Shown here: piece after piece, positions 1-39,559 of the stretch
Position numbering within the stretch: position 1 is the first letter of the stretch
Layout of the letters: every line of letters begins with the position of its first letter
DNA from: Ruminococcus sp.
GTDB lineage: Bacteria; Bacillota; Clostridia; Oscillospirales; Acutalibacteraceae
Assembly (NCBI GenBank): GCA_017473555.1
Contig: JAFUKO010000132.1
Span: 1 to 39,559 of the forward strand
Direction: 5' to 3'
DNA length: 39,559 bases
Translations under genes and position numbers: made by a program
The notes under the pieces: generated by a model
Databases searched by the model: none
What the model was told of the DNA's origin: nothing
What the model saw: the letters and a program-made list of their open reading frames with translations, nothing else

Positions 1-38
1 CAACAGCGTTCTTCTATGGTAAGATGATGGTAGTTCAT
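1..38 (-). CDS. IS30-family transposase, N-terminal fragment cut by the window edge
   Basis: Reading the minus strand from the ATG at 38 gives MNYHHLTIEERC before the window ends. This matches the typical opening of IS30-family transposases (xYxHLTxEER, the start of the helix-turn-helix region). A GGGAGAG ribosome binding site lies just upstream on the minus strand. Only 12 codons are visible, so intactness cannot be judged. The family call rests on this short motif plus the terminal repeat at 116-140 and the matching C-terminal piece at the right edge. Confidence 0.6.
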   Translation of the reverse strand, partial: MNYHHLTIEERC

Positions 39-115
39 ATAAATCTCTCCCTTATTTTAGTTGTGTGGTAACTCTATTTTAACAGAGATTTGTATGAACT
101 TCTTCTTTTTTTAAC

Positions 116-140
116 TGTTGCACTTGATAGTATAATTCAC
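116..140. repeat. Terminal inverted repeat of the left IS30-like element
   Basis: TGTTGCACTT followed by a degenerate spacer and AATTCA lies about 80 bp upstream of the transposase start. The same pattern, in the opposite orientation, sits at 39473-39497 beside the transposase stop codon. The two therefore look like the left and right ends of one IS type, and chromosomal DNA should begin near 141. Confidence 0.55.
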
Positions 141-147
141 CAACAAA

Positions 148-182
148 GAAAAACGGTGTAGCCCTTTTGGGTTACACCGTTT
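148..182 (-). terminator. Intrinsic terminator of the PAP2 gene
   Basis: A 14-bp stem (AAACGGTGTAGCCC, arms 151-164 and 169-182, one G-U pair) with a 4-nt loop. On the minus strand it is followed by a T-run, as expected for the end of the leftward gene at 226-771. Confidence 0.8.
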
Positions 183-225
183 GTTAGTTTTAATTAAAGT
201 TTAGTTTTGATATTGTGCTGAAAAT

Positions 226-771
226 TTACATAAAGAAGTGTGATAGCTGAGCTTCGAAAATCAGATTGCAGAAGAAGCCGCTTAAGAATCCTAAAATAGC
301 ACCGCATACTACGTCGCTAAGATAATGTACTCTCAAGTACATTCTTGAAAAGCCGATTGTAACAGCGACAAAAAGTACAGGTAAAAAGATGTAAGGCGGA
401 CATCTGAACAATGTCACAGCAAAAGCTGTAAAAGACGAAGCTGTGTGACCTGATGGGAAAGAGTAGTCCTTTGGACGCTTGATGATAAGCTCGTCGTCCT
501 CTAAAAGTGAGCTCGGTCGCATACGTCCGATGATGTGTTTGATGATAATCTCGCCCAGAATGAAGGTTACACCTAGTGACAGCGTCAGGTAAACACCCGT
601 TGCTCTTGTCCTTTTCATAAGCATAAACGGAAAACATAAAGTTATCCACCAGATGAACGCTCCGTTGCCGAGTTTTGTGAAAAGAACCATTATTCTATTT
701 AGAAAGGGGGTATGAAGCTTAGCGATTTTCTCGACCAGTAAAGTATCGAGTCGCTGGATTTTTTTAAGCAT
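226..771 (-). CDS. PAP2-family membrane phosphatase
   Basis: Integral membrane phosphatase of the type-2 phosphatidic acid phosphatase superfamily (181 aa), with several hydrophobic segments. The three family signatures are present in order: K-x6-RP at residues 78-86 (KHIIGRMRP), PSGH at 106-109, and SR-x5-H at 142-149 (SRMYLRVH). The two histidines and the arginines would form the active site on the outer membrane face. Relatives dephosphorylate undecaprenyl pyrophosphate or phosphatidylglycerophosphate; the substrate here cannot be told from sequence. The start follows a strong AAAGGAGG site. It is a single-gene unit ending in the terminator at 148-182. Confidence 0.85.
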   Translation of the reverse strand: MLKKIQRLDTLLVEKIAKLHTPFLNRIMVLFTKLGNGAFIWWITLCFPFMLMKRTRATGVYLTLSLGVTFILGEIIIKHIIGRMRPSSLLEDDELIIKRPKDYSFPSGHTASSFTAFAVTLFRCPPYIFLPVLFVAVTIGFSRMYLRVHYLSDVVCGAILGFLSGFFCNLIFEAQLSHFFM

Positions 772-870
772 AGTTTCCTCCTTTGAATAGTATATATAGT
801 ATCATACCACAGAATGTGTGGTTTGTGTAGTACCTATTTTAATGGATGAGAAAAATTTTTCAGAAAAATA

Positions 871-899
871 TTGACAAATGGTTTTAATGGTGTTACACT
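871..899 (+). promoter_or_regulatory. Sigma-A promoter of the Ile T-box unit
   Basis: TTGACA (871-876), 17-bp spacer, TACACT (894-899). Transcription would start near 906, just before the T-box leader. The flank AAAATATTGACA is shared with the promoter at 3492. The 772-870 stretch before it holds only the PAP2 upstream region. Confidence 0.8.
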
Positions 900-905
900 A
901 AGCAA

Positions 906-1173
906 AAATCGAAAAAGCTGTGACGAAGACGGCTGTATTTATTTGTTTTCAGAGAGTCGGTGGAAGGTGCGAACCGATAACGAGTATATATGAAGCCCAT
1001 CACTTCTGAGCTGGAAGCCCGAACACCAAGAGTTAGTAGACGCTTTCCGTGATTGCTGCGTAAAGGCATAGGGGTTGTTGGACTCCGAGAGTGGCAGAGT
1101 AATCTGCAATTTGAGTGGTACCGCGAGTGTATTTTACACCCGTCTCAAAGGTTTCTTTGAGGCGGGCTTTTTT
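906..1173 (+). promoter_or_regulatory. T-box riboswitch, isoleucine specifier (ATC)
   Basis: Leader RNA that reads tRNA charging. Visible elements in order: GACGAAGA near the Stem I base, AGAGAG (951-956), the distal GGTGGAA/GCGAACC region, specifier codon ATC at 999-1001 followed by ACTTCTGAGC, T-box AGTGGTACCGCG (1114-1125), and a terminator with arms 1139-1150 and 1155-1166 plus a T-run at 1168-1173. The UGGU bulge would pair with an ACCA tRNA end, fitting tRNA-Ile (discriminator A). Uncharged tRNA-Ile should stabilise the antiterminator and switch on the downstream synthetase. The specifier was assigned by aligning the three leaders in this window on the conserved sequence after the codon. 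Confidence 0.88.
1139..1173 (+). terminator. Regulated terminator of T-box 1
   Basis: A 12-bp stem (CCCGTCTCAAAG with CTTTGAGGCGGG), GTTT loop and six T residues. It is the off-state structure of the Ile T-box. Its 5' arm lies just after the T-box, as expected for an antiterminator alternative. Confidence 0.85.
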
Positions 1174-1206
1174 GATTTTTGAATCATTTTTTCAGGAGGA
1201 GTTATT

Positions 1207-3477
1207 ATGGCTCAAGTTGAAACTCAAAAGCTATTAGAGGTAGAGGTAAGAATTAAAGAAATGAGAGAAATCTATGGTTTTTCTGAGCAGGAGATGGCAA
1301 AGAGAACCGAGGTTACTGTTGAGCAGTACGTTGATTTTGAAAGTGGTAAGCTCGACTTCCCATTCACATTTATTCACAAATGTGCTTTAGCATTTAATAT
1401 TGGTATTTCAGATCTTCTAGAAGGTAAGAGCGCTCTGCTCTCTTCATATACAGTAACCCGTAAGGGTCAGGGTCAGCAGACTGCTAAAGAAGACGGCATT
1501 TCTATCCAGAACCTTGCTCCTTGGTTTCGAAAGAAAATCTCAGAACCTTACTTTGTAACATACCAGTATTCACAGGAATTACAGAATAAGCCTATTCATC
1601 TTACAAAACACTCAGGTCAGGAATTTGACTATGTAATAAAGGGTAAGCTTAAAATTCAGGTTGGTGACAACGTTGAGTATTTAAGTGAAGGTGACAGCAT
1701 CTACTACAACTCATCAACACCTCACGGTATGATTGCCGTTGACGGAGCAGAGTGCCAGTTTGTAGCGGTTGTACTGCCTGGTGAGAACGAGTCTGAGGAT
1801 ATCATCCGTGACACACTTATGGCTCACAACGAGGTTCCTGATACAAAGCTCTTATGCGAGGAGTTCATCAAAACTACTGTTGACGAAAATGGTAGCTTGA
1901 AGGCTATCGACTTTGAAAACGAGGACAGATACAACTTTGCATTCGATACAGTTGACGCTATCGCTAAGAAAGACCCTGAGAAGCTTGCGATGATTCACGT
2001 TGACAGAGAAAAGAACGAGCGTAGATTTACATTCAACGATATGAAGCGTAAGTCAGCTCAGGCTGCAAACTACTTTAAGAGCTTAGGTATCAAAAAAGGT
2101 GACAGAGTAATGCTTGTATTAAAGCGTCACTACCAGTTCTGGTTTGCAATCTTAGGTCTGCACAAACTCGGTGCTATCGCTATCCCTGCTACAAACCAGC
2201 TTCAGGCTCATGACTTTGATTACCGCTTTAACGCAGCTGGTGTTTCTGCTATCGTTTGTACTGCTGACGGCGATGTATCACATCAGGTTGATATCGCTCA
2301 GGAGAAGTCACCAACATTAAAGACTAAAGTATTAGTCGGCGGTCAGAGAGAGGGCTGGCATAACTTTGACGAGGAGTTTGACCTCTTCTCAGCTCATTAC
2401 TACAGAAACGAAGATTCACCTTGTGGTGATGACCCGATGCTTATGTTCTTTACATCAGGTACCACAGGTTATCCTAAAATCGCTTTACATTCATATAAAT
2501 ACGCACTCGGTCACTTTATCACAGCTAAGTATTGGCACGGTGTTATGACTAACGGCGTTCACTTTACTATCTCTGACACAGGTTGGGGTAAGGCACTGTG
2601 GGGTAAGCTCTACGGTCAGTGGTTAAGCGAGGGTGCAGTATTCACCTACGATTTTGACCGCTTTGATGCTGCTGACATTCTTCCGATGTTCAAGAAGTAT
2701 AACATCACTACATTCTGTGCACCACCAACAATGCTTCGAATGATGATCAAGCAGGATTTATCAAAATACGATTTCACATCACTTAAACGTGCTACAACAG
2801 CAGGTGAGGCATTAAACCCTGAGGTTTACAAGCAGTTTAAAATGGCTACAGGTCTTAAGCTCAAAGAAGGCTTTGGACAGACTGAAACAACACTTTCAAT
2901 CGCTAACCTTGTTGGCGAAACTTCTAAGCTTGGTTCAATGGGTAAGCCTGTACCACTTTACGATATCCACATTTTAGATGCAGATGGAAACGATGTTCCT
3001 AACGGTGAAACAGGCGAAATCTGTATCAAGACATCCGACAAGGTTCCTTGTGGCTTGTTCCTTGGATATTACAACGATGACGAAAAGACTAAAGAAGTTT
3101 ACCACGATGGTTATTATCACACAGGCGACACAGCGTGGCGTGATGAGGACGGTTTCCTCTGGTATGTTGGTCGTGTTGACGACGTTATCAAGAGCTCAGG
3201 CTACCGTATCGGACCGTTTGAAATCGAGTCTGTTATCATGGAGCTTCCTTATGTACTTGAGTGCGGCGTATCAGCAGAGCCTGACGAGGTAAGAGGTCAG
3301 GTCGTAAAGGCTTCTATCGTACTTGTTAAGGGCACAAATCCATCCGATGACCTTAAGAAAGAAATCCAGAATTATGTAAAATCCCGTACAGCTCCGTACA
3401 AATATCCACGTATAGTTGTATTCAGGGATGACCTTCCAAAGACAATCAGCGGTAAAATCCAGAGAAACAAGCTTTAA
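1207..3477 (+). CDS. XRE-cupin-acyl-CoA synthetase fusion, Ile T-box controlled
   Basis: A 756-aa AMP-forming acyl-CoA synthetase with an unusual N-terminus. Residues about 15-72 form an XRE-type helix-turn-helix and about 115-192 a cupin barrel (EGDSIYYNSSTPHGM). The ANL adenylation domain runs from about 240 to the end. Its ATP motif TSGTTGYPK starts near 416, the YHTGD and GRVDD hinge motifs follow, and the acyl-adenylating lysine is K750 (SGKIQRN). The enzyme should activate a carboxylate with ATP and CoA in the cytoplasm. The Ile T-box and the paralogue beside the oxidoreductase operon suggest 2-methylbutyrate as substrate (inference). The start has a GGAGG site. The HTH may give a second layer of control or may be purely structural. 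An acetyl- or propionyl-CoA synthetase activity cannot be excluded. Confidence 0.88.
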   Translation: MAQVETQKLLEVEVRIKEMREIYGFSEQEMAKRTEVTVEQYVDFESGKLDFPFTFIHKCALAFNIGISDLLEGKSALLSSYTVTRKGQGQQTAKEDGISIQNLAPWFRKKISEPYFVTYQYSQELQNKPIHLTKHSGQEFDYVIKGKLKIQVGDNVEYLSEGDSIYYNSSTPHGMIAVDGAECQFVAVVLPGENESEDIIRDTLMAHNEVPDTKLLCEEFIKTTVDENGSLKAIDFENEDRYNFAFDTVDAIAKKDPEKLAMIHVDREKNERRFTFNDMKRKSAQAANYFKSLGIKKGDRVMLVLKRHYQFWFAILGLHKLGAIAIPATNQLQAHDFDYRFNAAGVSAIVCTADGDVSHQVDIAQEKSPTLKTKVLVGGQREGWHNFDEEFDLFSAHYYRNEDSPCGDDPMLMFFTSGTTGYPKIALHSYKYALGHFITAKYWHGVMTNGVHFTISDTGWGKALWGKLYGQWLSEGAVFTYDFDRFDAADILPMFKKYNITTFCAPPTMLRMMIKQDLSKYDFTSLKRATTAGEALNPEVYKQFKMATGLKLKEGFGQTETTLSIANLVGETSKLGSMGKPVPLYDIHILDADGNDVPNGETGEICIKTSDKVPCGLFLGYYNDDEKTKEVYHDGYYHTGDTAWRDEDGFLWYVGRVDDVIKSSGYRIGPFEIESVIMELPYVLECGVSAEPDEVRGQVVKASIVLVKGTNPSDDLKKEIQNYVKSRTAPYKYPRIVVFRDDLPKTISGKIQRNKL

Positions 3478-3491
3478 AATTTTGAAAAATA

Positions 3492-3520
3492 TTGACATAT
3501 TTCCAAAGTTATGATATATT
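3492..3520 (+). promoter_or_regulatory. Sigma-A promoter of the Val T-box operon
   Basis: TTGACA (3492-3497), 17-bp spacer, TATATT (3515-3520), with an expected start near 3527. It lies only 15 bp after the previous gene's stop codon. No intrinsic terminator is visible between that stop and this promoter. Confidence 0.8.
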
Positions 3521-3526
3521 ATTACC

Positions 3527-3799
3527 GTATTTTTTAAAAGGCTATGACGAAGAGTACACATTAGTATGACCTAAAGAGAGGTAGCGGTTGGTGGAAGCTA
3601 CCGGACTACAGCTTTTGTGTTTGTAGCTTCTGAGCCGAGAGGAAGAAAGCGTTTGTGAGTAGAACCTCTCCGTGATTGCTGCGTAAAGGCATAGGGGTTG
3701 TTAGACCTCGAGAGTGGCGATTGTATCGCAATTTGAGTGGTACCGCGGGTGATTATTACGCACTCGTCTCAAAGATAACTTTGGGACGGGTGTTTTTTT
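3527..3799 (+). promoter_or_regulatory. T-box riboswitch, valine specifier (GTA)
   Basis: Elements in order: GACGAAGAGTA at the base of Stem I, AGAGAG (3575-3580), a distal stem GGTAGC/GCTACC enclosing GGTTGGTGGAA, specifier GTA at 3623-3625 followed by GCTTCTGAGC, T-box AGTGGTACCGCGG (3736-3748), and the terminator at 3761-3799. Aligned on TTCTGAGC, the GTA codon takes the place of ATC in T-box 1. The UGGU bulge again fits a tRNA with discriminator A, as in tRNA-Val. The Stem II/III-to-T-box region is nearly identical to T-box 1, so the two leaders share an ancestor. The Val reading is a little less certain than the Ile and Leu ones because a CTACA/TGTAG pairing could enclose the codon. Confidence 0.82.
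3761..3799 (+). terminator. Regulated terminator of T-box 2
   Basis: A 14-bp stem with arms 3761-3774 and 3779-3792, ATAA loop, and seven T residues. It is the off-state of the Val T-box. It may also end read-through transcripts from the upstream synthetase gene. Confidence 0.85.
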
Positions 3800-3826
3800 C
3801 GTCCTAACAAAAAAGGAGAATGTATC

Positions 3827-6115
3827 ATGCAACAAATGACTGGACTTGACTACAAAATTCAGGAAATGGCGGCTCGTATCAGAGAGCTTAGAGAAATCCA
3901 GAACTTAACCGTTGAGCAAATGGCTAAGAAAACCGACGTTACGGTTGATGAATATTTAAGCTGTGAGGCTGGCAAAAGTGACTTGAACTTTGCTTTTATC
4001 TACCGTTGTGCGATGGCTCTTTCTGTCAACGTTACTGACATTATCGAGGGTTACTCACCAAACCTTAAGAGTTACTCTGTAACCAGAGCGGGTCTTGGTC
4101 AGAAAGTAGCTCAAGCTCACGGTATGACTTACTATAACCTCGCGTATGCTTTCCAGAACAGAATTGCCGAGCCTTTGTATGTTCGCTCAGTTTATGACGA
4201 AAATGCTCAGAATAACGACATCGAGCTCACAACCCACGAAGGTCAGGAGCTTGACATCGTAATCGAGGGTAACCTGATGGTTCAGGTTGGCGAGCACAAG
4301 GAGATTTTAGGCCCTGGTGACACTATCTACTTTGACTCCGATAAGCCACACGGTATGATTGCTGTTAACGGCAAGGACTGCGTATTCTACGCTATCGTGC
4401 TCAATCCTACAGGCGAGCCTATCCCTGAGCTTTCTTCCGGCAAGATTGTTGAGATTAAGAAAAAGGAAAGAAAGCACGAAGCTGACCGTATATATAAACA
4501 GTATGTTGATGTTGAAGAAAACGAGAAGGGTACACCTACTTCTATCAAGTTCAAGAACACAGACAACTTCAACTTTGCGTTTGACCTCGTTGATGCTCTC
4601 GCTGATAAAAAGCCTGAGAAGCTCGCGATGTTACATATTTCAAAAGACCACACAGAGCGTAGATTTACTTTCAAGGATATGAAGAAGGCATCCGCTCAGT
4701 GTGCTAACTACTTCAAGTCACTCGGTATCAAAAAGGGTGACAGGGTTATGCTTATCTTAAAGCGTCACTACCAGTTCTGGTTTGCAATGCTTGGTCTTAA
4801 CAAGCTCGGCGCTATCGCTATTCCTGCTCCAAACCAGCTTCAGGCTCACGACCTTGAGTACAGACTCAAGAGCGCAGGCATCTGTACAGTTATCTGTACT
4901 GCTGATGACGATGTTGCTCATCAGGTTGATATTGCAAGCGAGGATTATGACGGTCTCAAGAACAAGCTTATCGTTAACGGTGAGCGTGAGGGCTGGCGTA
5001 GCTTTGATGAAGAGTATACACTCTATTCAACACACTACAACAGAACCGAGGATGCTCCTTGTGGCGATGATTTAATGCTTATGTACTTCACATCAGGTAC
5101 ATCAGGCTATCCGAAGATTGCGGCTCACAACTACCGCTATCCACTCGGACATTTCCATACTGCCAAATACTGGCACAACGTTGACCCTGAGGGTCTCCAC
5201 TACACAATTTCAGACACAGGCTGGGCTAAGGCTATGTGGGGTAAACTCTACGGCCAGTGGCTGTGCGAGGCGGCAACCTTCGTTTATGACTTTGACCGCT
5301 TTGATGCTGCTGATATCCTGCCTATGTTTGCAAAATATCAGATTACAACATTCTGTGCACCACCAACAATGCTTAGAATGATGGTAAAACAGGATATCTC
5401 AAAGTACGATTTCTCCTCAGTTCAGCATATGACAACTGCAGGTGAAGCGCTTAACCCTGAGGTTTATCGTCAGTTTGAAAAGGCTACAGGCTTACAGATT
5501 ATTGAGGGCTTTGGTCAGACTGAGAGTACAATGATTGTCGGTAATATGACAGGTGCTCCTCATAAGATTGGTTCTATGGGTAAACCTGCTCCAATCTATG
5601 ATGTTATGCTCGTTGACGCTGACGGCAACGAAGTGCCTGACGGTGAGCCAGGTGAAATCGTTGTTAACCTCAAGAATGGTCATCCATGCGGTCTGTTTGT
5701 CGGCTACTACGGCGACGAAGAAAAGACCAAGGAAGTTATGCACGACGGTATTTATCACACAGGTGACGTTGCTTGGCGTGATGAGGACGGCTTCTTCTTC
5801 TACGAGGGTAGAGTTGATGACGTTATTAAGTCATCCGGCTATCGTATCGGACCATTTGAGATTGAGTCTGTTATTATGGAGCTTCCATATGTCTTAGAGT
5901 GTGGCGTTTCTGCTGCTCCTGATGAAGTGAGAGGTCAGATTGTAAAGGCTTCTATCGTACTTACAAAGGGCACAGAGGGTAATGATGACCTCAAGAAGGA
6001 AATCCAGTCTTATGTAAAGAGCCGTACAGCTCCTTACAAGTACCCACGACTTGTTGTGTTCAGAGATGAACTTCCAAAGACAGTCAGCGGTAAAATCCAG
6101 AGAAACCAACTTTAA
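3827..6115 (+). CDS. XRE-cupin-acyl-CoA synthetase fusion, Val T-box controlled
   Basis: A 762-aa paralogue of the gene at 1207-3477, with the same order: XRE helix-turn-helix (about 18-75), cupin (about 120-198, with GPGDTIYFDSDKPHGM), and AMP-forming acyl-CoA synthetase (about 245-762). The ATP motif MYFTSGTSGYPK starts near 419 and the catalytic lysine is K756 in SGKIQRN. The two proteins are very similar throughout, including the last 100 residues, so this is a tandem duplication. It is the first gene of the operon that carries the oxidoreductase and aminotransferase. By specifier and context, isobutyrate to isobutyryl-CoA is the likely reaction (inference). The start follows a GGAG site 8 nt upstream. 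Confidence 0.88.
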   Translation: MQQMTGLDYKIQEMAARIRELREIQNLTVEQMAKKTDVTVDEYLSCEAGKSDLNFAFIYRCAMALSVNVTDIIEGYSPNLKSYSVTRAGLGQKVAQAHGMTYYNLAYAFQNRIAEPLYVRSVYDENAQNNDIELTTHEGQELDIVIEGNLMVQVGEHKEILGPGDTIYFDSDKPHGMIAVNGKDCVFYAIVLNPTGEPIPELSSGKIVEIKKKERKHEADRIYKQYVDVEENEKGTPTSIKFKNTDNFNFAFDLVDALADKKPEKLAMLHISKDHTERRFTFKDMKKASAQCANYFKSLGIKKGDRVMLILKRHYQFWFAMLGLNKLGAIAIPAPNQLQAHDLEYRLKSAGICTVICTADDDVAHQVDIASEDYDGLKNKLIVNGEREGWRSFDEEYTLYSTHYNRTEDAPCGDDLMLMYFTSGTSGYPKIAAHNYRYPLGHFHTAKYWHNVDPEGLHYTISDTGWAKAMWGKLYGQWLCEAATFVYDFDRFDAADILPMFAKYQITTFCAPPTMLRMMVKQDISKYDFSSVQHMTTAGEALNPEVYRQFEKATGLQIIEGFGQTESTMIVGNMTGAPHKIGSMGKPAPIYDVMLVDADGNEVPDGEPGEIVVNLKNGHPCGLFVGYYGDEEKTKEVMHDGIYHTGDVAWRDEDGFFFYEGRVDDVIKSSGYRIGPFEIESVIMELPYVLECGVSAAPDEVRGQIVKASIVLTKGTEGNDDLKKEIQSYVKSRTAPYKYPRLVVFRDELPKTVSGKIQRNQL

Positions 6116-6128
6116 TTTACATATATAA

Positions 6129-6800
6129 ATGATTATGAGAGATTTTAAACGAATTACTTTGCTTTGCGGGCACTATGGTAGTGGCAAAACAAATGTTGCT
6201 GTTAACTTTGCATTAGAGCTAAGAAAACAGCGTGACAGGGTGGCTATCGCTGACCTTGATATTGTCAATCCGTATTTTCGTTCAAAGGACTCTAGCTCTG
6301 AGTTTGAAGACAACGGCATCCGCCTTATCTGCTCAGAATTTGCTAACTCCAATGTCGATATTCCCGCATTGCCACAGGATATGTACGCTATAACCGATGA
6401 TAAAGAGCTTTCTGTTATTATCGATGTCGGCGGCGATGACAGAGGAGCACTCGCTCTTGGTCGTCTAGCCCCAAAAATAGTTGAAGAAAACGATTACGAG
6501 ATGCTGATGGTAATTAACTGCTATCGTCCGCTTACTCGTGATGCAGAGTCTACTATCGAAGTTATGCGTGAAATTGAATATGCAGGACACATAAAATTTA
6601 CGGGAATTATCAATAATTCAAATTTGGGTATTGCTACCACCCCCCAAGATGTGTTAAAATCTATAAAATACGCAAAGGAAGTGGCAAAACTGTCAGACCT
6701 TCCTCTGCTGTACACTACCGTCACTGACGATATATATAATGACTTATGCGACAAGATAGAAAACCTCTTGCCACTGAGTCTTCAGGCAAGACCTGTATAA
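6129..6800 (+). CDS. ParA/MinD-like P-loop NTPase in the 2-oxoacid oxidoreductase operon
   Basis: A 223-aa cytoplasmic P-loop protein. The Walker A motif GHYGSGKT (residues 14-21) is followed by ADLDIVNPYFRS and VIIDVGGDDRGA, which resemble the switch and Walker B regions of the SIMIBI (ParA/MinD/CobQ) class. It lies 13 bp after the synthetase gene and 26 bp before the ferredoxin gene, so it is almost certainly co-transcribed. It could help assemble cofactors or iron-sulfur clusters for the oxidoreductase, but nothing in the sequence proves this. The upstream ribosome binding site is weak. ATG at 6129 or 6135 are both possible, and translation may be coupled to the gene before it. Confidence 0.75.
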   Translation: MIMRDFKRITLLCGHYGSGKTNVAVNFALELRKQRDRVAIADLDIVNPYFRSKDSSSEFEDNGIRLICSEFANSNVDIPALPQDMYAITDDKELSVIIDVGGDDRGALALGRLAPKIVEENDYEMLMVINCYRPLTRDAESTIEVMREIEYAGHIKFTGIINNSNLGIATTPQDVLKSIKYAKEVAKLSDLPLLYTTVTDDIYNDLCDKIENLLPLSLQARPV

Positions 6801-6826
6801 GATTATAAGGAAAGGGAGAGTTTTTA

Positions 6827-7033
6827 ATGGCTAAATTAACATTCAAAACTGACAACTGCAAGGGTTGTGGACTGTGCGTTGAGGCTTGTCCAAAGAACTT
6901 GCTCATCCTTGCAAAAGACGAAATTAACAAAAAGGGTCATCATCCAGCTGTTATCACTGACGAGAGCAGTTGTATCGGTTGTGCTTTCTGTGCAACAATG
7001 TGCCCTGACTGCGTAATTAAGGTAGAGAGGTGA
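6827..7033 (+). CDS. vorD: Ferredoxin-like delta subunit of 2-oxoacid:ferredoxin oxidoreductase
   Basis: A 68-aa protein with two 4Fe-4S cluster motifs, CKGCGLCVEACP near the N-terminus and CIGCAFCATMCP near the C-terminus. Together they can hold two clusters. It starts the four-gene set for a multi-subunit 2-oxoacid:ferredoxin oxidoreductase and would pass electrons between external ferredoxin and the TPP site. The start is preceded by AAGGAAAGGGAGAG. Its small size and position fit the delta subunit of VOR/KOR-type enzymes. Whether the enzyme prefers branched 2-oxoacids or 2-oxoglutarate cannot be read from this subunit; the vor symbol follows the operon context. Confidence 0.85.
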   Translation: MAKLTFKTDNCKGCGLCVEACPKNLLILAKDEINKKGHHPAVITDESSCIGCAFCATMCPDCVIKVER

Positions 7034-7040
7034 GAAAACA

Positions 7041-8102
7041 ATGGCAGATAAAGTATTGATGAAAGGTAACGAAGCTATCGCTGAGGCTGCTATACTTGCA
7101 GGTTGTAAGCACTACTTCGGTTATCCTATTACTCCACAGACAGAAATCGCTGCTTATATGGCTAAGAAAATGCCTAAAATCGGCGGTTGCTTCTTACAGG
7201 CTGAAAGTGAAATCGCTGCTATCAATATGGTATATGGTGTAGCTTCAACAGGTAAGCGTGTTATGACTTCTTCATCATCACCTGGTATTTCACTTAAGGG
7301 TGAGGGTCTGTCATACATGGCAGGTTCAGATTTACCTTGTCTTGTTGTTAACGTACAGCGTGGTGGTCCTGGTCTTGGCGGTATCCAGCCTAGCCAGTCT
7401 GACTATTTCCAGGCTACAAAGGGCGGAGCACACGGCGACTTTAGAATGATCGTTTTAGCTCCTGCTTCAGTTCAGGAAATGGCAGAGCTCACAGTAAAAG
7501 GCTTTGAGCTTGCTGATAAATACAGAATGACTTCTATGATTTTAGCTGACGGTACTATGGGTCAGATGATGGAGCCTGTTGCGCTCGACTTTGACATCAA
7601 AGAGCGTCCAGCTACTCCTTGGGCTACAACAGGTACAAAGCTTGAGCGTGAGCACAACATCGTAAACTCACTCTCACTCGTTGCTGAAGAGCTTGAGCGT
7701 CTTAACTTCGAAAGATTTGAGCGTTACAAGGCTGTTGAAGAGAACGAGGCTATGTACGAAGAGTTTATGACTGAGGATGCTGACATTATCGTTGCTGCTT
7801 TCGGTATCGCTTCACGTGTTTCAAAGAACGCTATCGTTGAAGCTAGAAAGCAGGGCATCAAGGTTGGTCTTATCCGTCCAATCACTCTCTGGCCATTCCC
7901 TAAGGCTCCATTTGAGAAAGCTGCCAACACAGCTAAGGCTATTATTTCTGTTGAGCTTTCAATGGGTCAGATGATCGAGGATGTTAAGCTTGCTACAGGC
8001 TGCAAGGTTCCTGTAACTCTGTGCAACCGTGTTGGTGGTATGATTCCATCCCCTGAGCAGGTATTAGAGGCAATTATTGAAGCTAACGGAGGTGCAAACT
8101 AA
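7041..8102 (+). CDS. vorB: 2-oxoacid:ferredoxin oxidoreductase alpha subunit (VorB/KorA type)
   Basis: A 353-aa protein with the usual alpha-subunit features: an N-terminal pyrimidine-binding domain (MKGNEAIAEAAILAGCKHYF, then GYPITPQTE) and a C-terminal transketolase-like domain (IVAAFGIASRV, GLIRPITLWPFP). Length is typical for the separate alpha chain of branched-chain 2-oxoacid (VOR) or 2-oxoglutarate (KOR) ferredoxin oxidoreductases. The complex interconverts a 2-oxoacid plus CoA with an acyl-CoA, CO2 and reduced ferredoxin. In this T-box-induced setting the carboxylating direction is expected (inference). It starts 7 bp after the ferredoxin gene and its stop overlaps the next start by one base. 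Naming differs between databases; this chain is also called VorA. Confidence 0.85.
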   Translation: MADKVLMKGNEAIAEAAILAGCKHYFGYPITPQTEIAAYMAKKMPKIGGCFLQAESEIAAINMVYGVASTGKRVMTSSSSPGISLKGEGLSYMAGSDLPCLVVNVQRGGPGLGGIQPSQSDYFQATKGGAHGDFRMIVLAPASVQEMAELTVKGFELADKYRMTSMILADGTMGQMMEPVALDFDIKERPATPWATTGTKLEREHNIVNSLSLVAEELERLNFERFERYKAVEENEAMYEEFMTEDADIIVAAFGIASRVSKNAIVEARKQGIKVGLIRPITLWPFPKAPFEKAANTAKAIISVELSMGQMIEDVKLATGCKVPVTLCNRVGGMIPSPEQVLEAIIEANGGAN

Positions 8103-8860
8103 TGGCAGTAGTATTTGATAAACCACATGCTCTGGCAGATGTGCCTATGCACTATTGTCCGGGTTGTTTACACGGTGTTGTACACCGTCTTGTTGCTGAG
8201 GTTATTGACGAGCTCGGTATCGAGGGCAGAACAATCGGTATTGCTCCGGTTGGTTGCTCTGTTATGGCATATAACTATTTCAACTGCGATATGATTGAGG
8301 CGGCTCACGGTCGTGCTCCTGCAGTTGCTACAGGTGTTAAGCGTTCAGACCCTGAGAACAACATCGTATTTACATATCAGGGTGACGGTGATTTAGCGTC
8401 TATCGGTATGGCTGAAACTGTACACTCAGCTGCTAGAAACGAGAACATCACAATTATCTTTATCAACAACGCTATTTACGGTATGACAGGCGGTCAGATG
8501 GCTCCTACATCACTTCCTGGTCAGGTAACACAGACTTCTCCATACGGCAGGGACGTTAACCACTGCGGTTATCCTATCCGTGTTTGTGAGATGCTAAGTC
8601 AGCTTGAAGGTCCTGAGTACCTTGAGCGTGTTACAGTAAACAACGTTAAGAATATCAAAAACGCTAAGAAAGCTATCAAAAAGGCGTTCCAGAACCAGAT
8701 TGACGGCAAGGGCTTCTCACTCGTTGAGGTTGTATCATCTTGTCCTACAAACTGGGGTATGACTCCTATTGATGCGTTAAAGTGGATTGACGACAATATG
8801 CTCCCATACTATCCACTCGGCGTTTATAAGGACCGTTCAGCAGAAAAGGAGGAAGCATAA
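8102..8860 (+). CDS. vorA: 2-oxoacid:ferredoxin oxidoreductase beta subunit, TPP-binding
   Basis: A 252-aa thiamine pyrophosphate-binding subunit. CPGCLHGVVHR near the N-terminus and the TPP motif GDGDLASIG, ending in FINNAIYGMTGGQ, are hallmarks of this chain in KOR/VOR enzymes. The complex would make or break the C1-C2 bond of branched 2-oxoacids. The start overlaps the alpha stop (TAATG) and the end overlaps the gamma start in the same way, which points to translational coupling and matched subunit amounts. The database name of this chain varies (also VorB or KorB). Confidence 0.87.
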   Translation: MAVVFDKPHALADVPMHYCPGCLHGVVHRLVAEVIDELGIEGRTIGIAPVGCSVMAYNYFNCDMIEAAHGRAPAVATGVKRSDPENNIVFTYQGDGDLASIGMAETVHSAARNENITIIFINNAIYGMTGGQMAPTSLPGQVTQTSPYGRDVNHCGYPIRVCEMLSQLEGPEYLERVTVNNVKNIKNAKKAIKKAFQNQIDGKGFSLVEVVSSCPTNWGMTPIDALKWIDDNMLPYYPLGVYKDRSAEKEEA

Positions 8861-9393
8861 TGGCTACAACACAGTTTTTATTCTCAGGTTTTGGCGGTCA
8901 GGGCATCCTCTTTGCAGGTAAATTCGTAGCATACAAGGGTCTTACAGAAAATAAGCAGGTAAGTTGGCTTCCATCTTACGGCCCTGAGATGCGTGGCGGT
9001 ACTGCTTCTTGTTCAGTAATCATTTCTGACGAGCCTGTAGGTTCACCAATCGTATCTAAGCCTGACGTTTTAGTTGCACTCAACCTTCCTTCACTTGACC
9101 GTTTTGAAAAAGACGTTAAGCCGGGCGGTTACATCTTCGCTGACTCTACACTCATCGAGCGTAAAGTAGAGCGTGATGACGTTAACGTTTTCTACATTCC
9201 TGCTACACAGCTTGCTTCTGACAACGGCATCCCTACTTTAGCTAATATGATCGTTATGGGTAAGATGCTCAAAGAGCTTGGCGACTATACAAGTGAGGGT
9301 ATCGAAAACGGTTTAGCAAAGGTTATTTCTGCTAAGCGTGCAGATATGAAAGAGCTCAACGTTAAGGCTCTTGAGCTTGGTGCAAACAGCTAA
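8860..9393 (+). CDS. 2-oxoacid:ferredoxin oxidoreductase gamma subunit
   Basis: A 177-aa gamma chain, recognised by the N-terminal [14 protein letters not shown] motif (a conserved glycine-rich stretch of the catalytic gamma domain) and by the following [10 protein letters not shown] segment. It completes the delta-alpha-beta-gamma set. Translation is coupled through a TAATG overlap with the beta gene, with a GGAGG site inside that gene's end. No terminator lies in the 38 bp before the aminotransferase, so that gene is part of the same transcript. Commonly called VorC or KorC. Confidence 0.86.
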
Positions 9394-9431
9394 TAAGCTC
9401 ACTACACAACTTTATTAAGAAGGTGTTTTAA

Positions 9432-10493
9432 TTGAATATCACAATTACAAAAACAACTACTCCTAAAGCAAAACCTGATGAGTCAGCTTTAGGTTTCGGT
9501 AAAATTTTTACAGACCATATGTTTATGATGGATTACAGCAAGGACACAGGCTGGACTAATGCAAGAATCGTTCCATTTGAGAACCTTTCTATCCACCCTG
9601 CTTCAACTGTACTCCACTACGGCTCCGAGATTTTCGAGGGCTTAAAGGCATACAGAAGAGCTGACGGCAAGGTTCAGCTTTTCAGACCAATTGAAAACAT
9701 TCGTCGTATGAACAGAAGTGCTGAAAGACTCTGTCTTCCTGAGATTCCTGAGGAAGATGCTTTAGAAGCACTCCTTAAATTCGTTGAGGTTGAGCAGGAC
9801 TGGACTCCATCTGCTGAAGGTACATCACTGTATCTCAGACCATTCCTTTTTGGTAATGACGAGTCTTTAGGCGTTCACGCTGTAGCTAACGCTACATTCA
9901 TCATCATCGCTTCACCTGTTGGTTCTTACTACCCGGAGGGCATCAATCCTGTTAAGATTATGATTGAAGACGAGGACGTAAGAGCAGTAAGAGGCGGTAC
10001 AGGTTACGCTAAATGTGGCGGTAACTACGCAGCTTCTAACCGTGCAGGCGAGCGTGCAGCACAGAAGGGTTACTCACAGGTTCTCTGGCTTGACGGTGTT
10101 GAGAGAAAATATATCGAAGAAGTTGGTGCGATGAACGTTATGTTCAAAATCGACGGCGAAATCGTTACTCCAATGCTCTCAGGTTCTATCTTACCTGGTA
10201 TCACTCGTATGAGCTGTTTAGAGGTTCTCAGAAACGAGGGTTACAATGTTTCTGAGAGATTACTCTCAATCAACGAGCTTGAAGAGGCTATGGAAAATGG
10301 CAAACTCGAAGAAGCTTGGGGTTGTGGTACAGCAGCTGTTATTTCTCCAATCGGTGAGCTCTGCTACAAAGGCAAGAAGTACGCTGTAAATAATGGCGAA
10401 ATCGGTGAAACAACACAGCACCTCTACGATACACTCACCGGTATCCAGTGGGGTAAGGTTGAAGACAGCTACAACTGGATTGTTGAACTTTAA
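9432..10493 (+). CDS. ilvE: Branched-chain amino acid aminotransferase
   Basis: A 353-aa class IV PLP aminotransferase. The PLP lysine is K194 in GYAKCGGNYAAS, and the EEVGAMNVMF and SGSILPGITR motifs mark the long (class II BCAT-like) branch. It moves an amino group from glutamate onto 2-oxoisovalerate, 3-methyl-2-oxopentanoate or 2-oxoisocaproate to give Val, Ile or Leu. This is the final step of the proposed pathway, placed directly after the oxidoreductase that would make those oxoacids. The start is TTG, chosen because AAGAAGGTG lies 6 nt upstream and no ATG occurs nearby. The operon ends at the terminator 24 bp downstream. Confidence 0.92.
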   Translation: MNITITKTTTPKAKPDESALGFGKIFTDHMFMMDYSKDTGWTNARIVPFENLSIHPASTVLHYGSEIFEGLKAYRRADGKVQLFRPIENIRRMNRSAERLCLPEIPEEDALEALLKFVEVEQDWTPSAEGTSLYLRPFLFGNDESLGVHAVANATFIIIASPVGSYYPEGINPVKIMIEDEDVRAVRGGTGYAKCGGNYAASNRAGERAAQKGYSQVLWLDGVERKYIEEVGAMNVMFKIDGEIVTPMLSGSILPGITRMSCLEVLRNEGYNVSERLLSINELEEAMENGKLEEAWGCGTAAVISPIGELCYKGKKYAVNNGEIGETTQHLYDTLTGIQWGKVEDSYNWIVEL

Positions 10494-10516
10494 TTTTACT
10501 GAAATATACAAATCTT

Positions 10517-10541
10517 AGCTCCCCTTTTTGGGGAGCTTTTT
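10517..10541 (+). terminator. Terminator of the Val T-box operon
   Basis: Perfect 8-bp stem AGCTCCCC/GGGGAGCT with a T5 loop and a T-run. It marks the end of the synthetase-to-ilvE operon. Confidence 0.9.
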
Positions 10542-10671
10542 GTTTATATATTACCGTTTGGATATCACATTTAACAAAACTTATACGGCTAATTTATAAA
10601 TTATGTCAATGGTTATAAAACGTATATGATGCTATAATTACCGTTTGAAAATTTTTATGGTAGGCTATATT

Positions 10672-12801
10672 ATGAAAAGAATGATTTCTTTACTGATAGT
10701 TTTAGTAATAGTGTTCAGTGCTTTTTCGATTGTGCCGTTTACAGCGGGTGCTGTTGATAGCGGTGTTATAGAAACAGCTGAAACAAGCGGAGATTTTGAG
10801 TACACAGTTTTGTCTGACGGCACAGCTGAGATAACCGATTACAGTGGCTCTGAATCAGAGCTTGTTATTCCATCTACACTAGATGGATATAAGGTGTCGA
10901 GTATAGGTGACTCTGCGTTTTATAATTGCCCGAGCCTTACGTCAGTTGTAATTCCACATGGTGTAACAAGTATAGGCGAAATGGCATTTGAATATAGCAG
11001 CAATATTACAACAATCACCATTCCGGATAGTATGAAAAAAATAGGTAAAAGTGCATTCGAGTTTTGCTCAGGTCTAACATCAATTACTATCCCTGACTCC
11101 GTGACCAGTATAGAAAATTATGCTTTTAACAAATGTTCAAGTCTTACATCGGTTGCAATCCCCCAGGGTATAACAAGCATAGCTAACGGACTCTTCGGTA
11201 ATTGTACTAACCTTGAAACAGTGTCGATTCCTGATAGTGTGACAAGCATCGGTGGTCATGCTTTCTGGGATTGTACAAATCTTACAGAAGTTACAATCCC
11301 TGATACTGTGACAAGTATCGGTGAAAGTGCGTTCTGGTGTTGTGAGAATCTTGAATCGGTTGATATCCCTCAGGGTGTAACAAGCATCGAGTATCGCACG
11401 TTTTACAGATGTAAAAGCCTTACATCTGTTACAATCCCTGACAGTGTAACAAGTATTGGTGAAGAGGCTTTTGATGGTTGTTCAAGTTGGTTATCTGTTA
11501 CAATACCACAGGGGGTAACAAGTATAGGGAAGGTTGCTTTTGGCTCTTGCGAAAGCTTAAAAGAAATTACAATTCCGGATTCAGTAACAAGCATAGGCAA
11601 TTCTGCTTTTCGTAGTTGTACAGGTCTTACATCAATTACAATTCCAAGTAGCGTGACAAGCATAGGTACCAGTGCTTTCTCTTCATGTGTAAATCTTGCT
11701 GAAATTAAAGTTGATAGTGATAACAAGGTGTATGACAGCAGAGAAAACTCAAACGCAATTATAGATACTAAAACAAATACTCTGCTGATCGGTTGTAAAA
11801 ATACAGTAATTCCTGACTCGGTAAAGAGCATAGGATTAAGTGCATTTTTAGGTTGCGACGGGCTTGTTTCAATCACTTTTCCTTCAAGTGTTGAAAGTAT
11901 AGGGGAACATGCGTTTTATAATTGTGAAAACCTTGAAACAGTCACAATGACTAATGGTGTAATGACCATAGAGAAAATGGCGTTTGATAGTTGCAAAAGC
12001 CTTAAGTCACTTACTCTTTCTGAGGATTTGGTAAGTATAGGTGAACATGCATTTTATGGATGTGAAAGCCTTGAAGCAGTTGAAATCCCAAGCTGTGTAT
12101 CAATTATAGGTCCTAGTTCTTTCGGACGTTGTATCAACCTGAGTGAGATTATAGTTGATAGTGATAACGCAGTTTTCAACAGCAGAGGAAATTGTAACGC
12201 AATTATTGAAACAGGAACAAATACATTGGTTGTAGGTTGTAAAAATACAGTAATTCCTGACGGTGTAAAAAGCATAGGGGATTCTGCATTCCATGATTGT
12301 ACAGGTCTTACGTCAATTAAACTTCCTGACAGTGTGACTCTTATAGACGATACTGCATTTTTTGTATGTGAAAATCTTGAGTCGGTTAATATTCCTGACG
12401 GAGTAACCAGAATAGGTGAGATGGCATTTGCTAATTGTGATAGCCTGAAAATACTTGTATTTCCGGAAAGTGTTACAAGTATAGGTTCTTATGCTTTTGA
12501 TCGTTCTACTAGGGATGGACTTTGTATATATGTTTACAAAGATTCTTTTGCACATGAATTAGCACAGATGATTCAAACGAAGCATGTCGTTATCGGTGTG
12601 GATGTGTATATAGGCGACGTAAACGGCGATCTAGACATCGCGATTATGGATGCAACGGAAATACAGCTGTTTATCGCACAGTTAACAGAACTTTCTGACA
12701 ACGGTCTTGTTTGTGCTGATGCCTATAAAGACGGCGACATTACTATTATGGACGCTACCCAGATTCAGTTGTTTATCGCACAGCTCATTCCTGAATTATA
12801 A
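10672..12801 (+). CDS. Secreted BspA-type leucine-rich-repeat protein with C-terminal dockerin
   Basis: A protein of about 709 aa with a signal peptide (MKRMISLLIVLVIVFSAF, then cleavage near TAGA-VDS). A long array of about 23-residue LRR_5/BspA-type repeats follows, each close to LTSVTIPDSVTSIGxxAFxxC. The last 65 residues hold two dockerin-like calcium loops, DVNGDLDIAIMD and DAYKDGDITIMD, each followed by ATxIQLFIAQL. The LRR part probably binds proteins or a surface. The dockerin would anchor it to a cohesin on a cellulosome-like scaffold. I chose ATG 10672 over the in-frame TTG at 10645 because the -10-like TATAAT (10633-10638) would place the transcript start there. The ribosome binding site (GGTAGG) is weak. 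Confidence 0.85.
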   Translation: MKRMISLLIVLVIVFSAFSIVPFTAGAVDSGVIETAETSGDFEYTVLSDGTAEITDYSGSESELVIPSTLDGYKVSSIGDSAFYNCPSLTSVVIPHGVTSIGEMAFEYSSNITTITIPDSMKKIGKSAFEFCSGLTSITIPDSVTSIENYAFNKCSSLTSVAIPQGITSIANGLFGNCTNLETVSIPDSVTSIGGHAFWDCTNLTEVTIPDTVTSIGESAFWCCENLESVDIPQGVTSIEYRTFYRCKSLTSVTIPDSVTSIGEEAFDGCSSWLSVTIPQGVTSIGKVAFGSCESLKEITIPDSVTSIGNSAFRSCTGLTSITIPSSVTSIGTSAFSSCVNLAEIKVDSDNKVYDSRENSNAIIDTKTNTLLIGCKNTVIPDSVKSIGLSAFLGCDGLVSITFPSSVESIGEHAFYNCENLETVTMTNGVMTIEKMAFDSCKSLKSLTLSEDLVSIGEHAFYGCESLEAVEIPSCVSIIGPSSFGRCINLSEIIVDSDNAVFNSRGNCNAIIETGTNTLVVGCKNTVIPDGVKSIGDSAFHDCTGLTSIKLPDSVTLIDDTAFFVCENLESVNIPDGVTRIGEMAFANCDSLKILVFPESVTSIGSYAFDRSTRDGLCIYVYKDSFAHELAQMIQTKHVVIGVDVYIGDVNGDLDIAIMDATEIQLFIAQLTELSDNGLVCADAYKDGDITIMDATQIQLFIAQLIPEL

Positions 12802-12817
12802 AAAATAACCAGCATTT

Positions 12818-12843
12818 AAGGCTCCTGATATGGGAGCCTTTTT
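12818..12843 (+). terminator. Terminator after the LRR-dockerin gene
   Basis: AAGGCTCC paired with GGGAGCCTT and followed by T residues, 17 bp after the stop codon. The following 90 bp before the next promoter hold nothing I can name. Confidence 0.85.
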
Positions 12844-12934
12844 GTTGTTAGATGTTGGTGTATTAAAAAACGCAGGAGAATAGCGTTGTTAAAATTACAC
12901 AATACGGATTTTATACATATAGTAACAATGCTAA

Positions 12935-12963
12935 TTGACTGCGTGTTTTTGCCAAAGTATAAT
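12935..12963 (+). promoter_or_regulatory. Promoter of the second dockerin gene
   Basis: TTGACT (12935-12940), 17-bp spacer, TATAAT (12958-12963), about 50 bp upstream of the start codon. Confidence 0.75.
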
Positions 12964-13015
12964 TGAATTGAAGATGATAAAGATGCTTTGACTATACTTT
13001 TAAGGAGGTATGAAG

Positions 13016-13987
13016 GTGCAGAGAGTTATCAGTATTGTTTTGGTTTTTATAATGCTTGTTTTAGGTGCAGTGGTCAGTGTGTCAGCTGAAGACTTGGATA
13101 TCAGCGACGAGCTTATGAATGCAATAAGGGAACTTAAAAACGATGAAACTTTATCTAAAGACGATTTCAACCTAATGTACAGCTATGAGATTTCGAAGGA
13201 TAAATATCTCGTGCGTTATAGTAGAAGGGAGTCGGCATCTCCTTGTGTTGTGTGTGAAATCGTGATGGGTGAGTATAAAATGACAATAGGTCAGCCTCCG
13301 ATTCCGATGATTTTGTACAACGGCAAGCTCTATGAAACCAAAGTTGCTTACGATGAGGGCATAATCGACTATGATGACCTTGAGATTATGTCTACATTTG
13401 AAAAGGTAAGTGTTGAAAAAATCGGTTGGAGCTATGAAACAGATTTTGTGAAGACTTATGTTGGTAGTTTAGCTGAGTATAGCTACGAAGAGGTATACCA
13501 CTATTATGGAGGCAATTACTTAGGTAGTAGTCCTGATTGGGTTTTAGCAAAGGGCTCCGTATCAGATAAGGAAGATTGTGATACACGTTATCTTAAGTAT
13601 GATGATTTTGTACTTGTGTGCAACGAGAGCACAGCTCCGTTTACAATGGGATACGGTGCTTTCTTTACTCCTTGGGACGGTTATGGTGGCGGTCATTGTT
13701 TCTATGATTTGGTGTCCGATTTTGACCTGATTGCAGAGAAAATGGATGGATTTACTGACATATTAAAAGAACAGGACGAAGCTGTTGAGCTGGGTAATTG
13801 CGACGGCGACGACGATTTATCTGTATTGGACGCAACACAGATCCAGCTGGTTGTTGCGAATCTTGATACAGCAGTCAAGTTAACTGACGAAAGAGGCGTT
13901 GAGTTTTACTTTGAAGACGCTGATTCAGACGGCGAGATTTCTATTTTAGATGCTACAGCTGTTCAGCTTAAGTTAGCTAAATTATAA
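13016..13987 (+). CDS. Secreted protein of unknown function with C-terminal dockerin
   Basis: About 323 aa. It opens with a signal peptide (RVISIVLVFIMLVLGAVVSV, then SAE). A central region of about 230 residues, rich in Tyr, Asp and Glu, matches no family I recognise. The C-terminus has two dockerin-like calcium loops, NCDGDDDLSVLD and DADSDGEISILD, each followed by AT-x-x-Q. Export and attachment to a cohesin scaffold are likely; the cargo activity is unknown. GTG at 13016 is preferred because AGGAGG at 13003-13008 is 7 nt upstream. The ATG at 13010 is in frame but only 1 nt from that site. Confidence 0.75.
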   Translation: MQRVISIVLVFIMLVLGAVVSVSAEDLDISDELMNAIRELKNDETLSKDDFNLMYSYEISKDKYLVRYSRRESASPCVVCEIVMGEYKMTIGQPPIPMILYNGKLYETKVAYDEGIIDYDDLEIMSTFEKVSVEKIGWSYETDFVKTYVGSLAEYSYEEVYHYYGGNYLGSSPDWVLAKGSVSDKEDCDTRYLKYDDFVLVCNESTAPFTMGYGAFFTPWDGYGGGHCFYDLVSDFDLIAEKMDGFTDILKEQDEAVELGNCDGDDDLSVLDATQIQLVVANLDTAVKLTDERGVEFYFEDADSDGEISILDATAVQLKLAKL

Positions 13988-14000
13988 TAGTTCACAGTTT

Positions 14001-14028
14001 GGGTGCTGCTTTTTCGCGGCACCCTTTT
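14001..14028 (+). terminator. Terminator after the second dockerin gene
   Basis: GGGTGCTGC paired with GCGGCACCC (one G-U pair), loop TTTTTC, followed by TTTTG. It sits 13 bp after the stop codon. Confidence 0.85.
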
Positions 14029-14112
14029 GTTGTGCCTTTTGTGATTTTTTACATATGGACAAACCTCTTGTTACAGCGTTATCGTCAATGTGAAAAAATT
14101 AACGAAAAGTTG

Positions 14113-14141
14113 TTGACATCTCAATTTCACTGTGATATATT
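14113..14141 (+). promoter_or_regulatory. Sigma-A promoter of the Leu T-box operon
   Basis: TTGACA (14113-14118), 17-bp spacer, TATATT (14136-14141). Transcription should start near 14148 at the beginning of the T-box leader. Spacing and boxes match the other two T-box promoters. Confidence 0.82.
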
Positions 14142-14147
14142 AGTAGC

Positions 14148-14405
14148 ATATTTTTCAAATGCGATGAAGAAATTATTCTTTGTCCAAAGTTTTTTTCAGA
14201 GAGCTGTCGGTTGGTGTAAGACAGTAAAAACGGTCAAAGAAGTCTCATTTTGGAGCAGAATCGCTGAACTGATTAAGCGATTACGGAGTGCCCCGTTACC
14301 ATGGCAAAAGGCTTGTTGGAGCCTTACTGAGTTGGTCGATTTTTCGGCAAACAGGGTGGTACCGCGATTTATTCGTCCCTGAGGCATTAGCCTTGGGGAC
14401 TTTTT
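14148..14405 (+). promoter_or_regulatory. T-box riboswitch, leucine specifier (CTC)
   Basis: Elements in order: GCGATGAAGA at the Stem I base, AGAGAG (14198-14203), distal CTGTCGGTTGGTGTAAGACAG, specifier CTC at 14244-14246 followed by ATTTTGGAGCAGAATCGC, T-box GGGTGGTACCGCG (14354-14366), and a terminator at 14375-14405. The CTC codon sits where ATC and GTA sit in the other two leaders. The UGGU bulge fits a tRNA with discriminator A, as in tRNA-Leu. Outside the core motifs this leader differs from the other two, so it is not part of their recent duplication. Uncharged tRNA-Leu should turn on the operon. Confidence 0.87.
14375..14405 (+). terminator. Regulated terminator of T-box 3
   Basis: An 11-bp stem GTCCCTGAGGC/GCCTTGGGGAC (two G-U pairs), ATTA loop and a T-run. 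It is the off-state of the Leu T-box. Confidence 0.85.
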
Positions 14406-14440
14406 ATTTTACTAAAACTTCAGTAAGAGAGGTTATTATT

Positions 14441-15820
14441 ATGAAACAAGTAAGAATTGCAGACACAACATTATGCAAAGAAAATTCTAACTTCAGCTTT
14501 AAAGAGAAGCTCGAAATCGCTCGTCAGCTTGAGCGACTTTGTGTTGACACTATCGAGCTACCTGAAATTATAAATGAAAGAACAGACATCCTGTTTGTAC
14601 GCACAGTAGCATCTTTTGTTAAAAAGAGTGTTATCTCCGTTGCGGCAGGCTCTAGTATTGATAGCATCGAGAATGCTAAGAAAGCTCTGTCAAACACTGC
14701 TCATCCTTGTATTAGAATCGAGCTTCCTGTATCTCCTGCTTTAATGGAGTACAATCTCCATAAGAAGAACGCAAAGATGCTTGACTACATCAAAAAGTGT
14801 GTCGAGATAGCTAAGGACGGCTGTGATAACGTTGAGTTCTGTGCGGTTGATGCAACTCGTGCTGAGAAAGACTTCTTAAAGGATGCAATCAAGGTTGCGG
14901 TTGAAGCAGGTGCTACATCAATCTCTATCTGTGATTCAGCGTCATCAATGCTTCCTGATGATTTTGCTGAGTTTGCTGAAAAGATTGCTAAAAAGGCTGA
15001 TGTTCCTGTCGGTGTTAAGTGTGATGACAAAAACGGTTTAGCTGTTGCTCAGGCTATTTTATCAGCTCGTAAAGGCGTTAAGATAGTAAAGACTGCTGTT
15101 GACGGCGATTGCACACCGCTCGAGACATTTGCGACTATGGCTAAGAACTGCGGAGATTCATACGATTTCTACTGTAACATCCGTTTCACTGAGATGCACA
15201 GAATCATCAAGCAGATTAACCGCATTTCTGAAAACGCAAACAACGAGAACGCAGCAGTAACTTTAACTGATGCTGACGAAACATCAATCCACCTTGATGT
15301 CAAAGATACTCAAGAGGATATCGCAGTAGCTGTTAAAAAGCTCGGCTATGATTTATCAGAAGAGGATGAGGCTAAGGTATATGAAGAGTTCATCCGTGTT
15401 GCTGAGAAGAAGAACGTAGGTGCTAAAGAGCTCGATGCAATTGTTGCGTCCGTTGCTTTACAGGTTCCTGCTACATATAAGCTCATTTCCTATGTTATCA
15501 ACAACGGTAACATCATCAATTCAACAGCTCAGATTACTTTAGAAAAAGACGGCGAGCAGTTACAGGGTATCTGCATCGGCGACGGCCCTGTGGACGCTTC
15601 GTTCCTTGCTATTGACCAGATTGTCGGCCATCACTATGAGCTTGACGATTTCCAGATTCAGTCAGTAACTCAGGGCAAAGAGGCTATGGGTTCTGCACTT
15701 GTTAAGCTTAGAAACGGCTCAAAGCTGTATTCAGGCAACGGTATTTCAACCGATATTATGGGTGCAAGTATCAGAGCATACTTAAACGCTGTTAACAAGA
15801 TTGTTTACGAGGAGGCGTGA
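14441..15820 (+). CDS. LeuA-like protein with degenerate catalytic barrel and intact regulatory domain
   Basis: A 459-aa protein with the layout of 2-isopropylmalate synthase: an HMGL-like TIM barrel (about 1-270), linker (about 270-335) and LeuA dimer/regulatory domain (about 335-455, with GDGPVDASFLAID and STDIMGASIRAYLNAVN). The barrel has lost the expected active site. DTTLRDGEQ is DTTLCKENS (residues 8-16), so the catalytic Arg is gone. The HxHxD metal site is KCDDK (193-197), so both His are gone. The GER-GN motif is also missing. It is unlikely to make 2-isopropylmalate. With the leucine-binding-type domain preserved under a Leu T-box, a leucine-sensing or partner-regulating role is plausible (inference). 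ATG 14441 is the true start: an earlier in-frame ATG at 14288 lies inside the T-box RNA. Confidence 0.8.
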   Translation: MKQVRIADTTLCKENSNFSFKEKLEIARQLERLCVDTIELPEIINERTDILFVRTVASFVKKSVISVAAGSSIDSIENAKKALSNTAHPCIRIELPVSPALMEYNLHKKNAKMLDYIKKCVEIAKDGCDNVEFCAVDATRAEKDFLKDAIKVAVEAGATSISICDSASSMLPDDFAEFAEKIAKKADVPVGVKCDDKNGLAVAQAILSARKGVKIVKTAVDGDCTPLETFATMAKNCGDSYDFYCNIRFTEMHRIIKQINRISENANNENAAVTLTDADETSIHLDVKDTQEDIAVAVKKLGYDLSEEDEAKVYEEFIRVAEKKNVGAKELDAIVASVALQVPATYKLISYVINNGNIINSTAQITLEKDGEQLQGICIGDGPVDASFLAIDQIVGHHYELDDFQIQSVTQGKEAMGSALVKLRNGSKLYSGNGISTDIMGASIRAYLNAVNKIVYEEA

Positions 15821-15822
15821 GC

Positions 15823-18348
15823 ATGAAACTCTCATTTTCTACTAAAGGCTGGCACAACAGCAATTTTGATGATTTTTGTGAAGCAGCCAACTATATCGGT
15901 TTTTCAGGTATAGAGCTGCACAATATACACAACCGTCTTTTCACTGAGAAAGACGGTGCTTTCCACGATTACGCATCTGCTGCTACATTACGCAGACTTT
16001 TTGAGAAAAAGCTCGAGATTCCTTGTATCGACGTTGTAGCTGACATCGCTGACAGTGAAAACGAAACTGACACAGTTGATGAAATCAAGAGATGTATCGA
16101 GATTGCTAACAACTTACGCATTCCTTACATCCGTATGCGTGCTAATAACTCTACAGATAAAGAGGCGGCTACTGCTCAGGTTGTTAAGACTATCGAAGCA
16201 GTTCACGCTTTAGCTATTGATAATAACGTAACTTTACTCATAGAAACATCAGGTCTGTTTGCTGTTACAAAGACTCTGTGCGAGGTGCTGGACTCATTTG
16301 CAAGTGACAATGTTGCGGCTTTGTGGCATCTTTCACACGCATATTTTGCAGGTAAAGAATCTCCTGAGCAGGTTATCAAAAATCTCGGTGCATATGTAAA
16401 GCACGTGCATTTTTCTGATGCCAAAAAGGTTGACGATAAGGTAGAGTACTGCTTAGCAGGTGAGGGTGAGCTCCCTATTAAAGAAATGATGCTCGCTTTA
16501 AGCTCAGTAAACTATGACGGCTATATCTCACTTATCTGGGACCCAAGCTGGTGCGAAGAGCTTGATGATATGGAAATCATTTTTGCTCAGTACAAAGAGT
16601 TTATGAAGCAGTTTGATGACACTTCAAAGAACAAGAAAACTCTCTACTATAACAACCGCCACACAGGTAAATTTGTGTGGAAAAAGGATTTGCTGATTGA
16701 CGCTACATTCGGCGACGTGCTCGACAAAATGGTCGAGGAGTTCCCTGACCAGTATGCGTTCAAATACACAACTCTTGACTATACACGTACATATTCAGAG
16801 TTTCGAGATGATGTTGATACCTTTGCCCGTGCACTCATCGCTATGGGTGTTAAAGCAGGCACAAAGGTAGCAGTCTGGGCGTCTAACGTACCACAGTGGT
16901 ACATCGCTTTCTGGGCAACCGTAAAAATCGGTGCTATCTTAGTTACAGTTAACACAGCATACAAAATCCACGAGGCTGAGTACCTTTTCCGTCAGTCTGA
17001 TACTCACACACTGATTATGACTCAGGGTGCTAAGGATACAAACTACGGCGATATAGTTGCTAAGCTCTGTCCTGAGCTTGAAAATACAAAAGAGGGCAAT
17101 CAGGTTCACTCAAAGCGTCTGCCGTTCTTACGCAACGTTATTACAGTAGGCTTTAAGCAGAAGGGCTGTATGACATGGAATCAGGCTCTTGAATTCGCAA
17201 ACAAAGTTCCTGTTTCTGAAGTGCATCGTATGGCGGCACTTGTTGATAAAAACGACGTTTGTAATATGCAGTACACTTCAGGTACTACAGGCTTCCCTAA
17301 GGGCGTAATGCTCACTCACTACAATATTGTAAATGACGGTAAATGTATCGGCGACAGAATGGACCTCTCAACTGCTGACAGAATGATGGTTCAGGTTCCT
17401 ATGTTCCATTGCTTCGGTATGGTGCTCGCAATGACAGCTACTATGACCCACGGCGGAACACTGTTACCACTGCCATATTTCTCACCAAAGCCTGCACTTG
17501 CGTGTATCAACAACGAGCATATCACAGCGTTCCACGGTGTTCCTACAATGTTTATTGCATTACTCGAGCACGAGGACTTTGATAAAACAGACTTCTCCTA
17601 TATGCGTACAGGTATTATGGCAGGTTCGCCTTGTCCTATCTCTGTTATGCAGGACGTTGTCAATAAAATGAATATGAAAGAAATCACTATCGTTTATGGT
17701 CAGACAGAGGCTTCTCCTGGTTGTACAATGAGTTCTACTGACGACCCACTCGAGGTTCGAGTTGCAACAGTAGGTAGAGCACTTCCTGAAATTGAGTGCC
17801 GTATCGTTGACCCTGAAACAGGTGAGGATTGTCCTGATGAAGTGCCTGGCGAGTTCTTAGCTAGAGGCTACAACATTATGAAGGGTTACTATAAGATGCC
17901 ACAGGCTACTCCTGCCGCTATTGATAAAGACGGCTGGCTCCATACAGGTGACCTTGCTTGCCGCACAAAAGAGGGTAACTACCGTATTACAGGACGTTTA
18001 AAGGATATGATCATCCGTGGTGGTGAGAACATCTATCCTAAGGAGATTGAGGAGTTTATCTACACTCACGAAAAGGTAAGTGACGTACAGGTTATCGGTG
18101 TTCCTGATGAGCAGTATGGTGAAGAGATTATGGCTTGCATCATCTTAAAAGAGGGCGAGACTATGACAGAGGCTGAGATGAAGGACTATATCCTTGCTAA
18201 TATGGCACGTCACAAGGTTCCTCGTTACATCGACTTTGTAGATTCATTCCCGACAAATGCTGCGGGTAAGATTATGAAGTACAAGATGCGTGAGCAGGCT
18301 GTAGAAAAGCTCGGACTCCAGAAGGCTAACAGCGTGGAGACAGCGTAA
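15823..18348 (+). CDS. TIM-barrel/acyl-CoA synthetase fusion, Leu T-box controlled
   Basis: A fusion of about 841 aa. Residues 1-270 form a xylose-isomerase/AP-endonuclease-2-like TIM barrel (LLIETSG, HVHFSD). Residues about 290-830 are a complete AMP-forming acyl-CoA synthetase of the fatty-acyl type, with MQYTSGTTGFPKG from about 482, YGQTEAS, WLHTGD, GRLKDMIIRGGENIYP and the terminal catalytic lysine in NAAGKIMKYK. The barrel lacks some usual metal ligands (the final Glu position reads IWDPSW), so its activity is doubtful. The synthetase should activate a short or branched acid. The Leu T-box suggests isovalerate to isovaleryl-CoA (inference). The start is ATG 15823, with AGGAGG 7 nt upstream and 2 nt after the previous stop. 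The GTG at 15817 is too close to that site. Confidence 0.85.
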   Translation: MKLSFSTKGWHNSNFDDFCEAANYIGFSGIELHNIHNRLFTEKDGAFHDYASAATLRRLFEKKLEIPCIDVVADIADSENETDTVDEIKRCIEIANNLRIPYIRMRANNSTDKEAATAQVVKTIEAVHALAIDNNVTLLIETSGLFAVTKTLCEVLDSFASDNVAALWHLSHAYFAGKESPEQVIKNLGAYVKHVHFSDAKKVDDKVEYCLAGEGELPIKEMMLALSSVNYDGYISLIWDPSWCEELDDMEIIFAQYKEFMKQFDDTSKNKKTLYYNNRHTGKFVWKKDLLIDATFGDVLDKMVEEFPDQYAFKYTTLDYTRTYSEFRDDVDTFARALIAMGVKAGTKVAVWASNVPQWYIAFWATVKIGAILVTVNTAYKIHEAEYLFRQSDTHTLIMTQGAKDTNYGDIVAKLCPELENTKEGNQVHSKRLPFLRNVITVGFKQKGCMTWNQALEFANKVPVSEVHRMAALVDKNDVCNMQYTSGTTGFPKGVMLTHYNIVNDGKCIGDRMDLSTADRMMVQVPMFHCFGMVLAMTATMTHGGTLLPLPYFSPKPALACINNEHITAFHGVPTMFIALLEHEDFDKTDFSYMRTGIMAGSPCPISVMQDVVNKMNMKEITIVYGQTEASPGCTMSSTDDPLEVRVATVGRALPEIECRIVDPETGEDCPDEVPGEFLARGYNIMKGYYKMPQATPAAIDKDGWLHTGDLACRTKEGNYRITGRLKDMIIRGGENIYPKEIEEFIYTHEKVSDVQVIGVPDEQYGEEIMACIILKEGETMTEAEMKDYILANMARHKVPRYIDFVDSFPTNAAGKIMKYKMREQAVEKLGLQKANSVETA

Positions 18349-19157
18349 TGTATATGAAATTTACTGTTATTGACTCACATTGTCATATTTATCCTGAAAA
18401 GATTGCCAGCAAAGCGGTTGGAGGTACTGACCGCTTTTACGACATTGTTTCAAAATGCGAAGGTACGATTGATGACTTAATCGCTCGTGGCAAAAAAGCA
18501 GGCGTTGACCACTTTATTGTTCAGTCGGTTGCTACTACTCCACAGCAGGTCAGAAAAATAAACGAGTTTATCGCACAAAGTGTACAGGAGCACAAAGGAC
18601 TATTAACTGGTCTTGGCACACTTCATCCTGATAGCGAAGACCAGGCGGGTGATGTTGAGCATCTTATCTCACTCGGTCTGCAGGGTGTAAAGCTTCATCC
18701 TGATATCCAGCAGTTTGCGATTGACGACGAAAGATGTCTTAGAATCTACGACTTGTGTCAGGAAAAGGGTTTGCCGATTCTGATGCACACAGGTGACAAT
18801 AGATACGATTACTCTAACCCTAACAGACTTTTACCTGTGCTCAAAAAGTACAAGGATTTAGTAGTTATCGGTGCTCACTTTGGCGGTTGGTCAATGTGGG
18901 ATGAAGCGTGCGATGTGTACAAAGGCATCCCTAACTTCTACGTTGACTGTAGCTCAAGCCTTTACGCTATCACTCCTGAAACTGCTAAAAAGGTAGTCCG
19001 CACCTATGGTGCTGAGCACGTGCTCTTTGCTACCGACTACCCTATGTGGGAGCCAAGTGAGGAGATTGAGCGTTTTATGGCAATCGGCTTAACTGATGAA
19101 GAAAACGAGATTATCTTCTCAAAAAACGTCAGAAAGCTTTTCAACATTGATTTATAA
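18348..19157 (+). CDS. Amidohydrolase-family (Amidohydro_2) metal-dependent hydrolase
   Basis: A 269-aa TIM-barrel protein with the amidohydrolase-2 signature set: HCH in DSHCHIYPEK near the N-terminus, KLHPD, MHTGD, GAHFGGW, and a late metal Asp in FATDYPMWEP. Relatives include ACMSD-like decarboxylases and lactone or amide hydrolases. The real substrate is unknown. The start overlaps the previous stop (TAATG) with a GGAG site 8 nt upstream, so it is translationally coupled to the synthetase fusion. It ends the Leu T-box operon just before the terminator at 19184. A role in clearing or making an intermediate of leucine or isovalerate metabolism is speculative. Confidence 0.82.
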   Translation: MYMKFTVIDSHCHIYPEKIASKAVGGTDRFYDIVSKCEGTIDDLIARGKKAGVDHFIVQSVATTPQQVRKINEFIAQSVQEHKGLLTGLGTLHPDSEDQAGDVEHLISLGLQGVKLHPDIQQFAIDDERCLRIYDLCQEKGLPILMHTGDNRYDYSNPNRLLPVLKKYKDLVVIGAHFGGWSMWDEACDVYKGIPNFYVDCSSSLYAITPETAKKVVRTYGAEHVLFATDYPMWEPSEEIERFMAIGLTDEENEIIFSKNVRKLFNIDL

Positions 19158-19183
19158 AAACTGCAATATGCATATAGCAAAAG

Positions 19184-19207
19184 CCTCCGATTAATCGGAG
19201 GTTTTTT
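19184..19207 (+). terminator. Terminator of the Leu T-box operon
   Basis: Perfect 7-bp stem CCTCCGA/TCGGAGG, TTAA loop, six T residues. The gap from here to the promoter at 19392 contains a dyad-rich GC patch (19264-19288) and an 11-bp tandem duplication of GTTGCAGATTA (19337-19358), and no gene. Confidence 0.9.
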
Positions 19208-19336
19208 GCGCTTTTATGTAGAGTTTTTATTAGTGTCACAATTGTATTGTACGACCACTTGTAGGGGACGGCGTCCTCGACGTACCGAGAGATAAACACC
19301 TGTAAAATCCCAAAAAGCGTTTATAATAAACTGATA

Positions 19337-19358
19337 GTTGCAGATTAGTTGCAGATTA
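19337..19358. repeat. Two tandem copies of an 11-bp unit
   Basis: GTTGCAGATTA occurs twice head to tail in the intergenic region before the BlaI promoter. Its role is unknown; it may be a simple slippage duplication. Confidence 0.6.
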
Positions 19359-19391
19359 TAAATAATTTTTCTAATATCGTTCATTATAATA

Positions 19392-19420
19392 TTGACAACG
19401 CAAGGTTACAGTTGTAAACT
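19392..19420 (+). promoter_or_regulatory. Promoter of the blaI-blaR1-like operon
   Basis: TTGACA (19392-19397), 17-bp spacer, TAAACT (19415-19420). The first BlaI-type operator lies in the spacer and overlaps the -10 box, so repressor binding should block RNA polymerase. Confidence 0.8.
19406..19417. promoter_or_regulatory. BlaI/MecI-type operator 1
   Basis: TTACAGTTGTAA is an inverted repeat with the TACA-N2-TGTA core known for BlaI/MecI operators. It overlaps the -10 element of the promoter. Confidence 0.75.
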
Positions 19421-19431
19421 ATATACATAAA

Positions 19432-19447
19432 GGTTACATTTGTAACC
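19432..19447. promoter_or_regulatory. BlaI/MecI-type operator 2
   Basis: GGTTACATTTGTAACC is a perfect 7-bp inverted repeat around TT, with the same TACA-N2-TGTA core. Its centre lies 28 bp downstream of operator 1, between the promoter and the repressor start codon. Confidence 0.78.
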
Positions 19448-19470
19448 TGAAGGATAGAGAGGTGGAGTCA

Positions 19471-19845
19471 GTGAAAAAAGATATTAAAATCACAGAATCT
19501 GAGTGGAGTGTAATGGAAATACTGTGGAGCACAGACTTTGCTACAATTGGAGAAATAAAAAAAGCGTTAGCCTCTACCGATTGGAGCGATTCTACAATAA
19601 AAACACTTGTCAGACGACTGGTGTCTAAAAAGGCGATAGCTATAAACACAGATGAAGCTGTTTTTCGTTATTACCCTCTAATTTCACAACAGGATTGTCA
19701 AAGGAAAGAAACAAAAAGCTTTATTAACAGAGTTTACGAAGGTTCTGTCAGTATGCTCGTTACTAATCTTGTGGCAGATTCAAATCTAAGTGAAAAGGAA
19801 CGAAAAGAGCTTTTAGATCTCATCGAAAAGATGGAGAAGGGGTAA
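19471..19845 (+). CDS. BlaI/MecI-family transcriptional repressor
   Basis: A 124-aa winged-helix repressor. The N-terminus KITESEWSVMEILW matches the BlaI/MecI/CopY family, and the C-terminal half would form the dimer, with the site for proteolytic inactivation near the middle. It is autoregulated by the two TACA-N2-TGTA operators just upstream. The next gene, a BlaR1-like M56 protease, starts 3 bp later, the classic sensor-repressor pairing. GTG 19471 (AGGTGG 5 nt upstream) is preferred because it gives the usual family N-terminus. GTG 19462 with AAGGA upstream is also possible and would add three residues. Confidence 0.88.
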   Translation: MKKDIKITESEWSVMEILWSTDFATIGEIKKALASTDWSDSTIKTLVRRLVSKKAIAINTDEAVFRYYPLISQQDCQRKETKSFINRVYEGSVSMLVTNLVADSNLSEKERKELLDLIEKMEKG

Positions 19846-19848
19846 ACA

Positions 19849-22509
19849 ATGATAAATGATACGTTAATACTCGGATTTGAAATGATGCAAAAATCAAGTC
19901 CGTTGTACCCTGTTTTTGAATATTTAGTGCACACCACCGTGTATGTAACAATTACTGCTCTGCTTATCATTTTGTTTAAGCTGATATTCAAAAATAAGAT
20001 AGGCGCTAAATGGCACGTTTTAATATGGCTTGTCTTACTTGTCAGAATAGTAGTGCCTGTTTTACCTTCCAGTATGTTTTCAATCTTTAATACAGCTCAA
20101 ATTGACGATGAAACTATAGCGCGTATGACATACAGCGTTGTAGAAAACAACGATAATGCTGATACTCTAAAAGCATACAATGTCGAAAAAGATACTGTTG
20201 AAGATTACTATTACACAGAAGGATACACTCATACAGACTATGAGGAAAATCGCAGCGGTGGTCACTCAGGTAGTATTATGCGACTTGACGTAGCTATAAT
20301 TGCTGTGTGGGTTGCAGGATTTGTGTTTCTTCTTTTCTACTTGATTTTTATATATTCAAGGTACACTAAAACCCTAAAAAAGAGCAGAAGAACTTGTGAT
20401 GATGATACCTACGAGCTGTTCAAGCGTTGTAAAGAAAAGCTTAGTATCAAACATGATGTTAAGCTTTTTAGAGCAGATACCACTCCTGTACTTGTAGGGT
20501 TGATTCATCCTGAAGTATATATCCCTGAAAGTAATAACCAAACTGAAACAGAATATACACTTTTGCACGAGCTTAATCATATGAAAAATTATGATATATT
20601 ATGGACTGCTATTGCCACCTTGATTTTGTGTGTGAATTGGTTTAACCCTGTAGTATGGATTTCGTTTTTTATGTTTAAGCGTGATATAGAAGTATATTGT
20701 GACGATAGAACGTTGAAGTTTACTGAAAACAAAAGCAGTTACGCACAATTGCTTTTTGATACAGCGACAAAGGAAAAATATCGCTTTGTACTTGGTACTA
20801 CTTCATTCCAAAACGGTAAATCAGGTTTAAAACACAGAATTAAGTATATGGCTAAATATAAAAAGCCAACTATTATTACTGTAGTATTTGCTGTTGTTTT
20901 ACTTAGTTCAATACTTATAGTGTGTTTGACAAATTCAATGAGTAGTCAGGTGAACTTTACACTGGAAAATCCAATAAACTACTGTAAACTGGATTTGATT
21001 ATCGACCGCGATATAGTGGGCAATAATTATAGGGATAATAGTAGTATAGGCAGGTTCTACTCCGATTTGGATGTAGAAACGATAGCGGACTCGATAGTTG
21101 TCGATAACCTTGAGTGTTACTATGAAATGGTTAGTGATAATGAAGCTTTGTTAAGGACGAATGATGATAACATCCCATTTGTACTAATCAGCAAGAAAGT
21201 GCAGGACAAATCAGGAAACAAACTTGACGATGTTGTCTTTATGGAATGTTTGGGCAATACCTTCTACATAGACGACAAAGTGCGTAATGTATCGTTGCCT
21301 AACTTACAATATGGTTTGTATTTTCCTGTGTATCTTATCGAGGAGTGTAGATATAACGATCTTGGTAAATCTTTCAGTGTAGTCGGAAGTAATCCTTTTT
21401 CGCAAAAAATAATTCTCAAAGATGACGAAAATAATTTTCAGCAACTTGTGGATTTTTACGGCGAAATGTATAAGGTCGGTTTTGATGAGTACGAAGATGG
21501 TAGCGGTGAGCTGTATGTATCCGATAGTTATGCAGGACAAACGTTATTCAGGCTGTTTTATAACGCTGATGAGAGAAGTGTGGAAATCACAAACGTATAT
21601 CAATATTTTACTCAGGATAACGCAAAAAACATAGTCAGAAAATTTGAGAATTCTGTGCAGAGAGGTGACATGACCGCTGCTAAGAACTGCTTTGCTACTC
21701 TTAGTAAGGAGGACGAAAAGTGTATCAAGGAACTGCCAGAAGATTTTAATCTCGCATTTGGATATGTTGATAAGCTTTACGATAACAGCAGTTTTTCAGT
21801 GGCAACACTATATTATACTGGAATGCTTGAGTGTATAGTTAATTTCGAGGTTGAGTTAATAGATGGTGAGTTCAAGATTACTAAGACCAATTTAGCTAAA
21901 TCCTTGGAAAATCCTTTGGTCAGAAGTGAAGAGGTTGTTGCAGAAGGAGTCATCGACGAGCTTGATTTGTCCGACATCGAAGGTCAGGGTTTCTTTAACA
22001 AAATAGCAAGCATAATTTACGCTGATGAAAAAACCGTAATACTGGACGGCGAGTGCGGACTTGTAGTCTATAATTTAACAGATCACAAAATAGATTTAAG
22101 AGCATCTGTAGATTACTTACGAGGTCTTGGCTATGACTTCCCGTATGCCTTAGCTTCACCTGATGGAACTGAGGTTTACATTTATGAATCAACAGACCCC
22201 GGTAGTGGAATACTCACGGACACTATGGTGGGACATACTGTTACAATTAATGTCGCAGATAAAACATTCAAACGTGATAAGATTAAAAACCGAGATGTTT
22301 TTAGCAAAAGAAAATCGGTTGAAAAGGAAATGACTGTAGAAGAACAGGAACTCTATGGTATCACTTGGCTATCTTCCAGTAGTATTTACGTAGAAGTTGG
22401 CGACAAAATTATGTTTACTCAGTGCACACCTGACTGGTCTTGGGAAAATCTGCAACTAGTGATTTGTGACAGAGATACAGGTGAAAAAGAAGTTATACAT
22501 ATATTCTAA
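19849..22509 (+). CDS. BlaR1-like M56 membrane metalloprotease with an unusual extracellular sensor region
   Basis: An 886-aa M56-family membrane protein. Hydrophobic segments lie near residues 27-45, 52-75, 146-170, 249-275 and 342-366. The zinc motif HELNH is at 240-244, followed by MKNYD, on the cytoplasmic side between the third and fourth segments. The roughly 520-residue C-terminal part is extracellular. I do not see the SxxK...KTG pattern of a penicillin-binding sensor there. It instead looks like several beta-rich pieces, with DPSG-like and ASPDGTEVYIYES stretches recalling beta-propeller blades. On sensing its ligand it would cut the BlaI-type repressor encoded just upstream and relieve repression. 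The inducer is probably not a beta-lactam, but this is not proved. Confidence 0.82.
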   Translation: MINDTLILGFEMMQKSSPLYPVFEYLVHTTVYVTITALLIILFKLIFKNKIGAKWHVLIWLVLLVRIVVPVLPSSMFSIFNTAQIDDETIARMTYSVVENNDNADTLKAYNVEKDTVEDYYYTEGYTHTDYEENRSGGHSGSIMRLDVAIIAVWVAGFVFLLFYLIFIYSRYTKTLKKSRRTCDDDTYELFKRCKEKLSIKHDVKLFRADTTPVLVGLIHPEVYIPESNNQTETEYTLLHELNHMKNYDILWTAIATLILCVNWFNPVVWISFFMFKRDIEVYCDDRTLKFTENKSSYAQLLFDTATKEKYRFVLGTTSFQNGKSGLKHRIKYMAKYKKPTIITVVFAVVLLSSILIVCLTNSMSSQVNFTLENPINYCKLDLIIDRDIVGNNYRDNSSIGRFYSDLDVETIADSIVVDNLECYYEMVSDNEALLRTNDDNIPFVLISKKVQDKSGNKLDDVVFMECLGNTFYIDDKVRNVSLPNLQYGLYFPVYLIEECRYNDLGKSFSVVGSNPFSQKIILKDDENNFQQLVDFYGEMYKVGFDEYEDGSGELYVSDSYAGQTLFRLFYNADERSVEITNVYQYFTQDNAKNIVRKFENSVQRGDMTAAKNCFATLSKEDEKCIKELPEDFNLAFGYVDKLYDNSSFSVATLYYTGMLECIVNFEVELIDGEFKITKTNLAKSLENPLVRSEEVVAEGVIDELDLSDIEGQGFFNKIASIIYADEKTVILDGECGLVVYNLTDHKIDLRASVDYLRGLGYDFPYALASPDGTEVYIYESTDPGSGILTDTMVGHTVTINVADKTFKRDKIKNRDVFSKRKSVEKEMTVEEQELYGITWLSSSSIYVEVGDKIMFTQCTPDWSWENLQLVICDRDTGEKEVIHIF

Positions 22510-22513
22510 AAGA

Positions 22514-22541
22514 AAAGCCTCCGAGAAATCGGAGGCTTTTT
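22514..22541. terminator. Bidirectional terminator between convergent genes
   Basis: AAAGCCTCCGA, GAAA loop, TCGGAGGCTTT, flanked by A- and T-runs, so it can work on both strands. It serves the M56 protease gene (plus) and the MBL hydrolase gene (minus). Its stem core is the same as in the terminator at 19184. Confidence 0.88.
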
Positions 22542-22546
22542 GTGTC

Positions 22547-23425
22547 TTATACAGTTTTCCAGAGTATCAGGTTATCGTCTATAATAACATCGACCTTGCC
22601 CTCGTTTTTGAGGTAGCTCAGATATGACCTGACAGTACTGCCGACAAGCGAGTTCTGGCGGATGCTCATCCTGAGCTCATAGTGGTAAAACAGCTTTTGG
22701 AGCAGCACTTCGAATGTGAGCGGCTCTTTGAGCATAGCGAGTATCATGTCACAGATTTCGTATAATTTGTCACGATTGAGTTTTATCAGCGGTCTTATAT
22801 CATCTACTGTTTCAACGTGCGACATAATAAACTTGTCAGCACTCATATTCTCGACGAATGTTAGTGACTCGAGATGCTTTTTGATATCTAAAAGATAGGT
22901 GATACCGTACTTTTTGATTATCTCTTCACTTGATACGATGTCGCCGACAAATGCGACATTATCAGGAGTGACTATCGCTATCATACCGAGCGAATGTCCG
23001 GAAATATCGTAGGTTTTGAGCTCACTTGGGAAGTCAGTAGAGCTGATGTCTTTTGTGACACTCTCTTTTGCTAAAAAGAACTTGTGCTCCATTTCCTGCG
23101 GTATATATCCGCCGTAGATGTGCAGCGGATTTATAATCGGATGCTCGATAAACGGACGGTCAATAGTAGAGCAGAAAATGTCACAGCCTGTTTTCTCCTG
23201 AATGTAAGCGTTGCCACCGATGTGGTCAGCGTGGGCGTGGGTGTTGATTATACCTTTTATAATCCATCCTTGCTCACTGCAGATTTTGAGAGTTTTCTTT
23301 GCTGAGTTTTTGTCGGAGCCTGAGTCGATTAAATAAACATCAGTGTCGTTTCTTTTGTATATGCCGACCTTTGACGGGCTTTCGATATAATAACAGCAGT
23401 CAGTAACTTTGACTAGTTCAAACAT
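22547..23425 (-). CDS. Metallo-beta-lactamase-fold hydrolase
   Basis: A 292-aa MBL-fold protein. The metal motif THAHADH is at residues 62-68. Later ligands appear in DISGHSLG, VGDIVSSEE and MSHVET. The last 90 residues look like a small winged-helix-like domain (FEVLLQKLFYHYELRMSIRQ), as in some MBL hydrolases related to LACTB2 or glyoxalase II. A thioester, cyclic nucleotide or nucleic acid substrate cannot be chosen from sequence. The start follows AGGTGAT with 5-nt spacing. It has its own promoter in the gap after the MecA-like gene, so the two need not be co-expressed. Confidence 0.82.
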   Translation of the reverse strand: MFELVKVTDCCYYIESPSKVGIYKRNDTDVYLIDSGSDKNSAKKTLKICSEQGWIIKGIINTHAHADHIGGNAYIQEKTGCDIFCSTIDRPFIEHPIINPLHIYGGYIPQEMEHKFFLAKESVTKDISSTDFPSELKTYDISGHSLGMIAIVTPDNVAFVGDIVSSEEIIKKYGITYLLDIKKHLESLTFVENMSADKFIMSHVETVDDIRPLIKLNRDKLYEICDMILAMLKEPLTFEVLLQKLFYHYELRMSIRQNSLVGSTVRSYLSYLKNEGKVDVIIDDNLILWKTV

Positions 23426-23456
23426 TTTATCACCTGTGCATAAAAATTCCTATACT

Positions 23457-23485
23457 ATTATACTGCCCTGAGTTATCATTTTCAA
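23457..23485 (-). promoter_or_regulatory. Promoter of the MBL hydrolase gene
   Basis: On the minus strand: TTGAAA (23485-23480), 17-bp spacer, TATAAT (23462-23457), about 30 bp upstream of the start codon. It overlaps the end of the MecA-like gene's downstream region. Confidence 0.75.
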
Positions 23486-23487
23486 TA

Positions 23488-24048
23488 CTAAAGTGATGCT
23501 CCGATTGTAACGATAGCGTTACCGCTGGATATAGTTTTACCGCTTTCGGATAGTCTTGCGATAAAGGTTTTTGAGCCTTTGACTCTTTGTGCGAATTCCG
23601 ACAGTACCTCTTTTGCCTTTTTGGGTACCAGCGGATAATCAAACACAAGGTAGTAGCTGTCGTTGTACAGGTAAGCTGAATTGTTATAGTACAGCGTGTC
23701 GGTATTGTAGAGCTTTTCGATAGTTGTGAGCATATTTTCTGTGTCTGTAAATTTGTAGCACGGGTACTCCTTTATCCGCTTTATGCGGTATTTTGTACGC
23801 TCTTTTTTATCACTTAGCGACACAAGCAAAACACAGCCGTCACCGCTCTTTAAGGCTTCGCACAGAATCTTCTTGTTGTCTGTAGGGATAGAGTTGCTGG
23901 TGCACGCAAGACTTAGCAGTCTGCTCAGTATCTTTTTTGAATGAGGGTCAGAAAAGCCCATATCGTAAAAATCAAGGTCGAAATTTTTCATATCATCACT
24001 GCATAGTGAAATAAGCACCTTATCGTGCGATATTTGTGAAATCTTCAA
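23488..24048 (-). CDS. MecA-like adaptor protein
   Basis: A 186-aa protein resembling the MecA/NegA adaptors that bring targets to the ClpC/ClpP protease. The N-terminal MKISQISHDKVLISLCSDDM and the following LDFYDMGFSDP region match the family's substrate-binding domain. The C-terminal half, LTTIEKLYNTDTLYYNNSAY then YYLVFDYP, resembles the ClpC-binding alpha/beta domain. It is somewhat short for the family, which is often 200-240 aa. The start is TTG at 24048, chosen for the AAAGGAGG site 8 nt upstream. Its targets are unknown; the neighbours give no strong hint. Confidence 0.65.
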   Translation of the reverse strand: MKISQISHDKVLISLCSDDMKNFDLDFYDMGFSDPHSKKILSRLLSLACTSNSIPTDNKKILCEALKSGDGCVLLVSLSDKKERTKYRIKRIKEYPCYKFTDTENMLTTIEKLYNTDTLYYNNSAYLYNDSYYLVFDYPLVPKKAKEVLSEFAQRVKGSKTFIARLSESGKTISSGNAIVTIGASL

Positions 24049-24147
24049 GAGTGAAACCTCCTTTGAAAGTGCTATATAACATACTATGCTAAAAGGCTTT
24101 TCTATGCAATGGTGAGTTTTTGGCTGTTAAAAAATGTGTACTGTTTA

Positions 24148-24176
24148 TTGACACTACAGGTGGGTAATGATAAAAT
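24148..24176 (+). promoter_or_regulatory. Promoter of the GH13 gene
   Basis: TTGACA (24148-24153), 17-bp spacer, TAAAAT (24171-24176), about 40 bp before the start codon. Confidence 0.78.
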
Positions 24177-24218
24177 CAAGATGTATAATTTATAAATTTT
24201 AGCAAAGGAGATTTGACT

Positions 24219-25760
24219 ATGCCAAACTGGCTTTCAGATGCTGTTTTTTACGAAATTTATCCTCAGAGCTACTGCGATTCAAACGGTGACGGTATCGGTG
24301 ATTTGCAGGGCATTATCTCAAAACTATCTTACATCAAAGAGCTTGGATGTAATGCGTTGTGGATTAACCCTATTTACGACTCACCTTTTATGGACGCAGG
24401 CTATGATGTGCGAGATCATAAAAAGGTTGCCAAGCGCTACGGCACACTTGATGACGTTAAGGAACTTTTAGACAAGGCTCACGCTATGGGTATCAAAGTT
24501 CTCTTTGACCTTGTACCTGGTCATACAAGTGACCAGAATGAGTGGTTCTTACAGGCAAAAAAGGCTCAAAAGAATCAGTACAGTGATAACTATATCTTCA
24601 CAAAATCCGTGTGGGATGCTCCGCCTCAGTACAGACTTATGTGCGGTATCTGTGAGCGTGACGGCAACTACCTTGTTAACTATTTTTCATCTCAGCCGGC
24701 ACTTAACTACGGCTTCTATGAGATTACTCATCCACAGTGGCAGATGCCTGCTGATTGCGATGCGGCTAAATCTACAGTTGAGCTTATCAAAGACATTATG
24801 CGTTACTGGATGGATTTAGGCGTTGACGGCTTCAGAGTCGATATGGCTGATTCTCTCGTTAAGAATGACGATGACAAGATTGCTACTTCAAAAATCTGGG
24901 CAGATATCAGAAAAATGATGGACAAGGACTACCCTGAGTGTGCGTTGGTTTCAGAGTGGTGCAACCCACAGCGTTCAATTAACGACGGTGGTTTCCATAT
25001 GGATTTCTATCTTGACCACTACGGCAACGGCTACTCAACACTTTTCCGTTATCTTGTAGACGGTAAGAACAAGAGCTTTTTCTCAGATGATGCACAGGGC
25101 GATTTGTCTGTGTTCCTCGATGAATACCTCACTAACTATCCTGTGACAAAGGACAACGGCTATATCTGTTTTATGACAAATAACCACGATATGCCACGTG
25201 CTACTTTCTATATGTCTAACGAGATGATTAAGCTCACTCACACATTTATGATGACAATGCCTGGCGTACCGTTTGTATACTACGGTGATGAAATCGGTAT
25301 GCGTTACCAGACAGATTTGGTATCAAAAGAGGGTGGTTTCTCACGTACAGGTTCACGTACTCCGATGCAGTGGGATTCTTCTAAGAACTTAGGCTTCTCC
25401 ACAGCTGATGAGAGCAAACTCTACTTGCCTGTTGATAAGAGTATTGATGCTCCAACTGTTGAGAACAACAAGGGTGTAGAGGGCAGTATTTACGAGAACT
25501 TAAAGACACTCATCGCTTTACGTCACGAGTACGAGGAGATGAGAAACGGCTCTGAGTTTGAGCTTGTAAGTGCTGAGAAAGGTACTAACCTTTTTGTGTA
25601 CAAGCGTGGTAGTTTTACTGTTTGCTTCAATGTTTCAAATGAAGAGAAGACAGTTGAGCTCGATAATGCGGGCGAAGTTGTTTTTGCTCTTGGCGATTAC
25701 AACCTCGACGGCAAAAAGCTTACACTTAACGGCAGAAACGCTGTTATCGTAAAAGCCTGA
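24219..25760 (+). CDS. Intracellular GH13 alpha-glucosidase/alpha-amylase-family enzyme
   Basis: A 513-aa glycoside hydrolase family 13 enzyme without signal peptide, so cytoplasmic. The catalytic triad is visible: nucleophile D208 in GFRVDMAD, acid/base E246 in LVSEWCNP, and D324 in TNNHDMPR. The calcium-site-like DSNGDGIGDLQGI loop and LDLVPGHTSDQ-type region (here FDLVPGHTSDQ) are also present. A C-terminal beta domain follows from about 430. Relatives include oligo-1,6-glucosidase, maltodextrin-degrading and trehalose-synthase-like enzymes; the exact specificity is open. The start is ATG 24219, with AAAGGAG 8 nt upstream. The TTG at 24213 is too close to that site. It is a single-gene unit ending at a bidirectional terminator. 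Confidence 0.88.
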   Translation: MPNWLSDAVFYEIYPQSYCDSNGDGIGDLQGIISKLSYIKELGCNALWINPIYDSPFMDAGYDVRDHKKVAKRYGTLDDVKELLDKAHAMGIKVLFDLVPGHTSDQNEWFLQAKKAQKNQYSDNYIFTKSVWDAPPQYRLMCGICERDGNYLVNYFSSQPALNYGFYEITHPQWQMPADCDAAKSTVELIKDIMRYWMDLGVDGFRVDMADSLVKNDDDKIATSKIWADIRKMMDKDYPECALVSEWCNPQRSINDGGFHMDFYLDHYGNGYSTLFRYLVDGKNKSFFSDDAQGDLSVFLDEYLTNYPVTKDNGYICFMTNNHDMPRATFYMSNEMIKLTHTFMMTMPGVPFVYYGDEIGMRYQTDLVSKEGGFSRTGSRTPMQWDSSKNLGFSTADESKLYLPVDKSIDAPTVENNKGVEGSIYENLKTLIALRHEYEEMRNGSEFELVSAEKGTNLFVYKRGSFTVCFNVSNEEKTVELDNAGEVVFALGDYNLDGKKLTLNGRNAVIVKA

Positions 25761-25788
25761 TTGTATAAAGTAAATATCAAAGCATAAG

Positions 25789-25826
25789 AAAACCGCAGGG
25801 TGCGTTTAGTTGCACTCTGCGGTTTT
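25789..25826. terminator. Bidirectional terminator between GH13 and trpS
   Basis: A stem AAAACCGCAGGGTGC paired with GCACTCTGCGGTTTT (one mismatch) around an 8-nt loop. The A- and T-rich flanks suit both the plus-strand GH13 gene and the minus-strand trpS gene. Confidence 0.87.
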
Positions 25827-25840
25827 AGTGTTTTTCTGTC

Positions 25841-26860
25841 TTATTTTATAAAGCCGATTTTCTTCATACACTTGTCAATTGTACGCTGGGCAAGCATATT
25901 AGCGAATTCGTCAGACTTTCTGTAACATTCCTCTAAGTATGACTTATCCTTGATGTACTCCTCGTAACGTTTACGGATAGGAGAGAGCTCAGCGATAACA
26001 GCCTCGCCAACAGCTACCTTGAAGTCGCCGTAGCCTTTACCGTCAAAGTCGTGCTCAATCTGCTCAAAGGTAAGACCTGTAACAGCTGAGTAAATTGACA
26101 TAAGGTTGTTGATGCCGTGTTTACCCTCGCCGTAGAACACCTTAGCATCATTGTCAGTAACGGCACGCTTGAATTTCTTCATAATAACGTCATCAGTATC
26201 TGTCAAAAGTACACAAGCATTCACGTTTTCGTCTGACTTACTCATTTTGGCTGTAGGATTCTGTAAGCTCATAACACGAGCACCGTTCTTAGGAATAAAG
26301 CCGTCAGGAATTTTGAATGTGTTTCCATAGATACCGTTAAAACGTGTTGCGATATCACGAGCTAACTCCAGATGCTGTTTCTGGTCAGCACCGATTGGAA
26401 CTAAATCAGCCTGATAAAGCAGTATATCACCAGCCATAAGTACAGGATACGTGAAAAGACCAGCGTTGATGTTGTCAGCGTGCTTGATGCTCTTGTCCTT
26501 GAACTGAGTCATACGGGAGAGCTCACCAAACTGTGTGTAGCAGTTCAAAATCCATGCGAGCTGTGAGTGAGCAGGAACGTGGCTCTGGATAAAGAACGGA
26601 GATTTTTCTGTGTCGATACCACACGCAAGAATAGAAGCGTAAGCATCGTAGATGTTCTTTCTCAGTTTTGCTGTTTCCTGACGTACTGTGATTGTGTGTA
26701 AGTCAGCAAGAGCGTATAAGCAGTTGTATTCGTCGTTTTCCTGCATCTTTACCCAGTTTCTAACAGCACCGAGGTAGTTGCCCAGTGTGATAGTACCGCT
26801 TGGCTGGATAGCAGATAAAACGACCTTCTTTTTAGCCTGAACTTGTGTTGTTTCACTCAT
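25841..26860 (-). CDS. trpS: Tryptophanyl-tRNA synthetase
   Basis: A 339-aa class Ic aminoacyl-tRNA synthetase that charges tRNA-Trp. SAIQPSGTITLGNYLGA near the N-terminus holds the HIGH-like motif (GNYLG), and PTAKMSKSDENV carries the KMSKS loop. ALADLHTITV and PVLMAGDILLYQADLVPIG are typical tryptophan-site segments. The start is ATG 26860, because AAAGGTG lies 6 nt upstream; an in-frame GTG at 26869 is part of that site. It lies 21 bp after the aminotransferase gene on the same strand and is probably co-transcribed. No T-box precedes this pair. Confidence 0.95.
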   Translation of the reverse strand: MSETTQVQAKKKVVLSAIQPSGTITLGNYLGAVRNWVKMQENDEYNCLYALADLHTITVRQETAKLRKNIYDAYASILACGIDTEKSPFFIQSHVPAHSQLAWILNCYTQFGELSRMTQFKDKSIKHADNINAGLFTYPVLMAGDILLYQADLVPIGADQKQHLELARDIATRFNGIYGNTFKIPDGFIPKNGARVMSLQNPTAKMSKSDENVNACVLLTDTDDVIMKKFKRAVTDNDAKVFYGEGKHGINNLMSIYSAVTGLTFEQIEHDFDGKGYGDFKVAVGEAVIAELSPIRKRYEEYIKDKSYLEECYRKSDEFANMLAQRTIDKCMKKIGFIK

Positions 26861-26881
26861 ATATATCACCTTTATGTTAGA

Positions 26882-28075
26882 TTATTTGATAAATTCTTTA
26901 GCAACTTCGCCGATAATTTTGATACCGTTTGTCAGGTCTATATCAGACGGAGTTGAGAAGTTGATTCTGAAAGAATCGCAAGGAAGTGAGCTGTCTGTCA
27001 GGAAAGCGTTGCCCGGTACTACGCAAACCTTGCGCTCTGTAAGTGCCTTGCAGAAGTTGAGCATATCAACTGACTTTGGCAGTGTGCACCAGATGAAAAG
27101 TCCACCCTCGATTTTGTTGTATGTGATGCCATTAGGAACTACATACTCATCGAGTAAATCCATACAGAGCTCAGCTTTCTTTGTATATAAATCACGGAGC
27201 ATCTGTAAATGACCCTTGAAATCGTACTTTGTCATAAATTCGTTGCACACCATCTGTGACCACATAGCAGTGTGAACGTCCTGACCCTGTTTGCAGACAA
27301 TCATCTTAGCCATAGCAGCCTTGTCAGCTACCATATAGCCTGCACGTATTCCAGGAGCAACAACCTTTGAGAATGAGCCTGAGTAGATAACGATGCCGTC
27401 AGTGTCAAAGCTCTTGATGCAAGCAACGTCTTCGCCGCTGTATCTTAAATCACCGTAAGGGTTATCCTCGATGATGAGAACATTGTACTTTTTAGCGAGC
27501 TCGTAGAGCTTGTGGCGTTTCTCTAAACTCATTGTCACACCCGACGGGTTCTGGAAGTTAGGGATAGTGTAAATAAGCTTTGTATTAGGATTAGCGATGA
27601 GCTTTTCCTCGAGCTCTTCCATATTCATACCGTCTTTTTCAACAGTAACACCGACAAGGTTAACGTTGTAGCTTCTGAAAGTATTGAGCGCTCCAACAAA
27701 TGACGGAGCCTCACAGAAGAGTGTATCGTGCTCGTTTAAGAAGGTCTTTGCAGCGATGTCCATAACCTGCTGTGCACCTGAAACTATGATAAGCTCATCG
27801 TTTTCCTTAATAACGTCAAGCTCCTCGCTTAAATACTTTTTGAGAGTATCTCTAAGTGGTGTGTACCCGTCGGAAATACCATACTGTAAAACGCCGATTG
27901 GGTTCTCTTTTAAGAGGTTTTCTGAAATCTCTCTGATAGCATCTACAGGGAAAGCGTCAGGAGCAGGGTTGCCTGCTGAAAGAGAGATAACACCAGGGTC
28001 AGAGGCACTTTTTAAGATTTCTCTGATTGCGTTAGGCTTTAAAGCCAGCACTTTGTCTGAAAAATTGTATGTCAA
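26882..28075 (-). CDS. PLP-dependent class I/II aminotransferase
   Basis: A 397-aa aminotransferase of the fold-type I group related to 2-aminoadipate and aromatic/MocR-type enzymes. The PLP lysine is K237 in YSGSFSKVVAPG. NFQNPSGV (173-180) and EDNPYGDLRY (203-212) are the cofactor-binding stretches. It would move amino groups between an amino acid and a 2-oxoacid. The substrate is not clear: aromatic, aminoadipate-like or branched-chain donors are all possible in this family. TTG 28075 is preferred, since AAGGTG sits 6 nt upstream; GTG 28084 overlaps that site. It is the first gene of a two-gene unit with trpS. Confidence 0.88.
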   Translation of the reverse strand: MTYNFSDKVLALKPNAIREILKSASDPGVISLSAGNPAPDAFPVDAIREISENLLKENPIGVLQYGISDGYTPLRDTLKKYLSEELDVIKENDELIIVSGAQQVMDIAAKTFLNEHDTLFCEAPSFVGALNTFRSYNVNLVGVTVEKDGMNMEELEEKLIANPNTKLIYTIPNFQNPSGVTMSLEKRHKLYELAKKYNVLIIEDNPYGDLRYSGEDVACIKSFDTDGIVIYSGSFSKVVAPGIRAGYMVADKAAMAKMIVCKQGQDVHTAMWSQMVCNEFMTKYDFKGHLQMLRDLYTKKAELCMDLLDEYVVPNGITYNKIEGGLFIWCTLPKSVDMLNFCKALTERKVCVVPGNAFLTDSSLPCDSFRINFSTPSDIDLTNGIKIIGEVAKEFIK

Positions 28076-28106
28076 AACAATCACCTTCTAAATAAAACTA
28101 AATTTA

Positions 28107-28135
28107 ATTTTAACATATATATGCAGAATTTGCAA
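28107..28135 (-). promoter_or_regulatory. Promoter of the aminotransferase-trpS unit
   Basis: On the minus strand: TTGCAA (28135-28130), 17-bp spacer, TAAAAT (28112-28107), about 30 bp upstream of the start codon. Confidence 0.65.
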
Positions 28136-28215
28136 CAAAATTGAGCCTTAGTGGCGATGAATACGCAAAAAATGACTGAAAAATCAGGAAATTGTCACAA
28201 TTATAAAAGTTTTTG

Positions 28216-28244
28216 TTGTATAAAATGTTATTTTGTATTATAAT
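28216..28244 (+). promoter_or_regulatory. Promoter of the DHHW-Nudix unit
   Basis: TTGTAT (28216-28221), 17-bp spacer, TATAAT (28239-28244), about 43 bp upstream of the TTG start codon. It rules out an in-frame upstream start at 28233. Confidence 0.75.
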
Positions 28245-28286
28245 GTAGTATGTGTTTTTATTCGTGTTAAAAAAGGAGGAGCAAAA

Positions 28287-29501
28287 TTGGATTACGATTT
28301 CGACTTTTATGAAGACAAAGCGTATATCGAGCGTCGAAACGCTCGCCGTGCTTTGGAAAGAGAAAAACGAAGAAAGAAAAAGCTGTTTGTAAGACGAGCA
28401 ACTATCGTTGGTGTTATGCTCCTCATTGTGATACTTGTTGTCACTCTGTTGGTGCTCGGTGTTAAAGCGCTGTTCAACATCGGCGGTGATGATAAGACCG
28501 AGGAGACAACTGCTCCTACAGTTGCTGTTTCAGATGCTTCTAAAAATACAGACGCACTCACATTCAACGAACCGAATATCCCTGACGATAAGTCAATCGA
28601 GGGCTATCCGTCATCAATGAACAGTGCGGTTTACATCTATGACAAAGCAGCATACGAGCTTTTTGCAGGAAGTGAAAGCTCAGCTCAAGATTACGCTGAT
28701 TGTATCAGCGAGTTCAAAAAGCAGGCTGGTTCTGACATAACAGTTTACAATATGGTTATCCCAAGCCACGTTGAGTTTGGTATTCCAAGACGTCTTATTC
28801 AGGACGGCACAGTTCAGTCATCATCTCAGGCTGAAAACATCAAAATGATTTATAGCAGTTACACTGAGGATGTAGTTCCTATCAACTGCTACAATGAATT
28901 ATCAGCCCACGCAAGTGAATATATCTACTTCAACACTGACCACCATTGGACAGGTCTTGGCGGATATTACGCTTACAAAGCTTTCTGTGAGCAGACTAAC
29001 CAGAAGGTGTTGGACCTGTCGGTTTGTACAGAAAATTCTATCGACGGCTATGAGGGCTCGCTGATTGACTGTGACGGCAGTCTTTACGAAAACTTAGACA
29101 CAGTTCATTTCTGGACCTTCCCTTACAGCACATACGCTATGCGTACTGATAGTGCCGGCGATGAGCCGTATGAAACAACGGTTTACTACGAGGGTGCATC
29201 AGCTGGCCCTTATACATACGGTGCATTTATCTGGGGTGACTGTGCATTATTTGTTGAGCACAATCAGGAGCTTTCAAACGGCAAGAAGATTGCAGTAATC
29301 AAGGAATCCTATGGTAACGCATTTGTACCATATCTTACAGCCAACTACGAAGAAGTTCATGTAATCGATTTCAGATATTTTGATGATAATCTCAAATCTT
29401 ACTGCATCACAAATGGTATTGATGAAGTAATGTTTGTCAACAATATTATGGCGGCTAACACAGCTATTCAGGTTGACAGAATCAGAACACTGTTTGATTA
29501 A
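28287..29501 (+). CDS. Membrane-anchored DHHW-family protein
   Basis: A 404-aa protein. The first 37 residues are highly charged (RRNARRALEREKRRKKK), followed by one membrane helix (about 38-59) and a large extracellular domain. That domain carries DHHW (218-221, in YFNTDHHWTGLGG), the mark of DHHW/AlgJ-AlgX-like SGNH-type proteins that often work with MBOAT acyltransferases in polymer O-acetylation. The matching Ser region appears to be AVIKESYGNAF near the C-terminus. A second DHHW gene and an MBOAT gene lie 1-4 kb away on the other strand. The start is TTG 28287, with AAGGAGG 7 nt upstream. It is followed after 25 bp by the Nudix gene. Confidence 0.8.
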   Translation: MDYDFDFYEDKAYIERRNARRALEREKRRKKKLFVRRATIVGVMLLIVILVVTLLVLGVKALFNIGGDDKTEETTAPTVAVSDASKNTDALTFNEPNIPDDKSIEGYPSSMNSAVYIYDKAAYELFAGSESSAQDYADCISEFKKQAGSDITVYNMVIPSHVEFGIPRRLIQDGTVQSSSQAENIKMIYSSYTEDVVPINCYNELSAHASEYIYFNTDHHWTGLGGYYAYKAFCEQTNQKVLDLSVCTENSIDGYEGSLIDCDGSLYENLDTVHFWTFPYSTYAMRTDSAGDEPYETTVYYEGASAGPYTYGAFIWGDCALFVEHNQELSNGKKIAVIKESYGNAFVPYLTANYEEVHVIDFRYFDDNLKSYCITNGIDEVMFVNNIMAANTAIQVDRIRTLFD

Positions 29502-29526
29502 TTTTTAAACGAGGAGGTGTAACGGC

Positions 29527-30219
29527 ATGCTGGCAAAAAAAGTAAGAGTTAATGTTTACGGCGAAATAAGCAACGGGCTTTACTCAGGCTACTCAAGTGC
29601 TGAGGGTATCAACAACGTAAGCTCATATGTTATCAGCAGGAAAAATGTATACGAGTTTTTGCGCGGCGTGGTAGTTGCCGTTGCAACTCTCAAAAGTGGA
29701 GAGCAGAAGTGTATTGTAGCTCCTGAGGGCGAGATTTTCTACGAGCCTGAGATAAGAGAGCGTTTGAGCACTTTGAGAAATGTTGAGATAAAGACGCTTA
29801 ACTGTCTTTACGAAAAATCGTGCGGTGCGATTATTATCTATAAGGCTAACGAGGACAACCACAAGGTGCTCCTTGTTAAGAACCACAACGGCAGATACTG
29901 GAGCTTCCCTAAAGGTCACGTTGAAAAAGGCGAGACTGAGGAAGAAACTGCTATCAGAGAGATTAAAGAGGAAACAGGTTTAGACGTTGAAATTGTTGAC
30001 AGTTTCAGAGAGGTTTCTGACTACTGTCCTTTCGGCAGAATCAAAAAGCGTGTTGTGTTCTTTATGGCACAGACATTCTCGACCGACGTCAAGGTGCAGA
30101 AAGAGGAAATCGACTCATACATCTGGGTTGATTTAAACGATGTGCATAACAAATGTACCTACGATAATGACCTTCGTGTCATCAAAAAGGCACGAGCTAA
30201 TATCTCAAAATTAAAGTAA
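29527..30219 (+). CDS. Nudix hydrolase
   Basis: A 230-aa protein with a complete Nudix box at 130-152 (GHVEKGETEEETAIREIKEE, then TGL). It hydrolyses a nucleoside diphosphate linked to another group; the region around the box (RYWSFPKGHVEKGE) is typical of Ap4A-type or related Nudix enzymes. The first 95 residues are an extra domain that I do not recognise and that may help choose the substrate. The start follows AGGAGG, 25 bp after the DHHW gene, so the two are likely co-transcribed. A functional link with cell-envelope modification is not evident. Confidence 0.88.
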   Translation: MLAKKVRVNVYGEISNGLYSGYSSAEGINNVSSYVISRKNVYEFLRGVVVAVATLKSGEQKCIVAPEGEIFYEPEIRERLSTLRNVEIKTLNCLYEKSCGAIIIYKANEDNHKVLLVKNHNGRYWSFPKGHVEKGETEEETAIREIKEETGLDVEIVDSFREVSDYCPFGRIKKRVVFFMAQTFSTDVKVQKEEIDSYIWVDLNDVHNKCTYDNDLRVIKKARANISKLK

Positions 30220-30230
30220 TTTTTAAAACT

Positions 30231-30266
30231 AATCCCCACAAACCGCTATGGTCTGTGGGGATTTTT
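30231..30266 (+). terminator. Terminator of the DHHW-Nudix unit
   Basis: AATCCCCACA paired with TGTGGGGATT (arms 30231-30240 and 30254-30263), then a T-run. It lies 12 bp after the stop codon. Confidence 0.85.
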
Positions 30267-30314
30267 GTGTCTGTATTAAGTTTTTTTGGTATCGCTCAGG
30301 CGTGATACCAAATA

Positions 30315-31454
30315 TTACTCAAGCCATGCGATGTCTGTGTCTGTGCCTAAATTATCCACGCTGTAGATGAATAAGAGCTTGTCAAAATCGCTGTTTTTGA
30401 TAAGCTCGGTGACACTCTGTTTATAGTAACGCATATCGAGCATTGTGATTTCACTGTAGTGGTCAGCTAAAAACGGTACGAGTGAATGAGCAAAGCTGTC
30501 TTTGATAACAAGTAACTTTTCGCCGTCTTTTACAGCGTTGTTCTTAATGACAGTATACGGATGGTTGCCGTCAAGATACACAGGGTACTTGTCATCATCC
30601 TTTAAGTTATCGAGGAAGAACAGTGAGTCGTGAGTTGTGGTTTCGCCGTTGTCTGTGATAGAAACCTCGATGTCACCACTTTTTATTGTGTTACTGTTCC
30701 ATACCTCAATGTTGTCAGCCTCGTTAAACCAGAAGCCTGATGATGAGTAGGTAGTGCCGTAAAAATCAGGGTAGCTATCGATTTTGTACTCGTCTTTGCT
30801 TTTAGCGTCAAAGCCGAGAGTCTTTGCTAAATCACAGTAAGCTAGATACGCACCGTCTGCTGTCCAGTGATGGTCGGTTTTGTAGTAAACCTGAGTGCCG
30901 TTTTTGTGGGCAGCTTTGAAGTTCTCACGTAAATCGACAAATTCGATGTTGTTTTCGGCTAATGTAGACGATACCTCAGTAAAAAGCTCGTCGTCCTTAT
31001 AAATGATGTGCTTGTTTGGGAGAACATCACTTGCAACATAGCCTGTTGACGGAGCTAAAACCACTGTTGCAGGAAGCTCTGAGGCTGTAGCGAATTCGCT
31101 CATAACGTCAATGTTGATGAGCAATCTGTCTGTCTTTGGCGGGTCATTTAAGAGGTAGCCGTCTTTGCAGTTGTAAATGCCGTTAGACAGCGGATTGCCG
31201 AGTGTGTAGTTGTAGTATGAGCTGAGCCCTACCCAGAAGTTACGAAACGCTGTGTGGTCAGAAAGGTAGGTTTCAAAATCTTCGCCGAATTCACCGCTGA
31301 AAAATGTATCTACTGTCAGAGTAGGAAACTCTGCGAGATAGCGTTTTTCAGAGGAGCTGTAATCCTTTTTAGGAAGGGCGAAGAAAAGTATTGTCATCGT
31401 GAAAATAAATGCGATGAAAACGATAGTTGGCAAATGTTTGCACGCTTTCTTCAT
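30315..31454 (-). CDS. Secreted or anchored DHHW-family protein, partner of the MBOAT gene
   Basis: A 379-aa protein with an N-terminal signal anchor (about 9-27) and an extracellular SGNH-like domain. DHHW sits at 194-197 in YKTDHHWTADGAY, and a later VIKDSFAHSLVPF supplies the likely nucleophile Ser block. This is the AlgJ/AlgX-like arrangement, in which an extracytoplasmic protein takes acyl groups delivered by an MBOAT membrane protein. The MBOAT gene lies only 21 bp upstream on the same strand, so they form an operon. The target polymer (wall polysaccharide, teichoic acid or exopolysaccharide) is not shown by the sequence. Confidence 0.85.
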   Translation of the reverse strand: MKKACKHLPTIVFIAFIFTMTILFFALPKKDYSSSEKRYLAEFPTLTVDTFFSGEFGEDFETYLSDHTAFRNFWVGLSSYYNYTLGNPLSNGIYNCKDGYLLNDPPKTDRLLINIDVMSEFATASELPATVVLAPSTGYVASDVLPNKHIIYKDDELFTEVSSTLAENNIEFVDLRENFKAAHKNGTQVYYKTDHHWTADGAYLAYCDLAKTLGFDAKSKDEYKIDSYPDFYGTTYSSSGFWFNEADNIEVWNSNTIKSGDIEVSITDNGETTTHDSLFFLDNLKDDDKYPVYLDGNHPYTVIKNNAVKDGEKLLVIKDSFAHSLVPFLADHYSEITMLDMRYYKQSVTELIKNSDFDKLLFIYSVDNLGTDTDIAWLE

Positions 31455-31475
31455 ATTAACGCTCCTTTCAGTGAA

Positions 31476-32873
31476 TTAGAATCTGAAGTATAAGAATGGA
31501 TTGTAGCTCTGGTTAACAAGCGATGCTGTGCAGGTTAAAAGAATGAATACACAGAACACAGTGTCTATAACAATTTTGAGCGTACTGTTTTTTATCTTAC
31601 TATGGATATTAAGAGCAAGCGGAGTCGAAGCAATACCTGCGATACAAATAAGCGGTAAGTAAGAAATAGCAGTAGAAAGTGCAGACTCGCCGATAACAGG
31701 ACCGGAGAATGCAAACAGAGCTTGTGTGAACTGCCACAGCTCAGATAAATCAACAAAGTAGAAGATTACCCAGCCGAATAAAATCAGCGGTAATGAGTAG
31801 ATGTACTGTACAAATGTAGGGGCTTTGTCGAGCCACTTTTTAAGGAGAAATTTCTCGATGATGAGAATAACACCGAAGTACAGACCCCACAAAATGAAGT
31901 TGAACGATGCACCGTGCCAGAAACCTGTCAAAAACCATACGATGAGCAGGTTTATAACCTGTCTAAACATACCCTTACGGTTACCGCCCAGCGGAATGTA
32001 AACGTATTCTCTAAACCAAGTGCCGAGTGAGATATGCCATCTACGCCAGAATTCAGTGATAGTTTTTGAAATATACGGGTAGTCGAAGTTTTTGAGGAAC
32101 TCAAAGCCGAGCATATTACCAAGACCACACGCCATATCTGAATATCCGGAGAAGTCAAAGTAAATCTGGAACGCATAGGCGATTATTCCGATTAAGCTAC
32201 CAAGCCATCCGTTAACTTCGCCTGATTCACGGATTTGATCCCACATAAGACCCATCTGGTTAGCAATCAGAACCTTTTTACCCATACCGATACAGAAAAG
32301 CTTTACGCCTTTTGTAAAGTCAGCGAGAGTTTCTTTTCTGTGATCAAGCTGATATGCAACGTCCTTGTATCTGACGATAGGACCTGCGATGAGCTGTGGG
32401 AAAAGCGCTACGTATGTACCGAAAGTGATGATGTTACGCTGAACAGGAGCATCGCCTCTGTATACGTCGATTGAGTAAGACATAGTCTGGAATGTGTAGA
32501 AGCTGATACCGATAGGAAGCGGAACTTCGATTGACGGCAGCGAGAAGAACGGAATTGCGTTGAGTGTATCCGTGATAAAGCCGGCATACTTGAAGAAGCC
32601 TAAAAGTCCTAAGTTGACACATACGGATACAATAACCCACGCCTTAGCAACTCTTTTGTTACTAAGTCGGTATTTGTCGATGAAGTGACCACATGTGTAG
32701 TCCAGAACTGTCGAAAACAGCATCAAGGTTACATAGACAGGTTCACCCCAGCCGTAGAAAACCAGATTTGCAAAGAACAAAAACAGGTTGCGGAATTTAT
32801 ACGGTACCGCGTAGTATATCAGTAAAACTACAGGCAGGTACATGAATAAAAACAGCAAGCTTGAAAATACCAT
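31476..32873 (-). CDS. MBOAT-family membrane O-acyltransferase (AlgI/DltB-like)
   Basis: A 465-aa polytopic membrane protein of the MBOAT family. The conserved core reads FDFSGYSDMACGLG, then EFWRRWHISLGTWFREYVYI, then the catalytic His in FLTGFWHGASFNF near residue 320. The family moves acyl (usually acetyl) groups across the membrane onto an envelope polymer, as AlgI and PatA do; DltB handles D-alanine. No dltA/dltC genes are nearby and a DHHW protein follows, so O-acetylation is more likely than D-alanylation. The start is ATG 32873, with AAAGGAGG 7 nt upstream; a possible in-frame start 9 codons earlier lies before that site and is rejected. Confidence 0.9.
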   Translation of the reverse strand: MVFSSLLFLFMYLPVVLLIYYAVPYKFRNLFLFFANLVFYGWGEPVYVTLMLFSTVLDYTCGHFIDKYRLSNKRVAKAWVIVSVCVNLGLLGFFKYAGFITDTLNAIPFFSLPSIEVPLPIGISFYTFQTMSYSIDVYRGDAPVQRNIITFGTYVALFPQLIAGPIVRYKDVAYQLDHRKETLADFTKGVKLFCIGMGKKVLIANQMGLMWDQIRESGEVNGWLGSLIGIIAYAFQIYFDFSGYSDMACGLGNMLGFEFLKNFDYPYISKTITEFWRRWHISLGTWFREYVYIPLGGNRKGMFRQVINLLIVWFLTGFWHGASFNFILWGLYFGVILIIEKFLLKKWLDKAPTFVQYIYSLPLILFGWVIFYFVDLSELWQFTQALFAFSGPVIGESALSTAISYLPLICIAGIASTPLALNIHSKIKNSTLKIVIDTVFCVFILLTCTASLVNQSYNPFLYFRF

Positions 32874-32926
32874 TGCACATCCTCCTTTATTCAGGCACAT
32901 ATTTACCTATTATAATTACTCTTACA

Positions 32927-32955
32927 TTTTAGTGGTTTTGAAAGGGCTTGTCAAT
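32927..32955 (-). promoter_or_regulatory. Promoter of the MBOAT-DHHW operon
   Basis: On the minus strand: TTGACA (32955-32950), 17-bp spacer, TAAAAT (32932-32927), about 54 bp upstream of the start codon. Confidence 0.75.
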
Positions 32956-33020
32956 GAAATAACAAAGTATAAAATGCCCTCTTTTGATTTTCAGCGAAAT
33001 TATGGATTTAAACGTATTTA

Positions 33021-33049
33021 TTGTCAAAAACTTGGATATACTATATAAT
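33021..33049 (+). promoter_or_regulatory. Promoter of the ComEA-like gene
   Basis: TTGTCA (33021-33026), 17-bp spacer, TATAAT (33044-33049), about 38 bp upstream of the start codon. Confidence 0.75.
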
Positions 33050-33086
33050 GGTTTTTATAAGGAAAATTAAGGAAAGGCGGTAGGGT

Positions 33087-33440
33087 ATGGAGAGGTTTTT
33101 TAACTTTTTTAAAAGTACAAAAATACTGATAATCGCTTGTCTTATGTTACTGTTGGTTATGATACTTTTCAGTGTTTACGATGTAGCTGTAGACAAAACC
33201 GACCGCTATGCCTATGACAAGGAAGAAATAGAGAGTATGGAAGTAGAGCTTGTAAATATCAACAAAGCGGATTTAGATGCACTGTGCACCTTACCTGATG
33301 TCGGAATAGTCACAGCAAACGAGATTATAAATTACAGAAATGAAAACGGGGAGTTTAAAAGTATAGAAGATATACAATATGTCAAGGGTATCAGCTATAA
33401 TGAGTACATAAAACTCTTACCGATGATTACGATTGAATAG
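33087..33440 (+). CDS. ComEA-like helix-hairpin-helix protein, membrane anchored
   Basis: A 117-aa protein with one membrane helix (about 12-32) and a C-terminal helix-hairpin-helix domain (about 56-115: VNINKADLDALCTLPDVGIV, then ENGEFKSIEDIQYVKGI). This is the arrangement of ComEA, which binds incoming DNA outside the membrane during natural transformation, but the linker is short. No comEC or comEB gene is adjacent, so a competence role is unproved; small HhH proteins of this kind also occur alone. It has its own promoter and terminator. Confidence 0.78.
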   Translation: MERFFNFFKSTKILIIACLMLLLVMILFSVYDVAVDKTDRYAYDKEEIESMEVELVNINKADLDALCTLPDVGIVTANEIINYRNENGEFKSIEDIQYVKGISYNEYIKLLPMITIE

Positions 33441-33445
33441 TAAAA

Positions 33446-33477
33446 AAAGCACCTGTTTGGGAGAACAGGTGCTTTTT
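33446..33477. terminator. Bidirectional terminator after the ComEA-like gene
   Basis: A stem AGCACCTGTT/AACAGGTGCT (33448-33457, 33464-33473) with A- and T-runs on either side. It can serve both the HhH gene and the convergent zinc-ribbon gene. Confidence 0.85.
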
Positions 33478-33506
33478 GTTATAGACTTAAGAATTATAGA
33501 TAAAAA

Positions 33507-33920
33507 TCAGAACAAAATATTCTTTTTGAAATCCTCGTTACAACGAGGACAGTGGATTTTCTGGTTACCTGTACGTTTTTTGAGTCTGAGCTGTGACTTG
33601 CAATACGGACATTTTACGTAGCGGTGGGTTTTAAAGTCACGGATTTTATAATACTGACGCTTTATAAATGTTTCAACAACAGTGTAGATGCTCTCAAACT
33701 TACGATTTTCGTACAGACGCTTGTTGATATTCTTTGACAATGCACGGAAAATATAAAGAGCAAACGGTACCGCTAAAACCACGAACAACCACGCTGAGCG
33801 AACAAACAGGTTGATGACATAGATAACAGCGGTGATGATGAGCAAAAATGTATTCAGTTTATCGTTACCGTAGCGGCCCTGCATAAAATCGGCCAGCTTA
33901 TACATTAAATTCTTGAACAT
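33507..33920 (-). CDS. Small membrane protein with C-terminal zinc ribbon
   Basis: A 137-aa protein with two adjacent hydrophobic segments (about 24-40 and 43-60) and a basic C-terminal tail carrying CPYC (104-107) and CPRC (124-127), a zinc-ribbon pair. I do not recognise a named family or function. The zinc ribbon should face the cytoplasm, where it might bind nucleic acid or protein. It is a single-gene unit; its start has a GGAAAG-type site. Its promoter is unclear. Confidence 0.7.
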   Translation of the reverse strand: MFKNLMYKLADFMQGRYGNDKLNTFLLIITAVIYVINLFVRSAWLFVVLAVPFALYIFRALSKNINKRLYENRKFESIYTVVETFIKRQYYKIRDFKTHRYVKCPYCKSQLRLKKRTGNQKIHCPRCNEDFKKNILF

Positions 33921-34000
33921 AAAATCTTTCCTTATAATAATACTGTCAATATCTTAGCACAAGGAAAGTGCCAATTCAAGAACAAAGTGTTAACTTTTCG

Positions 34001-34951
34001 TTACTTCTTTACATCAAGTTGTGCGTAGCACTCGTTAAGCACGGTTGCACTGTCCCTGAGTTTTGAAAATTCATCACGCTGGAGTGAGAGTTCTAAGAGT
34101 GAGCGTACACCGTTGCGGTTAATAATACAAGGGTTGCCGATAAATACATCGTTTAATCCGTATTCGCCGTTCATTTTCGACGACACGGTGAGCACGCTGT
34201 TTTCGTTCTGGAAAATTGCATTGACGATTCTGACTATCGCCATTCCGATGCCGTAGTAGGTAGCACCCTTTGCTTTGATAATCTGCTGGGCAGAGGTGCG
34301 GACCTGTGTCGCTATTTCTTCAAGCTCAGAAAGTGAGAATTTATCTTTGTTGTCCTTTATAACATCGTATATCGGCTTTGTTGCAATCAGTGCTTGTGAC
34401 CACGGTACAAACTCGGAATCACCGTGCTCACCTATTACATAGCCATGGATGTTTCGTGCGTCGATTTGGAAGTAGTCGCCTGCAAGATACCTGAGTCTTG
34501 CTGTATCAAGGGTAGTGCCTGTGCCAATTACCTTGTTCCACTCAAATCCTGACATATCGTAGGTGATGCGTGTCATAATATCAACAGGGTTTGTAGCAAC
34601 TAAAAATATGCCGCAAAATCCGTTTTCTAAAACTGGGTGGATTATCGACTCGAAAACCTTTGCGTTTCTGGAGAGTAGCTCTAAACGTGACTCGCCTTCT
34701 TTCTGGTTGACTCCTGCACAGATAACTACTATGTCGGCGTCTTTGCAGTCACTATACTCACCAGCGTAAATCTTCATAGCGGTGCGTGAAAACGCAAGTC
34801 CGTGGTTTAAGTCCATCGCTTCACCGATTGCACGCTCTTTGTTTAGATCAATCAGCACAAGCTCGTCACAGGCATTCTGATTAAGTGATGCATAAGCAAA
34901 GCTCATACCGACCATTCCTGTGCCGACGAGTACTACTTTTCTTTGGTCCAT
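34001..34951 (-). CDS. ldh: L-lactate dehydrogenase
   Basis: A 316-aa NAD-dependent L-lactate dehydrogenase, interconverting pyruvate and L-lactate in fermentation. The N-terminal VGTGMVGMSFAY binds NAD. Q83 in VNQKEGESRL selects pyruvate over oxaloacetate (malate dehydrogenase has Arg there). R89 and N121 (ATNPVDIM), R152 (TARLR) and catalytic H176 (IGEHGDSE) complete the active site. The start follows AAAGGTGAT. It is divergent from the CLC gene. It gives the organism a way to reoxidise NADH to lactate. Confidence 0.95.
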   Translation of the reverse strand: MDQRKVVLVGTGMVGMSFAYASLNQNACDELVLIDLNKERAIGEAMDLNHGLAFSRTAMKIYAGEYSDCKDADIVVICAGVNQKEGESRLELLSRNAKVFESIIHPVLENGFCGIFLVATNPVDIMTRITYDMSGFEWNKVIGTGTTLDTARLRYLAGDYFQIDARNIHGYVIGEHGDSEFVPWSQALIATKPIYDVIKDNKDKFSLSELEEIATQVRTSAQQIIKAKGATYYGIGMAIVRIVNAIFQNENSVLTVSSKMNGEYGLNDVFIGNPCIINRNGVRSLLELSLQRDEFSKLRDSATVLNECYAQLDVKK

Positions 34952-35011
34952 TTTATCACCTTTCCTTTTTATTTATTTTTAGTATATTTGCTCCAATTAT
35001 GTGATACTGTC

Positions 35012-35040
35012 TTGAACTTATGCGATTTCATAGTTATAAT
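35012..35040 (+). promoter_or_regulatory. Promoter of the CLC gene
   Basis: TTGAAC (35012-35017), 17-bp spacer, TATAAT (35035-35040). The transcript should start about 17 nt before the start codon, which leaves no room for a riboswitch leader. Confidence 0.75.
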
Positions 35041-35063
35041 GTAGGTGTAAAGGTGGGGGATAT

Positions 35064-36332
35064 ATGGGAAAAGTCAAGAGTAAAGTGCTACATAAGACCA
35101 AAAGAGTCTGGCAGTACATTTTTTCTTTTTTGAAATGGGTTTTTATCGCTTTGATAACCGGTGCGATAGGCGGAGGAATCGGAGGCTTGTTCCGTTTCTG
35201 TGTTGATATTGCGACTAAAGTCAGACATGCACACGAGTATCTGATTTTATTCTTACCGCTTGGCGGATTGGTGATAGTTTTTCTTTATCATATAACTAAG
35301 CTTAGTGAAAATGCGGACACTAATCTGGTTATTAAATCTATCCGAAGTGACGAAAGAGTTCCGATGTTGCTTGCTCCTGTTATTTTTGTCAGTACGGTTA
35401 TCACTCATCTTCTGGGTGGATCAGCTGGTAGAGAGGGTGCGGCACTTCAGCTGGGCGGATGTATCGGAGAGCAGGTAGGCGACCTGTTCAAACTCGATGA
35501 AAAAGATATGCACATCTGTGTTCTGTGCGGAATGAGCGGGTTGTTTTCTGCACTTTTCGGAACTCCGCTGACGGCGACGATATTTGCTATGGAAGTAATC
35601 TCTGTCGGTATTTTCTACTACAGTGCGTTTGTGCCATGTCTGGTGTCATCGCTTGTGTCGGTTTCGATTACAGCGCTTATGGGACTGGAACCTGTACATT
35701 TTGCTTTGAATAATGTGCCACAGGTGGATATGTGGTCTGTGATTAAAGTCGGTTTTGTCGGCGTGGGCTGTGCGGTAATGGGAATACTGTTTTGCCTTGC
35801 TCTAAGAGTTTCTCACAAGTATTCTGCGAAATTTATCAAAAACGATTACTTAAGAGTAGTTGTGGGCGGTTTGCTTATCATAGGACTGACAGCTTTAATG
35901 GGCACACGATACAATGGTATCGGCGAAGATGTTATCCACTCGGCTTTCCAATACGGTGATATTAATTGGTATGACCCGTTTATGAAGATACTGTTTACTG
36001 CGATTACTATCGGTTTCGGCTTTAAGGGTGGCGAGATTATTCCTACGCTGTTCATCGGTGCAACATTCGGCTATGTTGTAGGAGGAGCTATTGGTCTTGA
36101 CCCTGCTTTTGCGGCGGCTGTTGCTATGGTGGCACTTTTCTGTGCTGTTGTTAACTGTCCGATGGCGTCACTGGCTTTGAGTGTTGAGCTGTTCTCGGGT
36201 GGTTCAATCATACTGTTTGCTGTATCGCTTGCTGTGAGCTTTATGCTCTCAGGCTACTACGGTCTGTACTCAGGTCAGAAGATTGTTTACTCAAAGCGCA
36301 GAGCCCGTTTTGTTGACAGAAATGCTAAGTAA
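35064..36332 (+). CDS. CLC-family anion channel/antiporter, possibly fluoride type
   Basis: A 422-aa polytopic CLC protein with about ten membrane segments. GGSAGREGAALQLGG (from about 118) is the GREG motif; the Pro found after it in chloride-type CLCs is replaced by Ala. ENADTNLVIKSI stands where chloride CLCs have GSGIP, and it recalls the GNNLI of fluoride-exporting CLC-F proteins. GGEIIPTLFIGATFGYVVGG is a third conserved ion-path region. Fluoride/proton exchange is therefore possible, but chloride transport remains open. It has no fluoride riboswitch. The start follows an AAAGGTGGGG site. Confidence 0.82.
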   Translation: MGKVKSKVLHKTKRVWQYIFSFLKWVFIALITGAIGGGIGGLFRFCVDIATKVRHAHEYLILFLPLGGLVIVFLYHITKLSENADTNLVIKSIRSDERVPMLLAPVIFVSTVITHLLGGSAGREGAALQLGGCIGEQVGDLFKLDEKDMHICVLCGMSGLFSALFGTPLTATIFAMEVISVGIFYYSAFVPCLVSSLVSVSITALMGLEPVHFALNNVPQVDMWSVIKVGFVGVGCAVMGILFCLALRVSHKYSAKFIKNDYLRVVVGGLLIIGLTALMGTRYNGIGEDVIHSAFQYGDINWYDPFMKILFTAITIGFGFKGGEIIPTLFIGATFGYVVGGAIGLDPAFAAAVAMVALFCAVVNCPMASLALSVELFSGGSIILFAVSLAVSFMLSGYYGLYSGQKIVYSKRRARFVDRNAK

Positions 36333-36367
36333 CAAAGATTTTTCTGATGATAAGGTTATTAAAAAAT

Positions 36368-36402
36368 AAGAGGAGACACTGTGAAAAAGTGTCTCCTCTT
36401 TT
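36368..36402. terminator. Terminator after the CLC gene
   Basis: Stem AAGAGGAGACAC/GTGTCTCCTCTT (36368-36379, 36389-36400) followed by TTTTG; the A-rich left side makes it usable from the minus strand too. The stop of the convergent dehydrogenase gene is 2 bp away. Confidence 0.88.
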
Positions 36403-36403
36403 G

Positions 36404-37357
36404 TTATGGGTTATTCACTACGTTTTTAGGTTGACCTTTGATAAAACAATCGATGTTATCGTATACGATGTCGATGAGTCGCTCTCTGGTTTCAATCGGA
36501 GCCCACGCTATATGTGGGGTGATGAGCAGATTCTTTGTGTGTGGGAGCTTGCTATCCTTGCTCATAGGCTCTGTACTTAGCACATCAATCGCCGCTCCGC
36601 CCAGATGCTCGCTTTCTAATGCTGAGATTAGGTCCTGCTCGTTCATAACACCGCCTCGTGCTGTGTTGATGAAGAAAGAACCCTGCTTCATTTTAGAAAA
36701 CGCATCTTTGTTGAACATTTCATTTGAGTCGGCATTGAGCGGACAGTGAACGGTTACGATGTCGCTTTCTTTAAGCAGAGTTTCGAAATCTACAAAATTA
36801 ACTGAGTCAAAGTCTTTCTTTGAGCGGTTGAACGCAAGGACTTTCATATCAAACGCCAGAGCAATTTTTGCGACAGCCTGTCCGATTGCACCAAAGCCAA
36901 CGATACCGATTGTTTTGCCTGCGACTTCGTTTAATGGAAATACAAACGGCGAAAAAGTTTCTGCAGTCTGCCAACCACCATCGTGACAAAAAGCATTGTA
37001 TTTTCCGACATTTGAATAGTGCTCTAAAATTAAAGCAAAGGTGTGTTGAGCGACAGCGTTTGTCGAGTATGAGCCTGCATTGCAAACTGTGATACCATGC
37101 TGGCTGCAATAATCTATGTCGATATTGTTATAGCCTGTGGCAAAAAGTCCGATGTATCTGAGCTTGTCAGCACCACTGAGGCTGTTTTTATCAAGCAGAG
37201 TTTTGTTGCATATTACAGCGTCGGCGTCCTTTATGCGTGACTCTATTTCTTCGTACTTAGTAAGGTTGTATGTAACAACCTCTCCAAAATCGGAGAGTGA
37301 TGAAAGCAAGATGTCGCCTTTTGTAATAGTCTGTGCGTCTAAAATTACTATTTTCAT
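36404..37357 (-). CDS. D-isomer-specific 2-hydroxyacid dehydrogenase
   Basis: A 317-aa NAD(P)-dependent enzyme that reduces a 2-oxoacid to a D-2-hydroxyacid or the reverse. The Rossmann motif GFGAIG (154-159) and catalytic R234 (NTARGG), E263 (STEP) and H282 (TPHIAW) are present. The overall pattern is closest to glycerate/hydroxypyruvate or D-lactate-type relatives, and substrate choice is not certain. It would act in the cytoplasm. The start has a GAGG site. A promoter overlapping the end of the upstream lipase gene suggests separate transcription. Confidence 0.88.
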   Translation of the reverse strand: MKIVILDAQTITKGDILLSSLSDFGEVVTYNLTKYEEIESRIKDADAVICNKTLLDKNSLSGADKLRYIGLFATGYNNIDIDYCSQHGITVCNAGSYSTNAVAQHTFALILEHYSNVGKYNAFCHDGGWQTAETFSPFVFPLNEVAGKTIGIVGFGAIGQAVAKIALAFDMKVLAFNRSKKDFDSVNFVDFETLLKESDIVTVHCPLNADSNEMFNKDAFSKMKQGSFFINTARGGVMNEQDLISALESEHLGGAAIDVLSTEPMSKDSKLPHTKNLLITPHIAWAPIETRERLIDIVYDNIDCFIKGQPKNVVNNP

Positions 37358-37386
37358 ATTATTACCTCATTAAGTTTTATACCTTG

Positions 37387-37415
37387 ATTATAGTATGAGA
37401 GCGCTCAAAAATCAA
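37387..37415 (-). promoter_or_regulatory. Promoter of the 2-hydroxyacid dehydrogenase gene
   Basis: On the minus strand: TTGATT (37415-37410), 17-bp spacer, TATAAT (37392-37387), about 30 bp upstream of the start. Its -35 box overlaps the stop codon of the lipase-like gene. Confidence 0.7.
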
Positions 37416-38662
37416 TCTATATCCTCGAGATACACGCTCATCCACGCAAGATAGGTTTCAGCGGTGTGGGCGTAGGCTATCATAGAGTTTTCGTAATCTA
37501 AAGAAAAATCCCCTGTGGTTTCCTCCATACCGCTCATTATATAGTTTGCAAACGGTTCAAATACTGTGCCCTGTGAGCCTAAAAGAATAAGTCCGTTTGA
37601 TATCAGGTTTTCGTTGTTTAAGACATTTGCTACTACCGTCATATACTCGTAAACACTAAGCTCCAGTCCTGCTATCTCATACTTTGTGTCGTAGTAATCA
37701 TTGACAGTAGGGGCGAGTTTAAAGGCTGAATTTATAAACTCGTCCTGCTTTTTAGTGCCACCGTAGGTTTTGAACTCCCGACCTTTCAGTTCTTCATAAT
37801 AAGCAGAGACTTTTTGTAGCTTTTCGTTGTAGGCTTCACTTCCATTATTTGTCGGGAAAGTTATGGTTGTTCCGTATTTTGTAAAGCCCCAGTCCTTGAG
37901 CGGAATATGGGCGATGAAATCCTCGGGGTTCACAAAATTAAATATGCCTGAGTATCTGCCGTCTTTGGCATTTTCGTCGGTTGTAGTGTTAGGGGTAGCG
38001 AAGGTATAGGCGTAGATGTTGTTTGGACCATAGGTGTCAATCAGCGATTTGGACACAAGATTTGCAACCGCCGCACCACGAGAGTGTCCTGTTACTAAAA
38101 ACTTACAGTGGTCTCTGTCTATGCCGTAATTTGCTATATACATATCGAGCTTCTCGAGCGCAAATTCGCTTGCGCTATTAAATCCGTGGTGTACCTTAGT
38201 GGTGTTGATATCACGTCCGATGTCAAAGTTTGAATACCATTCTTTTTCATAAGTACCACGGAATATTATAGCTACAATAGTGGTGTCGGGTAGTTTTTTA
38301 GACGCTATGACGGTGCCGACGGCATCACTGTTGTAATCGTCGGCGAAGTTGAATTTTGAAAGATGTTCAAAGCCCATAACTTCAAGGTTGTCAAGTGCGT
38401 AGGTGTAGCTGTAGGCTGCTGACGAAAGCGTTAACGACAGCATAGCTAAATTCTTGTTGAATTTACTCGGAACATCGTTGAAAGCAACATCGCTGAGCTC
38501 TATATCGCAAGGAAAGGTTGCAACGTCGCCGTTTGTCTGTAATGGTGTTGTGACAAATTGTAAAGTATAGCTATCAAGTGTAGTCTGACAAGATGTAAGC
38601 ATAATCATTCCTCCGAGAGGTAGTATTACACAAAGTAGTGTGGATATGATTTTTTTGAGCAT
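37412..38662 (-). CDS. Lipase-class-3-like lipoprotein
   Basis: A 416-aa alpha/beta hydrolase. The N-terminal MLKKIISTLLCVILPLGGMI and lipobox LTSC (Cys25) mark it as a lipoprotein anchored outside the membrane. The nucleophile Ser194 lies in TGHSRGAA, the family-typical GxSxG, preceded by AIIFRGT (oxyanion region). NPEDFIAHIP (246-255) holds the probable catalytic Asp and perhaps His. It should hydrolyse an ester outside the cell, such as a lipid or acylated polymer; the substrate is unknown. It is divergent from the YD-repeat lipoprotein gene. Confidence 0.84.
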   Translation of the reverse strand: MLKKIISTLLCVILPLGGMIMLTSCQTTLDSYTLQFVTTPLQTNGDVATFPCDIELSDVAFNDVPSKFNKNLAMLSLTLSSAAYSYTYALDNLEVMGFEHLSKFNFADDYNSDAVGTVIASKKLPDTTIVAIIFRGTYEKEWYSNFDIGRDINTTKVHHGFNSASEFALEKLDMYIANYGIDRDHCKFLVTGHSRGAAVANLVSKSLIDTYGPNNIYAYTFATPNTTTDENAKDGRYSGIFNFVNPEDFIAHIPLKDWGFTKYGTTITFPTNNGSEAYNEKLQKVSAYYEELKGREFKTYGGTKKQDEFINSAFKLAPTVNDYYDTKYEIAGLELSVYEYMTVVANVLNNENLISNGLILLGSQGTVFEPFANYIMSGMEETTGDFSLDYENSMIAYAHTAETYLAWMSVYLEDID

Positions 38663-38702
38663 ATAATTCCCCTTGCTTTATTATTAGGTTACAATTTTGT
38701 TG

Positions 38703-38730
38703 TTGACACTATTGCTTTTGGTGATATAAT
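38703..38730 (+). promoter_or_regulatory. Promoter of the YD-repeat lipoprotein gene
   Basis: TTGACA (38703-38708), 16-bp spacer, TATAAT (38725-38730). The expected transcript start near 38737 rules out a start codon at 38738. Confidence 0.78.
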
Positions 38731-38779
38731 TTACTTTGTGAAACAATATATGTACATTTTTGTAAAGGAGATATACAAA

Positions 38780-39415
38780 ATGCAGAAAGTTAATTTTTCA
38801 AAAAGACTTGTATCTATATTATTAGCAATTCTTGTGGTATTATCCTGTACAGTTGTTTTTGCAGGCTGTAAAGATGATAAGAAGGATATTCCTAAGGATC
38901 TTGAGGTTTACAACTATGATAAGAGCGGTAACCCAACCGGCTACTACAAGAACGAGTACGATGAGGGTGGCAACTGTATAAAGAACGCTAACTATGACTC
39001 TGAGGGTAATCTTTTAGGTTACACAGAGAATGAATATGACGCTAGAGGTAACAAGATTAAGGTTACTTACTACGGCAAAGAGGATCAGGTTCAGGCTATC
39101 GCTAAGACTGAGTATGATGATCAGAACCGTATCACAAAGTACATCGATATCGATCCACAGGGCGTTGTTAAGAGCTACGTTGCTTATGAGTACAATGCTG
39201 CTGGTTACGAGCACAGAGTTTATCGCTATGACGGCGATGATACATTAAAGTCATACACAGAGTACGAGTATGATGCAAACAACAACTGCACTAAGATTAC
39301 TGAGTTTTCAGGTGCGGGTGAAGTTAAGTACTACATTGAGTACAAGATTGATGCTAATGGCGAAGAGAAGGCTTATCGCTATGATGCAGACGGTACACTC
39401 GTTTCAGTAGACTAA
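38780..39415 (+). CDS. Lipoprotein with YD/RHS-like repeats
   Basis: A 211-aa secreted lipoprotein. The signal peptide (RLVSILLAILVVLSCTVV, then lipobox VFAGC) is followed by about seven short repeats of the form YDxxGNxxxYxxxEYDxxGN, as in YD/RHS repeat proteins. These bind sugars or proteins in other systems, but the short length here argues against a polymorphic toxin. The start is ATG 38780, with AAAGGAG 9 nt upstream. The function is unknown. A terminator follows 15 bp after the stop. Confidence 0.82.
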   Translation: MQKVNFSKRLVSILLAILVVLSCTVVFAGCKDDKKDIPKDLEVYNYDKSGNPTGYYKNEYDEGGNCIKNANYDSEGNLLGYTENEYDARGNKIKVTYYGKEDQVQAIAKTEYDDQNRITKYIDIDPQGVVKSYVAYEYNAAGYEHRVYRYDGDDTLKSYTEYEYDANNNCTKITEFSGAGEVKYYIEYKIDANGEEKAYRYDADGTLVSVD

Positions 39416-39428
39416 TAGCGGATATATC

Positions 39429-39457
39429 AAGGGCAGCTCTTTTGGGCTGCCCTTTTT
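39429..39457 (+). terminator. Terminator after the YD-repeat lipoprotein
   Basis: GGGCAGC/GCTGCCC (39431-39437, 39446-39452) followed by TTTTT. Confidence 0.85.
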
Positions 39458-39472
39458 GTCTGCGTATATATG

Positions 39473-39497
39473 ATGAATTGTCAAACTAAGTGCAACA
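39473..39497. repeat. Terminal inverted repeat of the right IS30-like element
   Basis: TGAATTGTCAAACTAAGTGC then AACA matches the reverse complement of the left-edge repeat (116-140), sharing TGAATT and AAGTGCAACA. It overlaps the transposase stop codon. Chromosomal DNA should end just before it. Confidence 0.55.
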
Positions 39498-39559
39498 CTT
39501 TTCGAGATAATTCATAAACAAATCAACTGGTTTTTTGAAACCTAAAACTTTCTTGGGCC
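39486..39559 (-). CDS. IS30-family transposase, C-terminal fragment cut by the window edge
   Basis: Reading the minus strand into the window gives PKKVLGFKKPVDLF and then MNYLEKCCT before a TAG stop (39488-39486). IS30-family transposases end in a similar KxLGFKTP(x)E(x)F block. Only 23 codons are visible. Together with the left-edge N-terminal piece in the same orientation, this suggests two copies (or two halves) of the same element. The 58 bp between the terminator at 39457 and this gene hold the terminal repeat and nothing else I can name. Confidence 0.65.
   Translation of the reverse strand, partial: PKKVLGFKKPVDLFMNYLEKCCT

What the first reader, a model, noticed from the sequence alone, without database searches (positions are those of the whole stretch)
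871..19207. Three T-boxes (Ile, Val, Leu) wire three acyl-CoA synthetases to a branched-chain amino acid pathway built from fatty acids
Seen: three T-box leaders with specifier codons ATC (999-1001), GTA (3623-3625) and CTC (14244-14246), each ahead of a different acyl-CoA synthetase. The Val unit also encodes a 2-oxoacid:ferredoxin oxidoreductase and IlvE. Known: T-boxes switch on amino acid supply genes when the cognate tRNA is uncharged, and rumen anaerobes can make Val, Ile and Leu by reductive carboxylation of branched short-chain acids. Inference: each synthetase activates the acid matching its specifier (2-methylbutyrate, isobutyrate, isovalerate), and the shared VOR plus IlvE finish all three products. 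I know of no description of this three-way wiring.
Basis: partly seen in the sequence, partly recalled or inferred. Interest (0 to 1): 0.88.

Follow-up and report, generated by a model that had tools for sequence, protein, structure and literature searches.

The report
RNA switches run fatty-acid-to-amino-acid recycling
A bacterium, probably from an animal gut, and many of its relatives appear to rebuild isoleucine, valine and leucine from short branched acids instead of making them the ordinary way, with a separate tRNA-sensing RNA switch for each amino acid in front of the genes that activate the matching acid.

Summary
The three T-boxes are real, at the stated places, with the stated specifiers (Ile ATC, Val GTA, Leu CTC). 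A Stem I model found 128 leaders in 80 named loci of other genomes: Ile codons before 42/42 Ile-unit genes, Val before 68/68, Leu before 17/17, with synonymous changes; 24 of 150 testable genes had no leader. The Ile and Val synthetases resemble a 2-methylbutyrate enzyme; beside its pocket lysine they have Gly (42/42) or Ala (67/67). The cluster stands in for the classical route: of 32 genomes with the Leu-unit synthetase, 27 have no IlvA, IlvC, IlvD or LeuB over cut-off. Exceptions exist.

The first Leu-unit gene is not a synthetase but a 2-isopropylmalate synthase that lost its active site and kept its leucine-binding domain: probably a leucine sensor. The Leu synthetase is of another family, fused to a degenerate isomerase barrel. 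The Ile and Val synthetases carry HTH-cupin domains. A further T-box (probably Phe) precedes a phenylacetate-CoA ligase-like gene beside indolepyruvate oxidoreductase.

Substrates are untested. The chemistry is long known; I did not find this wiring in the papers I could search, and two relevant surveys were not available.

The parts
871..899 (+). sigma-70-like promoter of the Ile unit (TTGACA 871-876, TACACT 894-899)
   Evidence: read by eye
911..1150 (+). T-box leader, specifier ATC (Ile) at 999-1001
   Evidence: RF00230 95.4 bits, over cut-off
1139..1166 (+). terminator hairpin of the Ile leader, followed by a T run
   Evidence: fold z -3.25
1207..3477 (+). ACSi: HTH (XRE-like) + cupin + Macs-type acyl-CoA synthetase, 756 aa; predicted substrate 2-methylbutyrate
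   Evidence: Pfam, cupin and AMP-binding over cut-off, HTH_19 29.5 of 30.2 bits; 3etc 630 bits
3492..3521 (+). sigma-70-like promoter of the Val unit
   Evidence: read by eye
3535..3774 (+). T-box leader, specifier GTA (Val) at 3623-3625
   Evidence: RF00230 89.4 bits, E 1.3e-18, just under the cut-off
3760..3794 (+). terminator hairpin of the Val leader
   Evidence: fold z -3.95
3827..6115 (+). ACSv: HTH + cupin + Macs-type acyl-CoA synthetase, 762 aa; predicted substrate isobutyrate
   Evidence: Pfam, HTH models under cut-off; 3etc 616 bits
6129..6800 (+). MinD/ParA-like P-loop protein, kept in the VOR operon of relatives; role unknown
6827..7033 (+). VorD, 68 aa ferredoxin-like subunit with two CxxCxxCxxxC motifs
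   Evidence: ORF read by eye; kept in relatives
7041..8102 (+). VorB (alpha), 3-methyl-2-oxobutanoate dehydrogenase subunit
   Evidence: NF005507 536 bits, over cut-off
8102..8860 (+). VorA (beta, TPP domain)
   Evidence: PF02775
8860..9393 (+). VorC (gamma)
   Evidence: PF01558
9432..10493 (+). IlvE, branched-chain amino acid aminotransferase
   Evidence: NF009897 484 bits, over cut-off
14113..14141 (+). sigma-70-like promoter of the Leu unit
   Evidence: read by eye
14155..14383 (+). T-box leader, specifier CTC (Leu) at 14244-14246
   Evidence: RF00230 125.2 bits
14375..14400 (+). terminator hairpin of the Leu leader
   Evidence: fold z -3.35
14441..15820 (+). LeuAx: pseudo-2-isopropylmalate synthase; active-site motifs lost, leucine-binding (LeuA_dimer) domain kept
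15817..18348 (+). TIM-ACSl: xylose-isomerase-like barrel with degenerate metal site fused to a PRK12583-like acyl-CoA synthetase; predicted substrate isovalerate
18348..19157 (+). AHD: amidohydrolase-2 family protein; HxH, K, H, H, D signature seems intact; role unknown
   Evidence: PF04909; signature read by eye in the translation
19183..19207 (+). intrinsic terminator ending the Leu unit
   Evidence: read by eye; explains the sub-threshold STnc230 hit

Best explanation
This is a salvage-based replacement of branched-chain amino acid biosynthesis, switched on one amino acid at a time. When tRNA-Ile, tRNA-Val or tRNA-Leu is uncharged, its T-box stops termination and the matching unit is transcribed. 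Its synthetase activates an acid from the surroundings: 2-methylbutyrate for Ile, isobutyrate for Val, probably isovalerate for Leu. The 2-oxoacid:ferredoxin oxidoreductase (VorDBAC, Val operon) carboxylates the acyl-CoA reductively, and IlvE transaminates the product. Shown by sequence: leaders, conserved codon identity, gene content, conserved pocket residues, absence of the classical enzymes. Inferred: substrates, reaction direction, sharing of VOR and IlvE. A second, protein-level control is likely: HTH-cupin domains on the Ile and Val synthetases, and in the Leu unit a catalytically dead isopropylmalate synthase that keeps the leucine-binding domain and probably senses leucine.
For: Three T-boxes with terminators. 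Codon identity in 80 named loci, of which 71 hold a leader: ACSi Ile 42/42, ACSv Val 68/68 (GTA 61, GTC 6, GTG 1), LeuAx Leu 17/17 (CTC 16, CTG 1). In stretches of unnamed relatives, partly the same species, 76 leaders: ACSi ATC 25, ACSv GTA 14, LeuAx CTC 18 and CTG 2 (one leader seen in two overlapping stretches), TIM-ACSl CTC 5, unfused ACSl CTC 1, two other Macs-type synthetases GTA, PaaK-like 7, no listed gene 2. Closest solved protein is 3etc, whose enzyme prefers 2-methylbutyrate (PMC10455477, passages). Residues W237, K256, W259, C298 and G351 are kept in 42/42 ACSi and 67/67 ACSv; position 255 is Gly in 42/42, Ala in 67/67. Of 32 genomes with TIM-ACSl, 27 have none of IlvA, IlvC, IlvD, LeuB over cut-off; of 29 same-genus genomes without it, 21 have all four. 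IlvC, IlvD and LeuB searches ring in 14 of 14 control genomes (LeuB over cut-off in 9). In L084 and L086 a Leu T-box is followed by LeuAx, TIM-ACSl, IlvE and VOR in a row. Rumen conversion of these acids is cited in PMC7356843 (passages).
Against: No assay. 24 of 150 testable genes in the 80 loci had no leader; ACSi of G074 and G050 (L067, L068) had none found either. G010 has all four classical enzymes plus the Ile unit; G026, G041 and G061 keep IlvC and IlvD; G026, G068 and G077 keep LeuB; G041 keeps IlvA. G058 and G063 have a LeuB-family match at E about 1e-77 under the cut-off, and G026 an IlvA fragment under it. Citramalate synthase is over cut-off in 6 of the 32 cluster genomes (G050, G062, G063, G071, G074, G077). 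The Gly/Ala split is one change on the tree, one event and not many. The Leu synthetase is not Macs-like, and AHD and TIM have no place in the scheme. The genome is a 93% complete MAG. Genomes in the counts are related, so the Fisher values overstate independence.
Confidence: 0.8

Rival explanations
1. Lipid priming: the synthetases make branched acyl-CoA primers for iso/anteiso membrane fatty acids, as MbcS is thought to do (recalled), and T-boxes turn them on because amino-acid-derived primers run short with the amino acids.
For: Best NCBIfam match of both synthetases is MbcS, though at about half its cut-off (439 and 431 of 850 bits). Genomes lacking ilv/leu genes could be plain auxotrophs.
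Against: VOR and IlvE lie in the Val unit and behind the Leu unit in L084 and L086. One leader per amino acid fits amino acid supply better. Both uses could coexist.
Confidence: 0.1
2. Catabolic operation: VOR and IlvE degrade the amino acids to acids, and the synthetases scavenge products.
For: The same enzyme families degrade amino acids in fermenters (general knowledge).
Against: T-boxes turn genes on when the amino acid is short, so a degradative operon would worsen starvation. The units stand in for biosynthesis genes.
Confidence: 0.05
3. The Leu unit does something other than activate isovalerate: for example LeuAx, TIM, AHD and ACSl are condensation, dehydration, decarboxylation and activation steps of a new route to a leucine precursor.
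For: Three genes with four modules under one Leu T-box; AHD ligands seem intact (by eye); the barrel has a dehydratase/isomerase fold.
Against: LeuAx has lost the metal Asp (kept in 8/46), both His (1/46 each) and the GxGERxGN loop (0/46). The barrel metal site is degenerate. In G057, G068, G074, G050 and G077 the Leu T-box precedes TIM-ACSl directly, and in G070 an unfused ACSl.
Confidence: 0.15
4. LeuAx is a working isopropylmalate synthase of unusual type rather than a pseudoenzyme.
For: Strong homologues in 25 of 79 genomes, all 25 with TIM-ACSl; it resembles IPMS over the catalytic barrel.
Against: Catalytic motifs drift freely; median identity to the window protein is 39% in the barrel against 70% in the regulatory domain; no LeuB in the window genome.
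Confidence: 0.07

Closest known systems
T-box leaders (Rfam RF00230)
   Same: Stem I, specifier loop, T-box sequence, antiterminator and terminator; codon matches the pathway's amino acid.
   Different: Target genes: acid-activating synthetases of a carboxylation route; I found no such target in the papers searched.
Reductive carboxylation of branched short-chain acids in rumen bacteria (Allison and co-workers, 1966-1971; seen as citations in passages of PMC7356843)
   Same: Acid to 2-oxo acid to amino acid; phenylacetate to Phe is mentioned there too.
   Different: Here the likely genes, their three-way RNA control and the lack of the classical pathway are laid out.
Methanosarcina acetivorans Macs (PDB 3etc)
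   Same: Catalytic domain over about 520 residues; five acyl-pocket residues kept.
   Different: Fused to HTH-cupin; paralogues split by amino acid; Gly to Ala beside K256 in the Val paralogue.
2-oxoisovalerate:ferredoxin oxidoreductase (VorDBAC)
   Same: Subunit set; alpha over the NF005507 cut-off.
   Different: In a Val T-box unit with a synthetase and IlvE, presumably run towards carboxylation.
2-isopropylmalate synthase (LeuA)
   Same: Barrel similarity and LeuA_dimer regulatory domain.
   Different: Catalytic motifs lost; no LeuB found in the genome.

Membership tests
T-box leader (RF00230) | covariance model score at the curated cut-off | tested here: met
   125.2 and 95.4 bits over the cut-off of 93; the Val leader at 89.4 bits is just under it, E 1.3e-18
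T-box leader (RF00230) | specifier codon matching the amino acid of the regulated pathway | tested here: met
   127 of 127 gene-assigned leaders in 80 loci; 4 of 4 aligned own-genome controls; two further own-genome leaders, before alaS and aspS by eye, were not aligned
T-box leader (RF00230) | terminator competing with the antiterminator | tested here: met
   terminator hairpins folded for three leaders; competition itself not modelled
T-box leader (RF00230) | binds uncharged cognate tRNA | not testable with these tools
   needs in vitro transcription
Macs-type branched acyl-CoA synthetase | acyl-pocket residues W237, K256, W259, C298, G351 | tested here: met
   42/42 ACSi and 67/67 ACSv; W259 and the Gly replacing the Acs Trp are from passages, the rest of the list is recalled
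MbcS (NF047394) | curated score | tested here: not met
   439 and 431 of 850 bits
2-oxoisovalerate:ferredoxin oxidoreductase | alpha subunit score and complete subunit set | tested here: met
   NF005507 536 over 399 bits; beta and gamma by Pfam, small subunit by eye
2-isopropylmalate synthase | metal ligands Asp, His, His and catalytic Arg | tested here: not met
   (46 LeuAx against 4 true LeuA)
2-isopropylmalate synthase | leucine-binding regulatory domain | tested here: met
   PF08502 107 bits over 24.9; leucine binding itself not tested
xylose-isomerase-like enzyme (TIM domain) | fold | tested here: met
   pLDDT 91; listed PDB matches have TM 0.67-0.80 by query length
xylose-isomerase-like enzyme (TIM domain) | conserved metal ligands | tested here: not met
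   two of four expected positions vary in the 40 rows printed of 53; the ligand pattern is recalled
phenylacetate-CoA ligase PaaK (TIGR02155), own contig C2 | curated score | tested here: not met
   521 of 646 bits, E 2e-156, best family; I call it PaaK-like

The most novel reading that the evidence does not exclude
Gut Clostridia have, perhaps more than once, traded classical branched-chain amino acid synthesis for recycling of community-made isoacids, with two control layers per amino acid: a T-box reading the tRNA, and a protein sensor attached to or co-transcribed with each synthetase (HTH-cupin for Ile and Val, a dead isopropylmalate synthase reading leucine for Leu). A Gly-to-Ala change in the pocket, acquired with the change of specifier between Ile and Val, sets the acid used. 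A parallel T-box (Phe) unit feeds phenylacetate into Phe.
Probability: 0.45. Interest if true: 0.87.

Novelty: new variant of a known kind. Interest (0 to 1): 0.74.

Why it matters
Rumen bacteria have been known for decades to build amino acids from branched acids, and isoacids are sold as feed supplements. This gives candidate genes, substrates and switches, a genomic marker for lineages that may depend on isoacids, a case where RNA specifier codons annotate enzyme substrate, and a dead biosynthetic enzyme that may survive as a leucine sensor.

Tried and rejected
Operator for the HTH domains: an inverted repeat (ACCACA-N5-TGTGGT) lies upstream of the Ile promoter, but the best inverted repeats printed for relatives share no common sequence; dropped. 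Phe route as a replacement of prephenate dehydratase: not so, PF00800 is in the window genome and in 64 of 79. Independent origins of the Gly/Ala split: one change on a 118-row quick tree; an earlier 50-row tree left that fork open. First specifier parsers by text pattern misread some leaders by picking a wrong AGAGA or frame, so I replaced them by a covariance model. That model reads two PaaK-like leaders as TCC where the close relatives and the five-pair helix suggest TTC; I call Phe probable only. LeuC: the one aconitase-family place in the window genome is cut by a contig end, so LeuC absence is undecided there; only 29 genomes were searched. Identity of the Phe-cluster genes and controls was first read by eye and then checked: IorA, IorB, PheS, CysE, TrpB and ThrS over cut-off, PaaK under it, no family for the ACT-like protein at E 1e-20.

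Literature: searches listed no description of this wiring. Searches were read as listings only. Wels 2008 (PMC2494555) has no hit in its main text for acyl-CoA, CoA ligase, ferredoxin oxidoreductase, AMP-binding, phenylacetate or keto; its supplements were not seen. PMC10311502 was seen in passages and not used. Two T-box surveys are not held, so earlier mention cannot be excluded.


Full report
OBSERVATION. Rfam finds three T-box leaders in the first 20 kb of the window: 911-1150, 3535-3774 and 14155-14383. The middle one is 3.6 bits under the curated cut-off but has E 1.3e-18. In an alignment of 19 Stem I sequences the same three columns hold TGC, TTC, TGG and ACC in four leaders of the same genome that precede cysE, pheS, trpB and thrS. 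The three window leaders end in a stable hairpin and a T run. The genome (G000, a 1.98 Mb MAG, 93% complete) has 10 T-box matches, 5 over cut-off.

GENES. The Ile unit is one gene, an HTH + cupin + AMP-binding protein; the HTH models score just under their cut-offs. The Val unit is a paralogue of it (63% identical), a P-loop protein, VorD, VorB, VorA, VorC and IlvE. Its first gene (LeuAx) is IPMS-like, its second is a TIM barrel fused to a synthetase of another family, its third an amidohydrolase.

CONSERVED WIRING. A search of 79 related genomes (the window's own included) found the Val synthetase or kin, distant kin included, in 75. Of 40 stretches fetched from them, 8 hold the Ile, Val and Leu synthetases together, one of them (G069) from another family with another order; many of the others are short or cut by contig ends. 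A covariance model of Stem I, built from 19 leaders, was run over 80 named loci from a genome scan with the synthetase alignment. It found 128 leaders in 71 of the 80 loci. Of these 127 precede a recognised gene: ACSi 42 (ATC 42), ACSv 68 (GTA 61, GTC 6, GTG 1), LeuAx 17 (CTC 16, CTG 1); one (GTC, L192) precedes none. Two pairs of leaders have identical sequence. Gene labels come from protein similarity, not from the leader. Of 150 such genes with enough upstream sequence, 126 have a leader and 24 do not; 6 more lie too near a contig or locus edge. Some of the 24 follow other genes of the cluster closely and may share an operon. In G057, G068, G074, G050 and G077 the Leu leader precedes the TIM-synthetase fusion directly, and in G070 an unfused Leu-type synthetase.

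REPLACEMENT. Of the 79 genomes, 32 have the full-length TIM-synthetase, the window's own included. LeuB over cut-off is in 3 of these 32 and in 44 of the other 47; IlvC in 3 and 39; IlvD in 3 and 35; IlvA in 1 and 33. Of the 32, 27 have none of the four over cut-off. Within the window's genus, 18 of 19 genomes with it lack LeuB, and 29 of 29 without it have LeuB. The LeuB, IlvC and IlvD searches ring in 14 of 14 control genomes (LeuB over cut-off in 9); the IlvA model rings in 10 (over cut-off in 5) and is weaker. Exceptions: G026, G041 and G061 keep IlvC and IlvD; G026, G068 and G077 keep LeuB; G010 has all four plus the Ile unit. G058 and G063 have a LeuB-family match at E about 1e-77 under the cut-off, and other cluster genomes weaker ones of the isocitrate dehydrogenase kind by my reading. 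G041 is 66% complete. Citramalate synthase is over cut-off in 6 of the 32. Relatedness means the Fisher values (6e-15 to 9e-9) are not true probabilities.

SUBSTRATES. The closest solved protein to ACSi and ACSv is 3etc (630 and 616 bits), the Methanosarcina synthetase that prefers 2-methylbutyrate (PMC10455477, passages). Pocket residues W237, K256, W259, C298 and G351 (numbering by the YHTGD motif of that paper; W259 and the Gly are from its passages, the others recalled) are invariant in 42 ACSi and 67 ACSv. The one position of the catalytic part without overlap between the groups, among those split at 90% or more, is the one before K256: Gly in 42/42 ACSi, Ala in 67/67 ACSv; 3etc has Gly. 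One methyl more in the pocket fits one carbon less in the acid. On a 118-row tree it is a single change together with the change of specifier, so it is a conserved correlate of one event. Two Val-T-box synthetases of another clade (L098, L099) also have Ala, but Ala is common among their kin too.

LEU UNIT. LeuAx matches IPMS below every listed cut-off. In 46 LeuAx sequences against 4 true LeuA (a fifth fetched stretch gave none by my motif), the metal Asp is kept in 8, the two His in 1 each, and the GxGERxGN loop in none. Median identity to the window protein is 39% in the barrel and 70% in the regulatory domain. I read it as a catalytically dead IPMS kept for leucine sensing. Strong homologues occur in 25 of 79 genomes, all 25 with the TIM-synthetase. 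The TIM domain folds like xylose-isomerase-type enzymes, but two of the four expected ligand positions vary. That the synthetase uses isovalerate is inferred from the Leu T-box, from the lack of LeuB and from L084 and L086, where the Leu unit continues into IlvE and VOR.

PHENYLALANINE. On contig C2 of the same genome a T-box precedes a phenylacetate-CoA-ligase-like gene (521 of 646 bits), next to indolepyruvate:ferredoxin oxidoreductase A and B, both over cut-off. Specifier UUC is the better reading, with a five-pair helix after it; a one-base shift would give a Ser codon. Rfam-supported T-boxes stand before the same gene in four other families (L109-L112). The model also finds one in L105 and L106, close relatives; in the other PaaK loci fetched I found none by pattern or model. 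Prephenate dehydratase is retained, so this would be an auxiliary route.

KNOWN OR NEW. The chemistry is old (isovalerate to Leu, isobutyrate to Val, 2-methylbutyrate to Ile, phenylacetate to Phe; passages of PMC7356843). I found no description of T-box control of it, but two surveys that could mention it are not held. The 80 named loci are the best of at least 592; where a title names a source it is mostly the gut or rumen of a herbivore. The closest, L134 (Ruminococcus sp., roe deer rectum), encodes a Val synthetase 99% identical to the window's.

Noticed in passing
L011:766-6971 (own genome contig C2): AMP-ligase, IorA, IorB, T-box (probably Phe), PaaK-like ligase and an ACT-like protein (by eye) in a row on the minus strand: a further unit of the same logic.
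   Followed up: yes
window 1207-1830 and 3827-4459: N-terminal HTH and cupin domains fused to both synthetases; of 11 positions that separate the Ile and Val paralogues at 90% or more, 9 lie in this region, so the two may read different ligands or DNA.
   Followed up: partly
L012:8438-9658 (own genome contig C102): A Trp (UGG) T-box precedes a trpB gene (over cut-off).
   Followed up: no
window 6129-6800: A MinD/ParA-like P-loop protein is kept inside the VOR operon of many relatives; role unknown.
   Followed up: no
window 18348-19157: Amidohydrolase at the end of the Leu unit, at other places of the cluster in relatives (L055, L154); substrate unknown.
   Followed up: partly
window 805-821: Inverted repeat ACCACA-N5-TGTGGT upstream of the Ile promoter; no common repeat seen in the relatives printed.
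   Followed up: partly
window 19138-19215: Sub-threshold Rfam hit to STnc230 is explained by an intrinsic terminator.
   Followed up: yes
window 10645-12801: Leucine-rich-repeat protein with a weak dockerin match, between the Val and Leu units.
   Followed up: no
window 13010-13987: 325-residue ORF without a Pfam or NCBIfam match just before the Leu unit.
   Followed up: no
window 19462-22509: BlaI-like repressor and BlaR1-like M56 peptidase pair after the Leu unit.
   Followed up: no
L192:5497-5597: A GTC (Val) T-box on the minus strand without a recognised gene behind it.
   Followed up: no
L186: A Val-unit synthetase with a GTA T-box in a MAG titled Spirochaetales: transfer or mis-binning.
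   Followed up: no
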